A DNA stretch of 64,000 bases from an uncultured Clostridia bacterium (GTDB lineage: Bacteria; Bacillota; Clostridia; Christensenellales; Borkfalkiaceae), in NCBI GenBank assembly GCA_944368925.1, contig CALVXG010000008.1:34668-98667 (forward strand). Reading direction: 5' to 3'. Shown one piece after another: positions 1-64,000 of this stretch. Below the pieces are notes generated by a model. That model did no database searches. It was given only the letters and a program-made list of their open reading frames with translations, and was not told the origin of the DNA. The translations under genes and the position numbers were made by a program. The first letter of the stretch is position 1, and each line of letters starts with the position of its first letter.

Positions 1-954
<954 letters not shown>

Positions 955-972
955 GAAACGGGAGGATAAGAT

Positions 973-3900
973 ATGTACGAATTAAACGATTTTGACTCCA
1001 TTCAGATCGGAGTGGCATCTCCCGAAAAAATCAGGGAATGGTCTTACGGCGAAGTAACGAAGCCGGAAACCATCAACTACCGCACGCAGAAGCCCGAGAA
1101 AGACGGTCTGTTCTGCGAAAAGATTTTCGGGCCGACCAAGGACTGGGAATGCCATTGCGGTAAATACAAGCGCATCCGTTACAAGGGGATCGTCTGCGAA
1201 AAGTGCGGCGTGGAAGTGACCCGCGCCAAAGTGCGCCGCGAGCGTATGGGACACATCGAGCTCGCCGCGCCGGTATCGCACATCTGGTATTTCCGCGGCG
1301 TACCTTCGCGCATCGGCCTTCTGTTGGACATGGGCCCCAAGCAGCTGGAACAGGTCATTTATTTTGCGGCGTACGTCGTTCTCAAGGCGGGGCATCTGAA
1401 CCAGCTTTCCGTCATCGTAAACAAGGAAAATGACGGAATTCGTGCAGACGTATACGGATTTTCCGAACGAAAAGCGGCAGGGGAATTCAATTCCAAAGAC
1501 GAAGCGAAAGAGTTTATCGTCAAAGATTTCGGCAGCAAGGCGTACATGGAGCGCGAGCGTCTGATCAACGAAATGTCGGGCGTGATCACGTCGGAATCGG
1601 TGCTGCGCCTTCTGGGCGAAGTGAAGGGCGGTGCGGTGCAGCCCGTGTACAGCATCCGTGAAAAGACGGTAGCGGAAAACAAAAAGGTATACGTCGTACT
1701 GAAAAGTTTTGTAAAACTTTTGTGCGAAAAGCATTTCGAAGGCGCAGACGCCGAAGAACAGGCGCGCGTCTATAAAGAAAAAGCGGAAGAGCTGGAAGTG
1801 ACGGAAAAGCAGGTCATCACGGACAAAGAGCTGCGCGATTTCGAAGATCTGTACGGCGAAGAGAGCGTGACGGGTCTGAAAGCGGGCATGGGCGCGGAAG
1901 CGATCCAGGAGCTTTTGCAGGCGATCGATCTTGAAAAGGAGAGCCGCGAAACGCGCGAAGTGATCGAGAGCTCTTCGGGCAACCAGCAGAGCGGCAAACG
2001 CGCGCGCGCGGTCAAGCGTATCGAAGTGATCGAGGCGTTCCGCAAGAGCGGCAACAAGCCCGAATGGATGATCCTGACGGTTCTGCCGGTGATCCCGCCC
2101 GAACTGCGCCCGATGGTGCAGCTGGACGGCGGAAGGTTTGCGACGAGCGATCTGAACGATCTGTACCGCCGCGTGATCAACCGTAACAACCGTCTGAAAA
2201 GGCTGATGGAGCTGGGCGCTCCGGATATGATCGTCAAGAACGAAAAGCGCATGCTGCAGGAAGCCGTCGACGCACTGATCGACAACGGCCGCCGCGGCAA
2301 GGCGATTTCGGGCGCGTCCAACCGCGAACTGAAATCCCTGTCGGGACTTCTGCGCGGCAAACAGGGACGTTTCCGTCAGAACCTGCTCGGCAAACGTGTC
2401 GACTATTCGGGCCGTTCGGTTATCGTCGTAGGCCCGGAACTCAAGCTTTACCAGTGCGGTCTGCCGAAAGAAATGGCGATCGAGCTGTTCAAGCCGTTTA
2501 TCATGAAAAAGCTGGTGGAATCCAACCAGTGCCATAACATCAAGAGCGCGAAGCGCGCCGTGGAAAAGGCGAAACCCGCCGTTTGGGACGTTTTGGAGAG
2601 CGTTATCAAAGAGCATCCCGTCCTTCTGAACCGTGCGCCGACGCTGCACCGCCTGTCCATTCAGGCGTTCGAGCCGGTGCTCATCGAGGGCCGTGCGATC
2701 AAGATCCATCCGCTGGTCTGCGGCGCGTTCAACGCCGACTTCGACGGTGACCAGATGGCCGTGCACGTACCTCTTTCGATCGAAGCGCAGGCAGAAGCGC
2801 GCTTTCTGATGCTTTCGTCCAACAACATTCTGAAATTGTCGGACGGCAAACCGGTCATGACGCCGACGCAGGACATGATCCTCGGCGCATACTATCTTAC
2901 GATCATCAAACGCTATGACGGGCGTTGGTACGACAAAGACCACAACGAAGTTCCCGAAGGGACGGAAGGTGCGGAACAGTACCATGCGGGCATTTACACC
3001 TCGGAAGACGAGGCGATCATGGCGTACCAGACGAAATTCATCACCCTGCAGGACGAAATTTACGTGCGTCGTACCGTGAAAATCAGCGACGCGTCCAGCG
3101 AATTTGACGGGCAGGAAGTGACGGGCAGAGTCAAGACTTCGGTGGGGCGCATCATTTACAACGGCGCGATCCCGCAGGATCTCGGATTTGTGGAGAGAAA
3201 GACGAAGGAAGACTATCTGCAGTACGAAATTTCCGGTTACAAGAAGGGCGACGACGGCCGTGAAAAGAGCGTTGCGGTCGACAAGAAGATGATTTCGAAG
3301 ATCGTCGACAAATGCTTCAAGACGGGCAACGACCGCAAGAACTGGGTGTATGCGGATCCGGACAGCGAGATCGCGAAACTCAATGCGAAGGGCGGTGCAG
3401 GCAAGGCGGCGGAAGTGCTGGATAAGATCAAGGCGCTCGGGTTCAAGTATTCGACCATCGGCGCTCTGACGACGTCCGTGTTCGATATGCACATTCCGGG
3501 AAGCAAGAAAGAAAAGATCGCGGAAGCGGAACACAAAGTCGAGACGATCGAAAGAAAATTCGCGCGCGGACTTTTGAAAGATGAAGAGCGTTACAATGCG
3601 GTAGTTAACGTCTGGAAAGAGACGACGGACGCGGTTACGGCGGAACTGAAAAAGAGCGCAGACGATTTCAACCCGATCTGGATGATGGCGAATTCGGGTG
3701 CCCGTGGTTCCATCGACCAGATCAAGCAGCTCGCGGGTATGCGCGGACTGATGGTGAACCCGCAAGGTAAGATGATCGAGATCCCGGTTAAGTCCTGCTT
3801 CCGTGAAGGTCTGACCGTTCTGGAATACTTTATTTCGTCGCACGGCGGACGCAAAGGTTTGGCGGATACGGCTCTGAAAACGGCAGACTCGGGTTATCTG

Positions 3901-5160
3901 ACCCGCCGTCTGGTCGACGTTTCGCAGGACGTTATCGTCCGTGAAGACGACTGCTGTGCGGGCAAGAAGCCGCGCGGCATGTGGATCGAAGCGATCACGG
4001 GCCCGAACGGCGAGATCGAAGGACTTGCCGACCGTCTGGCGGGCAGGTTCGTGGCGGACAACGTCACCGATCCCGCAACGGGAGAGATCCTGGTGCCTGT
4101 GAATGAGATGATCACCGAAGACATGGCGCAGACCATCGTCAAGAAGGGGATCAAGCGCGTGTATATACGCAGCGTGTTTACGTGCAATTCGCGTCACGGC
4201 GTGTGCGCAAAGTGCTACGGCAAGAACATGGCGACGGGTAGCCCGATTCAGGTCGGCGAAGCGGTCGGAACGATCGCGGCGCAGTCCATCGGCGAACCCG
4301 GTACACAGCTGACGATGCGTACCTTCCATACGGGCGGTATCGCGGCGACCGGCGACATCACGCAAGGTCTCCCGCGTGTCGAAGAGCTGTTCGAAGCGAG
4401 AAAACCGAAGGGCGTCGCAACGCTTTGCGAAGTGCCCGGCATCGCCTACGTCAACGAGCAGGATAACCAGAAACACATCGTTATCCGCGACGAGATCACG
4501 GGCGAGGAAAAGAAAGAATACGTTCTGCCCTTCAATGCGGAACTCCGCATCAAATCGGGCGAAAAGGTGGAACCGGGCACGCAGCTCAACGGCGGTTCCG
4601 TGAACCCGCAGGATATCCTGCGCATTCAGGGCGTCAAGGGCGTTCAGGACTATATCCTGCGCGAAGTGCAGTCCGTTTACCGTTCGCAGGGCGTTGATAT
4701 CAACGACAAACACGTCGAGATCATCGTACGCCAGATGATGAGAAAGGTTCGCATCGAAAGCTGCGGCGATACGGAAATGCTCCCCGGCGAATTGGTGGAT
4801 ATCTTCACCTTCGAAGACGAGAACGAAAAGGCAATGGAAAAGGGCGGCAGGCCCGCAACGGCAAAGCGCGTGCTCCTCGGTATCACGAAAGCGGCGCTCT
4901 CCACCGATTCCTTCCTTTCGGCAGCGTCCTTCCAGGAGACGGCGCGCGTGCTGACCGAAGCCGCAATCAAGAGCAAGGTCGACCCGCTGATCGGTCTGAA
5001 AGAAAACGTCATCATCGGTAAGCTGATCCCCGCAGGTACGGGCGTGCGCGACTACAAGAACGTCAGCCCGCAGCTTGTAACGGGCCATCGCGAGAGCGAC
5101 AGCCTCGTCGAGGAGACGCGCCGCGAGTTCGGCATCGAATCTTCCGCGGAAGAAAACTGA
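973..5160 (+). CDS. rpoC: RNA polymerase beta-prime subunit
   Basis: Complete beta-prime subunit, 1395 residues, catalytic half of RNA polymerase. Near the N terminus is the zinc-binding segment [20 protein letters not shown]. The absolutely conserved [12 protein letters not shown] loop, whose three Asp residues hold the catalytic magnesium, lies near residue 580. The second zinc site reads [13 protein letters not shown], followed by the trigger-loop and bridge-helix region with [21 protein letters not shown]. The length is slightly above that of other clostridial homologues. The ATG at 973 has a GGAGGA site 8 bases upstream. The gene sits directly after rpoB as in nearly all bacteria and is closed by a strong terminator 45 bases after its stop. 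An antisense open frame of about 1480 codons covers it, but that is a codon-bias shadow. Confidence 0.99.
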
Positions 5161-5204
5161 TAAAAGACGTTGCCCGTCTGTTCGGGTAATCGTAAAGGCG
5201 CAGC

Positions 5205-5251
5205 AAAGCACCCTGCAAAGCAAAGGCTTTCGCTTTGCAGGGTGCTTTTTT
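5205..5251 (+). terminator. Rho-independent terminator of rpoBC
   Basis: A perfect 17-bp stem (5205-5221 with 5232-5248, arms AAAGCACCCTGCAAAGC and its complement) with a 10-base loop, ending in a run of T. It lies 45 bases after the rpoC stop. Confidence 0.93.
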
Positions 5252-5488
5252 CGTGCAAATGCTCCATATGCGGCCGTCTTGTATTCGGTCATCGCTCGGC
5301 CGACGCTGGGCAGCTGTTTGGTCCGTATATGTCCGCGACAGGTTTTTTCACAAACGGTCGCGGTCGGTAAATATCTGTAAAGAGAAGGGAAAGGTTGCAT
5401 TTCATATAGTTTTCGCGGTGTATTCACGAATGCAACGCCGTGCAGACATAGGCGGTCGGTATAATCGGGTTACAGACTAAGGTGGGAT

Positions 5489-6115
5489 ATGGAAAAGACG
5501 GAAAGAGGAATAAGGCCTGCAATCAGCGATCTTTTTATTTTGTTTGTGCTGGTGTCCTTTTTGGGCTGGTGCATGGAGACGGTGTATTTCAAGGTGCGCT
5601 GGACGGTATTTACGGACAGAGGGTTTTTGACGCTGCCGCTGTGCACGATTTACGGATTCTGCATACTGGCGGTGTATCTGCTGATCGGAACGCCGCGGGG
5701 CGGCAGGCTGGAACCCCTGTTTGAAAAGACAAGGCGTTTGCCCGTATTCGGGAAGTTTGCGGCGTGTGCGGGGCTGTATTTTGTATATTTTGCGGCGGCC
5801 GCGCTGATCCCGACGGTTGCGGAATTTTTTGTCGCGCTGTTTTTTGACAAAGTTTTCGGAATCGTTTTATGGGATTACAGTTATTACACATTCGACCTGT
5901 TCGGCTATGTGTGTCTGGAAATGACGGCGGTGTGGGGGATCGTGATCACGCTCGCGATGCGTTTTGTGTGGCCCCTGTTGGTAAAGCTGGTGTGTCTGAG
6001 CCCGCCGCGCGTCGCAAAGGTAAAAGCGGCCGTGCTGGCGGTTCTGCTTTCTGCGGACTTTGTCTTTAATATCGTCTATCTGTGTATAAACGGCAGTCAC
6101 TTCGTGCTTTTCTGA
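5489..6115 (+). CDS. CmpB-type multi-span membrane protein (putative ABC-transporter type IV family)
   Basis: A 208-residue integral membrane protein with about five hydrophobic segments. The N-terminal half has the family signature seen in the PF06541 (ABC_trans_CmpB) group: a helix ending in FLGWCMETVYF, then a short loop with DRGFLTLPLCTIYGFG-like sequence (here TIYGFCILAV). These proteins are common in Bacillota; their biochemical role is not established, despite the transporter name. The ATG at 5489 is preceded by AAGGTGGG, and a TATAAT at 5460-5465 could be its -10 box, though no good -35 is visible. The gene stands alone between two terminators. Family assignment is from memory of the motif; function is open. 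Confidence 0.75.
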   Translation: MEKTERGIRPAISDLFILFVLVSFLGWCMETVYFKVRWTVFTDRGFLTLPLCTIYGFCILAVYLLIGTPRGGRLEPLFEKTRRLPVFGKFAACAGLYFVYFAAAALIPTVAEFFVALFFDKVFGIVLWDYSYYTFDLFGYVCLEMTAVWGIVITLAMRFVWPLLVKLVCLSPPRVAKVKAAVLAVLLSADFVFNIVYLCINGSHFVLF

Positions 6116-6152
6116 AATTTTTTGATCGGGCGCGCGGTTTTGCGGCGCCGAA

Positions 6153-6195
6153 ACATACGTCCGCGCAGCGATTTGCGCGGACGTATGTTCGTTTT
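6153..6195 (+). terminator. Terminator-like hairpin after the CmpB-type gene
   Basis: A 15-bp perfect inverted repeat (ACATACGTCCGCGCA, 6153-6167, with 6174-6188) and a 6-base loop, followed by TCGTTTTT. It starts 37 bases after the stop codon. Confidence 0.8.
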
Positions 6196-6239
6196 TGCGG
6201 AAAAGAGGCAAAGAACGGGAGGAAATTTTAAAAAAAGAA

Positions 6240-6267
6240 TTTACATTGCGGAAATTTCTGTTATAAT
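6240..6267 (+). promoter_or_regulatory. Sigma-A promoter of the nitroreductase-like gene
   Basis: TTTACA at 6240-6245, a 16-base spacer, TATAAT at 6262-6267. The predicted transcript starts near 6274, giving about 100 bases of leader before the chosen ATG. Confidence 0.75.
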
Positions 6268-6373
6268 AGGAGTAGCCGAGATGATCGGCCCGAACTTCGG
6301 AATAAGAGAGAGCTTTTTTGCGCGGTGCCAAAGCGATGCGGCGCCCGGCAAAAACGGGAACAAGGAGTCGGAA

Positions 6374-7057
6374 ATGGAGATTTGGGATGCAATGGCGGCG
6401 CGGCACAGCGTGCGCGCGTATCTGGACAAGCCGATCGGCGCGCCTGTTTTGCAGAAATTGCAGGACGAGGTGGCGGAATGCAACCGTGAAAGCGGTTTAA
6501 AAATACGTTTGGTGTGCGACGATTCGCAGGCGTTTTCTTCTTTTCTGGCACATTACGGAAAATTTTCCTGTGTAAAGAATTATTTTGCCCTGATCGGCGA
6601 AAAGAGTGAGAACCTGGCGGAAAAAGCGGGGTATTACGGAGAGCGCCTTGTGTTGTTTGCGCAGACGCTCGGTCTGAATACCTGTTGGGTCGCGCTGTCG
6701 TATGCAAGGGGCAGGACGCTCAAAAAATTAGATTTGGGAAAGGATGAAAAACTCGCCTGCGTGATCGCGGTCGGGTACGGCGAGACGCAGGGCGTGCCGC
6801 ATAAAAGCAAGCAGGTCAGGCAGGTTTGCCCTGCAAAGAATTTCGAAGCTCTGCCCGCGTGGTTTCAAAGGGGAGTGCATGCGGCATTGCTGGCGCCCAC
6901 GGCCGTCAATCAGCAGAAATTTAAGTTCGAGCTTGTCGGCGAGCGCAAAGTGCGTGCGCGCCAGACAGGGGGATTTTGCCGCGGGCTGGATCTCGGGATC
7001 GTAAAATATCATTTCGAGCAGGGCGCGGGAAAAGAAAATTTCGAATGGGCAGAATGA
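6374..7057 (+). CDS. Nitroreductase-family (TM1586-like) flavoprotein
   Basis: About 227 residues resembling short nitroreductase-fold proteins of the putative TM1586-like group, which bind FMN. Seen in the sequence: an N-terminal IWDAMAARHSVRAYLDKPI, the typical RxSxRxF/Y start of the family, a YYGERLVLFAQTLGLNTCWVA segment in the middle, and CVIAVGYGE further on, both typical of the fold. The open frame extends upstream to 6122, but that part precedes the promoter at 6240-6267. The ATG at 6374 has AAGGAG seven bases before it and starts right at the conserved domain, so it is taken as the start. Substrate is unknown. The gene is monocistronic and ends just before a GC-rich hairpin. Confidence 0.75.
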   Translation: MEIWDAMAARHSVRAYLDKPIGAPVLQKLQDEVAECNRESGLKIRLVCDDSQAFSSFLAHYGKFSCVKNYFALIGEKSENLAEKAGYYGERLVLFAQTLGLNTCWVALSYARGRTLKKLDLGKDEKLACVIAVGYGETQGVPHKSKQVRQVCPAKNFEALPAWFQRGVHAALLAPTAVNQQKFKFELVGERKVRARQTGGFCRGLDLGIVKYHFEQGAGKENFEWAE

Positions 7058-7058
7058 T

Positions 7059-7087
7059 CGCCCGCGCGTTTTAAAAACGCACGGGCG
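7059..7087. terminator. GC-rich hairpin between convergent genes
   Basis: An imperfect inverted repeat, CGCCCG-GCGTTTT against AAAACGC-CGGGCG, lies between the convergent nitroreductase-like and AraC genes. T-runs are poor on both sides, so its use as a terminator is a guess. Confidence 0.45.
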
Positions 7088-7160
7088 CAGAAAAATCGCT
7101 GTTTTTAAATTTGAAAAGCGTTCGGAAACGGCCGCCGCGCTCTTTTTGTGTAAGAGAGGA

Positions 7161-8138
7161 TCACCGTTCGGCCGGGTCGTTGTTTTTGCTGAGGCGGTAC
7201 TTTCGCGGGGTCATGCCGTACGTTTGCAGGAACATTCTGTGGAAATGGCTTTGGTTTTCGTAGCCGATGGTCTGAATGATTTCCGAAACGCTCATATCTG
7301 TGGTGCGTAAGAGGCGTTCCGCCGTTTTCAGCCGTTCGTTTGCAAGAAGCTCGCGGAAGGGTTTCCCGAACACGTCGTGGATGCGGCGCGAAATGTATTC
7401 GCTGCTGTACCCCAGCGTTTCGGCGATCTCGCCGAGCGAGGCGTCGGGGTAGTTGTGTTCCAGATAGGCGGACACCTTTTGTTTGAGCAGCGAATCGGGG
7501 GAAGCGGCAAGTTTTCCGCCCGCGAGGGAATCTTTGTAGAGCGCGAGATAGGTAAACAGCAGGGAGATCAGCTGGGAAAGGACGGAAGCGTCCTGTTCGT
7601 TCGGGTAAGCGACGGCATAGATCAAATTGTCGAGAAGGTTGCGTATGGGGAAGTGGCCCTGCGTCTTGAAGTGCAGGTATTCGCCTTCGCCGTCGGCGGC
7701 GAAATTGCGCGCGAGGAAGTCGCGCATGACGGGATTATTCTCGACGTTGTGCAGGATCACCTGTAAAAAGGTGTTCGACGCGATAAAATTGATGCCGAGG
7801 TCGTCCGTTCCCGCCCGCAGCACGCTGTGACGGATATGACGGTTGAGGAAGAGAATGTCGCCGCTTTGCAGGCAGACTTTTTCCCCTTCGATCAGGTGCG
7901 TGATGCTCCCTTGCAAAACGTACATGAATTCCATATAATCGTGGCCGTGTTCGGGAAAATCGATGAACCGCGTATGAGGCCTTAGCGCCATCTGCGATTT
8001 GTTCAGAAGTTTCTGCGCCTGAATGATAAATTCTTTTCCCGCCGCGTATTGCGAGCGGTCGATGCTGGTCTGTCCGCGCAGGATATCCCGCTCTTCGTCC
8101 GTGATCTGCATGAGCTTTTCGATGATTTCTTTTTGCAT
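7161..8138 (-). CDS. AraC-family regulator of the rhamnose genes (RhaR/RhaS-like)
   Basis: A 325-residue cupin plus AraC-type DNA-binding regulator. Residues about 55-115 look like the sugar-sensing cupin (FPEHGHDYMEFMYVLQGS, then GDILFLNRHIRHS). The last 100 residues contain two helix-turn-helix motifs: SLGEIAETLGYSSEYISRRI and MSVSEIIQTIGYENQSHFHRMF, ending in the family mark GMTPRKYR. It is divergent from rhamnulokinase and rhamnose isomerase, so it very probably controls them in response to rhamnose; this is inference from position. The promoter at 8145-8173 would place transcription start almost on the ATG at 8138, so the mRNA may be leaderless, or translation may start at a later Met (residue 10). 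The specific ligand cannot be read from the sequence. Confidence 0.88.
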   Translation of the reverse strand: MQKEIIEKLMQITDEERDILRGQTSIDRSQYAAGKEFIIQAQKLLNKSQMALRPHTRFIDFPEHGHDYMEFMYVLQGSITHLIEGEKVCLQSGDILFLNRHIRHSVLRAGTDDLGINFIASNTFLQVILHNVENNPVMRDFLARNFAADGEGEYLHFKTQGHFPIRNLLDNLIYAVAYPNEQDASVLSQLISLLFTYLALYKDSLAGGKLAASPDSLLKQKVSAYLEHNYPDASLGEIAETLGYSSEYISRRIHDVFGKPFRELLANERLKTAERLLRTTDMSVSEIIQTIGYENQSHFHRMFLQTYGMTPRKYRLSKNNDPAER

Positions 8139-8144
8139 GGCTGT

Positions 8145-8173
8145 ATTGTATCATAGTTTGTTTGAAATGTCAA
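8145..8173 (-). promoter_or_regulatory. Sigma-A promoter of the AraC regulator
   Basis: On the minus strand: TTGACA (8173-8168), a 17-base spacer, TACAAT (8150-8145). Transcription would begin within a base or two of the annotated ATG. Confidence 0.8.
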
Positions 8174-8187
8174 GAAAAGATACTTTT

Positions 8188-8233
8188 TTTAATAAATAGT
8201 GTCCTTGTTTAATAAATTAAAATTCGCTATAAT
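8188..8233 (+). promoter_or_regulatory. Promoter of rhaBA with tandem operator-like repeats
   Basis: TTGTTT at 8205-8210, 17-base spacer, TATAAT at 8228-8233. Two direct copies of TTTAATAAAT (8188-8197 and 8208-8217) lie 20 bases apart, the second overlapping the -35 box. Direct repeats about two helical turns apart against the -35 are the usual layout of AraC-type activator sites, so they are the likely binding site of the divergent regulator. Confidence 0.7.
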
Positions 8234-8252
8234 GATAGCGACGGAGGAAGAA

Positions 8253-9572
8253 ATGAAATATTACGTAGCAATCGATATCGGAGCGTCCAGCGGACGGCAC
8301 ATCGTCGGCTGGAAAGAAGGCGGAGAGCTTTGCACGAAGGAAGTGTATCGGTTTTATAACGGCGTGGACAACGTAAACGGCACGCTGGTTTGGGACACGG
8401 AACGTCTGTTCCGCGAGATCGTGGCGGGATTGAAGGAGTCGTTCCGTCAGTTCGGGAAGATCGAGAGCGTGGCGATCGACACCTGGGGTGTCGACTATGT
8501 CCTTTTGGACAAAGACGGGAAAGAGATCCTGCCCTGCCATGCGTACCGCGACGACCGTACGAAAGGGCCGATCGAAGAAGTACATAAGATCATGCCGTTC
8601 AAGGAATTGTATGCGCATACGGGCATTCAGTTCCAGCCGTTCAACACGATCTATCAGCTGTACGACGATCTGAAGAAAGGGCGTCTGGAGAACGCGGAAA
8701 CGTTTTTGATGCTGCCCGAGTATTTCTCGTACAAACTGACGGGAGTGGCGAAAAAAGAGTATACGGAAGCGTCGACGTCCGGTCTTGTGGACGCGCGGAC
8801 GAGACAGTACGACATGGAAGTGGTGCGCCGTCTCGGCCTGCCGGAACGGCTGTTCGGGCACCTGGATATGCCCGGAACCAAAGTCGGGGCTTTGAAAGAG
8901 GAGATCGCGAAGGAAGTCGGCGGACAGACGACGGTAGTGCTTTGCGCTTCGCACGATACGGCGAGCGCGGTGGAAGGCATTCCCGAAGATTCGGTGGATA
9001 TGCCGTACCTGTCGTCGGGGACGTGGTCGCTGTTCGGCGTGCGTCTGAAAGAGCCGATCCTCAACGAAAAGAGCTGCGAAGCGAACTACACGAACGAAGG
9101 CGGCGTGGGATATATCCGTTTCTTGAAGAACATTATGGGATTGTGGCTTGTGCAGTCTCTGCGCAAGGAACTTTGCCCGGATAAATCGTTCGGCGACATT
9201 GCGTCGGAAGCGCAGCAGGGAACCTATGCGGAGACGATCGACGCGGACGACTGGAGATTCTTGGCGCCCGAGAGCATGAAAGGCGCGTTCGACGAATATC
9301 TGCGCGAAAACGGCAAACCTTTGCCCGAGAAGACGAGCGATTATTTCCGCTGCGCGTTCATGAGCCTTGCGAACAGTTACGCAAAGGCGATGCGCGAGCT
9401 GGAAAAGATCACGGGCGAAAAATATAAGGGGCTTTGCATCGTCGGCGGCGGCGCAAAGAACGGCTTTTTGAACGAACTTACGGAACGCGCGTGCGGCGTG
9501 AAAGTACACGCGATCCCGATCGAAGCGACAGCATTCGGTAATTTAAAAATTCAGATGAAGAGAGGAGAGTAA
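8253..9572 (+). CDS. rhaB: Rhamnulokinase, short at the C terminus
   Basis: A 439-residue FGGY-family sugar kinase that phosphorylates L-rhamnulose, step two of rhamnose use. Seen: N-terminal [34 protein letters not shown], the substrate region [35 protein letters not shown], and the ATP-site motif [20 protein letters not shown]. This set is specific to rhamnulokinases. The ATG at 8253 follows GGAGGAAG; the open frame reaches back to 8199, upstream of the promoter, and is not used. The protein stops only 14 residues after EATAFG, where relatives usually have another 30-50 residues forming the last helix. The final codons double as the ribosome site of rhaA. It is transcribed with rhaA, 4 bases downstream. 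Confidence 0.92.
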
Positions 9573-9576
9573 TACT

Positions 9577-10818
9577 ATGAGTTCGATGTATGATCTTGCA
9601 AAACAGGCGTTTGCAAACTGGGGAGTCGATGCGGAAGAAGCGCTGGCGCGCGTCGCGAAGATCCCCGTATCCATTCATTGCTGGCAGGGTGATGACGTTC
9701 ACGGATTTTTGGGCGCGGAAGAACTTTCCGGCGGGATCCAGACGACGGGCAACTATCCCGGCGCGGCAAGGAACCCCAAGGAACTGATGGCAGACTTCGA
9801 CGTCGTGCTGTCCCTTGTTCCGGGCAAAAAGAGAATCAATCTGCATGCGATCTATGCGATCTCGGATACGCCCGTAGAATTGGATAAACTGGAATACCGC
9901 CATTTTGAAAAATGGGTGGAGTATGCGAAGGAGCGCAACCTCGGGATCGATTTCAACCCGACGCTTTTCTCTCACCCGATGGTCGTAGATGGGCTCACGC
10001 TTTCTTCCCCGAAAAAGGAAGTGCGTGAATTCTGGATCAAGCACGTCAAGGCGTGCCGCGCGATCGCTGCAAAGATCGGTCAGATCCAGGGCTCGCCCTG
10101 CCTGAACAACATTTGGATCCCCGACGGATTCAAGGACGTGCCTGCCGACAGGCTCGGACCCCGTCAGCGTCTGAAAGAGAGCCTGGACGAGATCTTCTCG
10201 GTGAAATATCCTTCCGAGTACATCGTGGACAGCGTGGAAAGCAAAGTGTTCGGTATCGGTGTGGAGAGCTACACGGTCGGAAGCAACGAGTTCTACCAGA
10301 ACTATGCAGCGAAAAACGGCGTCTGCTGCCTGCTCGACAACGGACATTATCATCCGTTGGAGTATGTCAGCGACAAGATCCCCGCATTGCTCGCGTTCTA
10401 TGACAAAGTGGCTCTGCACGTAACGCGCGGCGTCCGTTGGGACAGCGACCACGTCGTCCGCCTGGAAGACGAGATCCTGGAAATCGCGAAAGAGATCGTT
10501 CGCAACAATGCGGATGAAAAAGTTCTGATCGGTCTGGATTACTTCGATGCGAGCATCAACCGCGTAGCGGCATGGACGATCGGCGCGCGCAACATGGAAA
10601 AGGCTTTGCTGTTCGCGCTCTTGCAGCCGCATGCACAGTTGAAGAAACTGCAGGACGAAGGCAAATTCACCGAACTTTTGGCGATGAGCGAAGAGATCAA
10701 AACGCTTCCTTACGGCGCGGTTTGGGACGAATATCTCAGCCGTCAGAAAGTTGCGGGCAACGATTGGTTCAAGACGGTTCAGTCTTACGAAAAGAAGATC
10801 CTTGCCGAGCGCAAATAA
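9577..10818 (+). CDS. rhaA: L-rhamnose isomerase
   Basis: A 413-residue L-rhamnose isomerase, which converts L-rhamnose to L-rhamnulose in the cytoplasm using a divalent metal. Family sequence is clear from the start: [51 protein letters not shown], then [10 protein letters not shown] and the metal-site region LDNGHYHP and [16 protein letters not shown]. Length is normal. The ATG at 9577 follows GAGAGGAGAG, which lies inside the end of rhaB. The two genes form a catabolic operon under the divergent AraC regulator. No rhamnulose-1-phosphate aldolase or rhamnose transporter is nearby, so the rest of the pathway must be elsewhere. Confidence 0.97.
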
Positions 10819-10965
10819 GCTTTTTTAAACCGTTTATCAGACGGCGCATTGCGCCGTATCGATAAAAGCAGCTGCGGCTTTTTCATCCTCCGATGAATTT
10901 TATCCGTAAATTGCATTGCCGCAGCTGTCAATTTGCACATAGTCTCCATTTTAATTGGACCTCAC

Positions 10966-11012
10966 AAACAGGAAGGGCGGACGCTTTTCAGCGTCCGCCC
11001 TTCCTGTTTTTT
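10966..11012 (+). terminator. Strong terminator of the rhamnose operon
   Basis: A perfect 19-bp stem (10967-10985 with 10990-11008) closed by a TTTC loop and followed by T-rich sequence. It lies about 150 bases after the rhaA stop. Between the two are weaker inverted repeats (CGGCGCA/TGCGCCG and AGCTGCGG/CCGCAGCT). Confidence 0.92.
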
Positions 11013-11241
11013 CGCCGTACGGCAAAAAAATTGTCGTCGGTCTGTTTGTAAAAGTATCCCGGCTGCGTTCGGCGCACGGAGCATTCCGTCCGTCTCGGCG
11101 GCTGTATGCCCGGCCGGAGAGCGTTTACAGTTTTTGTTAAATCAATCGGCAAAGAAACGATCGCTGCCCACGGCTTGACTTAGGGTTCCTGCTTGCCTGC
11201 GTGGCATCGTCGTAGGGGGGCGTTTTGCCGTACTGATTTAA

Positions 11242-11383
11242 AAAGCGTTTCGGCCCGTCGCGTAAAGCAAACAAATTTATTTGAACAGCGGGTGTGTTGT
11301 AAAGCGTATCGGCTTGTTCCCTAATGTAAACAAACTTATTTGAAGCGGGTGTGTTTTGAAGCGCTTCGGCCCGTTCCGCAAAG
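11242..11383. repeat. Imperfect tandem repeat, about 58-bp unit, in a gene-free stretch
   Basis: The 10,819-11,491 interval has no convincing gene. It holds two and a half imperfect copies of a unit that begins A(A)AGCG-T-TCGGC(C/T)(C/T)GT, continues with GTAAAC/GCAAACAAA-TTATTTGAA, and ends in GCGGGTGTGTT: 11242-11300, 11301-11357 and a partial copy 11358-11383. No open frame spans them with a ribosome site. Their role is unknown. Confidence 0.75.
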
Positions 11384-11432
11384 CCGCGTTTGGAGGCAGA
11401 AGTATATTTCTTTGCATAGGGGCGCTATTTCA

Positions 11433-11461
11433 TTTACGAACGGGCCTGTATGGTGTATAAT
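11433..11461 (+). promoter_or_regulatory. Promoter of the chromate-type transporter operon
   Basis: TTTACG (11433-11438), 17-base spacer, TATAAT (11456-11461). Transcription should start near 11468, downstream of the earliest ATG of the open frame (11450), which rules that start out. Confidence 0.75.
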
Positions 11462-11491
11462 GGAGAGGATCAATCGTTTGAGGTGACGCAG

Positions 11492-12568
11492 GTGAAAAAG
11501 AATCGGAAAGGGCAGACCGCAGACGCGCGGGAAGGAAGCCTTGCGCAGGAGGCAGCGGAATGTGTGCCGAAAGAGAGAAGGGAAGATGGTGCGATGAAGA
11601 CGGGAGAAGAACCGATGTCCGCACAGTCCGGATCTTCGCACAAAGACGACGGCGGTGCGGCGAAAATGCAAGGAAAGGAACAAGAGAACAAGGGGGAGAT
11701 TTCGGCAAAGGGTGTGTCTTGCCAATCGGACGAAAACGTTTCGAAAGGGGATACAAAAGAGAAAAAGAGAGCTTTTCGCGCGAAATGCAAGCTGATTTTG
11801 ATTCTCGGACTGTCTTTTCTGAAGATCGGGCTGTTTACCTTCGGGGGCGGATACGCCATGATCGCGCTGATACAGAAAGAGTTTGTTTCCAAAAGAAAAT
11901 GGATCGGGGAAACGGAATTCATGGACGTCGTGGCGATCGCGGAATCTACGCCGGGGCCGTTGGCCATCAACAGTGCAACGTATATCGGCTATAAAGTCGG
12001 CAAGACGGCAGGGGCGGCGATTTCCACGCTGTGCGTATGTATACCTTCCTTTGTGATCATTTATCTGATTTCCCTGTTTTTTGATGCCTTCTTGCAGTTT
12101 ACGCTGGTGCAGTATGCGTTCAAGGGGATTCAGGTGTGCGTCGTCTTTCTGATTTTTACGGCGGGCTGGAAAATGCTCAGACAGATGCAGAAAGATCTGT
12201 TTAACCTGGTATTGTTTTTAGGGACGATCCTGTGCCTTGTCGCGTTTTCCGTGACGGCGGTGGACTTTTCCTCCATCTTCTATATTTTGATTTGCGGCGC
12301 GGCGGGGCTCGGGGTTTATCTTGTTTCTCTCGCGCGCAAAAAAGGAAAAGGGAACAACGCAATTTTGTCGAAAAAACAAGAGGACGTTGTGCAAAAAAAC
12401 GGACAAAATGCCGTTGTTTTGCAAGGCGGAGAAGCGGAAAAACAGGAAAATGCGGGCGAAAAAGACGGTGAAAACGTTTGCAAGCACAGCGTGCCTTCGG
12501 ACGGCGAAAGCGCCCCGAAAAAGGGAGAGACGGCCGCAAATGCGGGGATGGAGGAGAAAAAGCAATGA
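11492..12568 (+). CDS. Chromate transporter-family subunit 1, with long charged extensions
   Basis: About 358 residues with a central half-size CHR domain flanked by two hydrophilic, low-complexity extensions. The first 90-100 residues and the last 75 are rich in Lys, Glu, Gln, Gly and Asn with no recognisable fold. The core carries family hallmarks: FLKIGLFTFGGGYAMIALIQKEFV, then VVAIAESTPGPLAINSATYIGYKVG, and several hydrophobic helices. Family members export chromate, but many gut homologues have unknown substrate. GTG at 11492 is chosen because AGGTGA lies 5 bases before it and it follows the predicted transcript start; a later ATG at 11594 is possible. The stop overlaps the start of subunit 2 by four bases (ATGA), and the two halves probably form a heterodimer. 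Confidence 0.85.
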   Translation: MKKNRKGQTADAREGSLAQEAAECVPKERREDGAMKTGEEPMSAQSGSSHKDDGGAAKMQGKEQENKGEISAKGVSCQSDENVSKGDTKEKKRAFRAKCKLILILGLSFLKIGLFTFGGGYAMIALIQKEFVSKRKWIGETEFMDVVAIAESTPGPLAINSATYIGYKVGKTAGAAISTLCVCIPSFVIIYLISLFFDAFLQFTLVQYAFKGIQVCVVFLIFTAGWKMLRQMQKDLFNLVLFLGTILCLVAFSVTAVDFSSIFYILICGAAGLGVYLVSLARKKGKGNNAILSKKQEDVVQKNGQNAVVLQGGEAEKQENAGEKDGENVCKHSVPSDGESAPKKGETAANAGMEEKKQ

Positions 12569-13143
12569 TCTATTGGGACTTGTTTCTCGTATTTTTTAAG
12601 ATAGGGGCGGTATCGTTCGGCGGCGGGTACGGCATGATCTCTCTCTTGCAGGACGAAGTGGTGGCGCACGGCTGGCTGACCAAAGAGATGCTGATGAATT
12701 TTATCGCGGTAGCCGAGTCGACGCCGGGGCCTATTGCGGTCAACGTGGCGACGTTTGTAGGTTCGTCGCAGGGGGGCGTGATCGGCGCGCTTTTGGCGAC
12801 GTTTGGCGTCGTTTTGCCCTCGTTCGTCATCATACTGCTGATCGCGGCGATCATGCACAACCTGTTGAAATTTAGGGGCGTGCAGGCGGTGTTGGGCGGG
12901 ATCCGCCCGAGCATCGTCGGATTGGTTTTGGGAACGGCGTTTACGATGCTTCTTACCGCGGTTTTCGGCTTTTCCTCTTTCGGAAAGGGGTTCAGCTTCG
13001 ATTGGCGCGCGCTTGTCATTCTGTTTTTGCTCTTTGTCGTTTGGTACGTGTTCCGAAAATTGAAAAAGGCGGAACTTTCGCCCATAGCCCTTATACTCTT
13101 ATCCGCCGTATTGGGAATGGGCTTTTACGCGATCCCGCTTTGA
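12565..13143 (+). CDS. Chromate transporter-family subunit 2
   Basis: A 192-residue half-size CHR-domain membrane protein, the usual length for the short family. It shows FFKIGAVSFGGGYGMISLLQDEVV and FIAVAESTPGPIAVNVATFVG, the same paired motifs as the gene before it, then four further hydrophobic stretches. Unlike its partner it has no charged extensions. The ATG at 12565 overlaps the previous stop in an ATGA junction, with GGAGGAGA about 8 bases before it, so the two are translated together. Two short CHR proteins made from adjacent genes usually act as a pair. Whether the ion moved is chromate cannot be decided here. Confidence 0.88.
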   Translation: MIYWDLFLVFFKIGAVSFGGGYGMISLLQDEVVAHGWLTKEMLMNFIAVAESTPGPIAVNVATFVGSSQGGVIGALLATFGVVLPSFVIILLIAAIMHNLLKFRGVQAVLGGIRPSIVGLVLGTAFTMLLTAVFGFSSFGKGFSFDWRALVILFLLFVVWYVFRKLKKAELSPIALILLSAVLGMGFYAIPL

Positions 13144-13282
13144 GCGGTGAAGATTTGCTTCTGAAGGAAAGTGTTTTGATGCTGGCGGGAAAATAAACGA
13201 CATTTTTCGGGTGAAATTTTGGCTTTTGTTCGGAATTTTTGGGTACGTATAGGGCAAATTTGGAAAAATTTGCTTTAAATTG

Positions 13283-13311
13283 TTGCCTTATTCCAAATTG
13301 TATGGTACAAT
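13283..13311 (+). promoter_or_regulatory. Promoter of the HU gene
   Basis: TTGCCT at 13283-13288, 17-base spacer, TACAAT at 13306-13311, 39 bases before the HU start codon. Confidence 0.75.
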
Positions 13312-13350
13312 GTTCTTATTCAGAAATAGTCTGTACAGGAGGAAAATTGT

Positions 13351-13626
13351 ATGAACAAGACTGAATTGGTGGCAAAAATTGCCGAAGACGTTGCGCTGAA
13401 AAAGAGCGACGTGGAAAAGGTGTTGGATGCGTTCGTTTCCAACGTGAAGGATGTCATGGCGAAGGGCGACAAAGTCCAGCTGGTGGGATTCGGTACGTTC
13501 GAAGCGAAAGATCGTGCGGCCAAAGAGGGCGTGAACCCTGCAACGGGCGAGAAAATTTCTATCGCCGCTTGCAAAGTTCCCTCTTTCAAAGCGGGCAAAG
13601 CACTTAAAGATGAATTGAACAAATAA
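13351..13626 (+). CDS. hup: HU-type nucleoid DNA-binding protein
   Basis: A 91-residue histone-like protein of the HU/IHF family, a dimer that bends and compacts DNA. The N terminus MNKTELVAKIAEDVALKKSD is the dimerisation helix pair, and GFGTFEAKDRAAKEGVNPATG spans the beta arm that inserts into the minor groove. The conserved Pro at its tip sits in NPATGEKI. Length and start are standard: AGGAGG lies 7 bases before the ATG at 13351. It is a single-gene unit with a good promoter and two hairpins after the stop. Confidence 0.96.
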   Translation: MNKTELVAKIAEDVALKKSDVEKVLDAFVSNVKDVMAKGDKVQLVGFGTFEAKDRAAKEGVNPATGEKISIAACKVPSFKAGKALKDELNK

Positions 13627-13633
13627 CGTTTGA

Positions 13634-13669
13634 CGAACGGCGCATCGGAACCCGATGCGCCGTCCGTTT
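13634..13669 (+). terminator. Terminator of the HU gene
   Basis: An 11-bp stem CGGCGCATCGG / CCGATGCGCCG (13638-13648 with 13652-13662) just after the stop, followed by TCCGTTTG. Confidence 0.7.
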
Positions 13670-13680
13670 GCCATGAGGAT

Positions 13681-13722
13681 AAGGGACGCCGCCCGCAAAG
13701 GTCTTTGCGGGCGGCGTCCCTT
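13681..13722. repeat. Long GC-rich palindrome (GCCGCCCGCAAAG type)
   Basis: A perfect 20-bp inverted repeat with only two bases between arms, located between the convergent HU and SIMPL genes. The core GCCGCCCGCAAA recurs in another palindrome at 15912-15940. It could end transcription from both sides, although neither flank has a long T-run. Confidence 0.8.
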
Positions 13723-13848
13723 TAAAAATCTGTCCATGCGGGAGCGGCGCACAAAGCGCCCTTCCCGCGGGTGGTCAAAAAATACAGTTACGTGTATCGG
13801 TTTTGCTGCGAAGTTTCGGAGTGAACGCACCTTTCCTGCCGCGCACCG

Positions 13849-14526
13849 TCAAAGCGACGGCGCAGATTCTTCGGCGGGGTGGTTGTCCGGGTGCTGCTTT
13901 TGGGTGCGGAATACGGCGCGGACGCAGGCCGTGTACGTGACGCGGTTTTCCGTAATACCGCCCGCACCGTAACAGCAGGGGTAGCAGCACGTTTCTTCCA
14001 CCATGACCAGCGTACCGGCCGCCCCGAGCGCTTCGGCTTTTGCCTTTGCGTCCGCAATGGCCATTTGCAACGCTTGCGCGCGGTATTGCGCGTCCTCTTT
14101 ACAGCTGTAAACGGGCCCGTCGATGCAGGTCAATCCTGCCTGCAGAAGTTTTTCGCGGATCGCGGGAATGCTGTCCGTTCTGTCTGTTTCAAAAGAAAAG
14201 CAGGCGTCCGCCGCAAATCCCGTTTGTCCGTACATGGGGGAAACCTCGAAGCGGCATTGCGTCGCTGTTCCATATTCGGAAAATACCTTGCTTACTTCGG
14301 CGGCGATCTCTTCGCATTTGCGCGCGGCGTCGGGCTTTTCGTCCGTAACCGTGTGGATACTCCCCGAAAAAGTACAAAAATCGGCGTCCGCTTCCAAAGA
14401 CGCGCTGCCCGTCACGACCAGATCAGCATCGCCGATCGTCTGATCGGCAAACGCACAGACGCTCGTGCAAGAAAGGGCGGCACATAAAATCGCTCCCGCG
14501 ATCAACGGCAAAAATTTTCGTTTCAT
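13849..14526 (-). CDS. Secreted SIMPL (DUF541) domain protein
   Basis: A 225-residue exported protein. Residues 1-27 form a signal peptide (MKRKFLPLIAGAILCAALSCTSVCAFA). The rest matches the SIMPL/DUF541 layout: DLVVTGSASLEADADFCTFSGSI, a following helix with a paired Cys-Glu stretch, then a second repeat and AQALQMAIADAKAKAEALGAA, the family's typical helix. The function of SIMPL proteins outside eukaryotic signalling is poorly known; bacterial members are often periplasmic or secreted. A CCYPCCYGAGG segment near the C terminus adds four cysteines, unusual for the family. AGGAGGAATCATTC precedes the ATG at 14526. It is transcribed alone, toward the HU terminator. The 390 bases upstream of it, to 14,916, contain no gene I can support. 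Confidence 0.8.
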   Translation of the reverse strand: MKRKFLPLIAGAILCAALSCTSVCAFADQTIGDADLVVTGSASLEADADFCTFSGSIHTVTDEKPDAARKCEEIAAEVSKVFSEYGTATQCRFEVSPMYGQTGFAADACFSFETDRTDSIPAIREKLLQAGLTCIDGPVYSCKEDAQYRAQALQMAIADAKAKAEALGAAGTLVMVEETCCYPCCYGAGGITENRVTYTACVRAVFRTQKQHPDNHPAEESAPSL

Positions 14527-14916
14527 GAATGATTCCTCCTGTATGATATTTCTTACTTTGCCGCATTTTTCCTTTTTTTATGCGCGAAAATCGTTCGTGC
14601 ATCTTAAAATCTTGCAAAACGGTTCAAAAACTCACACGGGAAAAGCCGTTTTGCCGTCGAAAACAAGCCGCAAACGAAGATGTGCTCACCGCGGCAAAAA
14701 TGTTCTTCGCGTCCTTCGGCAAAAGTGCGCATGTTCGGAGGCGGAAAATTATCGCGCTTTTTAAAATTTGAAAGTTATACCCATCGGCGTTTAAAGGAAT
14801 GTGATGCTTGCCCGAGTCAGGAACGGGCAGAAAAATAAAATTGTCGGATTTCCCGTAAAGTCATTGCGCAGGCTATCTAAAGAGCAAAAAGCGGATGCCG
14901 TTTTAACGAAAGAGGC

Positions 14917-14945
14917 TTGACAAGGAATTCAGATTTTTATATAAT
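14917..14945 (+). promoter_or_regulatory. Near-consensus promoter of the ZIP transporter gene
   Basis: TTGACA (14917-14922), 17-base spacer, TATAAT (14940-14945): a perfect consensus pair. No clear metal-regulator operator was seen around it. Confidence 0.85.
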
Positions 14946-15013
14946 GTGAACGCGGTTTGCGCAAACGGTACGGGAAGACAAAGATTTGTGCAAAGACAAA
15001 GGAAAGAGGTGTT

Positions 15014-15802
15014 ATGAACCGGATTTTGATGACCGTTATCGGTTTTTTGGTGATATTTCTTGCAACGACGGCGGGAAGCTCGATCGTCTGGTTTTTCAAA
15101 AAAGACATTTCGGAAAAAGTAAATACGGTGTTTTTGGGATTCGCGTCGGGGATCATGATCGCCGCGTCCGTGTGGTCGCTGCTCATTCCTTCCATGGAAG
15201 GAGCGGCAGATTGGGGCAAGTGGAGCTTTGTCCCCGCGCTGGTCGGCTTTTTGCTGGGAGGGTTGTTTCTCGTTTTGCTCGATCATGTCGTTCCGCATTT
15301 TCATGCGGGAACGAGCGAGGAAGAAGGCCTGCCCGTGACGATGAAAAAATCGACAAAGATGTTTCTTGCGGTCACGATCCACAACATTCCGGAAGGGTTG
15401 GCGGTCGGGTTTGCGTTCGGAGCCGCGGCGGCCGCAGGGGAAAATACCTCGTACGTATCCGCGCTGGCGTTGGCGATCGGCATCGCCGTACAGAATTTTC
15501 CGGAAGGCGCCGCCGTTGCGCTTCCGATGAAATCGGTCACGCAAAGCCGCGCGAAGGCGTTTTTCTACGGCACGGCGAGCGGCGCCGTGGAACCCGTATT
15601 TGCCGTGATCGGATTTTTCCTCGCTTCGGCGCTGACCGTCTTGCAGCCGTGGTTCCTCGCGTTCGCGGCGGGCGCGATGGTATTTGTGGTGGCAGAGGAT
15701 CTGATCCCCGATTCGCACCTCGTTTCACACCCGCATCTCGGCACGTGGGGCGTTATGTTCGGCTTTGCCGTCATGATGATATTGGACGTCGCGCTCGGCT
15801 GA
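15014..15802 (+). CDS. ZIP-family divalent metal transporter (ZupT-like)
   Basis: A 262-residue membrane protein of the ZIP family, which brings zinc and other divalent metals into the cytoplasm. It has about eight hydrophobic segments. The two metal-site helices are explicit: TIHNIPEGLAVGFAFGAAAA and, in the next helix, IAVQNFPEGAAVALPM, giving the His-Asn-x-x-Glu-Gly and Asn-x-x-Glu-Gly pairs of the ZupT/GufA branch. A His-containing loop (HVVPHFHAG) lies before them. The open frame could begin at a TTG at 14957, but AGAGGTG before the ATG at 15014 and the membrane helix starting right there make 15014 the better choice. It is a single-gene unit with a consensus promoter and a strong terminator. 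Metal specificity is not readable. Confidence 0.93.
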   Translation: MNRILMTVIGFLVIFLATTAGSSIVWFFKKDISEKVNTVFLGFASGIMIAASVWSLLIPSMEGAADWGKWSFVPALVGFLLGGLFLVLLDHVVPHFHAGTSEEEGLPVTMKKSTKMFLAVTIHNIPEGLAVGFAFGAAAAAGENTSYVSALALAIGIAVQNFPEGAAVALPMKSVTQSRAKAFFYGTASGAVEPVFAVIGFFLASALTVLQPWFLAFAAGAMVFVVAEDLIPDSHLVSHPHLGTWGVMFGFAVMMILDVALG

Positions 15803-15855
15803 TTTTTGTATAAGCGTCTTTCAACTGATTTGACAAAATTTTAAAGATATGAAAA

Positions 15856-15902
15856 GGTGCCGCGGGCAGACTTGTATAGTCTGCCCGCGGCACCCCTTTT
15901 TG
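15856..15902 (+). terminator. Terminator of the ZIP gene
   Basis: A perfect 17-bp stem (15856-15872 with 15878-15894, arms GGTGCCGCGGGCAGACT and its complement), loop TGTAT, then CCTTTTT. Confidence 0.93.
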
Positions 15903-15911
15903 TTGTAAATT

Positions 15912-15940
15912 TGCCGCCCGCAAAATTTTTGCGGGCGGCA
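15912..15940. repeat. Second GCCGCCCGCAAA-type palindrome
   Basis: A 14-bp inverted repeat, TGCCGCCCGCAAAA against TTTTGCGGGCGGCA, with one base between. It shares its core with the palindrome at 13681-13722. Confidence 0.75.
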
Positions 15941-16020
15941 TTGCGGACGAAAAGAATTTGCCGAAAAATTTGCCTTCAAAAAATTGCAGGAGGGAAAACG
16001 AAAATCGCGGCAAAGACGGG

Positions 16021-16049
16021 TTGCTTTTCTTGTAATGCTATGTTATAAT
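16021..16049 (+). promoter_or_regulatory. Promoter of a small hypothetical gene
   Basis: TTGCTT (16021-16026), 17-base spacer, TATAAT (16044-16049). Confidence 0.75.
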
Positions 16050-16127
16050 AAAATATGAATAAATAAAATATTCAATCAATGCAGAGACGAAATTATGAGA
16101 GAGCAAAAACTTTGGAGGGAGGAAAAA

Positions 16128-16424
16128 ATGTGCGAAGAAGAGAAAGATATTTGCAGGTATGTGCGCATACGTTATACGGATACGTCCTGTTACAACGGGC
16201 GCATGGTCAGCAAGGGAAAGGAAGAAGCGTTGGGGCTGCAGGTCAACGATAAGATTTATCTGACGGACGGCAGGTATAAGAGGGTAAGCACCAAGGGATT
16301 AAAAATTATCGAGGTGTTTTCCGAAATACCTGAATGGAGTACATGCGAGCTCAGGCAAAGGTATGAAAAATGTACTGGCAAGGGGACATTGCTTGAATTG
16401 ATGGGATCGTCCGACATTTTTTAA
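16128..16424 (+). CDS. Small hypothetical protein
   Basis: A 98-residue, soluble, charged protein with no recognised domain. It begins MCEEEKDICRYVRIRYTDTSCYNG and contains five cysteines, too scattered for a clear zinc site. The middle (ALGLQVNDKIYLTDGRYKRVSTKGLKI is the pattern) looks like short beta strands. The ATG at 16128 is preceded by GGAGGGAGG at a good distance, better than the in-frame ATG at 16095. It has its own promoter at 16021-16049, which supports it being real. The next gene has a separate promoter, so it is probably monocistronic. Function unknown. Confidence 0.65.
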   Translation: MCEEEKDICRYVRIRYTDTSCYNGRMVSKGKEEALGLQVNDKIYLTDGRYKRVSTKGLKIIEVFSEIPEWSTCELRQRYEKCTGKGTLLELMGSSDIF

Positions 16425-16617
16425 AGGGTGCATATATGGGAATATGACCATATGTCAGCTTTTATAACGAAAAAATATTCGGCCTTTATCGGCGGAATTC
16501 GTATCCCGCAAAAGCGAAAACCGTGCTGATTTTAGGGCGCAGAGAGCGGAGAAAAAGGCGGGGAATTTCGTCTTTGAGAAGATTTACGGAGATTTCAGAA
16601 AAAACGCGGCTGACGCA

Positions 16618-16645
16618 TTGACAAAAGGCAGAAAAGGCGTATAAT
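16618..16645 (+). promoter_or_regulatory. Promoter of the SGNH hydrolase gene
   Basis: TTGACA (16618-16623), 16-base spacer, TATAAT (16640-16645), about 100 bases before the chosen ATG. Confidence 0.78.
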
Positions 16646-16748
16646 AATTTGGTGAAACAAAATCGGCGCGCGAGAAGTATTTAAAGAGAAAGGAGAGCGG
16701 AAAGGGGCATCTGACCGCATGGGCGTGCCGAATCGGAAGGAGAAAGGC

Positions 16749-17855
16749 ATGAGAGACGACACGAAGTTTGATAGGCTGGCATATTTGAAACCGATCTGGT
16801 ATCCGGGAATTGTATACCACGAAACGGCGCTTTTGGTAGGCGAAGAAGATGCGGCGCCGCTCTTGTACAAGCCGACGCGGATCCTGTCCGTTCGCAACTA
16901 TGGATTGGACACAGAGTACAAAGAGGGAATCGACTATACAGTGGAAGACAGGAAGATAAAAAGGCTTCCCGAATCGAAGATGCCGTATCTGGCGTTTGAC
17001 GACTATTATCGCAGGGAAAAAGATCAGATCGATCTGATGCTGCGGCCGGAGTGCCGTCCTAAGGGGACGGAAGGGATACAGTATTTAAAGTACGGAGAGG
17101 GGGACACGTTTACGCAAAAGCAGATCGCGGTCACCTACGAACATGAAGACGCATGGAAAGGCGCCGTGCCGCAAGGGAAAACGCAGAACCTTGCGGACGC
17201 CGTGCGGAAAATAAAGGCGGGGACGGCACATATCGAGTTTTTCGGTGACAGCATCACGGTGGGATGCAATGCGAGCGGAACCTTGTACGGGGGGAATACG
17301 GCGCCGTATTGCGAGAGCTGGCCGGACATGGTGGCGCATTATTTGGAAGACAAATACAAAGTGAGCCTGAAAACGACCAATACGGCGATCGGCGGAACGA
17401 CCACGCGGCAGGGGCTGGACAGGTTCGAAAAGGACGTGATAGAATGTGCGCCCGATCTTCTGATCATCGGTTACGGCATGAACGATCCGGGGGTAAGCAA
17501 GCAGGAATACAAGGACATGGTCGGGCAGATGATCGCAAGGTACAGGGAAAAAGTTTCGGACGGAAACGTGTTGCTGATCTCCCCGATGCTGCCGAACGTG
17601 GAAACGAACTGGTGTGTATTGCAGCCCGAATTTGAAAAACCGCTTAAAGAGCTTGCGGAGGAGAACGATTTTTGTGCGCTCGTACCCGTCACGTCCATGC
17701 ACAGGGAAATCCTGCGCGCGGGGAAGCGGTACAGGGATATGACGGGCAACAACGTCAACCACCCGAACGACTTTATCGTGCGGCTGTATGCGCAGTCGGT
17801 GCTGACGGTGCTTTTGGGCGATGAATTTCTGAACGATTTTTCCATAGACGAATAA
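16749..17855 (+). CDS. SGNH/GDSL-type esterase, cytoplasmic
   Basis: A 368-residue protein with a C-terminal SGNH hydrolase domain. The four blocks are present: FFGDSITVG near residues 164-172 (nucleophile Ser in GDS), the NTAIGGTTT Gly block, IIGYGMND with its Asn near residue 245, and NVNHPNDF near 335-342 with the catalytic His. The first 150 residues look like a beta-sandwich accessory domain, a layout found in esterases that deacetylate plant polysaccharides. There is no signal peptide, so it would act on imported oligosaccharides; this is inference. The ATG at 16749 follows AGGAGAAAGG; an ATG 30 bases upstream lacks a site. Its substrate, acetyl-sugar or other ester, is unknown. Confidence 0.85.
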   Translation: MRDDTKFDRLAYLKPIWYPGIVYHETALLVGEEDAAPLLYKPTRILSVRNYGLDTEYKEGIDYTVEDRKIKRLPESKMPYLAFDDYYRREKDQIDLMLRPECRPKGTEGIQYLKYGEGDTFTQKQIAVTYEHEDAWKGAVPQGKTQNLADAVRKIKAGTAHIEFFGDSITVGCNASGTLYGGNTAPYCESWPDMVAHYLEDKYKVSLKTTNTAIGGTTTRQGLDRFEKDVIECAPDLLIIGYGMNDPGVSKQEYKDMVGQMIARYREKVSDGNVLLISPMLPNVETNWCVLQPEFEKPLKELAEENDFCALVPVTSMHREILRAGKRYRDMTGNNVNHPNDFIVRLYAQSVLTVLLGDEFLNDFSIDE

Positions 17856-17985
17856 CACCTGTAGGCGACCGCGCAGACGGATCGCAAATTTTGTCGGACA
17901 GACGCATGGAAGCGTCCGCAAGGCTGAAAAGCCTGCGCGGCGGGTGAATATAGAAATCTTTTGCAAAAAACGAGTGACAGTGAAA

Positions 17986-18012
17986 GCGTGTACCGATTCC
18001 GGTACGCGTTTT
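17986..18012 (+). terminator. Terminator-like hairpin after the SGNH gene
   Basis: Stem GCGTGTACCG / CGGTACGCG with a short loop, followed by TTTTCTT. It lies in a gene-free interval (17,856-18,307) that also has a lone TATAAT at 18017-18022 without a good -35; this may serve the phosphatase gene. Confidence 0.6.
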
Positions 18013-18307
18013 CTTGTATAATAAACATAAAAGAGCGGCTTTTCGCCGTTTAAATTTGTGCGGGGCGCAGCGCTTTCGGAAAAGAAGAAATACAAGGCAG
18101 ACGCAGACGGCGGAAAAGGGAAACGGAATACGGGCGGAAGGGTATTGTCCGATTTTTTGCGGTACGTATAGTGAAAAACGGGTAAAAAATAATCAAGTGC
18201 AGGGAACTTAGAAATAGCGGGGACAAGGAGGAAACGAGCAATCGGCGCGGCAAAGCCGCAGGGGGAAACTCGGGGCGCGCGTTAAAAAATCGTTTAGAAT
18301 AAGGGAT

Positions 18308-18991
18308 ATGGTGTATTGTATTTCGGATATACACGGATATTATGATCAGTTTTGCCGACTGATGGATAAAATTCATTTTAAAGAGGACGATCGGCTGTAT
18401 GTTTTGGGGGATATGATCGATAAGGGGCCGGACAGCATCCGTCTCGTGAAGTTGTTGTTTTCTTTGCCGAACGTATTTTGCATTGCGGGAAATCACGAGT
18501 ATGATTTTTTAAAATATTATCGCGGGCTGATGCGGCAGACGGAAGATTACGACGGGATATTGGAGCGTTTGCGGGAATATTTTTCGGACGGGTCTTTGCT
18601 TGACTGGGAGATTGTGGACAAGATCGATCTGCTTCCTTATTATATAGAAACGGAAGATTTTATCGGGGTGCATGCGGGGATCCCCGTGCAGGGCAACCGA
18701 CTGACGGAGGTTGAAAGGGCGACGTGTGAACAACTCGTATATGACAGAAAATTCAAAGAAAGGGAAGTCATGCCGCAAGGCGGGAAGTGCGTGTTGTTCG
18801 GGCACACGCCCGTGCAGTATCTGACGGGAAAGGACGAGATTTTGTTTTATCCGCGGCGCGCCGAAAACGCGCGCAGCGGCAACATTGCAGATTATTGCAA
18901 AATAGCGTTGGATACGGGGTGTTGGATCGGCGGCGTTTTGGGGTGTATCTGTACGGATACCTGCAGGTGTTTTTACGTACAAAAGCGGTGA
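18308..18991 (+). CDS. PPP-type metallophosphoesterase (serine/threonine phosphatase-like)
   Basis: A 227-residue calcineurin-like phosphoesterase of the bacterial PPP branch. Metal-binding motifs are all visible: SDIHG (residues 6-10), GDMIDKGPDS (34-43), GNHEYDF (61-67), then GVHAGIPV and LFGHTPV. This spacing matches Ser/Thr or diadenosine-tetraphosphate phosphatases; the target cannot be told. The ATG at 18308 is fixed by the DIHG motif beginning six residues in, although its ribosome site (AAGGG, close to the ATG) is weak. A gene for a polymerase-alpha-like protein follows after 51 bases, so they may share a transcript. Confidence 0.9.
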   Translation: MVYCISDIHGYYDQFCRLMDKIHFKEDDRLYVLGDMIDKGPDSIRLVKLLFSLPNVFCIAGNHEYDFLKYYRGLMRQTEDYDGILERLREYFSDGSLLDWEIVDKIDLLPYYIETEDFIGVHAGIPVQGNRLTEVERATCEQLVYDRKFKEREVMPQGGKCVLFGHTPVQYLTGKDEILFYPRRAENARSGNIADYCKIALDTGCWIGGVLGCICTDTCRCFYVQKR

Positions 18992-19042
18992 GGGAAAAGC
19001 GCTGAATTGCAAAATTGAAAAACAGAGGGGAAAGGAGATTGT

Positions 19043-19984
19043 ATGGATCGGAATTTTATCGAGCAGGCGGAGAGGGTGCCTGATTTTTACGGAGACAGGG
19101 CGCTGGCGGTGCTGATTCAGACGGCGGAGAGCGGGGCAAAGCGTTATTTCGGAAAAATTGACGGCGACATGAGGGGGCGTCTGACGCATGAGTTTGCGTT
19201 GATCCGCGCGACGAACACTGCGAAATTGTTTCTGTATTGGGCATATGCCGCCGCGACGGTAAAGCGGAAAACGTATCCGTACGTCTCAGGCATACAGAAC
19301 TGTTCTCTTGTCTCTTGCTGTCTGGGTATTACCAAAGTAAACCCCATGCGGACGGGCAGCCGTTTCGAGCGGCTTTTGAACGGACAAAGCACCCGTATAC
19401 CCGCTCTGTGCATCGAAGTGCCGAAAGGAAAGCGGGAAGAAGTGTGGGAGGCCCTTGCGCGGGAACGGGCGGACATGGTCGAAATAAGGGAGAACGACGA
19501 ATATCCGGACATTCCCGCCGAGGATATGGAGGCGTTTTTCAAAAACCAAAAGTATGACGACAGGGAGATTTTGCGCGCGGCGGCCGAATCTTTGCGATTT
19601 GCCGGACAGAAAGGCACACCGTCTTCGATCGGCGATCTGGCCGAACTTGTTGTCTTAAAGAGGTATTCTCTCTTTACGGAAGAAAAGCCCGCCCTCCTGT
19701 ACCAGGAAGACGTTGTCGGATTGTTGGAGGATGCGGGTTTTTCCTGCGAAGAAGCGGAAGTTTTGCGAAGAGTGCTTTCCAAAAAGTGCAGGACGGAAAT
19801 CAATTTTTACCGAAACATACTCCTGCAGACGGCAAGGGCGGCGGGGCGCAGCGTCGAAGAGGCGGCGGCCGCGTTTTCCGCTTTGGAAAGGGAGGCCGGC
19901 CGGACATTTTGCCGCGCGTCGGCGACGGCAGAGGCACAATATCTGTATGCACAAATTTTTGTCAGAAAAAATGAAAAAAGGTAA
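19043..19984 (+). CDS. Degenerate DNA polymerase III alpha (DnaE-like) protein without catalytic Asp
   Basis: A 313-residue soluble protein that follows, in order, the palm-fingers blocks of C-family DNA polymerase alpha: RLTHEFALI (46-54), SLVSCCLGITKVNPMRTG (88-105), FERLLN (108-113), KREEV (130-134), GTPSSIGDLAELVVLKR (191-207), LLYQEDV (218-224), GFSCEEAEVLRRVLSKK (232-248), and RTFCRASATAEAQYL (287-301) where DnaE has FNKSHAAAYAL. The PDxDxD motif holding two catalytic Asp is replaced by IPALCIEVP (119-127), the GRGS loop is VSGIQNC, and the DFLGL block with the third Asp is missing. The protein therefore cannot polymerise DNA. The PHP domain and C-terminal domains are absent. AAAGGAG precedes the ATG. 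The relationship is my own reading of motifs. Role unknown; a structural or regulatory partner is possible. Confidence 0.65.
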   Translation: MDRNFIEQAERVPDFYGDRALAVLIQTAESGAKRYFGKIDGDMRGRLTHEFALIRATNTAKLFLYWAYAAATVKRKTYPYVSGIQNCSLVSCCLGITKVNPMRTGSRFERLLNGQSTRIPALCIEVPKGKREEVWEALARERADMVEIRENDEYPDIPAEDMEAFFKNQKYDDREILRAAAESLRFAGQKGTPSSIGDLAELVVLKRYSLFTEEKPALLYQEDVVGLLEDAGFSCEEAEVLRRVLSKKCRTEINFYRNILLQTARAAGRSVEEAAAAFSALEREAGRTFCRASATAEAQYLYAQIFVRKNEKR

Positions 19985-20064
19985 GCGGTGTTCCCGCACG
20001 GGCGGAGAATTTTGCCGTCCGATCTGATCGGGCAGGGACATTTGTTTCAGAGATCTGCGAAAGA

Positions 20065-20103
20065 CACGAAAAAAGAGCGCTTTTTATGCGCTCTTTTTTC
20101 GTG
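20065..20103 (+). terminator. Terminator of the DnaE-like gene
   Basis: A 16-bp perfect stem (CACGAAAAAAGAGCGC and its complement) with a 7-base loop, T-rich in the right arm. Confidence 0.9.
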
Positions 20104-20251
20104 TGAAAGAATACGGCGCATCGACAGCCAAAAAACAAAAGGTCTGTCAGGTAAGTAAACAACGCCCATGTTTATCAATTTTAATCAACAAATAAAACGA
20201 ATATGTCGTGTTAAAGCTATTTTTTTATTTTATTTTTTTTCAATTTACCTA

Positions 20252-20280
20252 TTGACGACGGTATAATTGTGTGCTATAAT
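20252..20280 (+). promoter_or_regulatory. Promoter of locus A (lacI-type regulator)
   Basis: TTGACG (20252-20257), 17-base spacer, TATAAT (20275-20280). The first operator starts on the last base of the -10 box. Confidence 0.85.
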
Positions 20281-20293
20281 GTACCTGGGTACA
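20280..20293. promoter_or_regulatory. Operator OA1 of the locus A LacI regulator
   Basis: Near-palindrome TGTACCTGGGTACA sitting on the transcription start. It matches OA2 at 20345 except for the central base. Confidence 0.75.
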
Positions 20294-20344
20294 AAAAATC
20301 AGAGCGGTTTTTTTTCCGTAAGAAAAAAGTTTTGTATGCTTGTT

Positions 20345-20358
20345 TGTACCAGGGTACA
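20345..20358. promoter_or_regulatory. Operator OA2 of the locus A LacI regulator
   Basis: TGTACCAGGGTACA, 65 bases centre to centre from OA1, inside the leader. Two sites about six helical turns apart would allow a DNA loop that shuts the promoter. Confidence 0.72.
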
Positions 20359-20405
20359 AGCAGGCGCGGTTTGTGAAAAGTGCGCGGAGAATCGGAGGGG
20401 AAAAG

Positions 20406-21392
20406 ATGATAGGAAGGAGAGAAATAGCAAAGATGGCGGGCGTTTCCACGACGACCGTTACGCGGGTTTTGTCCAAGTCCGGATCTGTTTCTCCCAAGAC
20501 GGTGGAGAAGGTATACAACGTGATCCGCGAAACGGGATATACGTGGAATGCGATCGCGTCCAATCTTTCCAAGAACAATCTGAGCAACATCATTGCGTTG
20601 CTGGTTCCGGACATGACGAACTATTATTATATGGAAATGTTTGACAGCATGATGAAGGCGGCGCGGCCGTACAGCATGTTGATCTCCATATACAGTATAT
20701 CAAACATGAATGCGAACGAAGTCGTGGAGGAGATCGTATCCAACCGGGCGCGCGGGATCGTGAACATGGGTTTGGTGCCGCTGACGCACGAATGTATGCG
20801 GCGGGTGGATCTTGCGGGGATCAAATTTGTGCACGGAGGGATCCGTGATCGGGAAGACTGTGATTTTCATATCGATTACCAGGAGGCGGTATCGGCGGCG
20901 GTGCGGCATCTGAAGGATACGGGCTGCAAGAAGATCGGTTTTTTGTTCGGGATGAAGCAAAAGCTTTTGCACGATGAAAAGATACAATGTTTCCGGCGGG
21001 CGATGGAGGAATGCGGATACAAAGAGCCGGACATATTTTTGGGAAGTTATCCGAACGTATCGGCATCGGTATTCGGATATGAGCAGGCAAAGAAGCTGTT
21101 TTCGGACGCGACGCCGTACGACGCTTTGTTTTGTTTAAACGATATGATGGCGGTCGGGGTGATGCGTGCGCTGATGGATTGCGGCAAGCGTATACCCGAA
21201 GACGTTTCGGTGATCGGGTTTGACAATATAAAATTGGGAGAATTTTTCAAACCGTCGGTATCCACCCTGTGCGGGGACATCATAGAAGAGGCAAAGGCGT
21301 ACGTACAATATTGTATGGGAGATTATACGCCCGGCGTCACAGTAAAATCCAGGTTTATCTGCCGCGAAAGCGTGCGAAAGCTGGAAACATAG
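20406..21392 (+). CDS. LacI-family regulator of glycan locus A
   Basis: A 328-residue repressor: N-terminal LacI helix-turn-helix (IGRREIAKMAGVSTTTVTRVL, then VSPKTVEKVYNVIRETGY with the hinge) and a periplasmic-binding-protein-like sensor (IIALLVPDMTNYYYMEMF, FCLNDMMAVGVMRALMDCG, VSVIGFDN). The ATG at 20406 has GGAGGGG before it; the open frame extends upstream to 20340, through operator OA2, which is not used. Operators OA1 and OA2 in its own promoter imply autoregulation. The first transporter gene begins 91 bases downstream, past two hairpins but no separate promoter, so the regulator and operon may be read together. The inducer is presumably an oligosaccharide imported by this locus. Confidence 0.93.
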   Translation: MIGRREIAKMAGVSTTTVTRVLSKSGSVSPKTVEKVYNVIRETGYTWNAIASNLSKNNLSNIIALLVPDMTNYYYMEMFDSMMKAARPYSMLISIYSISNMNANEVVEEIVSNRARGIVNMGLVPLTHECMRRVDLAGIKFVHGGIRDREDCDFHIDYQEAVSAAVRHLKDTGCKKIGFLFGMKQKLLHDEKIQCFRRAMEECGYKEPDIFLGSYPNVSASVFGYEQAKKLFSDATPYDALFCLNDMMAVGVMRALMDCGKRIPEDVSVIGFDNIKLGEFFKPSVSTLCGDIIEEAKAYVQYCMGDYTPGVTVKSRFICRESVRKLET

Positions 21393-21404
21393 AAAATTCG
21401 AATC

Positions 21405-21441
21405 AAAAAAAAGGTACCTTTTTTTTCGGGCAAGCCCGAAA
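21405..21441 (+). promoter_or_regulatory. Two adjacent hairpins between lacI and the transporter genes
   Basis: Eight A, GGTACC and eight T form a perfect palindrome (21405-21426) ending in a T-run. It runs into TTTCGGGC-AA-GCCCGAAA (21424-21441). The overlap of the two hairpins allows only one to form, as in an attenuator or processing site that sets transporter levels relative to the regulator. This is inference. Confidence 0.5.
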
Positions 21442-21483
21442 AACGATATTTATCAGAAAAAAATAAGGATGGAGGAGCAAAGA

Positions 21484-22917
21484 ATGAAGAGACTGTTGTT
21501 TAAAGTTGTGGCCGTCGTTGTTTCGGCGTTTCTGCTGGTGGGATGCGCGCCGCGGCTGAACGATCCCGTGACGGAATACAACGTAGATCTGAGCGTTGTG
21601 AGCAACTATGAAGTGGAAGGAACGCTGAAAGTCGGCATCACGACGATTTACACGGAGAGATGGCTGATCGATGCGCTGATCGAAGAATACAACCAGGTAT
21701 ACCCGAACGTGAAGGTGGAAGTGGACGAAGTGCAGGGGGCGTACAACAACACGCTGGTCGGGTACTGGCAGGCGGAGCAGAACACGCCGGGGATCATGCC
21801 GGACATTCTTGTTTCGAACAGCACGGATATGCATTCGATCATAGAGAACGGGATCCTGCTGGATCTGCAGGAATACGTAGACGCGTCGGTGGATGCGGGG
21901 CTGTTGGATCTGAATGATTTTTACGAAGATTACTGGAAGCTGGGGCAGGAAAATTTTGACGGAGACCAGTACGTGCTGCCGCGCAGTGCAGACCGTGTTG
22001 TGACGCATCTGAACCAGACGCTTTTTGAGACGATTTTCAAAGATTACAGTGACGACGAGCTGCCTTTTACGCCGATCGAGGGGACGAAGGTGCCTGCGAA
22101 CGGCTGGACGTGGCAGGAGTTTATGGACACCTGTGAAGTGATCCGTCAGTGGTACGACGCGAACGGGCGTGCGGAACAGTATCTGGTGGACGCATATTTT
22201 GACTGGGAGCCTATTTTCAATGCGATTTTCCGTTCGGAAGGGGCGGAGATCATCGACAAGGATAAGAACGTTCTGATCGACACGCCGGAAGTGAAGAAGG
22301 CGATGGAGCTGATGAACGAAGCGATCGAAAAGAGGTATGTGGCGCCTCCGGGAACGAGCGTACAGGGCAACTATGAAGGCGGCCAGGGAATTATGCTGTT
22401 CAACTCGGCGTATGCGCAGAGGTTTTACACGAGCCTTACGATCGACCAGGGATACGATTACAATCTGACGACGTTCCCTCTGATCAACGGAGAAGAAGGG
22501 CCGAGTTATATCGGAGCGGGCGTAGCGGGGTATGCGATGGCTTCGACGTCCAGGAACAAAGATCTTGCGTGGACGTTCCTGCTGTTCATGCTCAGCAAAG
22601 ACGGGCAGGAAGCATTGGCGCGCGGCGGTATGACGACGCTTCCCATCCGCAAGGATCTGGCGGATCCCGCGACGAGCGCGTGGGGCAAGACGCTGATGGA
22701 GCAGGGGATCAACATGAGCGCTTATACATACGCGACGGAGCGCTGCGTGATCACGAATTTCTATCTGAATACGGGCAAACCCAACATTTACAACGATCTG
22801 ATGTCGAGAGTTTCGGAGATGCTGAACACGTCGCTCGGCAGAGACGAGGCAACGCGTGCGCAGAAAATAGCGGAGTGCCAGGAAGATTTGGAATACATCA
22901 TCGAGAGTGCGAGGTAA
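21484..22917 (+). CDS. ABC transporter sugar-binding lipoprotein, locus A
   Basis: A 477-residue family-1 extracellular solute-binding protein. Residues 1-19 are a lipoprotein signal with lipobox LLVGC, so the Cys is lipidated and the protein sits on the outer face of the membrane. The mature part starts with LKVGITTIYTERWLIDALIEEYNQ, the usual first lobe. A segment FDGDQYVLPRSADRVVTHLN has a close twin in the locus B binding protein, showing the two loci are paralogous. AGGAGG lies 8 bases before the ATG at 21484; the upstream ATG at 21469 overlaps that site. The two permease genes follow at once. Substrate not readable, but oligosaccharides are the norm. Confidence 0.92.
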   Translation: MKRLLFKVVAVVVSAFLLVGCAPRLNDPVTEYNVDLSVVSNYEVEGTLKVGITTIYTERWLIDALIEEYNQVYPNVKVEVDEVQGAYNNTLVGYWQAEQNTPGIMPDILVSNSTDMHSIIENGILLDLQEYVDASVDAGLLDLNDFYEDYWKLGQENFDGDQYVLPRSADRVVTHLNQTLFETIFKDYSDDELPFTPIEGTKVPANGWTWQEFMDTCEVIRQWYDANGRAEQYLVDAYFDWEPIFNAIFRSEGAEIIDKDKNVLIDTPEVKKAMELMNEAIEKRYVAPPGTSVQGNYEGGQGIMLFNSAYAQRFYTSLTIDQGYDYNLTTFPLINGEEGPSYIGAGVAGYAMASTSRNKDLAWTFLLFMLSKDGQEALARGGMTTLPIRKDLADPATSAWGKTLMEQGINMSAYTYATERCVITNFYLNTGKPNIYNDLMSRVSEMLNTSLGRDEATRAQKIAECQEDLEYIIESAR

Positions 22918-22924
22918 TCTTGGC

Positions 22925-23884
22925 ATGAGTAAGTTGAATTTTGCGGGGAATGTCAAAGTAAAACGTATTTTTGGAATCATCAAAAAAACCGTAAAAGACA
23001 GCTATACGGGGTGGTTGTTTGTATTGCCGTTGGTGATCGGGCTGCTGGTTTTTACCTTTATCCCGATGTTTCAGTCGCTGATGTACTGTTTTTACGAATA
23101 CGACGGTGTGCGGGTGTTCCGTTTTATCGGCTTTGAAAATTTCGTGTATATGTTCACGATCGACCGTGACGTTCCCGTCGTGATTGCCAATACGTTTATA
23201 TGGACGGCGCTGTCCGTGCCGGTCAACCTTGTTTTGTCCTATGCGTTCGCGCTTTTCGTGAACATGAAGACGAAGGGGATGCGTTTTTTCAGAATTTTGT
23301 ACTATCTTCCCGTCGTGATTCCGGGCGTCGTGAGCGCGCTGCTGTGGAAGGATATTTTCGATCCCGTTTACGGTTTGGGAAATTCCTTTCTGATGCGGTT
23401 GGGCGTGGCGCAGGGCAATCTGCCCCGCTGGTTCGAATCGGAAGATTTCATGGCGATGGCATCCCTTCTGATCATGTCGCTGTGGGGGATCGGCGGAGGA
23501 ATGGTGCTGTGGCTGGCGGCGCTCAAAGCGGTGCCGGAGTCGCTGTACGAGAGCGCGCGCCTGGACGGCGCGAACGCGTTCGTGCGCTGTTTTGTGATCA
23601 CGATCCCGATGTCTTCGGCGATGATCTTTTACAACCTTCTGATGAGCGTGATCGGGTCATTGCAAAACTTTGCGACCTATATCGTGGCGCCGAATTCGGG
23701 CAAAGGCAACGGAAATTCGCTGTATCTGTACGCCGTGAAAATTTACAATACGGCATTCAGCGGTTATAAATTCGAATACGGCTATGCGAGTGCGCTGGCG
23801 TGGTTTCTGTTCCTGATCATAGCGGTTCTGACGGTTATTTTGTTCAGTACCAGCCGCTGGGTATATTACGGGGAGGAAAACTGA
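22925..23884 (+). CDS. Sugar ABC transporter permease, MalF/UgpA-like, locus A
   Basis: A 319-residue membrane protein with six hydrophobic segments, the first beginning GWLFVLPLVIGLLVFTFIPM. The cytoplasmic EAA loop, which contacts the ATPase, reads ESARLDGANAFVRCFVITIPM near residue 215. The C terminus STSRWVYYGEEN matches its locus B counterpart (TSKWVYTGDE). The ATG at 22925 is chosen because GAGG lies about 10 bases before it, and the frame starting earlier would overlap the preceding stop. Its end overlaps the next permease gene by one base. No ATPase gene lies in the cluster, so a shared MsmX-type ATPase from elsewhere is likely. Confidence 0.94.
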   Translation: MSKLNFAGNVKVKRIFGIIKKTVKDSYTGWLFVLPLVIGLLVFTFIPMFQSLMYCFYEYDGVRVFRFIGFENFVYMFTIDRDVPVVIANTFIWTALSVPVNLVLSYAFALFVNMKTKGMRFFRILYYLPVVIPGVVSALLWKDIFDPVYGLGNSFLMRLGVAQGNLPRWFESEDFMAMASLLIMSLWGIGGGMVLWLAALKAVPESLYESARLDGANAFVRCFVITIPMSSAMIFYNLLMSVIGSLQNFATYIVAPNSGKGNGNSLYLYAVKIYNTAFSGYKFEYGYASALAWFLFLIIAVLTVILFSTSRWVYYGEEN

Positions 23885-24747
23885 TGTTGCGCGAAAGAAA
23901 AAAAATCACCCCGAAAAAAGCGGTTTCGCTTACGATCGTCTACTTTTTCATGGTGCTGTTTGCGATAGTATTGCTGTTTCCGTACGTATTCATGATCAGT
24001 AAAAGTCTGATGACGGGGACGGAGGCGGCGCAGATTCCCGTGGAATTGTTCCCCAAAAAGCCGACGGCTTCCGCATACGGCAAGATCTTTTCCAGCGAAA
24101 ATTCGTATATGCTGTATGCGTTCAACTCTTTCAAGATCATTCTGTTCAACGTGATCGCGATACCTCTTTCCGCCTCTTTGGTTGCATATGGGTTTTCGAA
24201 GACCAAATTTTTCGGAAAGAATGCGCTGTTCGCGGTGATGCTGTCCACGATGATGCTTCCCACGATGGTATTGCAGATTCCACAGTTTGTCATGTTCATG
24301 AGTTTCGGCTGGTACGACAGCATGTGGCCGCTGACCATACCGAATCTTTTCGGCGGCGGCGCTGCCAATATTTTCCTGATCCGCCAGTTTATGCGCGGAA
24401 TTCCGAATTCGTTGGACGAAGCGGCCAAGATCGACGGCGCAAACGCGTTTATCCGTTATCTTGCGATCACGCTTCCTCTGTGCAAGGCCATCATTATTTT
24501 CATGATGGTATCCACGTTCATAGCGTATTGGAGCGATTTTTACGGGCCTTTGATTTATCTGAAATCTCCGTCGAAATTCACGCTGGCGATCGGTATTTTT
24601 AAAGAATCGGAGCAGCTGGTGCAGCTGGACGACAAGCCGGTTCTGATGGCATCGGGCGTTTTCATGACGATTTTCCCCGCCATTTTGTTCGGATTTTTCC
24701 AGAAAGAATTGATCGAAGGCGTGCAGATGACGGGATTAAAAGGATGA
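23884..24747 (+). CDS. Sugar ABC transporter permease, MalG/UgpE-like, locus A
   Basis: A 287-residue permease with six membrane helices and the EAA loop DEAAKIDGANAFIRYLAITLPLCK near residue 180. LFPYVFMISKSLMTGTEA is the typical beginning of MalG-like subunits, and it ends KELIEGVQMTGLKG, the usual C terminus of the family. The ATG shares its first base with the preceding TGA, so translation is coupled. It forms the transmembrane pair with the MalF-like subunit before it. Good similarity to the locus B permease supports duplication of the whole cluster. Confidence 0.94.
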   Translation: MLRERKKITPKKAVSLTIVYFFMVLFAIVLLFPYVFMISKSLMTGTEAAQIPVELFPKKPTASAYGKIFSSENSYMLYAFNSFKIILFNVIAIPLSASLVAYGFSKTKFFGKNALFAVMLSTMMLPTMVLQIPQFVMFMSFGWYDSMWPLTIPNLFGGGAANIFLIRQFMRGIPNSLDEAAKIDGANAFIRYLAITLPLCKAIIIFMMVSTFIAYWSDFYGPLIYLKSPSKFTLAIGIFKESEQLVQLDDKPVLMASGVFMTIFPAILFGFFQKELIEGVQMTGLKG

Positions 24748-24763
24748 TAAGGAGGAAAAAAAG

Positions 24764-26701
24764 TTGCGTAAAAAGTTGGCGGCTTTGTTGCTCTGTTTGC
24801 TTTTGGGCGTACAGGCGGTTGCCTGTACGCAAGGCGGAGGGGGAATGAAATATTTTGAACAGGACGGCGAGCTGAACGCATCCGCCGTCAGTAAGACCCG
24901 ATCGGTGGATATGCTGGCGTCCGTTGACGATTACGGGCGGGTCATGCAGCCTTCGGGGGGAGACAAGGCGGACAAAGACCGCTACGTGGGACTGTTTTAT
25001 TTCCTTTGGAGCGGGCAATACGGCACCGATACGGTGCGGGATATCAATAAAATGCTCTACGACGGCGATCCTTCGCTTTGGGAAAATTCGAATTTGCAGG
25101 CCTTCTATCACTGGGGCGAGCCGCTTTTCGGGTATTACAATTCCAAAGACCCGTGGGTGATCCGCAAGCATATCGAGCTTCTCACGTTGGCGGGCATCGA
25201 TTTTCTGGTTTTCGACACGACGAACAACACCGTCTATTACGACGTTCTGGACGTCTTGCTTCCGATCATGCAGGAATATTACGACGCGGGCTGGGACGTA
25301 CCGAAATTTGTCTTTTACACCAATTCCAATTCGGCGGAAGTGATCCGTGCGCTGTACTACGGAAACCGCAGTTCTTCGGTGGCAGATTCTTCCAGTTCTT
25401 CCAAGCTCAACACGGAAGGGATCTATAAGGCGGGGCAATACCGCGATCTTTGGTTCTGTCCGAACGGGAAGCCGCTGATCATAGGGATCACGGAGAACAA
25501 CGGCGGGGCGAGCGATCAGACCAGGTGGCCTTCGTCCTCGATCACGGGGGAAGCGAACACCGTTCTGAAAGCGGAGACGGACAGCGAGATCCTGAAATTT
25601 TTTGAGATCAAGGAATCGCAGTGGCCGACGACGGGCGTGAAGAACGAAAACGGGTTCCCGTGGATCGAATTCAACGAAGAGGCGACGGCATACGGGGAAA
25701 CGGTGAACGTATCCGTTGCGCAGCACAACAAACTTCCGTTTTCGGACGCGCTTCTCTCCTCGGTGATTTCGGAGCAGATGTGGGGGCGCGGCTGGCACGA
25801 CGGGGCGGCGGACCACAGCAACGATGCGATCTATTCGGGCGCGAATTTCGAAGAACGCTACGAAACCGCGATCGGGCTGGATCCGAAGTATCTGTTCGTG
25901 ACGGGCTGGAACGAATGGGTCGCGCAGAAGCAGTACGGGACGGGCAACAGTCCGAACACGACCACAGATCCTGATCTTCCCGAAAACAGGGTATTCTTTG
26001 TAGACACGGTCAACACGGAATATTCGCGGGACGTGGAAATGATGAAGGGCGGTTATTTTGACAATTTCTATTTGCAGATGGCGCGCAACAACCGCACCTA
26101 CAAGGGTACGGCGCGTGCGGAAAGCTATTCGGAAGCGGTGAAAATCGATATCGGCAAAGGGCTTACGCAATGGAATTCGGTCGGGGACGTCTATTACGAT
26201 TTTGAAAACGAGAGCGGGGCGCGCGATTTTGCGGGGCACGCGACGGATCTTCATTATACGCAGGACGCCGCGTCCAACGATTTTACGCAGGCGCGAGCGG
26301 CTTCGGACGGCAAGAATATCTATTTCCTCGTGGAAACGGCGAAGGACGTCGTAACGGACGCCGTGACGGGAGAATACCCGCAGCTGTATATACGCATTCC
26401 CGATCGGGACGGCGGGTATTACGGGTATCACTATTGCGTGAAGCTCAAAGACGGGAAAGCGGAGATTTATTCGATTGCGGACGGGAAGTACGAGCTTACC
26501 TTTGCGGGCAGCGGTTCGTTTTCGATCGGCGGCAGGTATCTGCAGATCGAGATCCCCAAGTCGAAACTGGATGTTTCGGGTGATTTCTGTATCTGGTTCA
26601 AAGTAGCGGGCGGGTGCGACCTGTCCGATCCGGAGAGCCTCTATACGAGCGGGGACACCATGCCGGCGGGGCGGATGAATTTTGCGTTTTACGGAAAATA
26701 A
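24764..26701 (+). CDS. GH99-like secreted lipoprotein, locus A
   Basis: A 645-residue lipoprotein: signal with lipobox AVAC near residue 22, a TIM-barrel-like domain to about residue 450, then a 200-residue beta-rich domain resembling CBM9/DOMON sugar-binding modules. Barrel blocks shared with the two locus B paralogues are VGLFYFLWSGQYG, HWGEPLFGYYN-KDPWVIR, the GIDFLVFDTTN strand, and TGWNEW at residues 380-385. In GH99 endo-mannosidases the last strand reads NEWxEG with two catalytic Glu three apart. Here the second Glu is Ala (NEWVAQK), so the mechanism may differ, or the protein may bind rather than cut. TTG at 24764 is the start, with AAGGAGG before it. Likely acts on the glycan taken up by the same operon. 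Family call is by pattern only. Confidence 0.7.
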   Translation: MRKKLAALLLCLLLGVQAVACTQGGGGMKYFEQDGELNASAVSKTRSVDMLASVDDYGRVMQPSGGDKADKDRYVGLFYFLWSGQYGTDTVRDINKMLYDGDPSLWENSNLQAFYHWGEPLFGYYNSKDPWVIRKHIELLTLAGIDFLVFDTTNNTVYYDVLDVLLPIMQEYYDAGWDVPKFVFYTNSNSAEVIRALYYGNRSSSVADSSSSSKLNTEGIYKAGQYRDLWFCPNGKPLIIGITENNGGASDQTRWPSSSITGEANTVLKAETDSEILKFFEIKESQWPTTGVKNENGFPWIEFNEEATAYGETVNVSVAQHNKLPFSDALLSSVISEQMWGRGWHDGAADHSNDAIYSGANFEERYETAIGLDPKYLFVTGWNEWVAQKQYGTGNSPNTTTDPDLPENRVFFVDTVNTEYSRDVEMMKGGYFDNFYLQMARNNRTYKGTARAESYSEAVKIDIGKGLTQWNSVGDVYYDFENESGARDFAGHATDLHYTQDAASNDFTQARAASDGKNIYFLVETAKDVVTDAVTGEYPQLYIRIPDRDGGYYGYHYCVKLKDGKAEIYSIADGKYELTFAGSGSFSIGGRYLQIEIPKSKLDVSGDFCIWFKVAGGCDLSDPESLYTSGDTMPAGRMNFAFYGK

Positions 26702-26751
26702 GGTTCAGACGGGCGAAAGCCTGAAAATAATAAATTGGGAGGAGAATTTGC

Positions 26752-28779
26752 ATGAAAAAAAGACTTGGCAAACTTGTTGGTCTTTTGGCCGTGTCTTTGG
26801 TGCTGGCTCTTCCGCAGCTGGGCATATTGGGCGCGGCGGCGGACGAGACGGGCAGCTGGGACGTGACGAACGGTTCCGCGGCGGGAACCGTCCTTACGGC
26901 GGCGGGGACTGACAATGATTTGTCTGCCGTGTATTCCGAGACGTTGAACCTCAATGACGGGATCAGTATTCAGTATGACATCAAGTCGTTCACGTTGAAC
27001 GAGGACGTGCAGGGCGATGCGGACGAAATGGACAATCAGATGATCACGTTTTCGTTCCTGTCCTCAGAGAATAACGGAATCAGCCTTGTAGTTCGGCCTT
27101 ACCGTCTGCAATGGGGAGCGAAGCTGAACCAGCGCATGATGGTCGCCGTTTATTATACGGAAAACGGCGTCACCATGAATGCGCCCATGTGGTATTTTGA
27201 TACCTATCTGGAGGTGTTCGACGATACGCATACGCTGTCCGTTCAGCACAGTTACGGATCGTTTTATGTGGAGGGTGACGGCCGTATCGCGCCGCCTTAC
27301 CGTCCTGCGTGCGACTGGGATCTGAGCAAGACGACGCTGACGGTAACGATGCACTCGTGCAAGGATGCGGCGTCCGTGGACATCAAGAGCATCGCGGCGG
27401 AAAAGACGAAGATCGCCGAAGGCGAGTGGCTGGACATGGGCCCGAGCGAGCACATCTATCAGCCGGACGGGTCGATCACCTATAAAAACATCGACGAGCA
27501 GTTCACGGCGGACGTCGGCAGCGGAAATCTTTGGCTGCATTCGCATATCGGATCGGTGCGCGGCTACGACGTGACGGAAAAGATCACGCTGAAGGTGCAT
27601 TACAACTTGAACGGTGCAGGCGTGTGGTGGGGAATGTATTTTGCAAACCAGGCCATGCTCCCGCTCGACCAGGAAAAGACGAGCATCGATTATACGGATA
27701 ACAGCCAGGCGTGCAAGGGAATTCAGTTCCAGAACGTGACGCCGTTCAAGGCGCAGACCTATTACTACAAGCAGGAAGGCGAAACGCCTACCGAAGAAGA
27801 GGCGAAGCAGCTCAAGCAGTATTATCCGAACGGGGTATCTGTTGCGTACGGCGGCGAAGAGATGCTGAACACGATCGAGATCGAGATCGGCGAAACCGCG
27901 ACGAAGATCAGCTTCAACGGCACGCTGTTGTGGGACGATTTCCGTATGACGCGGGACGATTTCTCGGCGGCGAACGGCGGAGACGGGAAAGTGTATTTCA
28001 TTTTCGAGTTTATCGAAACGCCTGCCACGCCCACGCGCGGCATCGACATGACGATCAAAGGCATCAACGTTCCGGAGATCACCTCTTCGACGACGCTGAC
28101 CCGTGCAAAAGCGGATACGAGCGATCTGGTGCTGGACGTGGACGATCCGGGCAACGGAGCGCTGCGCCTGTACGATGCGGACAGGAATGAGATGGATTCT
28201 TCGCTGTACAGCTATGCAAACGGCAAATTCAGCATCAAGGCGGCGGCGTTTGCGGATCTTGCGGTGAACGAAGATACGCCTTACAACTTCTTTGTCGGCA
28301 ACGACGGCGGTCTGGACGGCTTCTCGGTGCGGATCATGAACGAAGTGGTGGCTCTGGAACCCGCGGTGATCACGCCCGCGTCGTACACGCTTGCACAGGC
28401 GGGCTCGGCGACGGAAGACCTCGTGCTTTCGGTGGATTTCAAGACGGGTTCGTTTGTCTCGCTGGTGGGCGGCGGTCTGACCCGTTCGCAGTACACGGTG
28501 ACGGAACCTGCAGACGGATCTACGGTCGGCTCGATCAAGCTCAGCAAAGATTTTTTGAACAATCTTAAAGACGGCACGGTGACCATTCGTCTGACGACGC
28601 AGGATCTTTCGGGTGCGCAGGAAGTGACGGAATTTACGATCACGGTCGGAGACACTTCTTCCAGCGGGGGAGAAACGCCTGCGGGCGGCGGATGCAGATC
28701 CGCTTTGTTTGCGAGTGCGGGCGGCGCCGCGGCGGCAATTTTGGCGGCAGGCGCATGGCTTTTGCGCAGAAAAAAATGA
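26752..28779 (+). CDS. Surface protein with X2-like modules and Gly-Cys C-terminal anchor, locus A
   Basis: A 675-residue exported protein. Residues 1-29 are a signal peptide. Next comes a 170-residue beta-rich region, possibly jelly-roll (ISIQYDIKSFTLNED, WYFDTYLEVFDDTHTLSV), followed by a second such region. Near residues 450-640 are two Ig-like modules that resemble carbohydrate-binding X2 domains, the second with the sign SATEDLVLSVDF ... KLSKDFLNNLKDGTVTI. The end reads GGGCRSALFASAGGAAAAI, a hydrophobic helix, then RRKK, a tail shared with three other proteins here. A paralogue lies in locus B. It probably holds glycan at the cell surface. The ATG follows GGAGGAG. No enzyme motif is visible. 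Confidence 0.72.
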   Translation: MKKRLGKLVGLLAVSLVLALPQLGILGAAADETGSWDVTNGSAAGTVLTAAGTDNDLSAVYSETLNLNDGISIQYDIKSFTLNEDVQGDADEMDNQMITFSFLSSENNGISLVVRPYRLQWGAKLNQRMMVAVYYTENGVTMNAPMWYFDTYLEVFDDTHTLSVQHSYGSFYVEGDGRIAPPYRPACDWDLSKTTLTVTMHSCKDAASVDIKSIAAEKTKIAEGEWLDMGPSEHIYQPDGSITYKNIDEQFTADVGSGNLWLHSHIGSVRGYDVTEKITLKVHYNLNGAGVWWGMYFANQAMLPLDQEKTSIDYTDNSQACKGIQFQNVTPFKAQTYYYKQEGETPTEEEAKQLKQYYPNGVSVAYGGEEMLNTIEIEIGETATKISFNGTLLWDDFRMTRDDFSAANGGDGKVYFIFEFIETPATPTRGIDMTIKGINVPEITSSTTLTRAKADTSDLVLDVDDPGNGALRLYDADRNEMDSSLYSYANGKFSIKAAAFADLAVNEDTPYNFFVGNDGGLDGFSVRIMNEVVALEPAVITPASYTLAQAGSATEDLVLSVDFKTGSFVSLVGGGLTRSQYTVTEPADGSTVGSIKLSKDFLNNLKDGTVTIRLTTQDLSGAQEVTEFTITVGDTSSSGGETPAGGGCRSALFASAGGAAAAILAAGAWLLRRKK

Positions 28780-28824
28780 AATCGATCCGTTTCTGAACGG
28801 ATAAAAAAAGAGGGAGGAAAATAT

Positions 28825-31800
28825 ATGATTCAATCTTTCAGCAGAAAGAAATCGCTGGTCGTGGCATTGCTGGCGGTTATCGTGGCCCTGTCTTTTTGTT
28901 TCGGTGTGCTGATGTTCACCAACAAAAACGTACAGGCGGACGACGATTTGGGTACGATCACCGTACATAACCACGACGACAACCAGATCGGGATCACGAT
29001 CGAAGGCGTGACGACGGAAACGACGACAACCAACGTGTTCGATACGATCCAGAATTCGCATAGAATGAATGAATACGGCAGATTTTTGCGGTTCATCTTC
29101 TTCAACGGGCAGCCTCTGTTCAATACGCCGCAAACAACGACGTCTTTGCCTACGCCTACTTACAATACGGGTAACTTCGGATTGGGCGGCTATACGTACC
29201 TGATGGTCACGAACCGTAAAGTGGGCAGCGTGAAAGCGGGCTTCCAGAAAGGGGACGTTCTGTACTTCAAGAAGGGATTTACTCCTTTGTATTACGAGGG
29301 AGGCGAATTCATGTGGTACGAAGGTTCGCTCAAATACGACCGTTACTATGTCTTTGACGGGTACGAATTCCAGCCCGCGGACGTATTGCAGGCGGTGAAT
29401 GCTTCACAGAGTTATGTGACGGTGGACGGCACGGTCACGCTGACCCCGGAATTTTTGCCGATCGAGTATTATCCTGCCGACGATCCTTCGCAAAAGGTAG
29501 ACGAGTGGGAGAACGAGCTGAATGCGGCGGATCCGGACGAAGACGCGAACTTCTTCCATCCTCGTCTTAGCAAGGAAATGAAGTATGTGAGCAGCGATCC
29601 AACCGTAGCGGAAGTGGACGAGGCGACGGGCGTCGTTACGGGCAAGAAAGCGGGCAGAGTGACGGTCACGGCGACGCACGTGGACAGCAACGAATCGATC
29701 GAGGTCGAACTGACGGTACGCGGAAGCGCGGAAGAGATCAATGACGTGACCCTCTCCGTTGCGGACGGGAAAGCGGTGATTGCGGGAACGGCGGCGAGCA
29801 GCGCGGTGGCACAGATCCCCGCGGCGGACAACGCGTTCTTCAATCTGGTGACGATCAACGGCGAAAAAGCGGACGGCGCGGCTTTGGCGGCTGACGGCAG
29901 TATCACGTTGAACAGACAGCTTGTTTCGGGAGACGTGATCCGTTTCACGGCAGGCTGGCAGGCGCTCACTTCTTCCGACGGTACAAGCGCGACGGTTGCG
30001 GCGGGTTCTTTGACGAAGGATATCTATTTCCGTTACAACGGTACGGCGCTTGAAAAGATCACGCCGTTCACGCTGGACAAAGCGGAACTGAACGCGCAGG
30101 TGCGCACGGAAGCGCAGCTTACGGCGACCTTCGACGAAGCGATCGCCGATAAGAAGCTGGTCTGGACTTCTTCGGACGAAGAGATCGTGACGGTCGACGA
30201 AAACGGCAAACTGTTTATCAAGAACAGCACGACGCAGAGCCCCGTTACTGTGACGGCGAAACATCTGGCGACGGGTACGGAAGCGACCTGTTCCGTAACG
30301 GTCAGCGAAACGATGGAAGACATGCTCGTCGAGATCGTGACGCTCAATTCCAAGACGATCGGCGTCAAGATCACGGGCAAGACGTCGGGACGCATGATTG
30401 TCTCCGACTATATGAACGATCTTGCGCTCAAATACGACATCGTGGGCGGAAAAGCAGTGGGCGATGCGTCCAACTACTTTGATTTTATCCGCAAGATGTG
30501 GCTCAAAGGCGAACTTCCCACCGCGTACGAATGGGGCGGAGCGGGTTTGATGGGCAGCCTGAACACGACGGATCAGACCTATTCTTTCACGTTTACGACG
30601 AACTTCTATGATTTCCAGGAAGGGGATCTGCTGTTCTTCAACACGGGAATGCGTCCGCTTGCGTACAAGAACGGCATTGGTTATTATTTTGACAGCATGA
30701 CGCTGCAGGGCGATATGTGCTGGCGCTTCACGGACGGCGAGTTTGTGGAAGTCGCGCCCCGCACGTTTGCGGCGGACACGTACACCGTCAAGGAAGGCGG
30801 CAGCGCGTCCACGTCGCTCGGCGATCATCTTACGAAGGTATGGGATAATTCCGGAGCGATTTATTGGGGCTTTGCGGCACAGGGCCTTTTGGAGGCACCC
30901 GAGGCAGACAACAGCTGGCAGTATTCGATCGAGAATACGGATATCGCGACGGTAGATGCGTCCACGGGCGTCATCACGGGCGTTTCCGCAGGGGAAACGA
31001 CGATCAAGGCGGTCAACGGCGCGGGCGTTACCATTACGGCAACGGTGAAGGTAAACGAAGGGACGACGGTCGCTCTTCCGGAAGACATGACGGTGGCTTA
31101 CGGTTCCGAAACGACGATCAATGTGGAAACCAACGATGAAAACGCATCGTTTGTCTGGACGTCCGATTCGGCCAATGTTTCGGTGACGGGAGACGGCGCG
31201 AGCGCGGTGATCAGCGCGGACGGCCTCGGCACGGCGCAGCTGAAAGTCGTTGCGGACGGTTCTGCGCAGGATACGATGACGATCACGGTCGTACCGTCCG
31301 TCGTCATTGCGACACCCGATTCCGATTCCCTGGCGGTCGGTGAAAGCGTACAGCTGAACGTGACGGTTGCCCCGCAGGAAGGCGTGACGGTCACGTATGA
31401 GAGCAGCGATTCCGCGAGCGCGACGGTAAGTGCGGACGGAAAAGTGGAAGGTATTGCGGAAGCCGATTCCGTGACGATCAAGGTTACGGCGGTGGCGGAC
31501 GACAACGCGGCGCTCAAAGCGGAAGACAGCGTTTCGTTCAACGTGTATGAAGTCAAGCCGTTTACGATCTCGCACGCGGGAACGGTAGGCAACGGCGCGG
31601 TTCTGTTCTATTTCGACAGCAACAAGTCGGACATCGTGGCGACGGAAGGCATGCAGTCGGTCATCTACCTCGAAGAGCATAAGAACGATTTGCCCGACTT
31701 CTTCCAGAAGATCATGGTGACGGATCCCGATGACGGTGAAATGACGCTTGCCGATTACTGGCATAACAAATACCAGCTGCAGATCCATACGAAAAACGAT

Positions 31801-33348
31801 CGCATCGAATTCTACTGGTATACGATGAGCAAAGATCAGGACGGCAACTGGACGTATGACTTCCAGTCCGCGACTCCTCCTCTGGGGACGATCGTCACGT
31901 TCAAAGCGGGCATGCGTCCGGTATGGGGGAATAAGTACGGCAACTACTACACCAATTACAGACTGTCCGAGGATATTTCCTTCGTTTACGAAGACGGTAT
32001 CTGGAAAGAAGTGGTCAGCGAAGGTGCGCCTTTCCGCGTGGTTTCGATAGATCCGATCGTAAAGAATCAGTTTGTGATGACGTTCAACGTCGACACGACC
32101 ACGAAATCGTACGAAGCGCTTGCGGACAGCGAGCTGATCCTCTTCAACGGCTACACGATGAAAGAGATCAACGCGCAGTATCCGAAGGGCGTGCAGGCGA
32201 TGGCGGCCGATACGACGATCACCTTCCTGCTCGATTCTTCCGTGACGATGGACGGGGTCAAGATCTTCGATCTCTCCGATTCCGCGACGACGATCAAGAT
32301 GGAGATCTTGGAAGGCTTCACGCTGCCGACCGGTTTTGTGTGCGGCGAAACGTATGAAAAGGTTTACTACAACGACGTACAATGGTGGTCGGGCGTTAAA
32401 AATATTCCTGAAAGCGACGTAGTGCTGGAAATCGAAAGCGTCGTGCAGAAGAACGAGACGGCGGGCAACAGTTTAAACCATGCGTTTGTCATTCAGTTCG
32501 CGAACGACGAGAAAGTGTTCACCGATCAGGACAGCGGGAACGCGGGCCGCGGAACGGTGTACGTGAATGCAGTGCCTGCATGGTTCACCCTGACCGACTG
32601 GTACGCATTGCTGGACCATCAGATCACGACGGGCATCAAGAATGCGGTCTGGAACGGTATGTACATCAACGGCAGGTCGGTATACGACATCATGTTCAAT
32701 TCGGGCGCTTCGACGATCGAGCTGCAATCGACGATCGTAGCGGTGCACTTCCAGTACGGCGACAACACCATCCGTGTCGTATTTGACAGTCGCTGCGACA
32801 GCATCAACGGCATTGACTGGACGAAGGAAGTTTCGCTGTTCTTCGATGCGGACGTGTTCTTTACGGATACGGGCGCGAAGTTTGCGGAAGACACGCTGTT
32901 TGTGTACGATCCCGCGACGCAGACCTGGAGCCAGAAAGCGATCGAGCCCGATTACAATTACACGATCACGATGGATTCGACCGCGACGGTGGAAGCGGGC
33001 AAGACGGTTACGATCTCCGCATCTGTGACGACGGATCCTGCGGGCGGCAATACGGCTCTTACCTGGGAGACGTCGGACAGCAGCATTGCGACGGTCAAAG
33101 ACGGTGTGGTTACGGGCGTGAAGGCAGGAACTGTGACGATCACGGCGAAAGCGGCGGACGGCACTTCGAAGACCTGCACGGTGACGGTTACGGCGGCACA
33201 GTCGGGCGGGGATGAGAATCCCGGCACGGAAAAGCCTGCGGGCGGCTGCAATTCTGCGGTCGGCACGATCGGCGCGATCGGCGCGTCTGTTGTGATGTTG
33301 GGCGCTGTTCTTGCGGTCATTGCGGTACGTAAGAGAAAAGAACAGTAA
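28825..33348 (+). CDS. Giant surface protein: Big_2 domains and an unrecognised repeat domain, locus A
   Basis: 1507 residues with a signal peptide (1-38). Approximate layout: unknown repeat domain U (45-182), Big_2 Ig-like (193-303), short U (305-415), Big_2 (415-497), U (498-647), three Big_2-like domains (649-911), three U copies (912-1068, 1069-1191, 1195-1374), Big_2 (1375-1455), then the tail GGCNS, a hydrophobic helix and RKRKEQ. Big_2 units show SSDPTVAEVDEATGVVTGKKAG. U copies share an (I/F)LFNG-type strand, a GDxLxFKxGxxP turn and a final YxxDGxFxxV strand. It is likely anchored outside the cell as a scaffold or glycan receptor. GGGAGGAAAATAT precedes the ATG. The locus B protein at 55166 has the same parts. 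I do not recognise U. Confidence 0.72.
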   Translation: MIQSFSRKKSLVVALLAVIVALSFCFGVLMFTNKNVQADDDLGTITVHNHDDNQIGITIEGVTTETTTTNVFDTIQNSHRMNEYGRFLRFIFFNGQPLFNTPQTTTSLPTPTYNTGNFGLGGYTYLMVTNRKVGSVKAGFQKGDVLYFKKGFTPLYYEGGEFMWYEGSLKYDRYYVFDGYEFQPADVLQAVNASQSYVTVDGTVTLTPEFLPIEYYPADDPSQKVDEWENELNAADPDEDANFFHPRLSKEMKYVSSDPTVAEVDEATGVVTGKKAGRVTVTATHVDSNESIEVELTVRGSAEEINDVTLSVADGKAVIAGTAASSAVAQIPAADNAFFNLVTINGEKADGAALAADGSITLNRQLVSGDVIRFTAGWQALTSSDGTSATVAAGSLTKDIYFRYNGTALEKITPFTLDKAELNAQVRTEAQLTATFDEAIADKKLVWTSSDEEIVTVDENGKLFIKNSTTQSPVTVTAKHLATGTEATCSVTVSETMEDMLVEIVTLNSKTIGVKITGKTSGRMIVSDYMNDLALKYDIVGGKAVGDASNYFDFIRKMWLKGELPTAYEWGGAGLMGSLNTTDQTYSFTFTTNFYDFQEGDLLFFNTGMRPLAYKNGIGYYFDSMTLQGDMCWRFTDGEFVEVAPRTFAADTYTVKEGGSASTSLGDHLTKVWDNSGAIYWGFAAQGLLEAPEADNSWQYSIENTDIATVDASTGVITGVSAGETTIKAVNGAGVTITATVKVNEGTTVALPEDMTVAYGSETTINVETNDENASFVWTSDSANVSVTGDGASAVISADGLGTAQLKVVADGSAQDTMTITVVPSVVIATPDSDSLAVGESVQLNVTVAPQEGVTVTYESSDSASATVSADGKVEGIAEADSVTIKVTAVADDNAALKAEDSVSFNVYEVKPFTISHAGTVGNGAVLFYFDSNKSDIVATEGMQSVIYLEEHKNDLPDFFQKIMVTDPDDGEMTLADYWHNKYQLQIHTKNDRIEFYWYTMSKDQDGNWTYDFQSATPPLGTIVTFKAGMRPVWGNKYGNYYTNYRLSEDISFVYEDGIWKEVVSEGAPFRVVSIDPIVKNQFVMTFNVDTTTKSYEALADSELILFNGYTMKEINAQYPKGVQAMAADTTITFLLDSSVTMDGVKIFDLSDSATTIKMEILEGFTLPTGFVCGETYEKVYYNDVQWWSGVKNIPESDVVLEIESVVQKNETAGNSLNHAFVIQFANDEKVFTDQDSGNAGRGTVYVNAVPAWFTLTDWYALLDHQITTGIKNAVWNGMYINGRSVYDIMFNSGASTIELQSTIVAVHFQYGDNTIRVVFDSRCDSINGIDWTKEVSLFFDADVFFTDTGAKFAEDTLFVYDPATQTWSQKAIEPDYNYTITMDSTATVEAGKTVTISASVTTDPAGGNTALTWETSDSSIATVKDGVVTGVKAGTVTITAKAADGTSKTCTVTVTAAQSGGDENPGTEKPAGGCNSAVGTIGAIGASVVMLGAVLAVIAVRKRKEQ

Positions 33349-33372
33349 AATTTACGGTTTATAACGGAAGCG

Positions 33373-33404
33373 TTGCCGTCCGCTGGAATTTCGGCGGACG
33401 GCAA
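33373..33404 (+). terminator. Hairpin after the giant surface gene, possible partial terminator
   Basis: TTGCCGTCCGC (33373-33383) pairs with GCGGACGGCAA (33394-33404), followed by TGATTTT. The short T-run suggests partial termination before the two lipoprotein genes, which would lower their expression relative to the surface proteins. Confidence 0.55.
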
Positions 33405-33433
33405 TGATTTTAAGTCAGAAGACGGGGTAAAAA

Positions 33434-35200
33434 ATGAAAATTAAAAAAATCGGTTGTTTAATTATTGCGGCAATGCTTTTTGTCCTTACCTTTGCGGGAT
33501 GCGCCAAGGGCGAGGATCCGATCATACCGACGCCGACTCCCGATCCCGGGGAGGATACCTATTCGATCGTTTATCATTATGAAGACGGCGTGACGCAGGA
33601 TCGTACGGTCGAAGTGGAGCAGGGCGAAAAGGCGCAGCTTCCCGAAGATCCTACCCAGAGCAATTACGGGTTCAAGGGTTGGTATACGGAAAAGAACGGC
33701 GGCGGCGAGCGTATCACGGTGGACACCGTGCCCACGGAAGATATGGAAGCCTATGCGTACTGGACGGACTATGTGGACATGACGGGCAGGAACGTCATCG
33801 ATATCGGCGGCTTCAACGGAGTTACGGAGTATATCCGCCGCCCGCAGCGCGATCCCGAGACCAACGAAATCTTGCGCGATCCCGAGACGGGCGAACAGCT
33901 GTTCTACGATACGGAATACGCCGAAGAGGTAGATTTCGCGCTCTTGCAGGAATTGGGAGTGGACACGATTTATCTGACGTTCGAGCATTGGGATCTGTAT
34001 CCGGACAACGAGCATATGCAGAATCAGAAGCCGTATATCGAATGGATGAACAAGTACGGCATTTCCTGCTGGTTCAACGATTATGAACTCAACGACGTCA
34101 TGATGAAGCTTGCGGAAGACCTTGATTTCAACGACGCGGACGCGGTGGCGGCAGCGGTGAAAGAGATCAAAAAGTACACGGCGGTCTACGAAGACGAAGC
34201 ATGTTTCAAGGGCAATTACATCCGCGACGAACCCAACCTCGAGCAGCTGGAATCGTATGTAAAGATGGCGAAACTGTATCAGATCGCGATGCCCGGTTAC
34301 GAAATGTACACGAACCTTTTCCCCAATTATGCGTGGACGTTCCATCTGGACATGACGGACGAACTGTACACGGAATACATTCAATATTATGTCGACAATT
34401 TTGATTTCTCCTACATAGCGATCGACAACTACGGTATTCTTGCGGAGAAGAGCATTTTCGGTACGGTAACGCGTTCCGTAAACGAAAATTATTTCTGGAG
34501 ATGCTTCCGTGTCGTGGCGGAGATCGCGCGCGATTCGGGCCGTGATCTGGAAAACCATATCTGGACGACGAAAGATCTTGCGAACACGGACGAGGGGAGA
34601 AACTATTCGCCGAACATGCACGATCTGCGGTTTGAAGCGTTCAATGCGATGGCGTTCGGCGCGAGCCATATCAATCTGTACTGCGCGTCCACGCCTCCTT
34701 CCGTACTTTCGGCGAACCCTGAATTTGTCGGCGGCTGGGGCTGCATCTACGACGGACAGAAGACTCCCGAACTTTTCGACAATGCCAACCAGCTGATCAC
34801 GGAGATCAAAGCGCTGAGCGACGTATTCTGCAAGTACCTCTGGCAGGACATCGGCGGGTATGACGCAGGCGGCATCTACGGAAAAACGCTGACGCGCGAG
34901 CTGAAGGCGGACTATTCGGACCGTATTTTGTCTCTCACGTCCAACCAGGATCTGGCGATCGGTCTTTTCGACGAAGCGAACGGCGACGGCGAAGCGTTCA
35001 TGTTTGTCAACAACTGCGATATCGACAAGGCGCCCACCGATGAAAGCGCGTTTGCGACGGTAAGTTTCCGCCTTACGGGTGCGAAAAAAGTGGTCGCGTA
35101 CATCGGTACGGAGCAGGTAACGCTGACCCCGAACGCCGAAGGGTATTATTCCTTTGAGCTGGAACCGGGACAGGGTGCGTTCGTGACGGTTGAAAGATAA
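33434..35200 (+). CDS. Lipoprotein with InlB-type repeat and TIM-barrel-like glycosidase domain
   Basis: A 588-residue lipoprotein (lipobox TFAGC). Residues about 45-112 match an InlB B-repeat (Listeria-Bacteroides repeat): YHYEDGVTQDRTVEV, then GFKGWYTEKNGGGERIT and AYAYW. The following 350 residues look like a glycosidase-type barrel: VIDIGGFNGVTEY, FALLQELGVDTIYLTF, GNYIRDEPNLEQL and HDLRFEAFNAMAFGASHINLYC. Acidic DEP after the fourth strand is a common catalytic position, but no nucleophile can be named. A C-terminal beta domain (FDEANGDGEAFMFVNN) closes the protein. Its neighbour at 35221 is a clear paralogue. It follows the giant surface gene after 85 bases and likely belongs to the same operon. 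Substrate unknown; a role in trimming the captured glycan is inference. Confidence 0.7.
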   Translation: MKIKKIGCLIIAAMLFVLTFAGCAKGEDPIIPTPTPDPGEDTYSIVYHYEDGVTQDRTVEVEQGEKAQLPEDPTQSNYGFKGWYTEKNGGGERITVDTVPTEDMEAYAYWTDYVDMTGRNVIDIGGFNGVTEYIRRPQRDPETNEILRDPETGEQLFYDTEYAEEVDFALLQELGVDTIYLTFEHWDLYPDNEHMQNQKPYIEWMNKYGISCWFNDYELNDVMMKLAEDLDFNDADAVAAAVKEIKKYTAVYEDEACFKGNYIRDEPNLEQLESYVKMAKLYQIAMPGYEMYTNLFPNYAWTFHLDMTDELYTEYIQYYVDNFDFSYIAIDNYGILAEKSIFGTVTRSVNENYFWRCFRVVAEIARDSGRDLENHIWTTKDLANTDEGRNYSPNMHDLRFEAFNAMAFGASHINLYCASTPPSVLSANPEFVGGWGCIYDGQKTPELFDNANQLITEIKALSDVFCKYLWQDIGGYDAGGIYGKTLTRELKADYSDRILSLTSNQDLAIGLFDEANGDGEAFMFVNNCDIDKAPTDESAFATVSFRLTGAKKVVAYIGTEQVTLTPNAEGYYSFELEPGQGAFVTVER

Positions 35201-35220
35201 GGCGGCGAACGGAGGAAACT

Positions 35221-36816
35221 ATGAAAAAAAACAGAATTTTGGCCGTTCTCTGCGCTTTGACCCTCGGCCTTGTGCTTGGGTTTGCGGGGTGTCAGACGAG
35301 CGGCAGCGGCGTCACGTTTGTTTTCAATGACGGCAAAACCGCGGACACCGAAGTTGCGGCGCAGGACGGGAAAGTGACCCTTCCGCAGGATCCCGTCACG
35401 GAAAACATGAGCTTTAAAGGCTGGTTCACCGAACCGGACGGAAAAGGGGAAAGGATCACCGCCGATACGGAAGTGACAGGCAGCATGACGGCGTACGCGT
35501 ATTATGAACCGTACGTCGACATGAGCTCCCGCAACATTATCGAAATCGGCGGCTACAACGGCGTCACGGAAGAGCGCGTCATCGACAAGACCACGGGCGA
35601 AACCGTCTATGCGCAGGAAAAAGATTTTGCGCTTTTGGCGGAATTGGGCGTAGACATTATTTATATGAATTACGTCGAAAAGCCTCTTTACGAAACGTAC
35701 CTGGATTGGCTGGACAAATACGACGTGCAATCTTACATCCGCGATGTGGAATTGAACGAAAAATTGCAGACGTTGAGCGAAAATCTGGATTTTGAAGACG
35801 AAGCGGCCGTTGCGGCAGCTGTGGAAGAGATCAAGCCGCTGGTGGAGCGGTACAGCGATCGGGAATGTTTCCGCGGGAATTTCCTCGTGGATGAACCCGC
35901 TCCCGAACAGCTGGATATGTACGGAAAATGTTCCCGCCTGTACAGGGAGGCGTTTCCGGAATATTATATGTATGTAAACCTTCTCGCAAACTATTATATT
36001 CCTTTCGAAACCGAAGAGGATTTCCGGGAATATATCGACAAGGCGGTTTCGCTGTTCGGCATGCCGTCGGTGGAGCAGGATCATTATCCCATTCATACGC
36101 GCAGAGGGGCGGACGGACTGGAGCGGTATGTGGAAGCCGCAGATTATTACCAGGGCATCTATTATCCCGCCACCGTTGCGCGCGATAACGGAAAAGATTA
36201 CGGGAATTATATCTGGACAATGAAAAATCTTATCGGGGCGGAAAACCGCGAATATGCGCCGTCCGTGACCGACCTTCGTTTCGAAGCGTTCAATTCGATG
36301 GCGATGGGAGCAAGCAAGATCAATCTGTTCTGCGCCTCCACGCCTCCTTCTTCGATCGGGGCGGGACAGGGCGTGATCGACCAGAGCGAAAAAACGGAAG
36401 GCCTTTGGGATAACACCGTGCAGGTCATTTCCGAAGTGAAGGCTCTTTCTTCCGTATTCCAGAAATATCTGTGGCAGGATGCTGCCTGCTTCTATGCGGG
36501 GAACGGATACGGCGGCTCCATGGTCTTGGCGCTGAAAGGCTCATACCAGGGAATGCTGAGTTCTGTTTCTTCGGACACGGATCTTTTGGTCGGCATATTC
36601 GAAGAGGCAAACGGCGACGGGCGCGCGTTCATGATCGTAAACAACGGTACCATCACGGACGAAACAAATTCTACGGTCAAATTCGGCGTGCCGGGCGCGC
36701 TTTCGGTGCAGGCGTACGTCGGTACGCAAAGCTCCGCTTTGACGAAAGGGGAAGACGGGCTCTATACTTTGACGCTCGAACCCGGGCAGGGCGCGTTCAT
36801 CACCGTCGAAATGTAA
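35221..36816 (+). CDS. Paralogous lipoprotein with InlB-type repeat and TIM-barrel-like domain
   Basis: A 531-residue lipoprotein, paralogue of the preceding gene. Its signal ends in the lipobox LGFAGC. The InlB-type repeat holds SFKGWFTEPDGKGERIT and AYAYY. The barrel repeats the same landmarks: IIEIGGYNGVTEE, FALLAELGVDIIYMNYV, GNFLVDEPAPEQLD, TDLRFEAFNSMAMGASKINLFC and CASTPPSS. The end has FEEANGDGRAFMIVNN and LEPGQGAFITVE, nearly identical to the partner's last residues. It is shorter mainly because a loop near residue 120 is missing. The gene starts 20 bases after the previous stop with CGGAGGAAACT before the ATG, so it is in the same transcript. It is the last gene of locus A, followed by a terminator. 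Tandem duplication is the likely origin. Confidence 0.72.
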   Translation: MKKNRILAVLCALTLGLVLGFAGCQTSGSGVTFVFNDGKTADTEVAAQDGKVTLPQDPVTENMSFKGWFTEPDGKGERITADTEVTGSMTAYAYYEPYVDMSSRNIIEIGGYNGVTEERVIDKTTGETVYAQEKDFALLAELGVDIIYMNYVEKPLYETYLDWLDKYDVQSYIRDVELNEKLQTLSENLDFEDEAAVAAAVEEIKPLVERYSDRECFRGNFLVDEPAPEQLDMYGKCSRLYREAFPEYYMYVNLLANYYIPFETEEDFREYIDKAVSLFGMPSVEQDHYPIHTRRGADGLERYVEAADYYQGIYYPATVARDNGKDYGNYIWTMKNLIGAENREYAPSVTDLRFEAFNSMAMGASKINLFCASTPPSSIGAGQGVIDQSEKTEGLWDNTVQVISEVKALSSVFQKYLWQDAACFYAGNGYGGSMVLALKGSYQGMLSSVSSDTDLLVGIFEEANGDGRAFMIVNNGTITDETNSTVKFGVPGALSVQAYVGTQSSALTKGEDGLYTLTLEPGQGAFITVEM

Positions 36817-36850
36817 CGATTGTTTAATGACACTCAACCAAATTTCATAA

Positions 36851-36883
36851 AAATGCGGGTCGGTTTTCCGCCCCGCATTTTTT
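36851..36883 (+). terminator. Terminator of locus A
   Basis: Stem AAATGCGGG (36851-36859) with CCCGCATTT (36872-36880), extended by inner CGG/CCG pairing, then TTT. Confidence 0.82.
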
Positions 36884-36934
36884 CATGCATCGGAAATTAT
36901 TTTGTTAATTTCTGCTTTCTCTTATTCAAACGTA

Positions 36935-36964
36935 CTGAAAATGGTACATGGAATCTGTTATAAT
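36935..36964 (+). promoter_or_regulatory. Probable promoter of the LRR-type gene
   Basis: TATAAT at 36959-36964 with a modest CTGAAA 18 bases upstream (36935-36940). Confidence 0.5.
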
Positions 36965-37109
36965 AGAGACAGAACTTCGCTCGGAGGAAGATTCCCTGCA
37001 AATCGCGGCCGCAAAAAACGGTTTGTCGGGAAGCAAATTTTAATAGCGGAAGGGAAGCGCAAAAAACAAATGCGCAGATTCTGCAAATTATTTCGGGGAG
37101 AAAGAGAGA

Positions 37110-37832
37110 ATGGGAAAAAAATGTGCAAAGTGCGGCAAAGTGCTGGACGAATGGGACGAAAAAAATCAGTTTGTCATCGGTTTTACCCGCAAAAAGGCTC
37201 CCGCTTGCGGCGAATACAGCATGAATCTTTCTCTTTGCAGCGAATGTTTCGATGCGATTGCGGAGGGCGTGTTGCAAAAGAATGGGACGGATCGTCCTTG
37301 CACACAAGTGCCGAAAGAGGGGGTTCAAACGGCAGAGGAGTATTTGCGGGTGCTGCAATCGCTGAAAGAGACGAAGGGGCTTCATTATGATTTTCGCCGT
37401 CAGTATCTGAAAGCGTGGCAGGGCTACTTTATGATCACGTGGGCGGGGGAAGCTTCTAAGGAACGTTTTATAAAGCTCGGCGGCGGCAAAAAGATGTGGT
37501 TTGATGCGGAAATACAGTTTGAACCGTTCGTTTATAGGATAGGGGCGCGCGCATTTGCTGGGTCGAAAAATCTGGAGGCGATCTCTTTGGGCAGGATCGG
37601 CGAGATCGGGGAGGGGGCGTTTGCAGATTGTACGTCCTTATCGGCCGTATGGCTGCCCCGCAACCTGAGCAAAGTGCAGGCGGGCGCGTTTCGGGGGTGT
37701 ATAAATCTTCGTTTTCTGCTTTTTGAGGGAAAGGAAACGGAATGGAACGAAAAGATTTTAAAAGGTAAAATTGTACCCGACGGAAACGAACCTCTCCTGG
37801 AGGCGCAGCGTTTTTTCGATTGTTCATTGTAA
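37110..37832 (+). CDS. Small LRR_5 (BspA-like) protein with N-terminal zinc-ribbon-like motif
   Basis: A 240-residue soluble protein. It starts with two CxxC pairs (CAKC at residues 5-8 and CSEC near residue 43) that look like a zinc ribbon. The second half shows BspA-type leucine-rich repeats: VYRIGARAFAGSKNLEAISLG, IGEIGEGAFADCTSLSAVWLP, VQAGAFRGCINLRFLLF. Such repeats are common in gut bacteria and bind proteins or surfaces, but there is no signal peptide here, so the protein is cytoplasmic. The combination with a zinc ribbon is unusual. GGGGAG lies about 9 bases before the ATG at 37110. Function unknown. Confidence 0.65.
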   Translation: MGKKCAKCGKVLDEWDEKNQFVIGFTRKKAPACGEYSMNLSLCSECFDAIAEGVLQKNGTDRPCTQVPKEGVQTAEEYLRVLQSLKETKGLHYDFRRQYLKAWQGYFMITWAGEASKERFIKLGGGKKMWFDAEIQFEPFVYRIGARAFAGSKNLEAISLGRIGEIGEGAFADCTSLSAVWLPRNLSKVQAGAFRGCINLRFLLFEGKETEWNEKILKGKIVPDGNEPLLEAQRFFDCSL

Positions 37833-37858
37833 AAATTTGCAAATAAGGCGGGTTATAG

Positions 37859-37888
37859 TTGCTTTTTTCAGTCCTTTTACAGTATGAT
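37859..37888 (+). promoter_or_regulatory. Promoter of the next hypothetical gene
   Basis: TTGCTT (37859-37864), 18-base spacer, TATGAT (37883-37888). Confidence 0.55.
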
Positions 37889-37917
37889 AGGGGTGAAAAT
37901 AAATCGGGGGAATGTGT

Positions 37918-38685
37918 ATGGAGGAAGGAAAAGAGAATCGGAAGAAAAAGCGTGTGTTTGCGTACGCGTGCAGAATGCCGCAAGAAATGTGCAGCGAGCG
38001 CGTAAAGAATCTGGCGGCGGTTTCCGAGGATGGCAAAGAGCTTTTCTTTGAAGTGGATCAGACGAGCTATTCTCAATCAATAGAGAAAATGTGGAACGCT
38101 TTTTACGATTTTTGCCGCGGGCTCGGTATGCAGCGCGGGCGGGATGAATTGTGGTATTCGCAAGGCGTTTGCGAGCGGTTTGACGGGCCGTTTACGCCCT
38201 GCAAAGAGTGCAAAGCGTCGGAATGTTTTTTCTTCGGCGATGCTTTGGAAAGTCTCGGATGCTGGGATACGATGTATTTAGAGGATGCGTATTCAGAAGA
38301 ATGTCAGTATTGGGACAATCGGGTCAGCTTTGAAGAATTTAAAAAACAGAACGGTTACAATGCCGGACGGGAGCCGTATGCGGGGCGGGATCTGTTCCGT
38401 AAATTTGCGGAAACGGTCGGCGAAAAAGAGTATTCGGAACAAGAATGCGAACGCATTGCACGGGATATTGAGGACAGATGCGAAGAGATGCGGGCGGATA
38501 CGGAACGCTGCGCCGCTCTTCTCATGCGCCTTTGGCGCAATGCACCCGCGCTGTATGCGCGTTCAATCGGGCTTCTTTGGGCAGGGTATGAAGAAAGGCC
38601 CGAGGCGGAGCGGCGGGGATTGGACCGCCTGGCGTGCAGGCTGGCCGAAGAGCAGCAAGCGGCGAGGGAAAAAGTTTCCCGCTGA
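37918..38685 (+). CDS. Hypothetical cysteine-containing protein
   Basis: About 255 residues, hydrophilic, no recognised family. Eleven or so cysteines are spread along it, with CKECKASEC near residue 100 and a later CEEMRADTERC, hinting at metal binding in the centre. The C-terminal third is predicted helical (ERIARDIEDRCEEM, LLMRLWRNAPALYARS). No signal peptide or membrane segment. GGGGG at 37906-37910 is well spaced for the ATG at 37918 but too close to the ATG at 37912, so the later start is chosen. It lies between an LRR-type gene and an ADP-ribosylglycohydrolase. I do not recognise it and propose no function. Confidence 0.6.
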   Translation: MEEGKENRKKKRVFAYACRMPQEMCSERVKNLAAVSEDGKELFFEVDQTSYSQSIEKMWNAFYDFCRGLGMQRGRDELWYSQGVCERFDGPFTPCKECKASECFFFGDALESLGCWDTMYLEDAYSEECQYWDNRVSFEEFKKQNGYNAGREPYAGRDLFRKFAETVGEKEYSEQECERIARDIEDRCEEMRADTERCAALLMRLWRNAPALYARSIGLLWAGYEERPEAERRGLDRLACRLAEEQQAAREKVSR

Positions 38686-38780
38686 AAAAGATTACAGGGC
38701 ATAGCGGAATGTTATATGAGGCCGCCGTAAAACGGGGCGTGTTTTTTGAAAGCAGAAGAAAAGAAAGGGAGGTAAACGGT

Positions 38781-39584
38781 ATGTGGGGTGCAATTTTCGG
38801 AGATATTGTCGGGAGCAGGTTTGAATGGGACAATCATCGGGACAAAAATTTTGAATTGTTCGAAGAGGACTGCAGTTTTACGGACGATTCTGTCATGACG
38901 ATTGCCGTTGCGAAATCGCTTGCCGAATGCGGTGAGCAAGGCGGTGCGGCGCTGCGCGAAGCGGTGATTCGGAACATGCAGCAGATGGGACGAAAGTACT
39001 GGGATGCGGGTTACGGCGGGATGTTTGCCCGCTGGCTGGAATCGGATGAACCCGAGCCGTACAACAGTTTCGGAAACGGTGCGGCCATGCGCATCAGTCC
39101 CGTCGGTGATTTTGCGCGTTCGGAAGAGGAAGTCAAACGCCTTTCGCGCATAGTGACGGAGGTCACGCACAATCATCCCGAGGGCATAAAGGGGGCGGAA
39201 TGCGTGGCAATGTGTATTTTTCTTGCAAAGCAAGGGCATTCGAAAGAGCAGATTTTCGAAAGGGTCAAAAAAGATTATTATCCGCAGATCGGGTCTTATA
39301 CCTGCGCGGAGCTTTCCAAGACCAATCTGTTTGACGAAACCTGCCAGGGCAGCGTTCCGCAGGCGCTTACCTGTTTTTTCGAGGGAAAAGATTTTGAAGA
39401 TACCATTCGCAATGCCATCAGCATCGGCGGAGATTCCGATACGATCGCCGCGATCGCGGGCGGAATTGCGGAGGCGTTTTTCGGAATGGAGGAGCGGTTT
39501 ATGGAAGCGATCAAATCGTTTTTGAGCCGCGATTTGCAGAATACCGTCGCATCGATCGAGAAAAAAGTGTACCGCAAGGCATGA
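38781..39584 (+). CDS. ADP-ribosylglycohydrolase family protein
   Basis: A 267-residue member of the ARH/DraG family, which removes ADP-ribose from proteins or other targets using two magnesium ions. The metal ligands are visible: MWGAIFGDIVGSRFEW at the start, FTDDSVMT (residues 33-40), FGNGAAMRISPVG, then the family's closing motif GGDSDTIAAIAGGI near residue 215. The THNHPEGIKGAE stretch is typical of the small bacterial members. Length is normal. GGGAGGT precedes the ATG at 38781; the open frame reaches back further into the previous gene but without a better site. What it de-modifies here is unknown; no ADP-ribosyltransferase is visible in the window. Confidence 0.92.
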   Translation: MWGAIFGDIVGSRFEWDNHRDKNFELFEEDCSFTDDSVMTIAVAKSLAECGEQGGAALREAVIRNMQQMGRKYWDAGYGGMFARWLESDEPEPYNSFGNGAAMRISPVGDFARSEEEVKRLSRIVTEVTHNHPEGIKGAECVAMCIFLAKQGHSKEQIFERVKKDYYPQIGSYTCAELSKTNLFDETCQGSVPQALTCFFEGKDFEDTIRNAISIGGDSDTIAAIAGGIAEAFFGMEERFMEAIKSFLSRDLQNTVASIEKKVYRKA

Positions 39585-39657
39585 CGAGGGCGCAACCGAA
39601 TTTTTGTTTATTTGCCAAAGCGGCGTAAACTGTTTGCGATTGAATTTGTATGCGGTC

Positions 39658-39697
39658 GCGCGAAAGGCGGTTCCCGATCGGGAACCGCCTTTCGCGC
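39658..39697. repeat. Perfect 40-bp palindrome
   Basis: The two 20-base halves are exact inverse complements with no spacer, running from GCGCGAAAGGCGG through the centre CCCGATCGGG and out again. Neither flank has a T-run. It lies in the gene-free stretch 39,585-39,962, which also has a lone TATAAT at 39737-39742. Small open frames across this stretch all run through the palindrome and lack ribosome sites. Confidence 0.85.
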
Positions 39698-39962
39698 AGA
39701 AAAAATCGCAGCACACCAAGCAAAAATACGACAGGGTATAATGGTGCGATGCCGTGCGCTTCAGGAATCGGAAGAAACGGGCCGGCGCGGGAAAACGTGC
39801 GCCTATATGAAAATTTTTGCAGAAGTATTGTTTTTGTCGGTATGGAGTGCTACGGTGATATAGTATTTTTTACGGAAGTTTTGAATATAGTTAGGAAATA
39901 ACGTACTGTTTTTGGTGCGTATTGTATGTTATGTTAAATAAAGAAACGCATAAGGAGGAATT

Positions 39963-40682
39963 ATGATCAACACAGAAGAAATGTACGGAACCAATTGCAT
40001 AGCGTGGTTCAAAATAAGTACGAAGGGTTTGAAATCTGCACAGATCAAGGAATTGATCAAAGAAATGCGGGACGGAACAGGGCTTACTCCGCAGGCGGAT
40101 CCTTTTGGCGAAAAGGACGATGCTAATTCTTATTTTATAAACTGCTATGATTATGCGCGGTACGTACCTTTCGTCGAGCCGGAGTTTTCGCGCAAGCTGG
40201 AAAGATACCGAAAAGATATGGAAGAGGATCGACAAGATTTTGCCGCACGTACGGACGGAACGGGACTTACGCGTACCTTTCGTATGGAATTGAAAAAGTT
40301 TTGCGGTGAATTTTTACCGCAGCAGATCCGCCTTGAAAAGCGGCTTTGGCTGGTTATGGACGAAGAGGGGCGCTTCTCGGAAAAAGACGGACAGATCGAC
40401 GGTAATTTAAGCAGAACGGAAGAGATCTTGTTCGAATATTTGTGCTTTTTACAAGTCAACCGATTTTGGGGAATGGTTCAAAAAACGATGGGACGTACCG
40501 TGAAAAAACCGCTGTTCATCGGTGCGTTGGCAGACGGCATCGATGAGGGGGCCGACCTTTCGCCTTTCATGGAACAAACTTTGTCTTTGGACAGACAGGC
40601 GTTTGTATTTACAAAAGACAAAAACATGGAAAGGCGGTTGGCGGGGATTGACGCGGAAAAGAAACGCTGCATAGTTCTTTAA
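39963..40682 (+). CDS. Hypothetical protein
   Basis: A 239-residue soluble protein, no family recognised. The N-terminal third mixes strands and helices (CIAWFKISTKGLKSAQIKELIKEM), the middle is helical and charged (FSRKLERYRKDMEEDRQDF), and the C-terminal third has a ALADGIDEGADLSPFMEQT stretch. No signal peptide, membrane helix or catalytic motif can be named. The start is well supported: AAGGAGG ends 5 bases before the ATG at 39963. A small helical gene follows after 77 bases with its own ribosome site and may share the transcript. Codon use is like the surrounding genes. Confidence 0.65.
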   Translation: MINTEEMYGTNCIAWFKISTKGLKSAQIKELIKEMRDGTGLTPQADPFGEKDDANSYFINCYDYARYVPFVEPEFSRKLERYRKDMEEDRQDFAARTDGTGLTRTFRMELKKFCGEFLPQQIRLEKRLWLVMDEEGRFSEKDGQIDGNLSRTEEILFEYLCFLQVNRFWGMVQKTMGRTVKKPLFIGALADGIDEGADLSPFMEQTLSLDRQAFVFTKDKNMERRLAGIDAEKKRCIVL

Positions 40683-40759
40683 AAGGACAAAGCGTACAGA
40701 CAATTCGCCAAATTCGGTAAAATTTCAATAAAATAAAAATTAAGGAGGAAAGAGAAATC

Positions 40760-40993
40760 ATGCACATTGATCCGAAGATTGTGGAGATACTCAAAAAATA
40801 CCAAACGGAGATAAATAACAATGAGTATGTTTCTTTAATTGCGGAGGTCTATCTTCAATGCGGGGCAAAAGGAGTCGGAGAGCTGAAAGATTTGTTTTTG
40901 CAGACGGAAATGGATATGAAGGCGTATAACAAGGCGATCGGAAAAATCATCAAAGATCTTTTGAAAAACAGCGATCTTTTGAACGACGATTAA
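40760..40993 (+). CDS. Small helical hypothetical protein
   Basis: A 77-residue soluble protein, mostly predicted helix: IDPKIVEILKKYQTEINNN, VSLIAEVYLQCGAKG, MDMKAYNKAIGKIIKDLLK. No known domain. AAGGAGGAAAGAGAAATC precedes the ATG at 40760, a strong site, and the base composition matches its neighbours, so it is probably a real gene. It lies 77 bases after the previous hypothetical gene, likely in one unit with it. A role as a small binding or adaptor protein is only a guess. Confidence 0.6.
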   Translation: MHIDPKIVEILKKYQTEINNNEYVSLIAEVYLQCGAKGVGELKDLFLQTEMDMKAYNKAIGKIIKDLLKNSDLLNDD

Positions 40994-41197
40994 GAGGCAA
41001 AACCGAAAAAAGGAAGCAAACGGAGGTTTTTTGGAGCAGACAACGCAAAGGGGAAAATTTATCAAAAGAAGCGGGTATAAACGATCCTTTTTCAAAAAAT
41101 TTTTCGGCTTTAAAAAGGCGGATCGGCTCAAAAATTTATGGTGCGGAAAACAAATGGGCATCAAAGGGATGCGGAAGGTCAAAGGACGAGACTGTAT

Positions 41198-41230
41198 ACA
41201 AAAAAGCGTGCAAAATGCACGCTTTTTTGT
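41198..41230 (+). terminator. Terminator after the small helical gene
   Basis: A 15-bp stem (ACAAAAAAGCGTGCA, 41198-41212, with 41216-41230) and an AAA loop, T-rich right arm. The 40,994-41,386 interval otherwise holds no supported gene; a TTG-start frame at 41031 runs into this hairpin. TATAAT at 41349-41354 is a candidate -10 for the gene at 41387. Confidence 0.88.
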
Positions 41231-41386
41231 ATGACTGAAAACGCCTGCAGTGTTAAAACAAGCAGATTTTCAGATCGGGAGAATCACCGCATAAACGAAA
41301 GACTTTTGGCGGAAAGGATATGTACCGAATCGGGTGCATGACTTTTTGTATAATGGTTTTGAAAGACAAGAGAGAGGTTTTGACGT

Positions 41387-42073
41387 ATGGTAAAAGTTAT
41401 GCTGATGCAGGGCAGAATGACGCCGGAGCAATATATCTGCGATCTTTTTGATTGTGTCAATCGGGACGGCAGTCTGTACATTGCGAGGTATGAAGACGGT
41501 TTTCTTCGCGGTACGGCGACCGATTTTTCGCTGACGACGTATTTTGAAAAATTCAAAATGAATTGCAAGGCTGCGGACGGCGCAAAAATTTTGGAAAAGG
41601 GGAAAGCTCTATCGGAAAACCTGCAAAAGATTGCCGCGAAAAAGGCGTCGGAGATTGCGGACGGAAAGGAAGCAGAACGGGTATTGGGAAAAGGGCTTTT
41701 CAGAATCTGGGATATTTATGTCCGCCGTTTTCGGTATAACGGGGCAAGGGCGCGGAATGTGGAAAAGCTGATCCATACGGACGCTTACGTCACGTACAGG
41801 AAGGGGGACGGGCAATTTTCTGCGGAAGAGGAGGCGTTGCTCGACAGGTATGAAGAAGAAAAGAAGAGAGAATTTTGCAAGCGGTTGGGCGGGGGAGTGT
41901 GCGCGTACGAAGTCGTTTTGCGTGCGATGCGGCTGGAAAAGCTGTTTGAACTGGACGCGCCGCCGCTGATTCTCGACAACGAGCGGCGTGATTTGTGGGA
42001 AAGCCTTGCGCTGAACGGATATGCGAAAACACGGGAGAAAATTTTGGTAAAGGGCAACGCGGAACGCTTTTAA
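41387..42073 (+). CDS. Hypothetical protein
   Basis: A 228-residue soluble protein of unknown family. It begins MVKVMLMQGRMTPEQYICDLFDCVNRDG and is predicted mostly helical after residue 60, with many charged residues (RYEEEKKREFCKRLGGG). No signal, membrane helix or enzyme motif is seen. GAGAGG lies about 11 bases before the ATG, a moderate site, and TATAAT at 41349-41354 may be the -10 box, without a good -35. It is one of several unrecognised, singly transcribed genes between the two glycan loci. No function is proposed. Confidence 0.6.
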   Translation: MVKVMLMQGRMTPEQYICDLFDCVNRDGSLYIARYEDGFLRGTATDFSLTTYFEKFKMNCKAADGAKILEKGKALSENLQKIAAKKASEIADGKEAERVLGKGLFRIWDIYVRRFRYNGARARNVEKLIHTDAYVTYRKGDGQFSAEEEALLDRYEEEKKREFCKRLGGGVCAYEVVLRAMRLEKLFELDAPPLILDNERRDLWESLALNGYAKTREKILVKGNAERF

Positions 42074-42184
42074 TTGAAAAGGTATTTTGTACGCAGATAC
42101 TCGTGCGGCGTTTTGAAGCGATCGCGAAACGCTTGCGGAAAGAGGCGTATTTTTCGGAAAGATGGCGCAATTTTATTCGGAGGA

Positions 42185-42213
42185 TGGACAATTTCGGCAA
42201 ACGATGGTACAAT
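42185..42213 (+). promoter_or_regulatory. Promoter of the HAD hydrolase gene
   Basis: TGGACA (42185-42190), 17-base spacer, TACAAT (42208-42213), close before the GTG start at 42242. Confidence 0.7.
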
Positions 42214-42241
42214 AGTATAAAAAGAGCAAGGAAAATTAGCC

Positions 42242-43426
42242 GTGAGCGACAAACAATTTGAACGGAAATACAAAGAAGATAAGCCAGTCGTTGCCATTTG
42301 TTACGATTTTGACAAGACGCTGACGCCCGACGATATGCAGGCGCAGGGATTTATTCAATCACTCGGAACGGACGTCGGGGAATTCTGGAAAGAGTCGAAC
42401 GCTCTTGCCGAAAAAAACAATATGGACGAGAATCTTGCCTATATGTTTTGCATGAAGGAAAAGGCATACGGGCAGATGCTTTTCAACAAGAAGACGTTGG
42501 CCGATTACGGGGCGAAAATTACGTTGTTTCCCGGGGTGGAAGAGTGGTTTGAGCGCATACGCGAATACGGAAAGGAGAAGGGTGCGATCGTCGAACACTA
42601 TATTATTTCGTCGGGATTGGCGGAGATGATCGAGGGGACGTCGGTCGCAAAGAAAGGCGTTTTCGAGCGCATATATGCGAGTTCTTTTTATTACGACGAA
42701 AGGGGGATGGCGGTCTGGCCGGCGCAGGCCGTCAACTATACCAACAAAACGCAGTTTTTGTTCCGTATCGAAAAGGGCGTTTTGGACGTGAACGATCCCA
42801 GGGTAAACGATTCGTTTGCGCCCGACGAGATACGGGTACCTTTTCGGAACATGATCTACATAGGGGACAGCGATACGGATATTCCGTGCATGCGGCTGGT
42901 AAATTCCAGCGGCGGCTCTTCGATCGGCGTGTATAACGCGGAGAGCAGCGACAGGACAAAAGTGTATAAAATGATGCGTGAGGGCAGGATCCGCTATTAC
43001 GCGCGGGCCGATTATTCGGAGGGGAAAGAGCTCGATAAGATCGTCAAGTCGATCATCGACCGTACGGTCGTGGAGTTCGGGCTGAACAATGTGTTTTTCA
43101 AGTGCAAAAAAGAAACGGATGCGTTTGATCGGGAGAACAGCGAGGAGGGGCGCCATAAAATCGATTTGATCTACGCGCTGGAAAACAGCCGCAGTTTTGC
43201 GGCCACGCATACGATCGTAGCGCAGCTTTCCGCGATCAGGAGCTGGGATACGGACGAAAAAGAGGAACTGTGCTCGGTCGCGCTCCGAAACGCGCAGGTG
43301 TTTTCGGTTTTAGGGGACGAAGACGTCGGACTTTTTTATCGGAACCTTCTTAAAGGAACAAAGAGTTTGGGAAAAAACGCGCAGGAAGTAAAAAACAGGC
43401 TGGATAAATTTGATGACGGGAAGTAG
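42242..43426 (+). CDS. HAD-superfamily hydrolase with long C-terminal extension
   Basis: A 394-residue phosphatase-type protein. Motif I is YDFDKTLTPD (residues 21-30, nucleophile Asp22 and acid Asp24), followed by a helical cap region; motif II is probably HYIISSG near residue 120, and the metal motif GDSDTDIP lies near residue 208. The C-terminal 130 residues, after the core domain, are charged and helical and do not match the usual HAD layout. GTG at 42242 is the start, with AAGGA about 10 bases upstream and the DFDKT motif 21 residues in. The gene has its own promoter and a strong terminator. The substrate cannot be told from the sequence. Confidence 0.87.
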   Translation: MSDKQFERKYKEDKPVVAICYDFDKTLTPDDMQAQGFIQSLGTDVGEFWKESNALAEKNNMDENLAYMFCMKEKAYGQMLFNKKTLADYGAKITLFPGVEEWFERIREYGKEKGAIVEHYIISSGLAEMIEGTSVAKKGVFERIYASSFYYDERGMAVWPAQAVNYTNKTQFLFRIEKGVLDVNDPRVNDSFAPDEIRVPFRNMIYIGDSDTDIPCMRLVNSSGGSSIGVYNAESSDRTKVYKMMREGRIRYYARADYSEGKELDKIVKSIIDRTVVEFGLNNVFFKCKKETDAFDRENSEEGRHKIDLIYALENSRSFAATHTIVAQLSAIRSWDTDEKEELCSVALRNAQVFSVLGDEDVGLFYRNLLKGTKSLGKNAQEVKNRLDKFDDGK

Positions 43427-43462
43427 GGCGTATTTTTGAAAAATCAAAAGCAAAGATTAAAA

Positions 43463-43519
43463 GGTATTGCGGGGGACGCATGCGATCGGCATGCGTCCCC
43501 CGCAATACCTTGATTTTTT
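43463..43519 (+). terminator. Strong terminator of the HAD gene
   Basis: A perfect 21-bp stem (43463-43483 with 43489-43509), GATCG loop, then TTGATTTTTT. It is the longest perfect terminator stem in the window. The next 230 bases, to the convergent XRE gene, show no gene. Confidence 0.95.
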
Positions 43520-43751
43520 ATAAAATTTTTAAGCGGAATCAGGCCGAAGCGTGAAAGCCTTATTCCGCTTAGTTCTTTGCGCCAAAGAAGATGATTTCGT
43601 TACGGAAAGGAGTAAACGTTTTAGAAAACGGCCTTCGTGCGCAAAAAGATGGCATACGTGTTGTCAAAATTTAGAAAAATGCGCAAAAAATAGTTTATAG
43701 ATGGTCATTTTTTGCTATTGCACGGAAGGTCATTTCGGATATTTGTAAAAA

Positions 43752-44405
43752 TCAGTCTTTGCGTTTTTTATTGCACACATAAAAAACGATAAACGGGATA
43801 AGGGCCGCTAGCGCAGACAGGATCAGCACAATGAGTTGTTCCGATGTGCTCAATCCGTGCAATGCTACAAATGCGGCGATCACGGCAAGAACGAGGGGAT
43901 AGGTACAGTACAGCAGAAGATTGACGTATTTTTTATCGACATGTGTGCGGGCGGAATATTTTACAAGCAAGTTGTTTCTTTTTACAAGGTAAAAGGTGAC
44001 TGCCGCAATCTCGCAGAGTGCGCCGAGTATGATCGGGATATATACGGCGGTTTCCGAATAAGTAGCCTCATAACGGTTGATTCTGTCCCAAAGCACTCTG
44101 CCGATTACGATCAGAATTGCGGCGGCAAGCTGCATTGCCATTGTTACGATCCAGGTGTTTTTATAGGCGGTATTCGCTTCATGATCGGCCGCTTTCTTTA
44201 TTTCCGCCGAAGCGTCATTGCCGCTCATCATTTCCTGCAGAGGGATCTGCAGCGCTTCGGCCAAAGGCAGGAGCAGGGAAGTGTCGGGTAAACTTCTGCC
44301 CGTTTCCCACTTGGAAACGACTTTGTCAGATATATTTAATTTTTCTGCAAGCTGTTGCTGTGTAAGGCCTAATTCTTTACGCCTTTTTGCGATGATCTCT
44401 TTCAT
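43752..44405 (-). CDS. XRE-family regulator with membrane domain
   Basis: A 217-residue protein. The first 60 residues are an XRE/Cro helix-turn-helix: IIAKRRKELGLTQQQLAEKLNISDKVVSKWETG, then RSLPDTSLLLPLAEALQI. After a short linker follow four hydrophobic segments (NTWIVTMAMQLAAAILIVIG, VYIPIILGALCEIAAVTFYL, and two more) ending in CNKKRKD. This makes a membrane-tethered DNA-binding protein, a known but poorly studied layout in Bacillota. ATG at 44405; an AGGAG lies some 13 bases upstream, rather far. The promoter at 44436-44464 is good. It is divergent from locus B, whose LacI regulator starts 370 bases away, but nothing links them directly. Targets and signal are unknown. Confidence 0.88.
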   Translation of the reverse strand: MKEIIAKRRKELGLTQQQLAEKLNISDKVVSKWETGRSLPDTSLLLPLAEALQIPLQEMMSGNDASAEIKKAADHEANTAYKNTWIVTMAMQLAAAILIVIGRVLWDRINRYEATYSETAVYIPIILGALCEIAAVTFYLVKRNNLLVKYSARTHVDKKYVNLLLYCTYPLVLAVIAAFVALHGLSTSEQLIVLILSALAALIPFIVFYVCNKKRKD

Positions 44406-44435
44406 TGAACCGCGTAGTCTCCTGATTTTTTCTTT

Positions 44436-44464
44436 ATTATAGCAAAACGGTGCCTGCCTGTAAA
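44436..44464 (-). promoter_or_regulatory. Promoter of the XRE regulator
   Basis: On the minus strand: TTTACA (44464-44459), 17-base spacer, TATAAT (44441-44436). Confidence 0.8.
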
Positions 44465-44663
44465 TTTTATTTGCTCGGAGATAGCTCTACAATATGGAGA
44501 AACAACGATCCGATTTAGAGAAATCATAACAGAAAGAATAAGTATAATGTAGAAGTTTTTAGACAGAAATGCTGATTCGTAAATATTGGGTTGATTTTTA
44601 TCGGAAAGATTTTTATAGCTTTTGTCTTTGTAAAAAAATTAATAAAATTTTTTAAAATACCTA

Positions 44664-44689
44664 TTGACAAGTTAAAAGTGTGATATGAT
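44664..44689 (+). promoter_or_regulatory. Probable promoter of the locus B LacI regulator
   Basis: TGATATGAT (44681-44689) is an extended -10 element. A TTGACA at 44664-44669 lies upstream but only 14 bases away, so the extended -10 probably carries the promoter. Confidence 0.55.
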
Positions 44690-44701
44690 TCATTCGTAAA
44701 A

Positions 44702-44715
44702 TTGACGCGTGTCAA
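44702..44715. promoter_or_regulatory. Operator OB1, locus B LacI regulator
   Basis: Palindrome TTGACGCGTGTCAA just after the predicted transcription start of the regulator. An identical 14-base copy stands before the transporter operon at 45912. Confidence 0.85.
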
Positions 44716-44775
44716 AATGATAATATCTGACATTATTTGGATTTTGCAAACAATAAGCAAACAGAGTGGTGTAAA

Positions 44776-45765
44776 ATGGTAACAAGGCGGCAGGTAGCGG
44801 AGAGGGCGAATGTATCCGAAGCGACCGTATCGAACGTAATAAACGGAAAGGCGTGTGTTTCCGAAGATAAGACGCGGCGGGTCATGAAAGCGATCAGCGA
44901 ACTGAACTATGTGCCTGACCAGAATGCCCGTACGCTTGTGATGGGGAAATCGCGGCATATCGGGATTGCAATTTATGAAACGACGAATCCATATCATATG
45001 GAACTGGCAAGGCATATAGAGAGTCACGCAACGAAAAAAGGTTATATTGTATCGTTGTTCATGCTGGACAACAACATGAAGAACAAGTTGGACGTAATCG
45101 TACAGCATCGTTTGGACGGGATCATCAATTTTATGACAAACCAGTATCCGGACAGTTTTATTGACTGGCTGGCACATTACGGGGCGGTGATGATCAATTT
45201 TAACGGAGAAGTTGGATCGTTGTTCGAAAATGATTACACGGATGCGATGAACGAACTTCTGCAAAAGGTTTACGAACTTGGGCATCGGAAGATTGCTTAC
45301 ATAAGTAACGCCGATGAAGAAGGCTTTTATGCGGACAGTCGCGGTAAGGCTTGGAAGGCGATGGCGGAAAGCGGAAAATTTGAAAAAACGGAAGTTTTTT
45401 ACAATCATGATTTTGAGCTGCGGAGTGATGAGATCGGCAGGGAATTGTGTCATAAGCTTATCCGAGATTATCCGGATGCGACTGCTGTATTCTGTACTAA
45501 TGATCTCTGCGCGATGGGGGTTCTTCGTACGTTAAAGGATGCAGGTATCCGTGTCCCGCAGGACATTTCCGTGATTGGGTGCGACGATATCGATCAAGGC
45601 AAACTGTATGTTCCGTCGTTGACGACGATCACGATAGATAAGCGCAAGCAGGGAGAGGAGATTGCCGAACAGGTGATCGGGGAAATAGAAGGAAAGCGTT
45701 CGAGGGTTTATAAAATTTACCCCGCACATGCGGTTTATCGCGAATCTTTGGCCGAACGCAGATAA
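44776..45765 (+). CDS. LacI-family regulator of glycan locus B
   Basis: A 329-residue LacI-type repressor. The DNA-binding head is VTRRQVAERANVSEATVSNVINGKACVSEDKTRRVMKAISELNYVPDQNARTL, complete with hinge helix; the sensor domain shows IGIAIYETTNPYHMELARHIE, FCTNDLCAMGVLRTLKDAG and ISVIGCDDI. Identical palindromes in its own leader (44702-44715) and before the transporter operon (45912-45925) point to autoregulation and control of locus B. The ATG at 44776 is preceded by a weak site (GAGTGGTG); the longer frame beginning at TTG 44737 runs into the leader. It is related to, but distinct from, the locus A regulator and recognises a different operator sequence. Confidence 0.93.
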   Translation: MVTRRQVAERANVSEATVSNVINGKACVSEDKTRRVMKAISELNYVPDQNARTLVMGKSRHIGIAIYETTNPYHMELARHIESHATKKGYIVSLFMLDNNMKNKLDVIVQHRLDGIINFMTNQYPDSFIDWLAHYGAVMINFNGEVGSLFENDYTDAMNELLQKVYELGHRKIAYISNADEEGFYADSRGKAWKAMAESGKFEKTEVFYNHDFELRSDEIGRELCHKLIRDYPDATAVFCTNDLCAMGVLRTLKDAGIRVPQDISVIGCDDIDQGKLYVPSLTTITIDKRKQGEEIAEQVIGEIEGKRSRVYKIYPAHAVYRESLAERR

Positions 45766-45780
45766 CGTCTGAAAAAATTT

Positions 45781-45802
45781 AAGACAAGCGCTTGTCTTTT
45801 TT
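45781..45802 (+). terminator. Short terminator of the locus B regulator gene
   Basis: AAGACAAGCGCTTGTCTT (45781-45798), stem of seven with a GCGC loop, then TTTT. It separates the regulator from the operon, unlike in locus A. Confidence 0.7.
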
Positions 45803-45911
45803 GCGTATGCAAAAAAGAGTTCACCTATCAGAGAGAAAAGATGGAACAGAATCGCATAAGATAAGATTTATCAGCCATTGCCAAAAGCGATGGTAAATTT
45901 TAAGAAAGAAA

Positions 45912-45925
45912 TTGACGCGTGTCAA
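45912..45925. promoter_or_regulatory. Operator OB2, before the locus B transporter operon
   Basis: TTGACGCGTGTCAA, an exact copy of OB1, 60 bases before the first transporter gene. No clear promoter pair was found around it; TTGCCA at 45878-45883 could be a -35 box with a poor -10. Confidence 0.85.
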
Positions 45926-45985
45926 TTTACGGCAAAGCCGGAAAAAGTTGACAGGCAGAAAATATCAGGAAAAAAGGAGTAAATT

Positions 45986-47425
45986 ATGAAGAAGACATTG
46001 GTTGCATTGTTGCTTGCTTTTGCCACGTTTGTATCCGTATTTTCGATGATCGGGTGCAGCAGGAAGGAAACGTTTGAAAATCCGGGCAACGATTATGAAG
46101 CAAACGTTGACATGACGGACGAAGATTATCAGCAGACGGCGACATTGACGGTCGGTGTCACGGCGGATCCGTACGAAACGGAGCTGATCGAGGCGGTAGC
46201 GGAAGGGTTTAAGCTGTTGTTTCCGAACGTGACGATCGAGACGGTGCGCATATCCGGAACGGATTATGTGAGCGAAGTGGACAAGCGTGTGAATGCGGAT
46301 AACGTGCCGGACATAATTTATACGAGCGAGTCGGAAAGTTTCAGTTTTATATCCAGCGAATATTTTCTGAATCTTGCGCCTTACATCGAGGCGGAGACGG
46401 TGAACAATGCGGATTATGAAAAGCAGTTTGTGCCGGAAGCGTGGAAGATGGGGCAAGAAAGTTATGACGGGGACCAGTATTTTATTCCGCGTTCGTCCGA
46501 CCGTGTCGTGACGCATCTGAACACGAAATACACGGATGCGGCGATCGCGTACTGGAACGAAAAGCATCCGAGTGAAGCGTTGCCGACGGATATTATCAAA
46601 AACGGCTGGACGTGGGATGATTTTATGGACGTATGTGCGGCACTGCGCGAGTATTTTGACAGCCAGGGCTGGACGGTTTCGAAGGGGCGTTATCTGGTTG
46701 ACCACACGTTTACGTGGGCGCCGATCATGTTCTCGCTGTTGAAGTCGAACAATGCGACCATTTCGGACGGCAAGAATTTCACGCTGGACAACGAAGGAAC
46801 GATAAAGACGGCGGAGATGATCCGCGAGATGATCGAAAAGGGCTATATCGGACACACGGCCACGGGCGGAGCGAACTATGAGAACGGAAACGGAGCGATG
46901 CTGTTCCATTCGTCCAGCGCGATCGCGAAGTACAAGGGATACATCGGAGAGGATTACGATATCGTGACGTTCCCGATTATCAACGGAGATTTGGGCGTAT
47001 TCGGGTTTGGTGTTCCGGGGTATGGAATTTTTGCGGGTATCGACGAAACCAAGCGCGACCTTGCATGGCAGTTCCTCAACTATATTATTTCTTACGAAGG
47101 GCAGGAATATCTTGCGAAAGCGGGCATGAAGACCCCGTCCGTGCGGGAAGATTTGCAGGATTACAATACGGCCTCGTGGGGCGAAGGGTATCGCGATCTG
47201 AACCTGGAAGCGACGGTCTGGGAGCCTGAGCGAAACTACAGCGAGACGTTTTTCTTAAGCTATCCCGCGTCGAAAAAGCAGATTCTGGTGAACACGATCT
47301 CGTCGTTCATCAACGAAGTCATGACGTATACGGGTACGGAAGTGGGATCTTTGAAACCGGAGTACACGATTGCGAGTTGCATTGAGGAATGCGTGAAGAA
47401 TCTGAACAAGTATATTGCCAAATGA
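45986..47425 (+). CDS. ABC transporter sugar-binding lipoprotein, locus B
   Basis: A 479-residue family-1 solute-binding lipoprotein; lipobox SMIGC at the end of the signal. The mature part opens with LTVGVTADPYETELIEAVAEGFKLLFPNVTIE, the usual first lobe of sugar-binding proteins. YDGDQYFIPRSSDRVVTHLN matches the locus A protein almost word for word, and a second shared block is NGWTWDDFMDVC. The two are clearly paralogues but different enough to bind different sugars. AAAAGGAG lies before the ATG at 45986. It is controlled by operator OB2 upstream. The permeases follow after 9 bases. Confidence 0.93.
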   Translation: MKKTLVALLLAFATFVSVFSMIGCSRKETFENPGNDYEANVDMTDEDYQQTATLTVGVTADPYETELIEAVAEGFKLLFPNVTIETVRISGTDYVSEVDKRVNADNVPDIIYTSESESFSFISSEYFLNLAPYIEAETVNNADYEKQFVPEAWKMGQESYDGDQYFIPRSSDRVVTHLNTKYTDAAIAYWNEKHPSEALPTDIIKNGWTWDDFMDVCAALREYFDSQGWTVSKGRYLVDHTFTWAPIMFSLLKSNNATISDGKNFTLDNEGTIKTAEMIREMIEKGYIGHTATGGANYENGNGAMLFHSSSAIAKYKGYIGEDYDIVTFPIINGDLGVFGFGVPGYGIFAGIDETKRDLAWQFLNYIISYEGQEYLAKAGMKTPSVREDLQDYNTASWGEGYRDLNLEATVWEPERNYSETFFLSYPASKKQILVNTISSFINEVMTYTGTEVGSLKPEYTIASCIEECVKNLNKYIAK

Positions 47426-47434
47426 GGGTGATCT

Positions 47435-48388
47435 ATGCGGATAAAAACGGATAAAGGAGTGTCGGGGGGCGGGAAAGTCAACGCTTTCCTGGCATTTCTG
47501 AAAAAAGAATGGCGGATGAGCTGGGCAGGATGGATGTTTATCTCGCCGCTCGTCATCGGTATTGCGGTTTTCACGGCGTACCCGATGGTGCAGTCTTTGA
47601 TTTACAGCTTTTACAATTATGACGGCGGCCGCCTGTTCGAATTCAACGGCATTGCGAATTTCCGTTATATGTTCGGGCTGGATTTTGAAGAAGTGGCGAA
47701 GGTGTTCGGGAACACGTTTTTGTACGGGATCATCAGTGTGCCGCTGAACCTGTGTCTGTCCTACCTTCTGGCAGTGCTTGTGAATCAAAAAATACACGCA
47801 GTGAAGGCATTCCGTGTGTTTTATTATCTTCCGGTCGTGATTCCGGGCGTGGTATCGGGCGTGATCTGGAGTCAGATCATGGATCCGTCTTCACAGGGCG
47901 TTCTGAACTTGTTTCTCGGGAAATTCGGCATACCGCCGAGCGGATTTTTTGCGACGGCGCCCACGGCGTTGGCGTCCGCGATCGTGATGAATCTTTGGGG
48001 CCTGGGCGGCGGCATGGTGCTGTGGCTGGCGGCGCTGAAAAACATTCCCGCGGGGCTTTACGAAGCCGCGCGCATAGACGGGGCGGGGGTATTCCGCAGG
48101 TTTTTCTTTATCACGGTGCCTCTTTCCACGCCGATGATCTTTTACAATCTGGTGACGGGTATCATCGGGGCGATGCAGACGAACAACACGATGGTCTTTG
48201 CGTCCGACGGCGGGCGCGGGCCGAAAGATTCGCTGTATTTTATAGCGGTAAAAATTTACAACGAAGCGTTCATTGCGAAGGATTTCGGTTATGCGTCGGC
48301 GCTCGCCTGGGTTCTGTTCATTGTGATTGCGGTTCTCACGGCGGTCACGTTCCTGACAAGCAAGTGGGTTTATACGGGGGACGAATAA
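47435..48388 (+). CDS. Sugar ABC transporter permease, MalF-like, locus B
   Basis: A 317-residue permease with six membrane helices. The first is GWMFISPLVIGIAVFTAYPMV; the EAA loop reads EAARIDGAGVFRRFFFITVPL near residue 213, and the end is TSKWVYTGDE. The ATG at 47435 is preceded by GAGGGTGATCT. It lies 9 bases after the binding-protein stop and 1 base before the second permease, so all three are translated as a unit. Counterpart of the permease at 22925 in locus A. The ATPase is missing from the cluster. Confidence 0.94.
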   Translation: MRIKTDKGVSGGGKVNAFLAFLKKEWRMSWAGWMFISPLVIGIAVFTAYPMVQSLIYSFYNYDGGRLFEFNGIANFRYMFGLDFEEVAKVFGNTFLYGIISVPLNLCLSYLLAVLVNQKIHAVKAFRVFYYLPVVIPGVVSGVIWSQIMDPSSQGVLNLFLGKFGIPPSGFFATAPTALASAIVMNLWGLGGGMVLWLAALKNIPAGLYEAARIDGAGVFRRFFFITVPLSTPMIFYNLVTGIIGAMQTNNTMVFASDGGRGPKDSLYFIAVKIYNEAFIAKDFGYASALAWVLFIVIAVLTAVTFLTSKWVYTGDE

Positions 48389-48389
48389 G

Positions 48390-49259
48390 ATGCGGGCAAT
48401 GGATAAAAACAAGGCGCAGAAAGTGCGCCGTGCGGTCGGTCTGACGCTGATGTATCTGTTTATGACGCTTCTTGCCGTCATTCTGCTTTTCCCGTACATG
48501 TTTATGCTGTTGCGGAGTCTGATGCTGGACAGCCAGGTAATGCTGTACCCCGTGGAGCTGTGGCCGGAGCCTTTCAGTTTCACGGCATACGTGACGCTGT
48601 TTACGGCGAACAATTATTTCGGGTATTTCCTGCAAACGGCAAAGGTGGTTGTTTTCAACCTGATCGCGATTCCGCTTTCGGCGTCGTTTGTGGCATACGG
48701 GTTTTCGAAATACCGTTTCCGCGGCAAGCGGTTCTTCTTTTCGCTGATGATGGCGACCATGATGCTTCCAGGTGTAGTGGTGCAGATCCCGCTGTATGTT
48801 TTGTTTAACGATTTCGGCTGGCTGGATTCGCTGCTTCCGCTCACCATACCGAACCTGTTCGGCGGCGGTGCGATCTATGTTTTTCTGATCCGTCAGTATA
48901 TGATCGGAATTCCCAAAGAGTTGGAAGAGGCGGCGAAGATCGACGGGGCAAACCCGTTGGTGCGGTATTTCAGCATTACGCTGCCGCTGTGCATGCCTGT
49001 GCTCACGTTTATCATGGTCACGGTGTTTAATGCGAACTGGAGCGATTTCTATACGCCGCTGCTGTATTTAAGCAAGGAAGGCACGGAAACGCTGGCCTAT
49101 GCGATCTTCAAAGATTCGCTCTACAAGTTCGTCACGCCGGACAAGGCAAATCTGAAGATGGCGGCGGGGGTATTCATGTCGGTCTTCCCCGCGGTGCTGT
49201 TCCTGGTATTCCAGAAACAGCTGATCGAGGGCATTTCGACTTCCGCGCTGAAGGGGTAA
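48390..49259 (+). CDS. Sugar ABC transporter permease, MalG-like, locus B
   Basis: A 289-residue permease. It begins with a short cytoplasmic segment, then LFMTLLAVILLFPYMFMLLRSLM. The EAA loop is EEAAKIDGANPLVRYFSITLPLCM near residue 180, and the C terminus KQLIEGISTSALKG is that of the family. The ATG at 48390 is one base after the stop of the partner permease. An internal ATG nine bases later (residue 4) is equally possible; the ribosome site is a G-run within the end of the previous gene. Counterpart of the permease at 23884. Confidence 0.94.
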   Translation: MRAMDKNKAQKVRRAVGLTLMYLFMTLLAVILLFPYMFMLLRSLMLDSQVMLYPVELWPEPFSFTAYVTLFTANNYFGYFLQTAKVVVFNLIAIPLSASFVAYGFSKYRFRGKRFFFSLMMATMMLPGVVVQIPLYVLFNDFGWLDSLLPLTIPNLFGGGAIYVFLIRQYMIGIPKELEEAAKIDGANPLVRYFSITLPLCMPVLTFIMVTVFNANWSDFYTPLLYLSKEGTETLAYAIFKDSLYKFVTPDKANLKMAAGVFMSVFPAVLFLVFQKQLIEGISTSALKG

Positions 49260-49263
49260 AAGC

Positions 49264-50979
49264 ATGAAAAAGATCATCAAAAAAATCGCGGCGTTTGCGG
49301 CCTGCGGGGCGATGCTCCTCTCGGCCGCGGCGTGCACGAGGCGAGAAGAGGAGCAGGTACCTGTTCCGGAAATGTCGCAAACTGCGTTTACGGTGGCGAG
49401 TACGGCGTCTGTGGACGTGTACGGCAGAACCGCGTATGCAAGTTTTGAAAGAGAGGAAAACAGGGACGTCGGCTTGTTCTATTTTCTGTGGCTGGGAGCG
49501 CACGGAAACAAAGTGTACGATATTTCCGATCTGTTGGAGAACAATCCCGACGCATTGTGGGATCCGGCGGGAACGGCGGAGAGTCCGACGGGGGCGTATC
49601 ATTTTTGGGGTGAGCCGCTGTATGGGTATTACCGTTCGGACGATCCGTGGGTCATCACGCGTCACGTAGAGCTTTTTACGATGGCGGGCATCGATTTTCT
49701 GGGGTTTGACGTGACCAATGCGGTCACGTACGACAATGTCGTCATCGAGATGCTGGAAATTTTGGACAAATACCAAAAGCAGGGCTGGGACGTGCCGAAG
49801 GTCATGTTTATCACCAACAGCGGGTCGAAGGACGTGATCAATTCCCTGTACGAAAAGTATTACAAGGAAGGGGCGGAGTACTATTATCCCGACCTTTGGT
49901 ATGCGCCCGAAGGAAAACCGATGATTTGCGGAAATCCCCGTAATTTTTCGTCGGACAGCGAGATCGGCAGTTTTTTTGATATACGAAAGACGGACTGGCC
50001 GAACGATCCGCTGCATGACGAAGAGAATTTCCCCTGGATGGACTGGACGTATCCGCAGCGGAATTTCAACGGGATCGTGAGCGTATCGGTGGCGCAGCAT
50101 ACGACCAGCCGCATGAGCCTGCAGGAGAGCAACTGGGGCAGGGGGTATGATCAGACGAAATTTGTCAACGACAGCGCGCGTGCGGACGAAGGGATCAATT
50201 TCGAGTCGCAATGGGACACGGTGTTCAATGACCTTGCGCAGGACGAGACGTCCGTGCACACGGTGTTCATGACGGGCTGGAACGAGTGGATCGCCATCAA
50301 ATTTGCACAGCCGGACGTATATTTTGTGGATACGTTCAACAAGGAGTACTCGCGCGATCTGGAAATGATGAAGGGCGGGTACGGCGATAATTTTTACCTG
50401 CAGATGTTTCGCAACGTAAAGGAATACAAATACGGTCAGGCGAAAAACTATGTGTATGCCGAAGGAACGGAAGGGGACTGGTCGAAAGCCGTTACCTATC
50501 TTGATTTCGAAGGCGACGCAATGGAACGCAATTTTGCGGGATATGATTCGTCCGTCACTTATACGGATAAGACGAACCGCAACGATATCGTAAAGACGGA
50601 AGTGATGCAGGACGAAGGAAATTATTATTTCAGAATAACAGCGGCTTCCGATATTACAGAATACGGGCAGGGCGATACGGATTGGATGAATATCTGGATT
50701 GCGACGTCGGCGGACGGCGGTTACGGATATGTGATCAACCGCGAGTACGGGAAGGTCAGCAAAGTAAGCGGAACGGGGTACGAAGCGGCAGGGAGTGCCG
50801 AAGTGACCGTTTCGGGAAAGGTGATGACGGTAAAAGTATCCAAGAAAGCGTTGGGAAGTCCGAAGGCGATCCGATTGCGTGTTTCGGACAATGTGGACGC
50901 TTCCGATCCCATGAATTTTTACATTCAGGGAGACAGCGCGCCCATCGGAGCGCTGGGGTATACGTACGGTAATTTCTGA
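49264..50979 (+). CDS. GH99-like secreted lipoprotein 1, locus B
   Basis: A 571-residue lipoprotein with lipobox SAAAC. The barrel is shorter than in its neighbours but has the same landmarks: VGLFYFLWLGAHG, YHFWGEPLYGYYRSDDPWVITRH, AGIDFLGFDVTN, GWDVPKVMFITNSGS, and TGWNEWIAIK at residues 337-346. As in the other two copies, the second Glu of the NEWxEG motif is Ala. The C-terminal 170 residues form a beta-rich domain like a CBM9/DOMON module, with strands around GYDSSVTYTDKTNRND. The gene begins 5 bases after the permease stop, with AAGGGGTAAAAGC before the ATG. It is probably a surface glycan-degrading or glycan-binding protein working with the transporter just upstream. Confidence 0.7.
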   Translation: MKKIIKKIAAFAACGAMLLSAAACTRREEEQVPVPEMSQTAFTVASTASVDVYGRTAYASFEREENRDVGLFYFLWLGAHGNKVYDISDLLENNPDALWDPAGTAESPTGAYHFWGEPLYGYYRSDDPWVITRHVELFTMAGIDFLGFDVTNAVTYDNVVIEMLEILDKYQKQGWDVPKVMFITNSGSKDVINSLYEKYYKEGAEYYYPDLWYAPEGKPMICGNPRNFSSDSEIGSFFDIRKTDWPNDPLHDEENFPWMDWTYPQRNFNGIVSVSVAQHTTSRMSLQESNWGRGYDQTKFVNDSARADEGINFESQWDTVFNDLAQDETSVHTVFMTGWNEWIAIKFAQPDVYFVDTFNKEYSRDLEMMKGGYGDNFYLQMFRNVKEYKYGQAKNYVYAEGTEGDWSKAVTYLDFEGDAMERNFAGYDSSVTYTDKTNRNDIVKTEVMQDEGNYYFRITAASDITEYGQGDTDWMNIWIATSADGGYGYVINREYGKVSKVSGTGYEAAGSAEVTVSGKVMTVKVSKKALGSPKAIRLRVSDNVDASDPMNFYIQGDSAPIGALGYTYGNF

Positions 50980-50996
50980 TGCAGGAGGGAAAGATT

Positions 50997-52997
50997 TTGA
51001 AGAAAGCAGTTTCTTTGTTGATGAGCATTTTATTTTTGATTTCTTCCGTATTTTTCGTCGGTTGCGGCGGGGAAACGGAGAAAGAACCGACAAAAGATCC
51101 GGAGCAAGGATCCCAGGGAGAAAGCGATATGACGATAGACAAGGGCGATGCAGGCAATCCCACGTACACGTTTGTGACGGACGGCGAGCTGGCGGTATCC
51201 ACGGTATCCCGTCAGGATACGATCAACAAGTTGCAGGCGACGGACGATTACGGCAGAAGTTTCGGATACATGGACGGCTACAAGACGGACAAAGACAGGT
51301 ACGTAGGGCTGTTTTACTTTACGTGGCTGGGCTGGCACGGCACGCAGATGCAGGGTGTTTACGATATTACCAAGCTGATCGATGAAAATCCGGACGCGCT
51401 TTGGGATACGGAAGGGAACGAAGAGAGTCCGCTCGGGCAGTATCATTATTGGGGCGAGCCGCTGTACGGGTATTACAACAGCAAGGATCCTTGGGTGATC
51501 CGCCGTCAGATGGAACTGTTTACTTTGTCTGGCATTGATTTTATTGCCTTTGACTGCACGAACGGGTACGATTATATCGACGTTGTTTCCGTGATCCTGC
51601 CTATTATGCAGGAGATGTACGACGAAGGCTGGGATGTTCCCAAATTTATGTTTTACCTGAATACGAGTTCCAAAAAGGTGCTGAATGATCTGTATTACGG
51701 GCGCGTGACATCTTCGGACAACGTATTGGAAAAAGAGGGGATTTATAAAAACGGTTATTATAAAGATCTCTGGTTTGCCCCCGAAGGGAAACCGAAGATA
51801 GCGGCGATCACCGATCCGGACAGCACGAACGGCGAAATCGGGGATCCGAAAGATCATATTGTGACCGATCCCGTTCTTTTGAACTTCTTTGATTTCTGGG
51901 AATCGTTGTGGCCGAACAAGGAGCAGTACGAAAACGGATTGCCTTGGATGGATTGGACAAAACCGCAGACTATTTACACAGATACAGTGAACGTATCGGT
52001 TGCGCAGCATAACAAACTGCCTTTCTCTGACGCGCTTCTTTCGGCGGAACTGGCCGATGAGATGTGGGGCAGAGGATATACGCTTGCGAACGGGCCGGAT
52101 CATTCGGACGACGCCATCGACGCAGGGCTGAACTTTGAAGAAATGTGGCAGAACGCCATAAAGTACGACGTGAAATACACGTTTGTGACGGGCTGGAACG
52201 AATGGGTGGCGATCAAGAGCGCTGCCGCGCTGGGCAACAACCAGGAATATGCGGAATGCCGCGGCAAACGCGTATACTTTGTGGATACGGTCAACCGTGA
52301 ATATTCGCGCGACATCGAGATGATGAAGGGCGGGTACGGCGACACGACATTTTTGCAGCTGATGCGCAACACGCGCACGCTCAAAGGAGCGGCAGGCGAG
52401 CTTGCGGCGAGTGCCAAGACGAGCATGGATATCAAAAAGGGCATGACGCAGTGGTCGCAGGTTGCGGACGTGTATTACGACGTTACGGGAGAAGGAAACC
52501 GTGATTACCGCGGGTTCACGCAGGATCTGCAATACACGGACGACAGTCTGAAAAACGACATTTCCGAGATCCGTGTGGCGCACGACGATGAAAATATTTA
52601 TGTGCTTGTCGTGTGCAAAGAGGATATCGTGCCGAATGTCGAGTCGAACAACTGGATGAATCTTCTCATCGACGTGGAAGGGCAGGACAACGACGCGTTC
52701 TGCGGTTATGATTACATTGTCAACCGCCAGTCCTCTTACACGGGCGATTGCAGCGTGGAGCAGTACGTAAAAGAGGGCGGAAAGATCGCTTACAACGGTA
52801 AGGGTGTCGCGAAGTTTACGTTAAACGGCAAATATATGCAGTTCAGCATTCCCAAATCCGCGCTCGGCATAACGGACGGATTCACGATCAACTTTAAAGT
52901 GGCCGACAATGTCACCGAACCCGAAAACATTCAGAGCTATTATATTTCGGGCGACGTCGCACCTGTCGGAAGGATCAATTATATATTCAAAGGTTAA
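50997..52997 (+). CDS. GH99-like secreted lipoprotein 2, locus B
   Basis: About 666 residues; lipoprotein signal with lipobox FFVGC. Domain order is the same as in the other two: barrel, then a beta-rich CBM9/DOMON-like domain over the last 200 residues. Barrel motifs are VGLFYFTWLGWHG, YHYWGEPLYGYYNSKDPW, SGIDFIAFDCTN, GYYKDLWFAPEGKPKIAAI, TGWNEWVAIK (398-407). It is closer to the locus A protein at 24764 than to its direct neighbour, for example both contain VNVSVAQHNKLPFSDALLS. The start is TTG at 50997, with AGGAGGG 8 bases before it; an ATG at 50979 overlaps the previous stop but has no site. The locus A homologue also starts with TTG. Duplicated partner genes suggest two linked substrates or steps. 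Confidence 0.7.
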   Translation: MKKAVSLLMSILFLISSVFFVGCGGETEKEPTKDPEQGSQGESDMTIDKGDAGNPTYTFVTDGELAVSTVSRQDTINKLQATDDYGRSFGYMDGYKTDKDRYVGLFYFTWLGWHGTQMQGVYDITKLIDENPDALWDTEGNEESPLGQYHYWGEPLYGYYNSKDPWVIRRQMELFTLSGIDFIAFDCTNGYDYIDVVSVILPIMQEMYDEGWDVPKFMFYLNTSSKKVLNDLYYGRVTSSDNVLEKEGIYKNGYYKDLWFAPEGKPKIAAITDPDSTNGEIGDPKDHIVTDPVLLNFFDFWESLWPNKEQYENGLPWMDWTKPQTIYTDTVNVSVAQHNKLPFSDALLSAELADEMWGRGYTLANGPDHSDDAIDAGLNFEEMWQNAIKYDVKYTFVTGWNEWVAIKSAAALGNNQEYAECRGKRVYFVDTVNREYSRDIEMMKGGYGDTTFLQLMRNTRTLKGAAGELAASAKTSMDIKKGMTQWSQVADVYYDVTGEGNRDYRGFTQDLQYTDDSLKNDISEIRVAHDDENIYVLVVCKEDIVPNVESNNWMNLLIDVEGQDNDAFCGYDYIVNRQSSYTGDCSVEQYVKEGGKIAYNGKGVAKFTLNGKYMQFSIPKSALGITDGFTINFKVADNVTEPENIQSYYISGDVAPVGRINYIFKG

Positions 52998-53008
52998 GGA
53001 GATAAGAG

Positions 53009-55126
53009 ATGAAGAAAAGATTTGTCTGGATCATCGCATTCGTGCTGCTTTTTGCCCTGAGCGTCTCGGCGGGGGCGGTCTTTGCGGCGGAGAGCACGAC
53101 GATGTGGGAAACGTCGTCCGCGGGTGCGTCGGTGACGGGAAACGAAACCGTTTCCAACGTCACGGGCGAAGCGGGAACGGCGATCGTGCTGAATCAGAAA
53201 GAGAAAGTCAACTTTAACGAAGGTGCATACGTCGAGTTTATCATCGTCAAAGCGACGGACACGACCATCTCTGCGGATGCGCGTCAAAACGGCGACAACT
53301 ACATCCGTTTCACGGCGGTGAACGCGCAGGGCGTGGGCGTCGAGCTGGTGATTTATGCGCGGTACTCTTCCGTTTCCACGATGGTGAACAAGATGGACGT
53401 GGACGTGTTCTATCTGGATCCTGCCGTCGAAGCGGGCGAAGACGCGGTGGCAGGGAAGAAATATCTGGAGACGTTCGAAACGTACCAGCGCATCGAAGAT
53501 ACCCGTCATTGCATCGATATTCACAAAGAGAACGATATGTGGTTCTTTGCGTTCGACGGACTGACGGCGATCCCCGTACCTGCACTCAACGCGATGGATC
53601 TTTCCGAAGCGTCGCTGACGTTTGAATATTTTTCGAAAACGAACACGCCTTCTTTCAAACTGTACACGGCGAAAGCGGGCATCAAAAAGCATTACATTGA
53701 AAACAATCTTCTGCAATTCGGTTCCGACCAGATCGAGCAGCTTGCGGACGATACGGTGCGTTACAAGATCGCAGACCAGCGTGCGGCGGAGTATGCGGGA
53801 CAGCAAATTCGTTACAGGGAGCATCTGATCAGTGCGACGGCTTACGACGTGCGTCAGCCCATCACGATCGAATACAGCTATGACGTATCCAATGCTTCTG
53901 CCGTATGGTATGCGGTGGGGTTGGGGCGTCCCGACGTGCTGGATTCCATCAACCGTCTTAAATACGACGTATTCGGCGAAGACAAGACCGAAGTAGTGGA
54001 AGATTACAGCGACAGTATTGCCGTCAAAAACGACGGGATCATGTTCCAGACGGGTACGGGCATGGCGCAGCCGACCGAACCTTCGCAGAACAACCGACTG
54101 GAAAGCTATACCACGAATTCTGCATCCAAGCCGTACGAGGGCAGGGAAAACATGGACCGTATCACCTTTATCGTAAAGGAGAACGGCACGGATATGTATC
54201 ACAACGGCAAACTGATTTTTTCCGATCTTGTGACAAAACTTTCCGATTTCGAATCCAACGGTTATAAGGCATATCCTTATTTCCATTTCTTTGAAGACGT
54301 GGCGAGCACTTCGAAGGGAAACACGATCGTCGTAAACGGTTTCAATGTTCCCGAACTTACCGAGGAAGATGCCGAGTATAAAGTGGTGGGCAATTCGAAC
54401 CAAGATCTGACGGTCGGGCTGAAAAATCCGGGCACGGGAGCGATCACGATGCTGGCGCCCGATGCGGAAGGTGTTTTGCAGGAAATGGATGCGTCTTTGT
54501 ACAGCTACGACGCAGCGACGGAAACGTTGACGGTGAAATATTCCTGGTTTGAAGGCAAGGCGTACGAAATTTATAAACTGTATGCGAGCAACGGCGACGG
54601 AAGTGCCGAAATCGTGGTGCGTTTCTCCGATCCGGATCTTGCGACTTTGCCTCCTACGGTAGAGAAGGAAAGTTATTTCTGGAAGACGGGCAGCGGAACG
54701 GAAGACCTTGTGGTCAAAGTGGATATCCACAACGGGATCTGGAAATCTTTCTCGGGTGCGGGCATCATGACCAACAACTACAAGGCAGAACTTGAAGCGG
54801 ATGGCAGCACGGTGTATGTGATCACGATCAGCAAGGATTTCCTGAACAACAAAAAGGCGGGGACGTACACCTTTACGGTGCGCACAACGGACGTGGAAGA
54901 GGGAAGTTATTCCTGCCAGTTCAAGGTCACGGTAGGCGAATCGGAGACGGAAGGGGATACGCAGCCCGGCGGTGATACGGAAAAGCCCGGCCCGTCCGGC
55001 GATACGGACGGCGGTGAAACGCAAAAGAGCGGATGTTCTTCCGCGATCGGCGTCGGGTCGATCGTTGCGGCGGCGCTTGTTCTCGGTGCGGCGGCGGTTT
55101 TGCTGCTGCGTAAAAAAGTTCGTTAA
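53009..55126 (+). CDS. Surface protein with X2-like modules and Gly-Cys C-terminal anchor, locus B
   Basis: A 705-residue exported protein with signal peptide (1-27). Two beta-rich regions come first (VNFNEGAYVEFIIVKATD; later ITFIVKENGTDMYHNGKLIFSD), then two Ig-like modules of X2 type. The second includes SGTEDLVVKVDIHNGIW and ITISKDFLNNKKAGTYTFTV, matching the locus A protein at 26752 down to SKDFLNN. The end is KSGCSSAIGVGSI, a hydrophobic helix, then RKKVR. A Pro/Gly-rich linker (PGGDTEKPGPSGDTDGGE) separates the last module from the tail, as in cell-wall proteins. AAGGAG before the ATG at 53009, 11 bases after the GH99-like gene. Proposed role: displaying or gripping the glycan at the surface. 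Confidence 0.72.
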   Translation: MKKRFVWIIAFVLLFALSVSAGAVFAAESTTMWETSSAGASVTGNETVSNVTGEAGTAIVLNQKEKVNFNEGAYVEFIIVKATDTTISADARQNGDNYIRFTAVNAQGVGVELVIYARYSSVSTMVNKMDVDVFYLDPAVEAGEDAVAGKKYLETFETYQRIEDTRHCIDIHKENDMWFFAFDGLTAIPVPALNAMDLSEASLTFEYFSKTNTPSFKLYTAKAGIKKHYIENNLLQFGSDQIEQLADDTVRYKIADQRAAEYAGQQIRYREHLISATAYDVRQPITIEYSYDVSNASAVWYAVGLGRPDVLDSINRLKYDVFGEDKTEVVEDYSDSIAVKNDGIMFQTGTGMAQPTEPSQNNRLESYTTNSASKPYEGRENMDRITFIVKENGTDMYHNGKLIFSDLVTKLSDFESNGYKAYPYFHFFEDVASTSKGNTIVVNGFNVPELTEEDAEYKVVGNSNQDLTVGLKNPGTGAITMLAPDAEGVLQEMDASLYSYDAATETLTVKYSWFEGKAYEIYKLYASNGDGSAEIVVRFSDPDLATLPPTVEKESYFWKTGSGTEDLVVKVDIHNGIWKSFSGAGIMTNNYKAELEADGSTVYVITISKDFLNNKKAGTYTFTVRTTDVEEGSYSCQFKVTVGESETEGDTQPGGDTEKPGPSGDTDGGETQKSGCSSAIGVGSIVAAALVLGAAAVLLLRKKVR

Positions 55127-55165
55127 AATGGGGGGGACGTACCCCGAAAATATAGGAGGAAATGT

Positions 55166-57628
55166 ATGAAAAAACGTAGCAGAGTCATTACGCTCATTTT
55201 GTGTCTGATAATGGCGGTTTCCTGCATCGGTGCAGGGGTAATGTTTGCCGCCGCGGCAGAGGAAGAAACGGCGCCGATCACCATCGTTTCGTATCCCAGT
55301 GAATTTGCTGGCGGTATCAACGATACCGATCTTCGTCTCAGCCAGACAGGTCTTGGCGGCGAAAACGTGACCAACCTTGAGGGCGCGACGATCGACGGCA
55401 AGCCGTTCAAAGAATATGTTCTTTTTAACGGCGAAGTCATCGACCCGACCAAGATCAACGTGCACTATTGTTCCAAAAGTACTTTTTCGATCGGCATCAT
55501 CGATGAAAGCATCAAAACGGTCGGCGCGACGCTGGAGCTTCTGAAAGGGCTTCCGATCCCGAATGCGGACAAAACGACGTCCGCGGGAGTGCTTGGCGAA
55601 TCGTTTAAGCTCGTTTATACCGTGAACGGCTGGATCAAGACGGCCCCTTCCGATTCGCAGGAGCGCACCGACGTAAAAGTAACGGGGCTGGGCACAGGCT
55701 TTGGAAACGGCGAATCCATCGTGTTCGATCTGGGACGCCAGGGAACCAACATGAACTACACCAACGTGCAGAATCTTTCCGACTGCGGCAAAAAGGTGGC
55801 ATCCTTTATCCTTTACAACGGAAATCCCGTAAACGGCGAATTTTCCGTTCATCTGTATGAAAATGCTTTCTACATTTATCCGAATAGGGGATTTGATTTT
55901 GAAGAAGGAGATATGATTGAAATTCTTGCGGGGTTGCATTTCCCTGCAAGTCAGGACGGGTCTGCGTTCCAAGATTATCTCGGGACGGGGATCAAAGTGA
56001 AATTTTCCAACGGATCCTGGGCGGAAAGTGCGGATGCAGGTTCGGTAAACTCTCTGAACAAGCTGGGCGGACTTACGTATATCGAAGCGGGCGCGACCAT
56101 GCCTGCCATGTACGAATTCTCTGCGGAATTCAAGCTGGAAGCGTCGGAAACGGAACTGTCCGATCTGCAGGAGCAGGCGAACTATTCGGAGAATTTCTTT
56201 ATCAACGGAAAGAGCGTCAAGCAGATCAACGAAGAAGTGAAAGCGGAAGATGCGGACGGCATCGAGATCCCTGCGGTCACGATTTCCGCCGTCGGCACGA
56301 CGATCAAGGTGACGGCCGTAGCGGATACGGGCGTACTTGATCCCGAAACCAACATTACGTTTAAAATTTCCAAAGCGTTTGTTTTTGAAACGAAGCACGT
56401 GCTTACCGAAGACATTGTACGGTATTATATCCCCGAACTTTCTTTCTGGTCGGATGTAGCGCCGTATGAAATCGAAAAGACGAACGTTGTGCACATTTCG
56501 TCCGTTTCCTTCGACGTCATCGACAAAGGTGTCAACGGAAGTGTGGATATCACGTTTGACGGCGACATTGCGGAAGGCATGATGCTGCTTTACAGCGGAC
56601 ATCCCGAATATCTGCTCTCCAATTCCGTACCTGCGGGCGCAGGGTATGCGAAAGAGCAGGCGGCTGCGCTTGCGTCTTCGGGAGCAACGCGCAACATTCT
56701 GGAAAACATCTACATCAACGGCAAAAAAGTAGGCGACTACTGGGCAGAACTTTCGGGCGCGGAAGCAAAATCCAACCGTTTCCAGATGCACATTCTCAGC
56801 AAAAACGTTCTTTCCATCCGTTCGAGCGTGACCAACGGGTTCGGCGATACGGATAACATCGAGATCACCTTCAAAGCAGGATTTACCTTCTTCTCGGGCG
56901 CATACATCGATCAGGATGTGACGCTCCGTTACGACGGAACGCAGCAGAAATTTGTGCCAGTATCCCTGGCGATCTCCGCAGAAAAAACGCAGCTGAACGC
57001 AGGGGAAAGCACGGCGCTCACCCTTACGGTGGATCCTTCGTTTATCAGCGCTACGCCTGTGTTCACCTCTTCGGATGAAACGGTCGCGAAAGTAGAAGCG
57101 GTGACGGACGAAGAGACGGCGGCGGTGACGTATGTGGTCAAGGCTTTGACGAGCGGAACGGCGAAAATCAAGGTGAGCCTGGACGGCGTCGTTTCCAATG
57201 AGATCGAGATCACGGTCAGTGCTCCTGCAACGGGCGTCACGCTGGATAAGACCACGGCAGAAATGAAAGTGGGCGATGAACTGACGCTGACGGCAACGGT
57301 TCAGCCGGAAGGCAGCACGGATGCGGTTGTCTGGACGAGTTCGGACGACAGCATCGCGACGGTGGAAAACGGCAAAGTTGTTGCCAAGAAAGCAGGCACG
57401 GTCACGATCACGGCGAAAGCGGGCGAACAGAGCGCTGTTTGCACGATCACGGTCAGTGAAAAGAGCGGCGGCAATGACAATACGGGCGATACGGATAAAG
57501 ACAATACGCAGACGGAAGAACCCGAAACTTCGGGCGGCTGTTCGTCTTCGGCAGGCGTAGCCGTTTTGGCGGTAAGCGTGTTGCTGTGCGCGGGGGCTGC
57601 GGTTGTTCTGTTCCGTAAAAGAGCATAA
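55166..57628 (+). CDS. Large surface protein: unrecognised repeats, Big_2 domains, Gly-Cys anchor, locus B
   Basis: An 820-residue exported protein, signal peptide to about residue 30. Four repeats of the unrecognised domain seen in the 28825 protein occupy about residues 35-595; the repeats share strands such as YVLFNGEVIDP, FILYNGNPVNG, FFINGKSVKQI and IYINGKKVGDY, each followed by a long strand and a GD turn. Two Big_2 Ig-like domains follow (LNAGESTALTLTVDPSF; LTATVQPEGSTDAVVWTSSDDSIATVENGKV is the pattern). It ends SGGCSSSAGVAVLAV, a helix, and RKRA. AGGAGG precedes the ATG. Last gene of locus B. The counterpart in locus A is nearly twice as long. Confidence 0.7.
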   Translation: MKKRSRVITLILCLIMAVSCIGAGVMFAAAAEEETAPITIVSYPSEFAGGINDTDLRLSQTGLGGENVTNLEGATIDGKPFKEYVLFNGEVIDPTKINVHYCSKSTFSIGIIDESIKTVGATLELLKGLPIPNADKTTSAGVLGESFKLVYTVNGWIKTAPSDSQERTDVKVTGLGTGFGNGESIVFDLGRQGTNMNYTNVQNLSDCGKKVASFILYNGNPVNGEFSVHLYENAFYIYPNRGFDFEEGDMIEILAGLHFPASQDGSAFQDYLGTGIKVKFSNGSWAESADAGSVNSLNKLGGLTYIEAGATMPAMYEFSAEFKLEASETELSDLQEQANYSENFFINGKSVKQINEEVKAEDADGIEIPAVTISAVGTTIKVTAVADTGVLDPETNITFKISKAFVFETKHVLTEDIVRYYIPELSFWSDVAPYEIEKTNVVHISSVSFDVIDKGVNGSVDITFDGDIAEGMMLLYSGHPEYLLSNSVPAGAGYAKEQAAALASSGATRNILENIYINGKKVGDYWAELSGAEAKSNRFQMHILSKNVLSIRSSVTNGFGDTDNIEITFKAGFTFFSGAYIDQDVTLRYDGTQQKFVPVSLAISAEKTQLNAGESTALTLTVDPSFISATPVFTSSDETVAKVEAVTDEETAAVTYVVKALTSGTAKIKVSLDGVVSNEIEITVSAPATGVTLDKTTAEMKVGDELTLTATVQPEGSTDAVVWTSSDDSIATVENGKVVAKKAGTVTITAKAGEQSAVCTITVSEKSGGNDNTGDTDKDNTQTEEPETSGGCSSSAGVAVLAVSVLLCAGAAVVLFRKRA

Positions 57629-57689
57629 CGTCGGAGATTCCGAGAAGCATTCGGCGTAAAATAAAATACGGCAACGCTATGAGAGCAAA

Positions 57690-57718
57690 AAAGGGCCCGG
57701 TTGTAAATCGGGCCCTTT
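57690..57718 (+). terminator. Terminator of locus B
   Basis: Stem AAAGGGCCCG (57690-57699) with CGGGCCCTTT (57709-57718), nine-base loop. T-run is short (T-rich ACATTTTAT follows). Confidence 0.78.
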
Positions 57719-57729
57719 ACATTTTATGT

Positions 57730-57765
57730 AGCGCCCGGGGGAGCAGAATCGCTCCCCCGGGCGCT
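57730..57765. repeat. GC-rich palindrome at the locus B / RM boundary
   Basis: A 15-bp inverted repeat, AGCGCCCGGGGGAGC with its complement, and an AGAATC loop. It marks the end of the GC-rich region; sequence to the right is AT-rich. Confidence 0.75.
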
Positions 57766-58497
57766 GCCTGCATTTCGCACGAAAAAAAGCAGTACGTCCT
57801 ATAAAAATAATGGCAACCGAAAAGAGGCGCTATAATTTTCATAATAAAATTGTTGATTTAAATGAAAGCTTATTAAGTTGAATTTTATATCGGATAGCAT
57901 GGCAGGGGACTACGGTTATTTATAAATAAATTTTAAGACATTATTCCTATTGTGCAGCCTCCTCAGTGATATTAATGAGTATTGAAAAGTTTTTGAAATG
58001 GTTAAAAATCGGGCAAAAAGTTTGTCCCGTTAAGACCTGAAATATTTAATTTGTTTATTGTAATTTATTATCAATTTATTTATGAAATATTATTGATTTT
58101 TTAATAAAGATATGATAGCATGTGTACAAATACACTATAAAAAATGACAGGACTGCCGATGAGAGGTATGCTTTTGGTAATAAGCCAGGTGGATTGATAA
58201 AAGACGCTGGTATATCATAAATTTTGTTTTATTTTTTGGAAGAATAAAACAAAATAACTACGATTTTCTATCTGGAAAATCCAATCCGACCCCTCCCTTA
58301 AGAATCTTGAACAGGGTAATGGGATGACAGGGTTTAAGGATGGACAGCAGAGGAATAAGTTTTTGAATTTTGGCTACAGAATACTCAGGCAAATTTCTTG
58401 CAATTATTGCTAAGTTGATCCTGAACATAGAATGGTTTGAAAAAATCGAAACAACACCTAAAGCATTATTATTTATGCAAGATTAAGGAGGATAGAG
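57766..58497. other. AT-rich, gene-free stretch before the restriction-modification genes
   Basis: No supported gene in about 730 bases. A 56-codon frame on the minus strand (58258-58428, starting MFRINLAIIARNLPEYSVAK) has fairly protein-like composition but no ribosome site; it might be a remnant. The promoter of the mod gene should lie here; I could not pick one with good spacing. Composition changes abruptly from the preceding locus. Confidence 0.5.
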
Positions 58498-60603
58498 ATG
58501 GCAGCATTGAATGAACTGATACAAAAAATTGAGAATCCGGAATTACGTGCACAGATTCAGGAAGCGGCGAATAAGCTGGCAAAACAAAAAAAATTCGGCC
58601 TTGTGTTTGAGGAACATCTTCCAGAATGTACACCTCTCTATGAGATTCCTGTCAGAAAAGGCCTTAAAGTATCGCTTCGGGCTGGTAAGGCGAACGAGAC
58701 GTATATTGTTTTAAAGGTTGAAAACGGTAAAGCCCTCTGTCTGCCGAGGAATGGAAATCAAACAATAGAGTTTGATGTCAGCGATCTTGTAACAACGGCA
58801 GAACTGGGCGATCCGATTTATCCCTGTTTGCAACCCTTGGGGGAAGTATGTAACGCGCCGGAAAGTGACCTTTGGCACACGTTGATTGAAGCAGACAATT
58901 ATCATGCACTTCAATTGTTGGAATATCTTTATGCCGGTAAGGTGGATTGTATTTACATAGATCCGCCCTATAATACAGGGGCTAAAGATTGGAAATATAA
59001 TAACGACTACGTAGATAGTAATGACGAATATCGCCACAGCAAATGGCTTTCTATGATGAAAAAAAGGTTAGAAATAGCCAAGCGGTTGTTGAATCCGCTC
59101 GATTCAGTTTTGATTGTCACCATAGATGAAAAGGAATATTTGCATTTAGGTTGTTTGATAGAAGAATTATTCCCGGAAGCAGCTGTTCAGATGATTGTTG
59201 ATGTTATTAATCCAAGAGGGACAAATAGGAGTAATGAATTTTCACGAGTAGAAGAATACCTGTTTATTTGCAGATTTGGTAACTCAAGTGTAGTAAAAAA
59301 CGAAAACAACATGCTTGGGAACACGGATGAAACAGCCAAAGCAAGAGTGTGGTTTGGGTTTAATAGAGGCAATAATGCTCGTGCTACAGCAAATTCACAA
59401 TTTTACCCCATCTATATTGATAAGACTACAAAAAGAATTGTTGAAGTTGGAGAAGCGCTTCCTTTGGATAAGCATCCAGAAGATGTCCCCCAGATAGATG
59501 GACTTAAAGCCGTATTTCCTGTAAATAGTCATGGGAATGAGTCGATATGGAGATGTATACCAGAAACTGCTAGGGAGTGGATTAAAAAGGGATATGTAAA
59601 GGTTAGTAAGTACGATGAAAAGAATAATCGCTGGACACTTTCCTATATTCCTTCAGGTTTACAGAAGAAAATCGAGGCAGGTGTTATTTCGGTTGAAGAG
59701 CGTGCTTCGGACGGTTCACTGGATATCAAGCATGTTTCGGCAGAAGGGAAAGAGGTTTCTCCCCGTACAGTATGGTATCAAAAGTATCATAATGCGACAG
59801 ACTATGGGGCTAGTATTATTAAAAATATCATACCAAATCATCACTTTCAATATCCTAAATCACTCTATGCCGTAAAGGATACGATCAATTTTTTCTTAAA
59901 AAATAAGCCGGAGTCTCTTATTGTTGACTTCTTTGCTGGATCTGGCACCACTCTGCATGCAGTTAATCTTCTTAATGCCGAGGACGGCGGTCATCGTCGC
60001 TGCATCATGGTGACCAATAATGAAATCAGCGAAGCGGAAAGAAAAGGTTTTAAATCTCGTGGTTTGAAACCAGGAGATCCGGAATGGGAAAACCGTGGTA
60101 TTGCTCGCTATGTTACTTGGCCGCGTACCGTGTGTAGTATTGAGGGCCACGATATAAACGGCAAACCATTGGAAGGCAACTATATTACAACCGGAGAAAG
60201 AGAATTGCCTATGGCAGACGGATTTAAATCCAATGCTATTTTCTTCAAGCTTGGATTTCTTGACAAAACGAGAGTGTCTCTCGGTATGCAATTTAAAGAG
60301 TTGTTATCCACTCTTTGGATGAAGGCTGGCGCGATCGGAAAATGTCCTGCCGTAGAAGCAAGCGTACCGGATATGCTCGTTTTGCCGGAAAATAAGATGG
60401 CAATATTAAATGATGAAAATCATTTCAGCGAATTTGCAGAGCAGATTGCTCTGCACCCTGAAATTGAGGTTGTCTGGCTTGTTACCGATTACGAATCAAG
60501 TTTTGTTGCAATGACACAGGCACTGGAGGGTAAAAAGACCTATCAGCTGTATCGGGATTATTTGGAGAACTTCAGGATCAATGCAAGGAGAAATAGCAGA
60601 TGA
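58498..60603 (+). CDS. mod: Type III restriction-modification system, methyltransferase (Mod) subunit
   Basis: A 701-residue DNA N6-adenine methyltransferase that both recognises the target and methylates it. Motif IV DPPYNTG (about residues 158-164) comes before motif I FFAGSGTTLHAV (about 478-489), the beta-class order, with the target-recognition domain between them. CRVEEYLFICRFG-like sequence (here SRVEEYLFICRFG) after it is typical of type III Mod. The length is normal. AAGGAGGATAGAG precedes the ATG at 58498. Its stop overlaps the start of the helicase-nuclease gene (ATGA), so the pair is one unit. DNA is more AT-rich than in neighbouring loci, suggesting horizontal gain. Confidence 0.95.
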   Translation: MAALNELIQKIENPELRAQIQEAANKLAKQKKFGLVFEEHLPECTPLYEIPVRKGLKVSLRAGKANETYIVLKVENGKALCLPRNGNQTIEFDVSDLVTTAELGDPIYPCLQPLGEVCNAPESDLWHTLIEADNYHALQLLEYLYAGKVDCIYIDPPYNTGAKDWKYNNDYVDSNDEYRHSKWLSMMKKRLEIAKRLLNPLDSVLIVTIDEKEYLHLGCLIEELFPEAAVQMIVDVINPRGTNRSNEFSRVEEYLFICRFGNSSVVKNENNMLGNTDETAKARVWFGFNRGNNARATANSQFYPIYIDKTTKRIVEVGEALPLDKHPEDVPQIDGLKAVFPVNSHGNESIWRCIPETAREWIKKGYVKVSKYDEKNNRWTLSYIPSGLQKKIEAGVISVEERASDGSLDIKHVSAEGKEVSPRTVWYQKYHNATDYGASIIKNIIPNHHFQYPKSLYAVKDTINFFLKNKPESLIVDFFAGSGTTLHAVNLLNAEDGGHRRCIMVTNNEISEAERKGFKSRGLKPGDPEWENRGIARYVTWPRTVCSIEGHDINGKPLEGNYITTGERELPMADGFKSNAIFFKLGFLDKTRVSLGMQFKELLSTLWMKAGAIGKCPAVEASVPDMLVLPENKMAILNDENHFSEFAEQIALHPEIEVVWLVTDYESSFVAMTQALEGKKTYQLYRDYLENFRINARRNSR

Positions 60604-63458
60604 AAACAGAATTAATATCGTTTCAGGATAAAGCCGTCAAAGAACTGCGTTTGGACATTGCGGATGCGTTGGACAACTACCGCCGTAGACAAAAAACGCA
60701 GGTTGTATCCTTGCAGGCACCTACGGGGGCCGGTAAAACCATAATCGCTGCGGCATTGATTGAAGATATCTTCTTTGGGTCGACGCTTGCGGACGGGACA
60801 ACTTTTGACGAACAGCCGAATGCTATTTTTATTTGGCTATCCGATTCTCCTGAGTTGAATGCTCAATCTCGTCAAAAGATTGAATTGAAGACAAGCAAAC
60901 TGCACTTTGGGCAATGTGTGACAATTTCTGATGATTCATTCGATATGGAGATGCTGGAAGACGGACATGTGTATTTCCTGAATACACAAAAAATCAGCAG
61001 AAGCGGTAAGCTGACGCAGCATTCGGATGACCGTCAATATACAATTTGGGAGACTTTGGACAATACGATTCGGAACAAATCAGATCGTCTGTATTTCATT
61101 ATTGACGAAGCTCACCGCGGGGCGAAGAGTGTGCGTGAGGCCGGTAAGGATACAACCATCATGCAACGGTTTATTAAAGGGTATGAATACTTGGAGGGCG
61201 GCATTAAACACAATATGCGTTCCATGCCGATCGTTCTAGGAATCAGTGCTACAGCTGAGCGTTTTAATACTTTGGTGGGAAACATTGCCAATGTCGGCCT
61301 CCAAAAATGTATCGTTACGGCGGATGATGTCCGAAGCTCTGGTCTGCTGAAGGATCGTATTGTAATCACTTACCCGGAAGATCCTGAAAAGAATAACGAT
61401 TTTGTTTTGCTGGATGCTGCAGTAGAGGAATGGTTGAAAAAGTGCAAGAGATGGTATCAATATACCTACGAACAACATTATGCAAATGTGGATCCGGTTC
61501 TTGTAGTGCAGGTATGTCAAGGAAGCGGCAGCTCTCTTTCGAATACGAATCTTGAGGACGTACTTATAAAAATCGAGCAAAAGGCTGGGATATCATTCAA
61601 GACAGGTGAAGTTGTTCATTGTTTCGGGGAGGGGATCATTTTAGAATTGAATGGCCTCCAGGTTCCTCATGTCAAGGCATCCGAAATTGCAGATGATCAC
61701 AAAATTAAAGTCGTATTTTTCAAAGAGGCGCTGTCTACTGGCTGGGACTGCCCCAGGGCAGAGACGATGATGTCTTTTGCTACGCGAAACGATCCGACAT
61801 ACATTGCACAGCTTCTCGGCAGAATGGTGCGAACTCCGCTTCAGATGCGCGTGATGCGCGATGAGTTTTTGAATGACGTTAAGCTGTATCTTCCTCATTT
61901 CAATAAAGACAATGTAAAGAAAATTGTAGATGAATTGCAGAGTAACGAGGGAGGCAGTATTCCTACCGAGATTAACGGCGAATCTTTGGAGGAACCCCAA
62001 TATATTACTTGGTCGGTGCATGTTCTAAGGCGAAACCGTCAGGTTACGCCTAATCCTGATCAGATAAGTATGTTTGATGGATATTTCGGAACATCAGATT
62101 CTGCAACACAGGCGAATACAGCGTCTGGAACAAATACGGAAACATTTGTCAGTTCTCCTGTTTCGGAGAATAGGGGTGGGGGCACTCTTGAATATTTACC
62201 GCCGAAAACGGTTAATGCAACACTCACATCAGGGCAAAATATTGCTGCCGCTACTACGCCGGAAAATCTGCAATGTAAACAGTTGAGCATTTTATCGGAA
62301 TTGAACCGTGTGGAAATCATTGATTTTATCAATAAACAGGCATATTTGACTTACTTTGTCAGACAGGATCGTATCAACGATTATCTGAAGTCATTATTGG
62401 ATCTTGCTTCGTTATTAACCCACCATGTAATTTATCAAAACGCCCGCGATGAGGTAATTAATGATATTATCGGATTAATCCGTTCGTATATTGAAGAATT
62501 GCATCGCACCGGAAACTATAATTCATTAGCAGATCGAGTGATGCAATTTAAATTGTCGGTCCAAGTATTCGATCCGTTTGGCCGCACTTTGCCGGAAAAT
62601 CACTTTAATGACATGACTTTAATGTCGGAAACAGATTTAGACAGACAATTGCGTAATGCTGATGCAAGGCTTGGCAGATACGGTTTCCCTAATATTTATG
62701 GATGTAGATATTTTAATGAAGAAAATCCGAATGCTTATAAAATTGACTGTATACTCTTTGCTGCGAATGAAGAGTGCAGAACGAAGCTCAGTGAATATGC
62801 AAAAAATAAATTACGTGAATTATCTCAGAAATATCGTGTAGCCGTAGCAAGCAAATCAGATTCCTGCAAAAAGAAGTACAAGGAAATCATGGCAGACAGT
62901 GCAGTAATCAGTGAGCAGATTTTTTCTATTCCGGAAAATATTACAGTCAGAGAAGATCCCGATGGAATCGAATATGAAAATCATCTTCTTGTCGCGCCGG
63001 ACACAGGGACGGCAAAGATTAAGCTTAACGGATGGGAAGCTTCTTTGATTGAAGAAGAATCAAAAAGGACGGACTTTGTATGTTGGTTGCGTAATCCTTC
63101 CAGAGCTGCTTGGGCACTGTGTTTGCCATATGACATCGGAGGGGAGAAAAGATCGTTCTATCCTGACTTTTTGATTGTTCGCAGCGATCCGATTGTTAAA
63201 TACGTTATTGATGTTCTTGAACCTCATGGGAACCAGTATACAGATAACTTGCCAAAGGCGAAAGCTCTGGCACAGTACGCAAAAGACGAATCTAGACTTG
63301 GTAGAATTCAACTGATTCATAAAAAGACAAATGCAGGAGGTATCAGCAAGTTCCGTCGTTTGGATTTGACGGATATAGAAGTGCGAGACAGAGTTTTGCG
63401 TGCTGTATCAAATGAAGAGCTGGATAATATCTTTCTGTCGTACGGAATTGACGAATAG
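60600..63458 (+). CDS. res: Type III restriction-modification system, helicase-nuclease (Res) subunit
   Basis: A 952-residue restriction subunit that needs Mod and ATP to cut. Helicase motifs: Walker A APTGAGKT (residues 40-47), DEAHRG near 168, SATAERF near 216, and later GWDCPRAETMMSFATR with LLGRMVRTP near 381-412. The C terminus has SFYPDFLIVRSDPIVKYVIDVLEPHG near 852-877, the place of the PD-(D/E)xK nuclease; the usual Glu-x-Lys is replaced by LEPHG, with no Lys in that position. Between the domains is a 400-residue coupling region. It starts four bases inside mod. The whole gene is intact, with no frameshift, but whether the nuclease cuts in the usual way is uncertain. Confidence 0.94.
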   Translation: MKTELISFQDKAVKELRLDIADALDNYRRRQKTQVVSLQAPTGAGKTIIAAALIEDIFFGSTLADGTTFDEQPNAIFIWLSDSPELNAQSRQKIELKTSKLHFGQCVTISDDSFDMEMLEDGHVYFLNTQKISRSGKLTQHSDDRQYTIWETLDNTIRNKSDRLYFIIDEAHRGAKSVREAGKDTTIMQRFIKGYEYLEGGIKHNMRSMPIVLGISATAERFNTLVGNIANVGLQKCIVTADDVRSSGLLKDRIVITYPEDPEKNNDFVLLDAAVEEWLKKCKRWYQYTYEQHYANVDPVLVVQVCQGSGSSLSNTNLEDVLIKIEQKAGISFKTGEVVHCFGEGIILELNGLQVPHVKASEIADDHKIKVVFFKEALSTGWDCPRAETMMSFATRNDPTYIAQLLGRMVRTPLQMRVMRDEFLNDVKLYLPHFNKDNVKKIVDELQSNEGGSIPTEINGESLEEPQYITWSVHVLRRNRQVTPNPDQISMFDGYFGTSDSATQANTASGTNTETFVSSPVSENRGGGTLEYLPPKTVNATLTSGQNIAAATTPENLQCKQLSILSELNRVEIIDFINKQAYLTYFVRQDRINDYLKSLLDLASLLTHHVIYQNARDEVINDIIGLIRSYIEELHRTGNYNSLADRVMQFKLSVQVFDPFGRTLPENHFNDMTLMSETDLDRQLRNADARLGRYGFPNIYGCRYFNEENPNAYKIDCILFAANEECRTKLSEYAKNKLRELSQKYRVAVASKSDSCKKKYKEIMADSAVISEQIFSIPENITVREDPDGIEYENHLLVAPDTGTAKIKLNGWEASLIEEESKRTDFVCWLRNPSRAAWALCLPYDIGGEKRSFYPDFLIVRSDPIVKYVIDVLEPHGNQYTDNLPKAKALAQYAKDESRLGRIQLIHKKTNAGGISKFRRLDLTDIEVRDRVLRAVSNEELDNIFLSYGIDE

Positions 63459-63496
63459 AATATAGACGGAAAGATTTTTACCTTTAAAACATACAG

Positions 63497-63540
63497 ATTA
63501 AAATGCCCTTGTAACATCATGTATACAAGGGCATTTTAAT
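63497..63540 (+). terminator. Terminator of the mod-res operon
   Basis: A perfect 17-bp stem (ATTAAAATGCCCTTGTA with its complement, 63497-63513 and 63524-63540). The T-run is part of the right arm. Confidence 0.88.
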
Positions 63541-63814
63541 GGTAAAGCTGTGAGACGATGCAGTGTATGCTCAAAAGTTTTAGTGTAGAATATCATCCTG
63601 CTTTGAGGATTAGGTATTGTGATGGGGTATTCCAGTGCCGCAAGGCTCGCGCAGACTGGCGCAGAATGATAGTTTTTTATAGCAGCTAACAATCGAAAAG
63701 GCAATCAATATGGGTATTGCAGTTATATAGGCAAAAGTACTTTTGTTTGCCATATATGCGTTTGCTTAACCTCGCCCGAACACTTTTGAACAGCAGCATT
63801 CATTGATTTTTCTC

Positions 63815-64000
63815 CTATATCTCAATCAAAACGGACTTTTTGCAGGCGCCTTTGAATTTTGGTTCGGGGCGATTTTTCTTTATGCCTTGATATGAATAGA
63901 CTTCTACGGAAGCTTCCGTTGTAAAAATGAGAGAACCCCGAAGGCTTTCACCTTCAGGGTTCTCGGGCTTATCGTCTATTCTTCGTTTTGGTTTCGGCGG
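63815..64000 (-). CDS. Doubtful partial reading frame at the window edge
   Basis: The minus strand is open from base 64000 to a TAG at 63815-63817, 61 codons without a stop. The translation contains RRIDDKPENPEGESLRGS and ends KGACKKSVLIEI. It could be the C terminus of a gene starting outside the window. Against this, a 14-bp inverted repeat (63931-63964, GAGAACCC-CGAAGG and complement) lies inside it, more like a terminator. No family is recognised. A short minus-strand frame of 26 codons (from 63803, with GGAG before it) follows. The 63,541-63,814 interval otherwise holds nothing I can support. Confidence 0.3.
   Translation of the reverse strand, partial: PPKPKRRIDDKPENPEGESLRGSLIFTTEASVEVYSYQGIKKNRPEPKFKGACKKSVLIEI

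Follow-up and report, generated by a model that had tools for sequence, protein, structure and literature searches.

Two loci in the window (the whole 64-kb stretch of DNA analysed), A at 20340–36816 and B at 44737–57628, probably serve to capture and import glycans, with their surface proteins fixed by cysteine-tag sorting through a type IIa CPBP, this being our own name for a distinct CPBP-family intramembrane protease. Every named gene in both loci is an open frame on the + strand (Table 1), and Pfam returns LacI, SBP_bac_8/1, two BPD_transp_1 and Big_2 matches amongst them. The common plan comprises a LacI regulator, a sugar-binding lipoprotein, two permeases, one or more GH99-like lipoproteins and two surface proteins, one of lectin/X2 type and the other with Big_2. 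A shared arrangement of this kind had been proposed in a sequence-only reading, and is borne out by the open frames and Pfam domains. The plan is not wholly identical, as that reading had it: the core set is common, whilst two extra lipoproteins of A (33434–36816) have no counterpart in B, and the GH99-like lipoprotein, present in both loci, occurs once in A and twice in B. A PDB search with A's extra lipoprotein yielded a Flg_new/InlB repeat as its sole match. Within the window, Rfam produced no matches and ARAGORN no tRNA.

Table 1. Features of loci A and B, with positions in the window.
Feature	Position	Strand	Evidence and remarks
Candidate operator A, palindrome TGTACCTGGGTACA	20280..20293	.	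Motif count vs shuffles; motif twice in L019
Candidate operator A, second copy TGTACCAGGGTACA	20345..20358	.	Motif count vs shuffles; L019
A LacI-family regulator	20340..21392	+	Pfam LacI 1.2e-14, Peripla_BP_3 7.4e-22; start probably ATG at 20406
A sugar-binding lipoprotein	21469..22917	+	SBP_bac_8 2.7e-20; lipobox seen by eye
A permease 1	22907..23884	+	BPD_transp_1 1.6e-8; 52% to B's
A permease 2	23800..24747	+	BPD_transp_1 5.5e-14; 53% to B's; true start probably ~23884
A GH99-like lipoprotein	24764..26701	+	AF2, Foldseek, profile; GH99/GH71-like barrel and C-terminal beta-sandwich
A p6 surface protein	26752..28779	+	AF2 and Foldseek; lectin-like sandwiches, X2/Ig-like domains, Cys tag
A p6 Cys tail tag, GGGCRSA-TM-RRKK	28669..28776	+	Tail alignment
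A giant Big_2 surface protein with Cys tag	28825..33348	+	Big_2 2.2e-33, five stretches; 1507 aa
A giant protein Cys tail tag, GGCNSA-TM-RKRK	33238..33345	+	Tail alignment
A lipoprotein with Flg_new repeat and further domain	33434..35200	+	Flg_new 1.9e-11; 50% to next gene
A second Flg_new lipoprotein	35221..36816	+	Flg_new 2.1e-10; 8 further genome matches, neighbour counted in
B LacI-family regulator	44737..45765	+	Pfam LacI 5.2e-15
Candidate operator B, GACAAGCGCTTGTC	45783..45796	.	Single exact copy; weak
B sugar-binding lipoprotein	45986..47425	+	SBP_bac_8 7.5e-23
B permease 1	47435..48388	+	BPD_transp_1 1.1e-7
B permease 2	48390..49259	+	BPD_transp_1 1.1e-19
B GH99-like lipoprotein a	49264..50979	+	38% to A's
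B GH99-like lipoprotein b	50979..52997	+	47% to A's
B p7 surface protein, p6 homologue with Cys tag	53009..55126	+	29%, E 4e-61
B p7 Cys tail tag, SGCSSA-TM-RKK	55016..55123	+	Tail alignment
B Big_2 surface protein with Cys tag	55166..57628	+	Big_2 5.8e-12, one stretch; 820 aa
B Big_2 protein Cys tail tag, SGGCSSS-TM-RKR	57518..57625	+	Tail alignment

The two loci are paralogous at 27–53% identity, far above chance, with the LacI regulators sharing 27% and the binding proteins 34% (E 6e-78); for the latter and the permeases (52 and 53%), a paralogous relationship had been anticipated. The large proteins have mainly Big_2 and the tail in common (44% over 135 aa), and 'giant', as both had been described, suits that of A but not the shorter protein of B. 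The AF2 model of p6 (pLDDT 76.5) has SraP as its top Foldseek match. Its supposed X2-like character is weak in sequence (a single paralogue matches CBM_X2, at 21.9 bits where the cut-off is 28.9), whilst the fold search fits it. No account of the way in which these gut Clostridia present large surface proteins was found in searches of the open-licence literature.

Rather than being repeated twice, as first thought, the unit belongs to a set of 11 such loci in this genome, A and B included, which together hold 14 GH99-like genes. The order LacI, binding protein, permease 1, permease 2, GH99-like protein, p6/p7 and large surface protein recurs in loci L019–L022 and L025 of relatives, and partly in the truncated L023 and L024; L019, L020 and L021 lie in own-genus genomes, as judged by matching coordinates and scores. 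The gene sets therefore stay together in relatives, and this argues for the Gram-positive PUL-like status of A and B. These relatives' maps derive from local profiles seeded with own-locus proteins chosen by BLAST or by eye, some of them Pfam-checked, and absences in them are soft because long antisense frames can mask genes in the gene caller (e.g. G000 C6 near 47567 and C11 near 52396).

Gram-positive PULs (gpPULs) of Roseburia/Eubacterium rectale are already an established category according to the available part of PMC5320581, and so this portion of the reading is not new. As described there, they likewise carry a regulator (LacI/AraC), mostly an ABC sugar transporter and glycan-active proteins in each locus, with many loci per genome. 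Transport, by the binding protein and two permeases, and LacI-family regulation are present in both A and B; with regard to degradation, each has a GH99 relative that lacks the second catalytic Glu and is a putative enzyme only, and clear GH families appear in sister loci only. A and B differ further from the gpPULs so described in that large tagged surface proteins belong to the unit. No SusC/SusD pair was matched by Pfam amongst the A and B genes, and SusD and a TonB plug adjoin the GH99-like family in a Bacteroidota relative (L062). The csc clusters of Lactobacillus and relatives, in the portion of PMC1534035 available, are also Gram-positive surface-protein clusters with a proposed role in carbohydrate acquisition, but consist of surface-protein genes alone, with WxL domains in some of the products; among the scanned A and B proteins (Pfam, E 0.001) there is no WxL match.

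On the strength of profile and model, the GH99-like lipoproteins are relatives of GH99/GH71. The AF2 model of A's example (pLDDT 93.3) matches 4ad0 in Foldseek at 8.5e-7, and the family profile reaches 4acz by hmmsearch at E 1.5e-8, so that the earlier label 'GH99-like' holds for both sequence and fold. The GH99/GH71 rows of Foldseek are loose superpositions (rmsd 9–16, TM by target 0.38–0.49), and only the family profile reached GH99, a single-sequence PDB search having returned nothing; neither Pfam nor NCBIfam gave a match above cut-off for the three window proteins. Likeness to the GH99 endo-alpha-mannosidase/mannanase structures (4ad0, 4acz, 6fwo) covers the fold, the profile similarity and the first catalytic Glu, kept as E384 within NEW. 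The GH99-like proteins differ by an Ala at the second Glu, an additional C-terminal sandwich, and their being lipoproteins in ABC-transporter loci. Thus, of the catalytic pair (E333 and E336 in the B. xylanisolvens enzyme), only the first is present: the second is Ala (A387) in 102/102 aligned sequences, a count for which one of the two relative-search patterns covered the same site; amongst the genome's own 14 genes, 11 have Ala there and 3 have Val. They are accordingly not canonical endo-mannosidases. Invariant across all 102 are E384, D151, D414, R422 and W287, with E119 in 92.

A total of 490 relatives of this family were found, and GH78 occurs in the loci of 25 of the best 80 of these 490 (local profile; a raw count without background rate). 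RhaA, class II aldolase, FGGY kinase and a GDSL esterase adjoin the family in chosen relatives' loci. GH78 is found in other loci of the same genome, and RhaA and a kinase within the window; neither A nor B contains GH78. This coupling of the family in relatives with GH78 rhamnosidases, esterases and rhamnose catabolism suggests that the glycans targeted may contain L-rhamnose and esters.

The two loci were also credited with different operators. Upstream of A lie two TGTACCNGGGTACA palindromes, at 20280 and 20345, a motif with 4 matches (both strands counted) against 0.36 expected and equalled in 1/100 shuffles; amongst 154 loci compared, only the orthologue L019 has it, again in two copies. 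These stand as candidate operators. For B, GACAAGCGCTTGTC with up to 3 mismatches is at chance level (5 matches against 2.86 expected). A shared motif, AANCGNTT, was rejected, with 38 occurrences against 38.1 by chance. The two loci could plausibly be devoted to different glycans.

The most unusual feature of the loci is a common cysteine tail tag, which is absent from the earlier reading. The tails of the A and B surface proteins run from Gly-Cys-(Ser/Asn/Arg) through a TM helix to Lys/Arg, without LPXTG. The tag is carried by 12 of the 15 TM-tailed secreted proteins of the genome's own loci, compared with 2/395 body windows of the same proteins; the other three have a TM tail without Cys. 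Gly-Cys is invariant in 12/12 aligned tails, these having been pre-chosen by their Cys pattern. Searching the genome gave 28 matches, 12 of them the training set, and 11 further tagged proteins fall in 9 stretches, all of which (9/9, a raw count without random control) contain sugar-type permease genes. LPXTG/sortase anchoring was rejected, with LPXTG in 0/15 and 0/51 tails and sortase in 1/37 genus genomes, namely this one, the other 36/36 being without. Of the 13 genomes of the genus that carry GH99-like genes, 4 fall outside the tag-rich group.

The type IIa protease is found in 16/19 tag-rich and 3/18 other genus genomes. It is missing from three that are tag-positive (G004, G019 and G032) and present in three without a strong tag (G007, G023 and G034). 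Outside the genus set, 7/9 tagged genomes have it (E <= 1e-38) versus 0/9 untagged; the genome of L052 has the tag without type IIa, and that of L044 has only a weak match. In Pumilibacter intestinalis CLA-AA-M10, whose contig L082 encodes tagged proteins, the type IIa match reaches 1.4e-62. Its motifs EExxxR, FxxxH and HxxxN are invariant in 11/11 aligned sequences. The long-span CPBP matches are not a single type: by sequence, those of G000 C1, G023 C34, G028 and G032 form another subfamily, and they were excluded from the count.

Cysteine-tag sorting has been reported for Myxococcota and, for MrtJ, Proteobacteria, and lipid on the Cys is proposed for MYXO-CTERM and the myxosortase MrtX in the available part of PMC11980579. 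As far as that part describes it, the MrtX system shares with ours a C-terminal Cys motif, TM helix and basic end, the motifs EExxxR and HxxxN in a CPBP, and, if type IIa acts on the tag as predicted, many substrates for one enzyme. The present case differs in belonging to Bacillota, in its Gly-Cys-Ser/Asn/Arg signature and in a protease below NCBIfam cut-offs. The tails have the MYXO-CTERM arrangement of Cys motif, TM helix and basic end on secreted proteins, whilst scoring at best 19.2 bits (p7 tail) against the NCBIfam cut-off of 20, with 8 of 12 tails scanned. JDVT-CTERM/MrtJ (by the same partial source) and Synerg-CTERM/MrtS (by model name) also pair Cys-type tags with a CPBP; here too the tag and protease score far below cut-off, the best of 4 type IIa proteins giving 20.6/75 for MrtJ, 18/100 for Mrt_core and 16.1/130 for MrtS.

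Several other explanations can be set against this reading. The GH99-like lipoproteins might be non-enzymatic surface glycan binders with a GH99 fold, A and B importing oligosaccharides cut by others, a possibility we consider unlikely. The loss of the second Glu in all 102 aligned sequences, the lack of any Pfam hydrolase match in A or B, and a C-terminal part for which Foldseek matches one domain of glucodextranase 1ug9 along with other such sandwiches all speak for it; the retention of E384 and the other invariant residues, however, would seem to exceed what is usual for binding alone. Less likely still is that the loci handle small rhamnosides or other oligosaccharides, with the large surface proteins being adhesins loosely linked to uptake. 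Big_2 and lectin-like folds are frequent in adhesins, SraP being a case in point, and A and B have no proven depolymerase, yet p6/p7 and the large protein keep the same place relative to transporter and regulator from one genome to another, and tagged proteins accompany sugar-type permeases in all 9 further stretches.

It is similarly doubtful that the Gly-Cys tail is a membrane anchor only, with type IIa acting elsewhere (on other peptides, or in N-terminal lipoprotein acylation) and co-occurrence due to common descent. LnsB, from the study of S. aureus lipoprotein N-acylation, is reportedly a CPBP protein. That study attributes the modification to a two-component system and, in the part available, mentions CPBP (PMC7387801), which favours such a role, as do the Cys-less TM tails in the same genome. 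Descent also bears on the matter: a tree of 34 of the 37 genus genomes (G003, G024 and G036, with type I CPBP not listed, left out) has three clusters with neither trait, and hence within-genus Fisher tests overstate independence. Only 4 independent type IIa changes occur on it, of which the tag follows a mean of 1.4, opposes 0 and shows no difference in 2.6; the reverse direction gives 5 pairs, 1.5 the same and 0 opposite. By independent pairs on this tree, the association is not significant once descent is allowed for. Against the anchor-only explanation stand the invariant Gly-Cys, albeit in pre-chosen tails, the intact catalytic motifs of type IIa, and the tag–protease link in genomes beyond the genus set. 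Moreover, in genomes of one clade that have no such protease, three orthologues of the surface proteins are without the tag Cys, and in an orthologue pair 72% identical, the tag differs where the protease is missing.

Somewhat favoured overall, with slightly less assurance than capture, import and cysteine-tag sorting by the two loci, is a myxosortase-like system of Clostridia replacing sortase, in which a CPBP would lipidate and trim the tag, mainly for glycan-capture proteins of sugar-ABC loci, and in which the GH99-like proteins would form a new family with altered catalysis. In A and B, the large Big_2 protein and the lectin-like p6/p7 would protrude from the membrane and hold glycan, their Gly-Cys-(Ser/Asn/Arg) tags being read by the dedicated type IIa CPBP, probably with lipid placed on the Cys as proposed for myxosortase. 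The GH99-like lipoproteins of the same membrane would bind the glycan and probably cut it, by a chemistry altered from that of GH99 given that one of the two catalytic Glu is left. The binding lipoprotein and two permeases would then import the pieces, and the LacI repressor would read the imported sugar to control the operon.

A myxosortase-like C-terminal sorting system serving the glycan loci of Clostridia is thus predicted. If the tag and its dedicated protease are as proposed, surface proteins of these Clostridia would become findable from sequence, and cysteine-tag sorting would be extended to Bacillota. The GH99-like family, with its 490 relatives, is a sizeable carbohydrate-active candidate, linking Clostridia with Bacteroidota and pointing to rhamnose-containing glycans.

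The sequence-only reading had described loci A and B as two paralogous loci with an identical plan, and their paralogy stands. Both loci are encoded entirely on the + strand, and Pfam identifies in each a LacI regulator, a sugar-binding protein, two permeases and, as had been proposed, Big_2 domains in the large surface proteins. Between A and B the permeases show 52 % and 53 % identity and the sugar-binding proteins 34 %, which confirms the claimed kinship of transporter subunits and binding proteins; the corresponding values are 27 % for the LacI regulators, 38 % and 47 % for the GH99-like proteins and 29 % for the homologous lectin/X2-type surface proteins p6 (A) and p7 (B). Regulator, transporter, GH99-like and surface genes are thus shared, but the plan is not identical, as locus B has two GH99-like genes and only locus A carries two extra Flg_new lipoproteins. 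Nor do the loci form a pair: with the GH99-like protein of A as query, the genome (2.70 Mb in 44 contigs, the window being 34668-98667 of contig C8) returns 21 matching pieces, representing 14 genes on seven contigs plus one short fragment, and by our count these genes fall into 11 loci. Every locus has one or more ABC permeases next to these genes, and nine, as mapped, have both. Pfam analysis of ten hand-chosen sister-locus genes detected GH3, GH31, GH116, two GH78 members plus a weaker relative, three GH95-like proteins (two of them weak) and a URO-D match below the cut-off.

With regard to distribution, the GH99-like family is present in 13 of 61 genomes from the genus and order, all 13 being among the 37 own-genus genomes, and in none of the 24 that represent other families in the order. 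A scan of a genome-contig collection gave 490 relatives, mostly from uncultured Clostridia with some Bacilli-like and some Bacteroidota, and the best 80 of 490 were retained. Mapping these with local profiles (built from own-locus proteins) reveals the order LacI-SBP-perm1-perm2-GH99-p67-large protein in L019, L020, L021, L022 and L025, so that the gene set is indeed kept together in relatives. The first three of these loci belong to genomes of the same genus, and L019 harbours a GH99-like protein 89 % identical to our own as well as both Flg_new lipoproteins. A second arrangement, (AraC)-420-aa gene-SBP-perm1-perm2-GH99-(GH99)-(420-aa gene)-large protein-GH78, occurs with gaps in L035, L040, L044, L046, L050, L052, L084, L088, L092 and L095. 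As raw counts without a background rate, from a set in which many loci are short or cut, the sugar-binding protein with both permeases is found in 19 of the 80, GH78 (local profile) in 25 and a Gly-Cys tail in 24. A Gram-positive polysaccharide utilization locus is defined by enzyme, transporter and regulator (PMC5320581). The loci are real, well-formed, conserved and similar to this known kind, and a corresponding function is very likely.

Both 420-aa genes of L044 code for hydrolases, one of the GDSL and one of the alpha/beta type (Peptidase_S9 match for the latter), and its large protein contains Big_2; L035 includes an L-rhamnose isomerase. In the Bacteroidota locus L062 the GH99-like family adjoins SusD together with a TonB plug protein; in L058, also from Bacteroidota, its neighbours are GH78, an FGGY kinase, a class II aldolase and a barrel resembling xylose isomerase. 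From the rhamnose genes and hydrolases in relatives' loci and in the window (see table), and from GH78 in relatives' loci, we infer that the wider family has rhamnose-containing, esterified glycans as its substrates; in the case of A and B the link is one of association.

The GH99-like assignment is upheld by a family profile, which reaches GH99 at E 1.5e-8, and by an AlphaFold2 model (102 aligned sequences; pLDDT 93.3, pTM 0.92), for which the best PDB matches in Foldseek are GH99 4ad0 (E 8.5e-7, TM by target 0.46) and GH71 8yfh (9.3e-6), with superposition on either being loose given the large rmsd. In the profile alignment NEW-x-A of this family stands opposite NEW-H-E of GH99. The catalytic Glu pair of GH99 was located from the PDB titles 6fwg (E333Q) and 6fwo (E336Q) and the 6fwo alignment (NEWHQ); the first corresponds to E384, invariant in the 102 aligned sequences, and the second to Ala in 102/102, a set not unbiased here because one of the two relative-search patterns fixed this position as [AV]. 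The 14 genes of the genome itself, from a whole-protein search, have Ala in 11 and Val in three. D151, N154, W287, D414 and R422 are likewise invariant, and E119 is present in 92/102. We conclude that this uncharacterised GH99-related lipoprotein family comprises GH99 relatives with altered catalysis, or binding proteins; that they cut glycan is somewhat favoured. For p6, a model from nine sequences (pLDDT 76.5) matches domain by domain, at low overall TM, SraP (4m00), BT3469 (4jqt), galectins and laminin LG pairs, and, lower in rank, the trimodular Cel5B-type enzymes 4v2x, 5xrc and 5e09, the middle domains of which are X2/Ig-like. The predicted structure fits glycan capture.

Different operators had also been proposed for the two loci. 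For A, the palindrome TGTACCNGGGTACA has two copies upstream and occurs twice in the orthologous L019, and is absent from all others of 154 loci; for B, GACAAGCGCTTGTC is a single exact copy, which alone is no statistical finding.

Features of the window and of other stretches of the genome (L, fetched stretch; C, contig)
Feature	Position	Remark
AraC regulator	window 7161-8138	divergent to FGGY kinase/RhaA
FGGY kinase and L-rhamnose isomerase (RhaA)	window 8199-10818	rhamnose catabolism near the loci
Chromate-transporter gene pair	window 11450-13143	
GDSL hydrolase	window 16719-17855	28 % identity over 390 aa to the L044 GDSL hydrolase, E 7e-43
313-aa protein	window 19043-19984	matches parts of DNA polymerase III alpha only; immediately upstream of A
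Two Flg_new lipoproteins	window 33434-36816	locus A
ADP-ribosylglycohydrolase	window 38634-39584	between A and B, amid small unassigned genes
GC-rich inverted repeat	window, about 57690-57718	downstream of B; read by eye
Type III-like restriction-modification pair (N6_N4_Mtase, then ResIII/DEAD)	window 58498-63458	low GC (0.38-0.44); perhaps acquired
URO-D-like genes	L010:14565-15785, L012:2972-4201, L014:1254-2246, L015:9641-10708	adjoin GH99-like loci; one scanned by Pfam (22.8, cut-off 23.9), others grouped by eye
Glycerophosphodiester phosphodiesterase domain protein	L014:16647-18485	Cys-tagged; in a GH99-like locus
Repeated frames SIHALHAECD / STHSMRSAT, then cas-like frames (by eye)	L018:14035-18389	beside the C2 GH99-like locus; probably a CRISPR array
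GH99-like short fragment	C2 near 197500	
Sortase (PF04203)	G000 (own genome):C39:2355-2846	

The surface proteins share a C-terminal tag consisting of Gly-Cys-(Ser/Asn/Arg), a TM helix and a Lys/Arg end. Directly before the helix, [GS]C[SNGARTHE] is found in 12 of 15 secreted proteins with a TM-helix-plus-basic tail from the window and fetched own loci, against 2/395 body windows of comparable length in the same 15, and the motif recurs in 25 of 51 TM-tailed proteins of relatives' loci; LPXTG occurs in none of the 15 or the 51 tails. Gly-Cys is invariant across 12 aligned tails, which were preselected with the [GS]C pattern. Among the eight of these 12 scanned with NCBIfam, the p7 tail comes nearest to MYXO-CTERM (19.2 bits, cut-off 20), and one other exceeds the LPXTG model (17.6 vs 15.9) yet has no LPXTG motif. 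A tail profile identifies 28 places in the genome, 12 of them its training set, at least one match in 24 of 37 genus genomes, and weak matches in 4/24 genomes elsewhere in the order (best E 0.001). Nine further own-genome stretches, chosen around tag hits rather than at random, contain 11 tagged proteins, and all nine have sugar-type permease genes (local profile).

As to the enzyme, sortase (PF04203) is present in our genome and in none of the 36 other genus genomes searched, and CPBP proteins (PF02517) are present in 37/37. Three CPBP kinds were distinguished among 20 stretches from 15 genomes. One, which we call type IIa, carries the motifs EExxxR, FxxxH and HxxxN without exception across 11 aligned sequences and is all-or-none in the genus, with 21 of 40 genomes matching at E <= 7.5e-80 and the other 19 without a match. 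In the 37 genus genomes scanned for both traits (tag best E <= 1e-4), tag and type IIa co-occur in 16, with tag only in three, type IIa only in three and neither in 15 (Fisher p 5.5e-5); requiring two or more tag hits gives 16/2/3/16 (p 1e-5), and the most permissive rule, which accepts every hit at 0.01, gives 17/7/2/11 (p 0.002). A third, highly conserved CPBP protein (L100 on G000 C1, L114, L117, L118), read in four genus genomes (G000, G032, G023 and G028), does not follow the tag. A second sample was made up of genomes that contain GH99 loci, 24 in all; the locus shows a tag in 15 of them (L024 by eye, not by pattern) and none in nine (including L047, which has no TM-tailed surface protein within view). 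Six of the 15 are genus genomes by identical coordinates and scores, five already among the 37; the remaining nine have type IIa at E <= 1e-38 in seven, at 2e-13 in one and no match in one. The nine untagged genomes show no match below 1e-5 (p 0.002 for tagged versus untagged), and are not a clean control because several are from distant lineages.

In a tree built from another CPBP kind, type I, of 34 genomes, those lacking both tag and type IIa occupy three places. Discordant genomes are single tips, some beside concordant sisters (G019 by G016, G032 by G030, G023 by G020); incomplete assemblies may account for the discordance. Only four independent pairs differ in type IIa, the tag changing in the same direction in 1.4 on average and in the opposite in none, and from four pairs no significance is possible. 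Of the 13 genus genomes that carry the GH99-like family, four are not tag-rich (G009, G021, G025, G033), and all four lack type IIa; in three, from one clade, the orthologue of a tagged surface protein retains TM helix and basic end without Gly-Cys (72 % identity over 967 aa between G009 and tagged G018). This is the pattern expected if enzyme and tag are lost together, although the three represent a single clade.

In PMC11980579 the myxosortase system is described for Myxococcota, with MrtJ for beta- and gamma-proteobacteria: the CPBP protease MrtX, with motifs EExxxR and HxxxN, cleaves a C-terminal tag that combines Cys, a TM helix and an Arg-rich end, and lipidation is proposed. Type IIa resembles MrtX, as portrayed there, in CPBP family and both motifs, but falls far under the cut-offs of the NCBIfam MrtJ, MrtS and Mrt_core models. 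In the open-licence papers searched, no account of tag-plus-CPBP sorting in Clostridia was found. The cysteine tail tag is newly noticed here, with a CPBP protein as its probable partner, and the balance leans towards tag and type IIa forming one sorting system.
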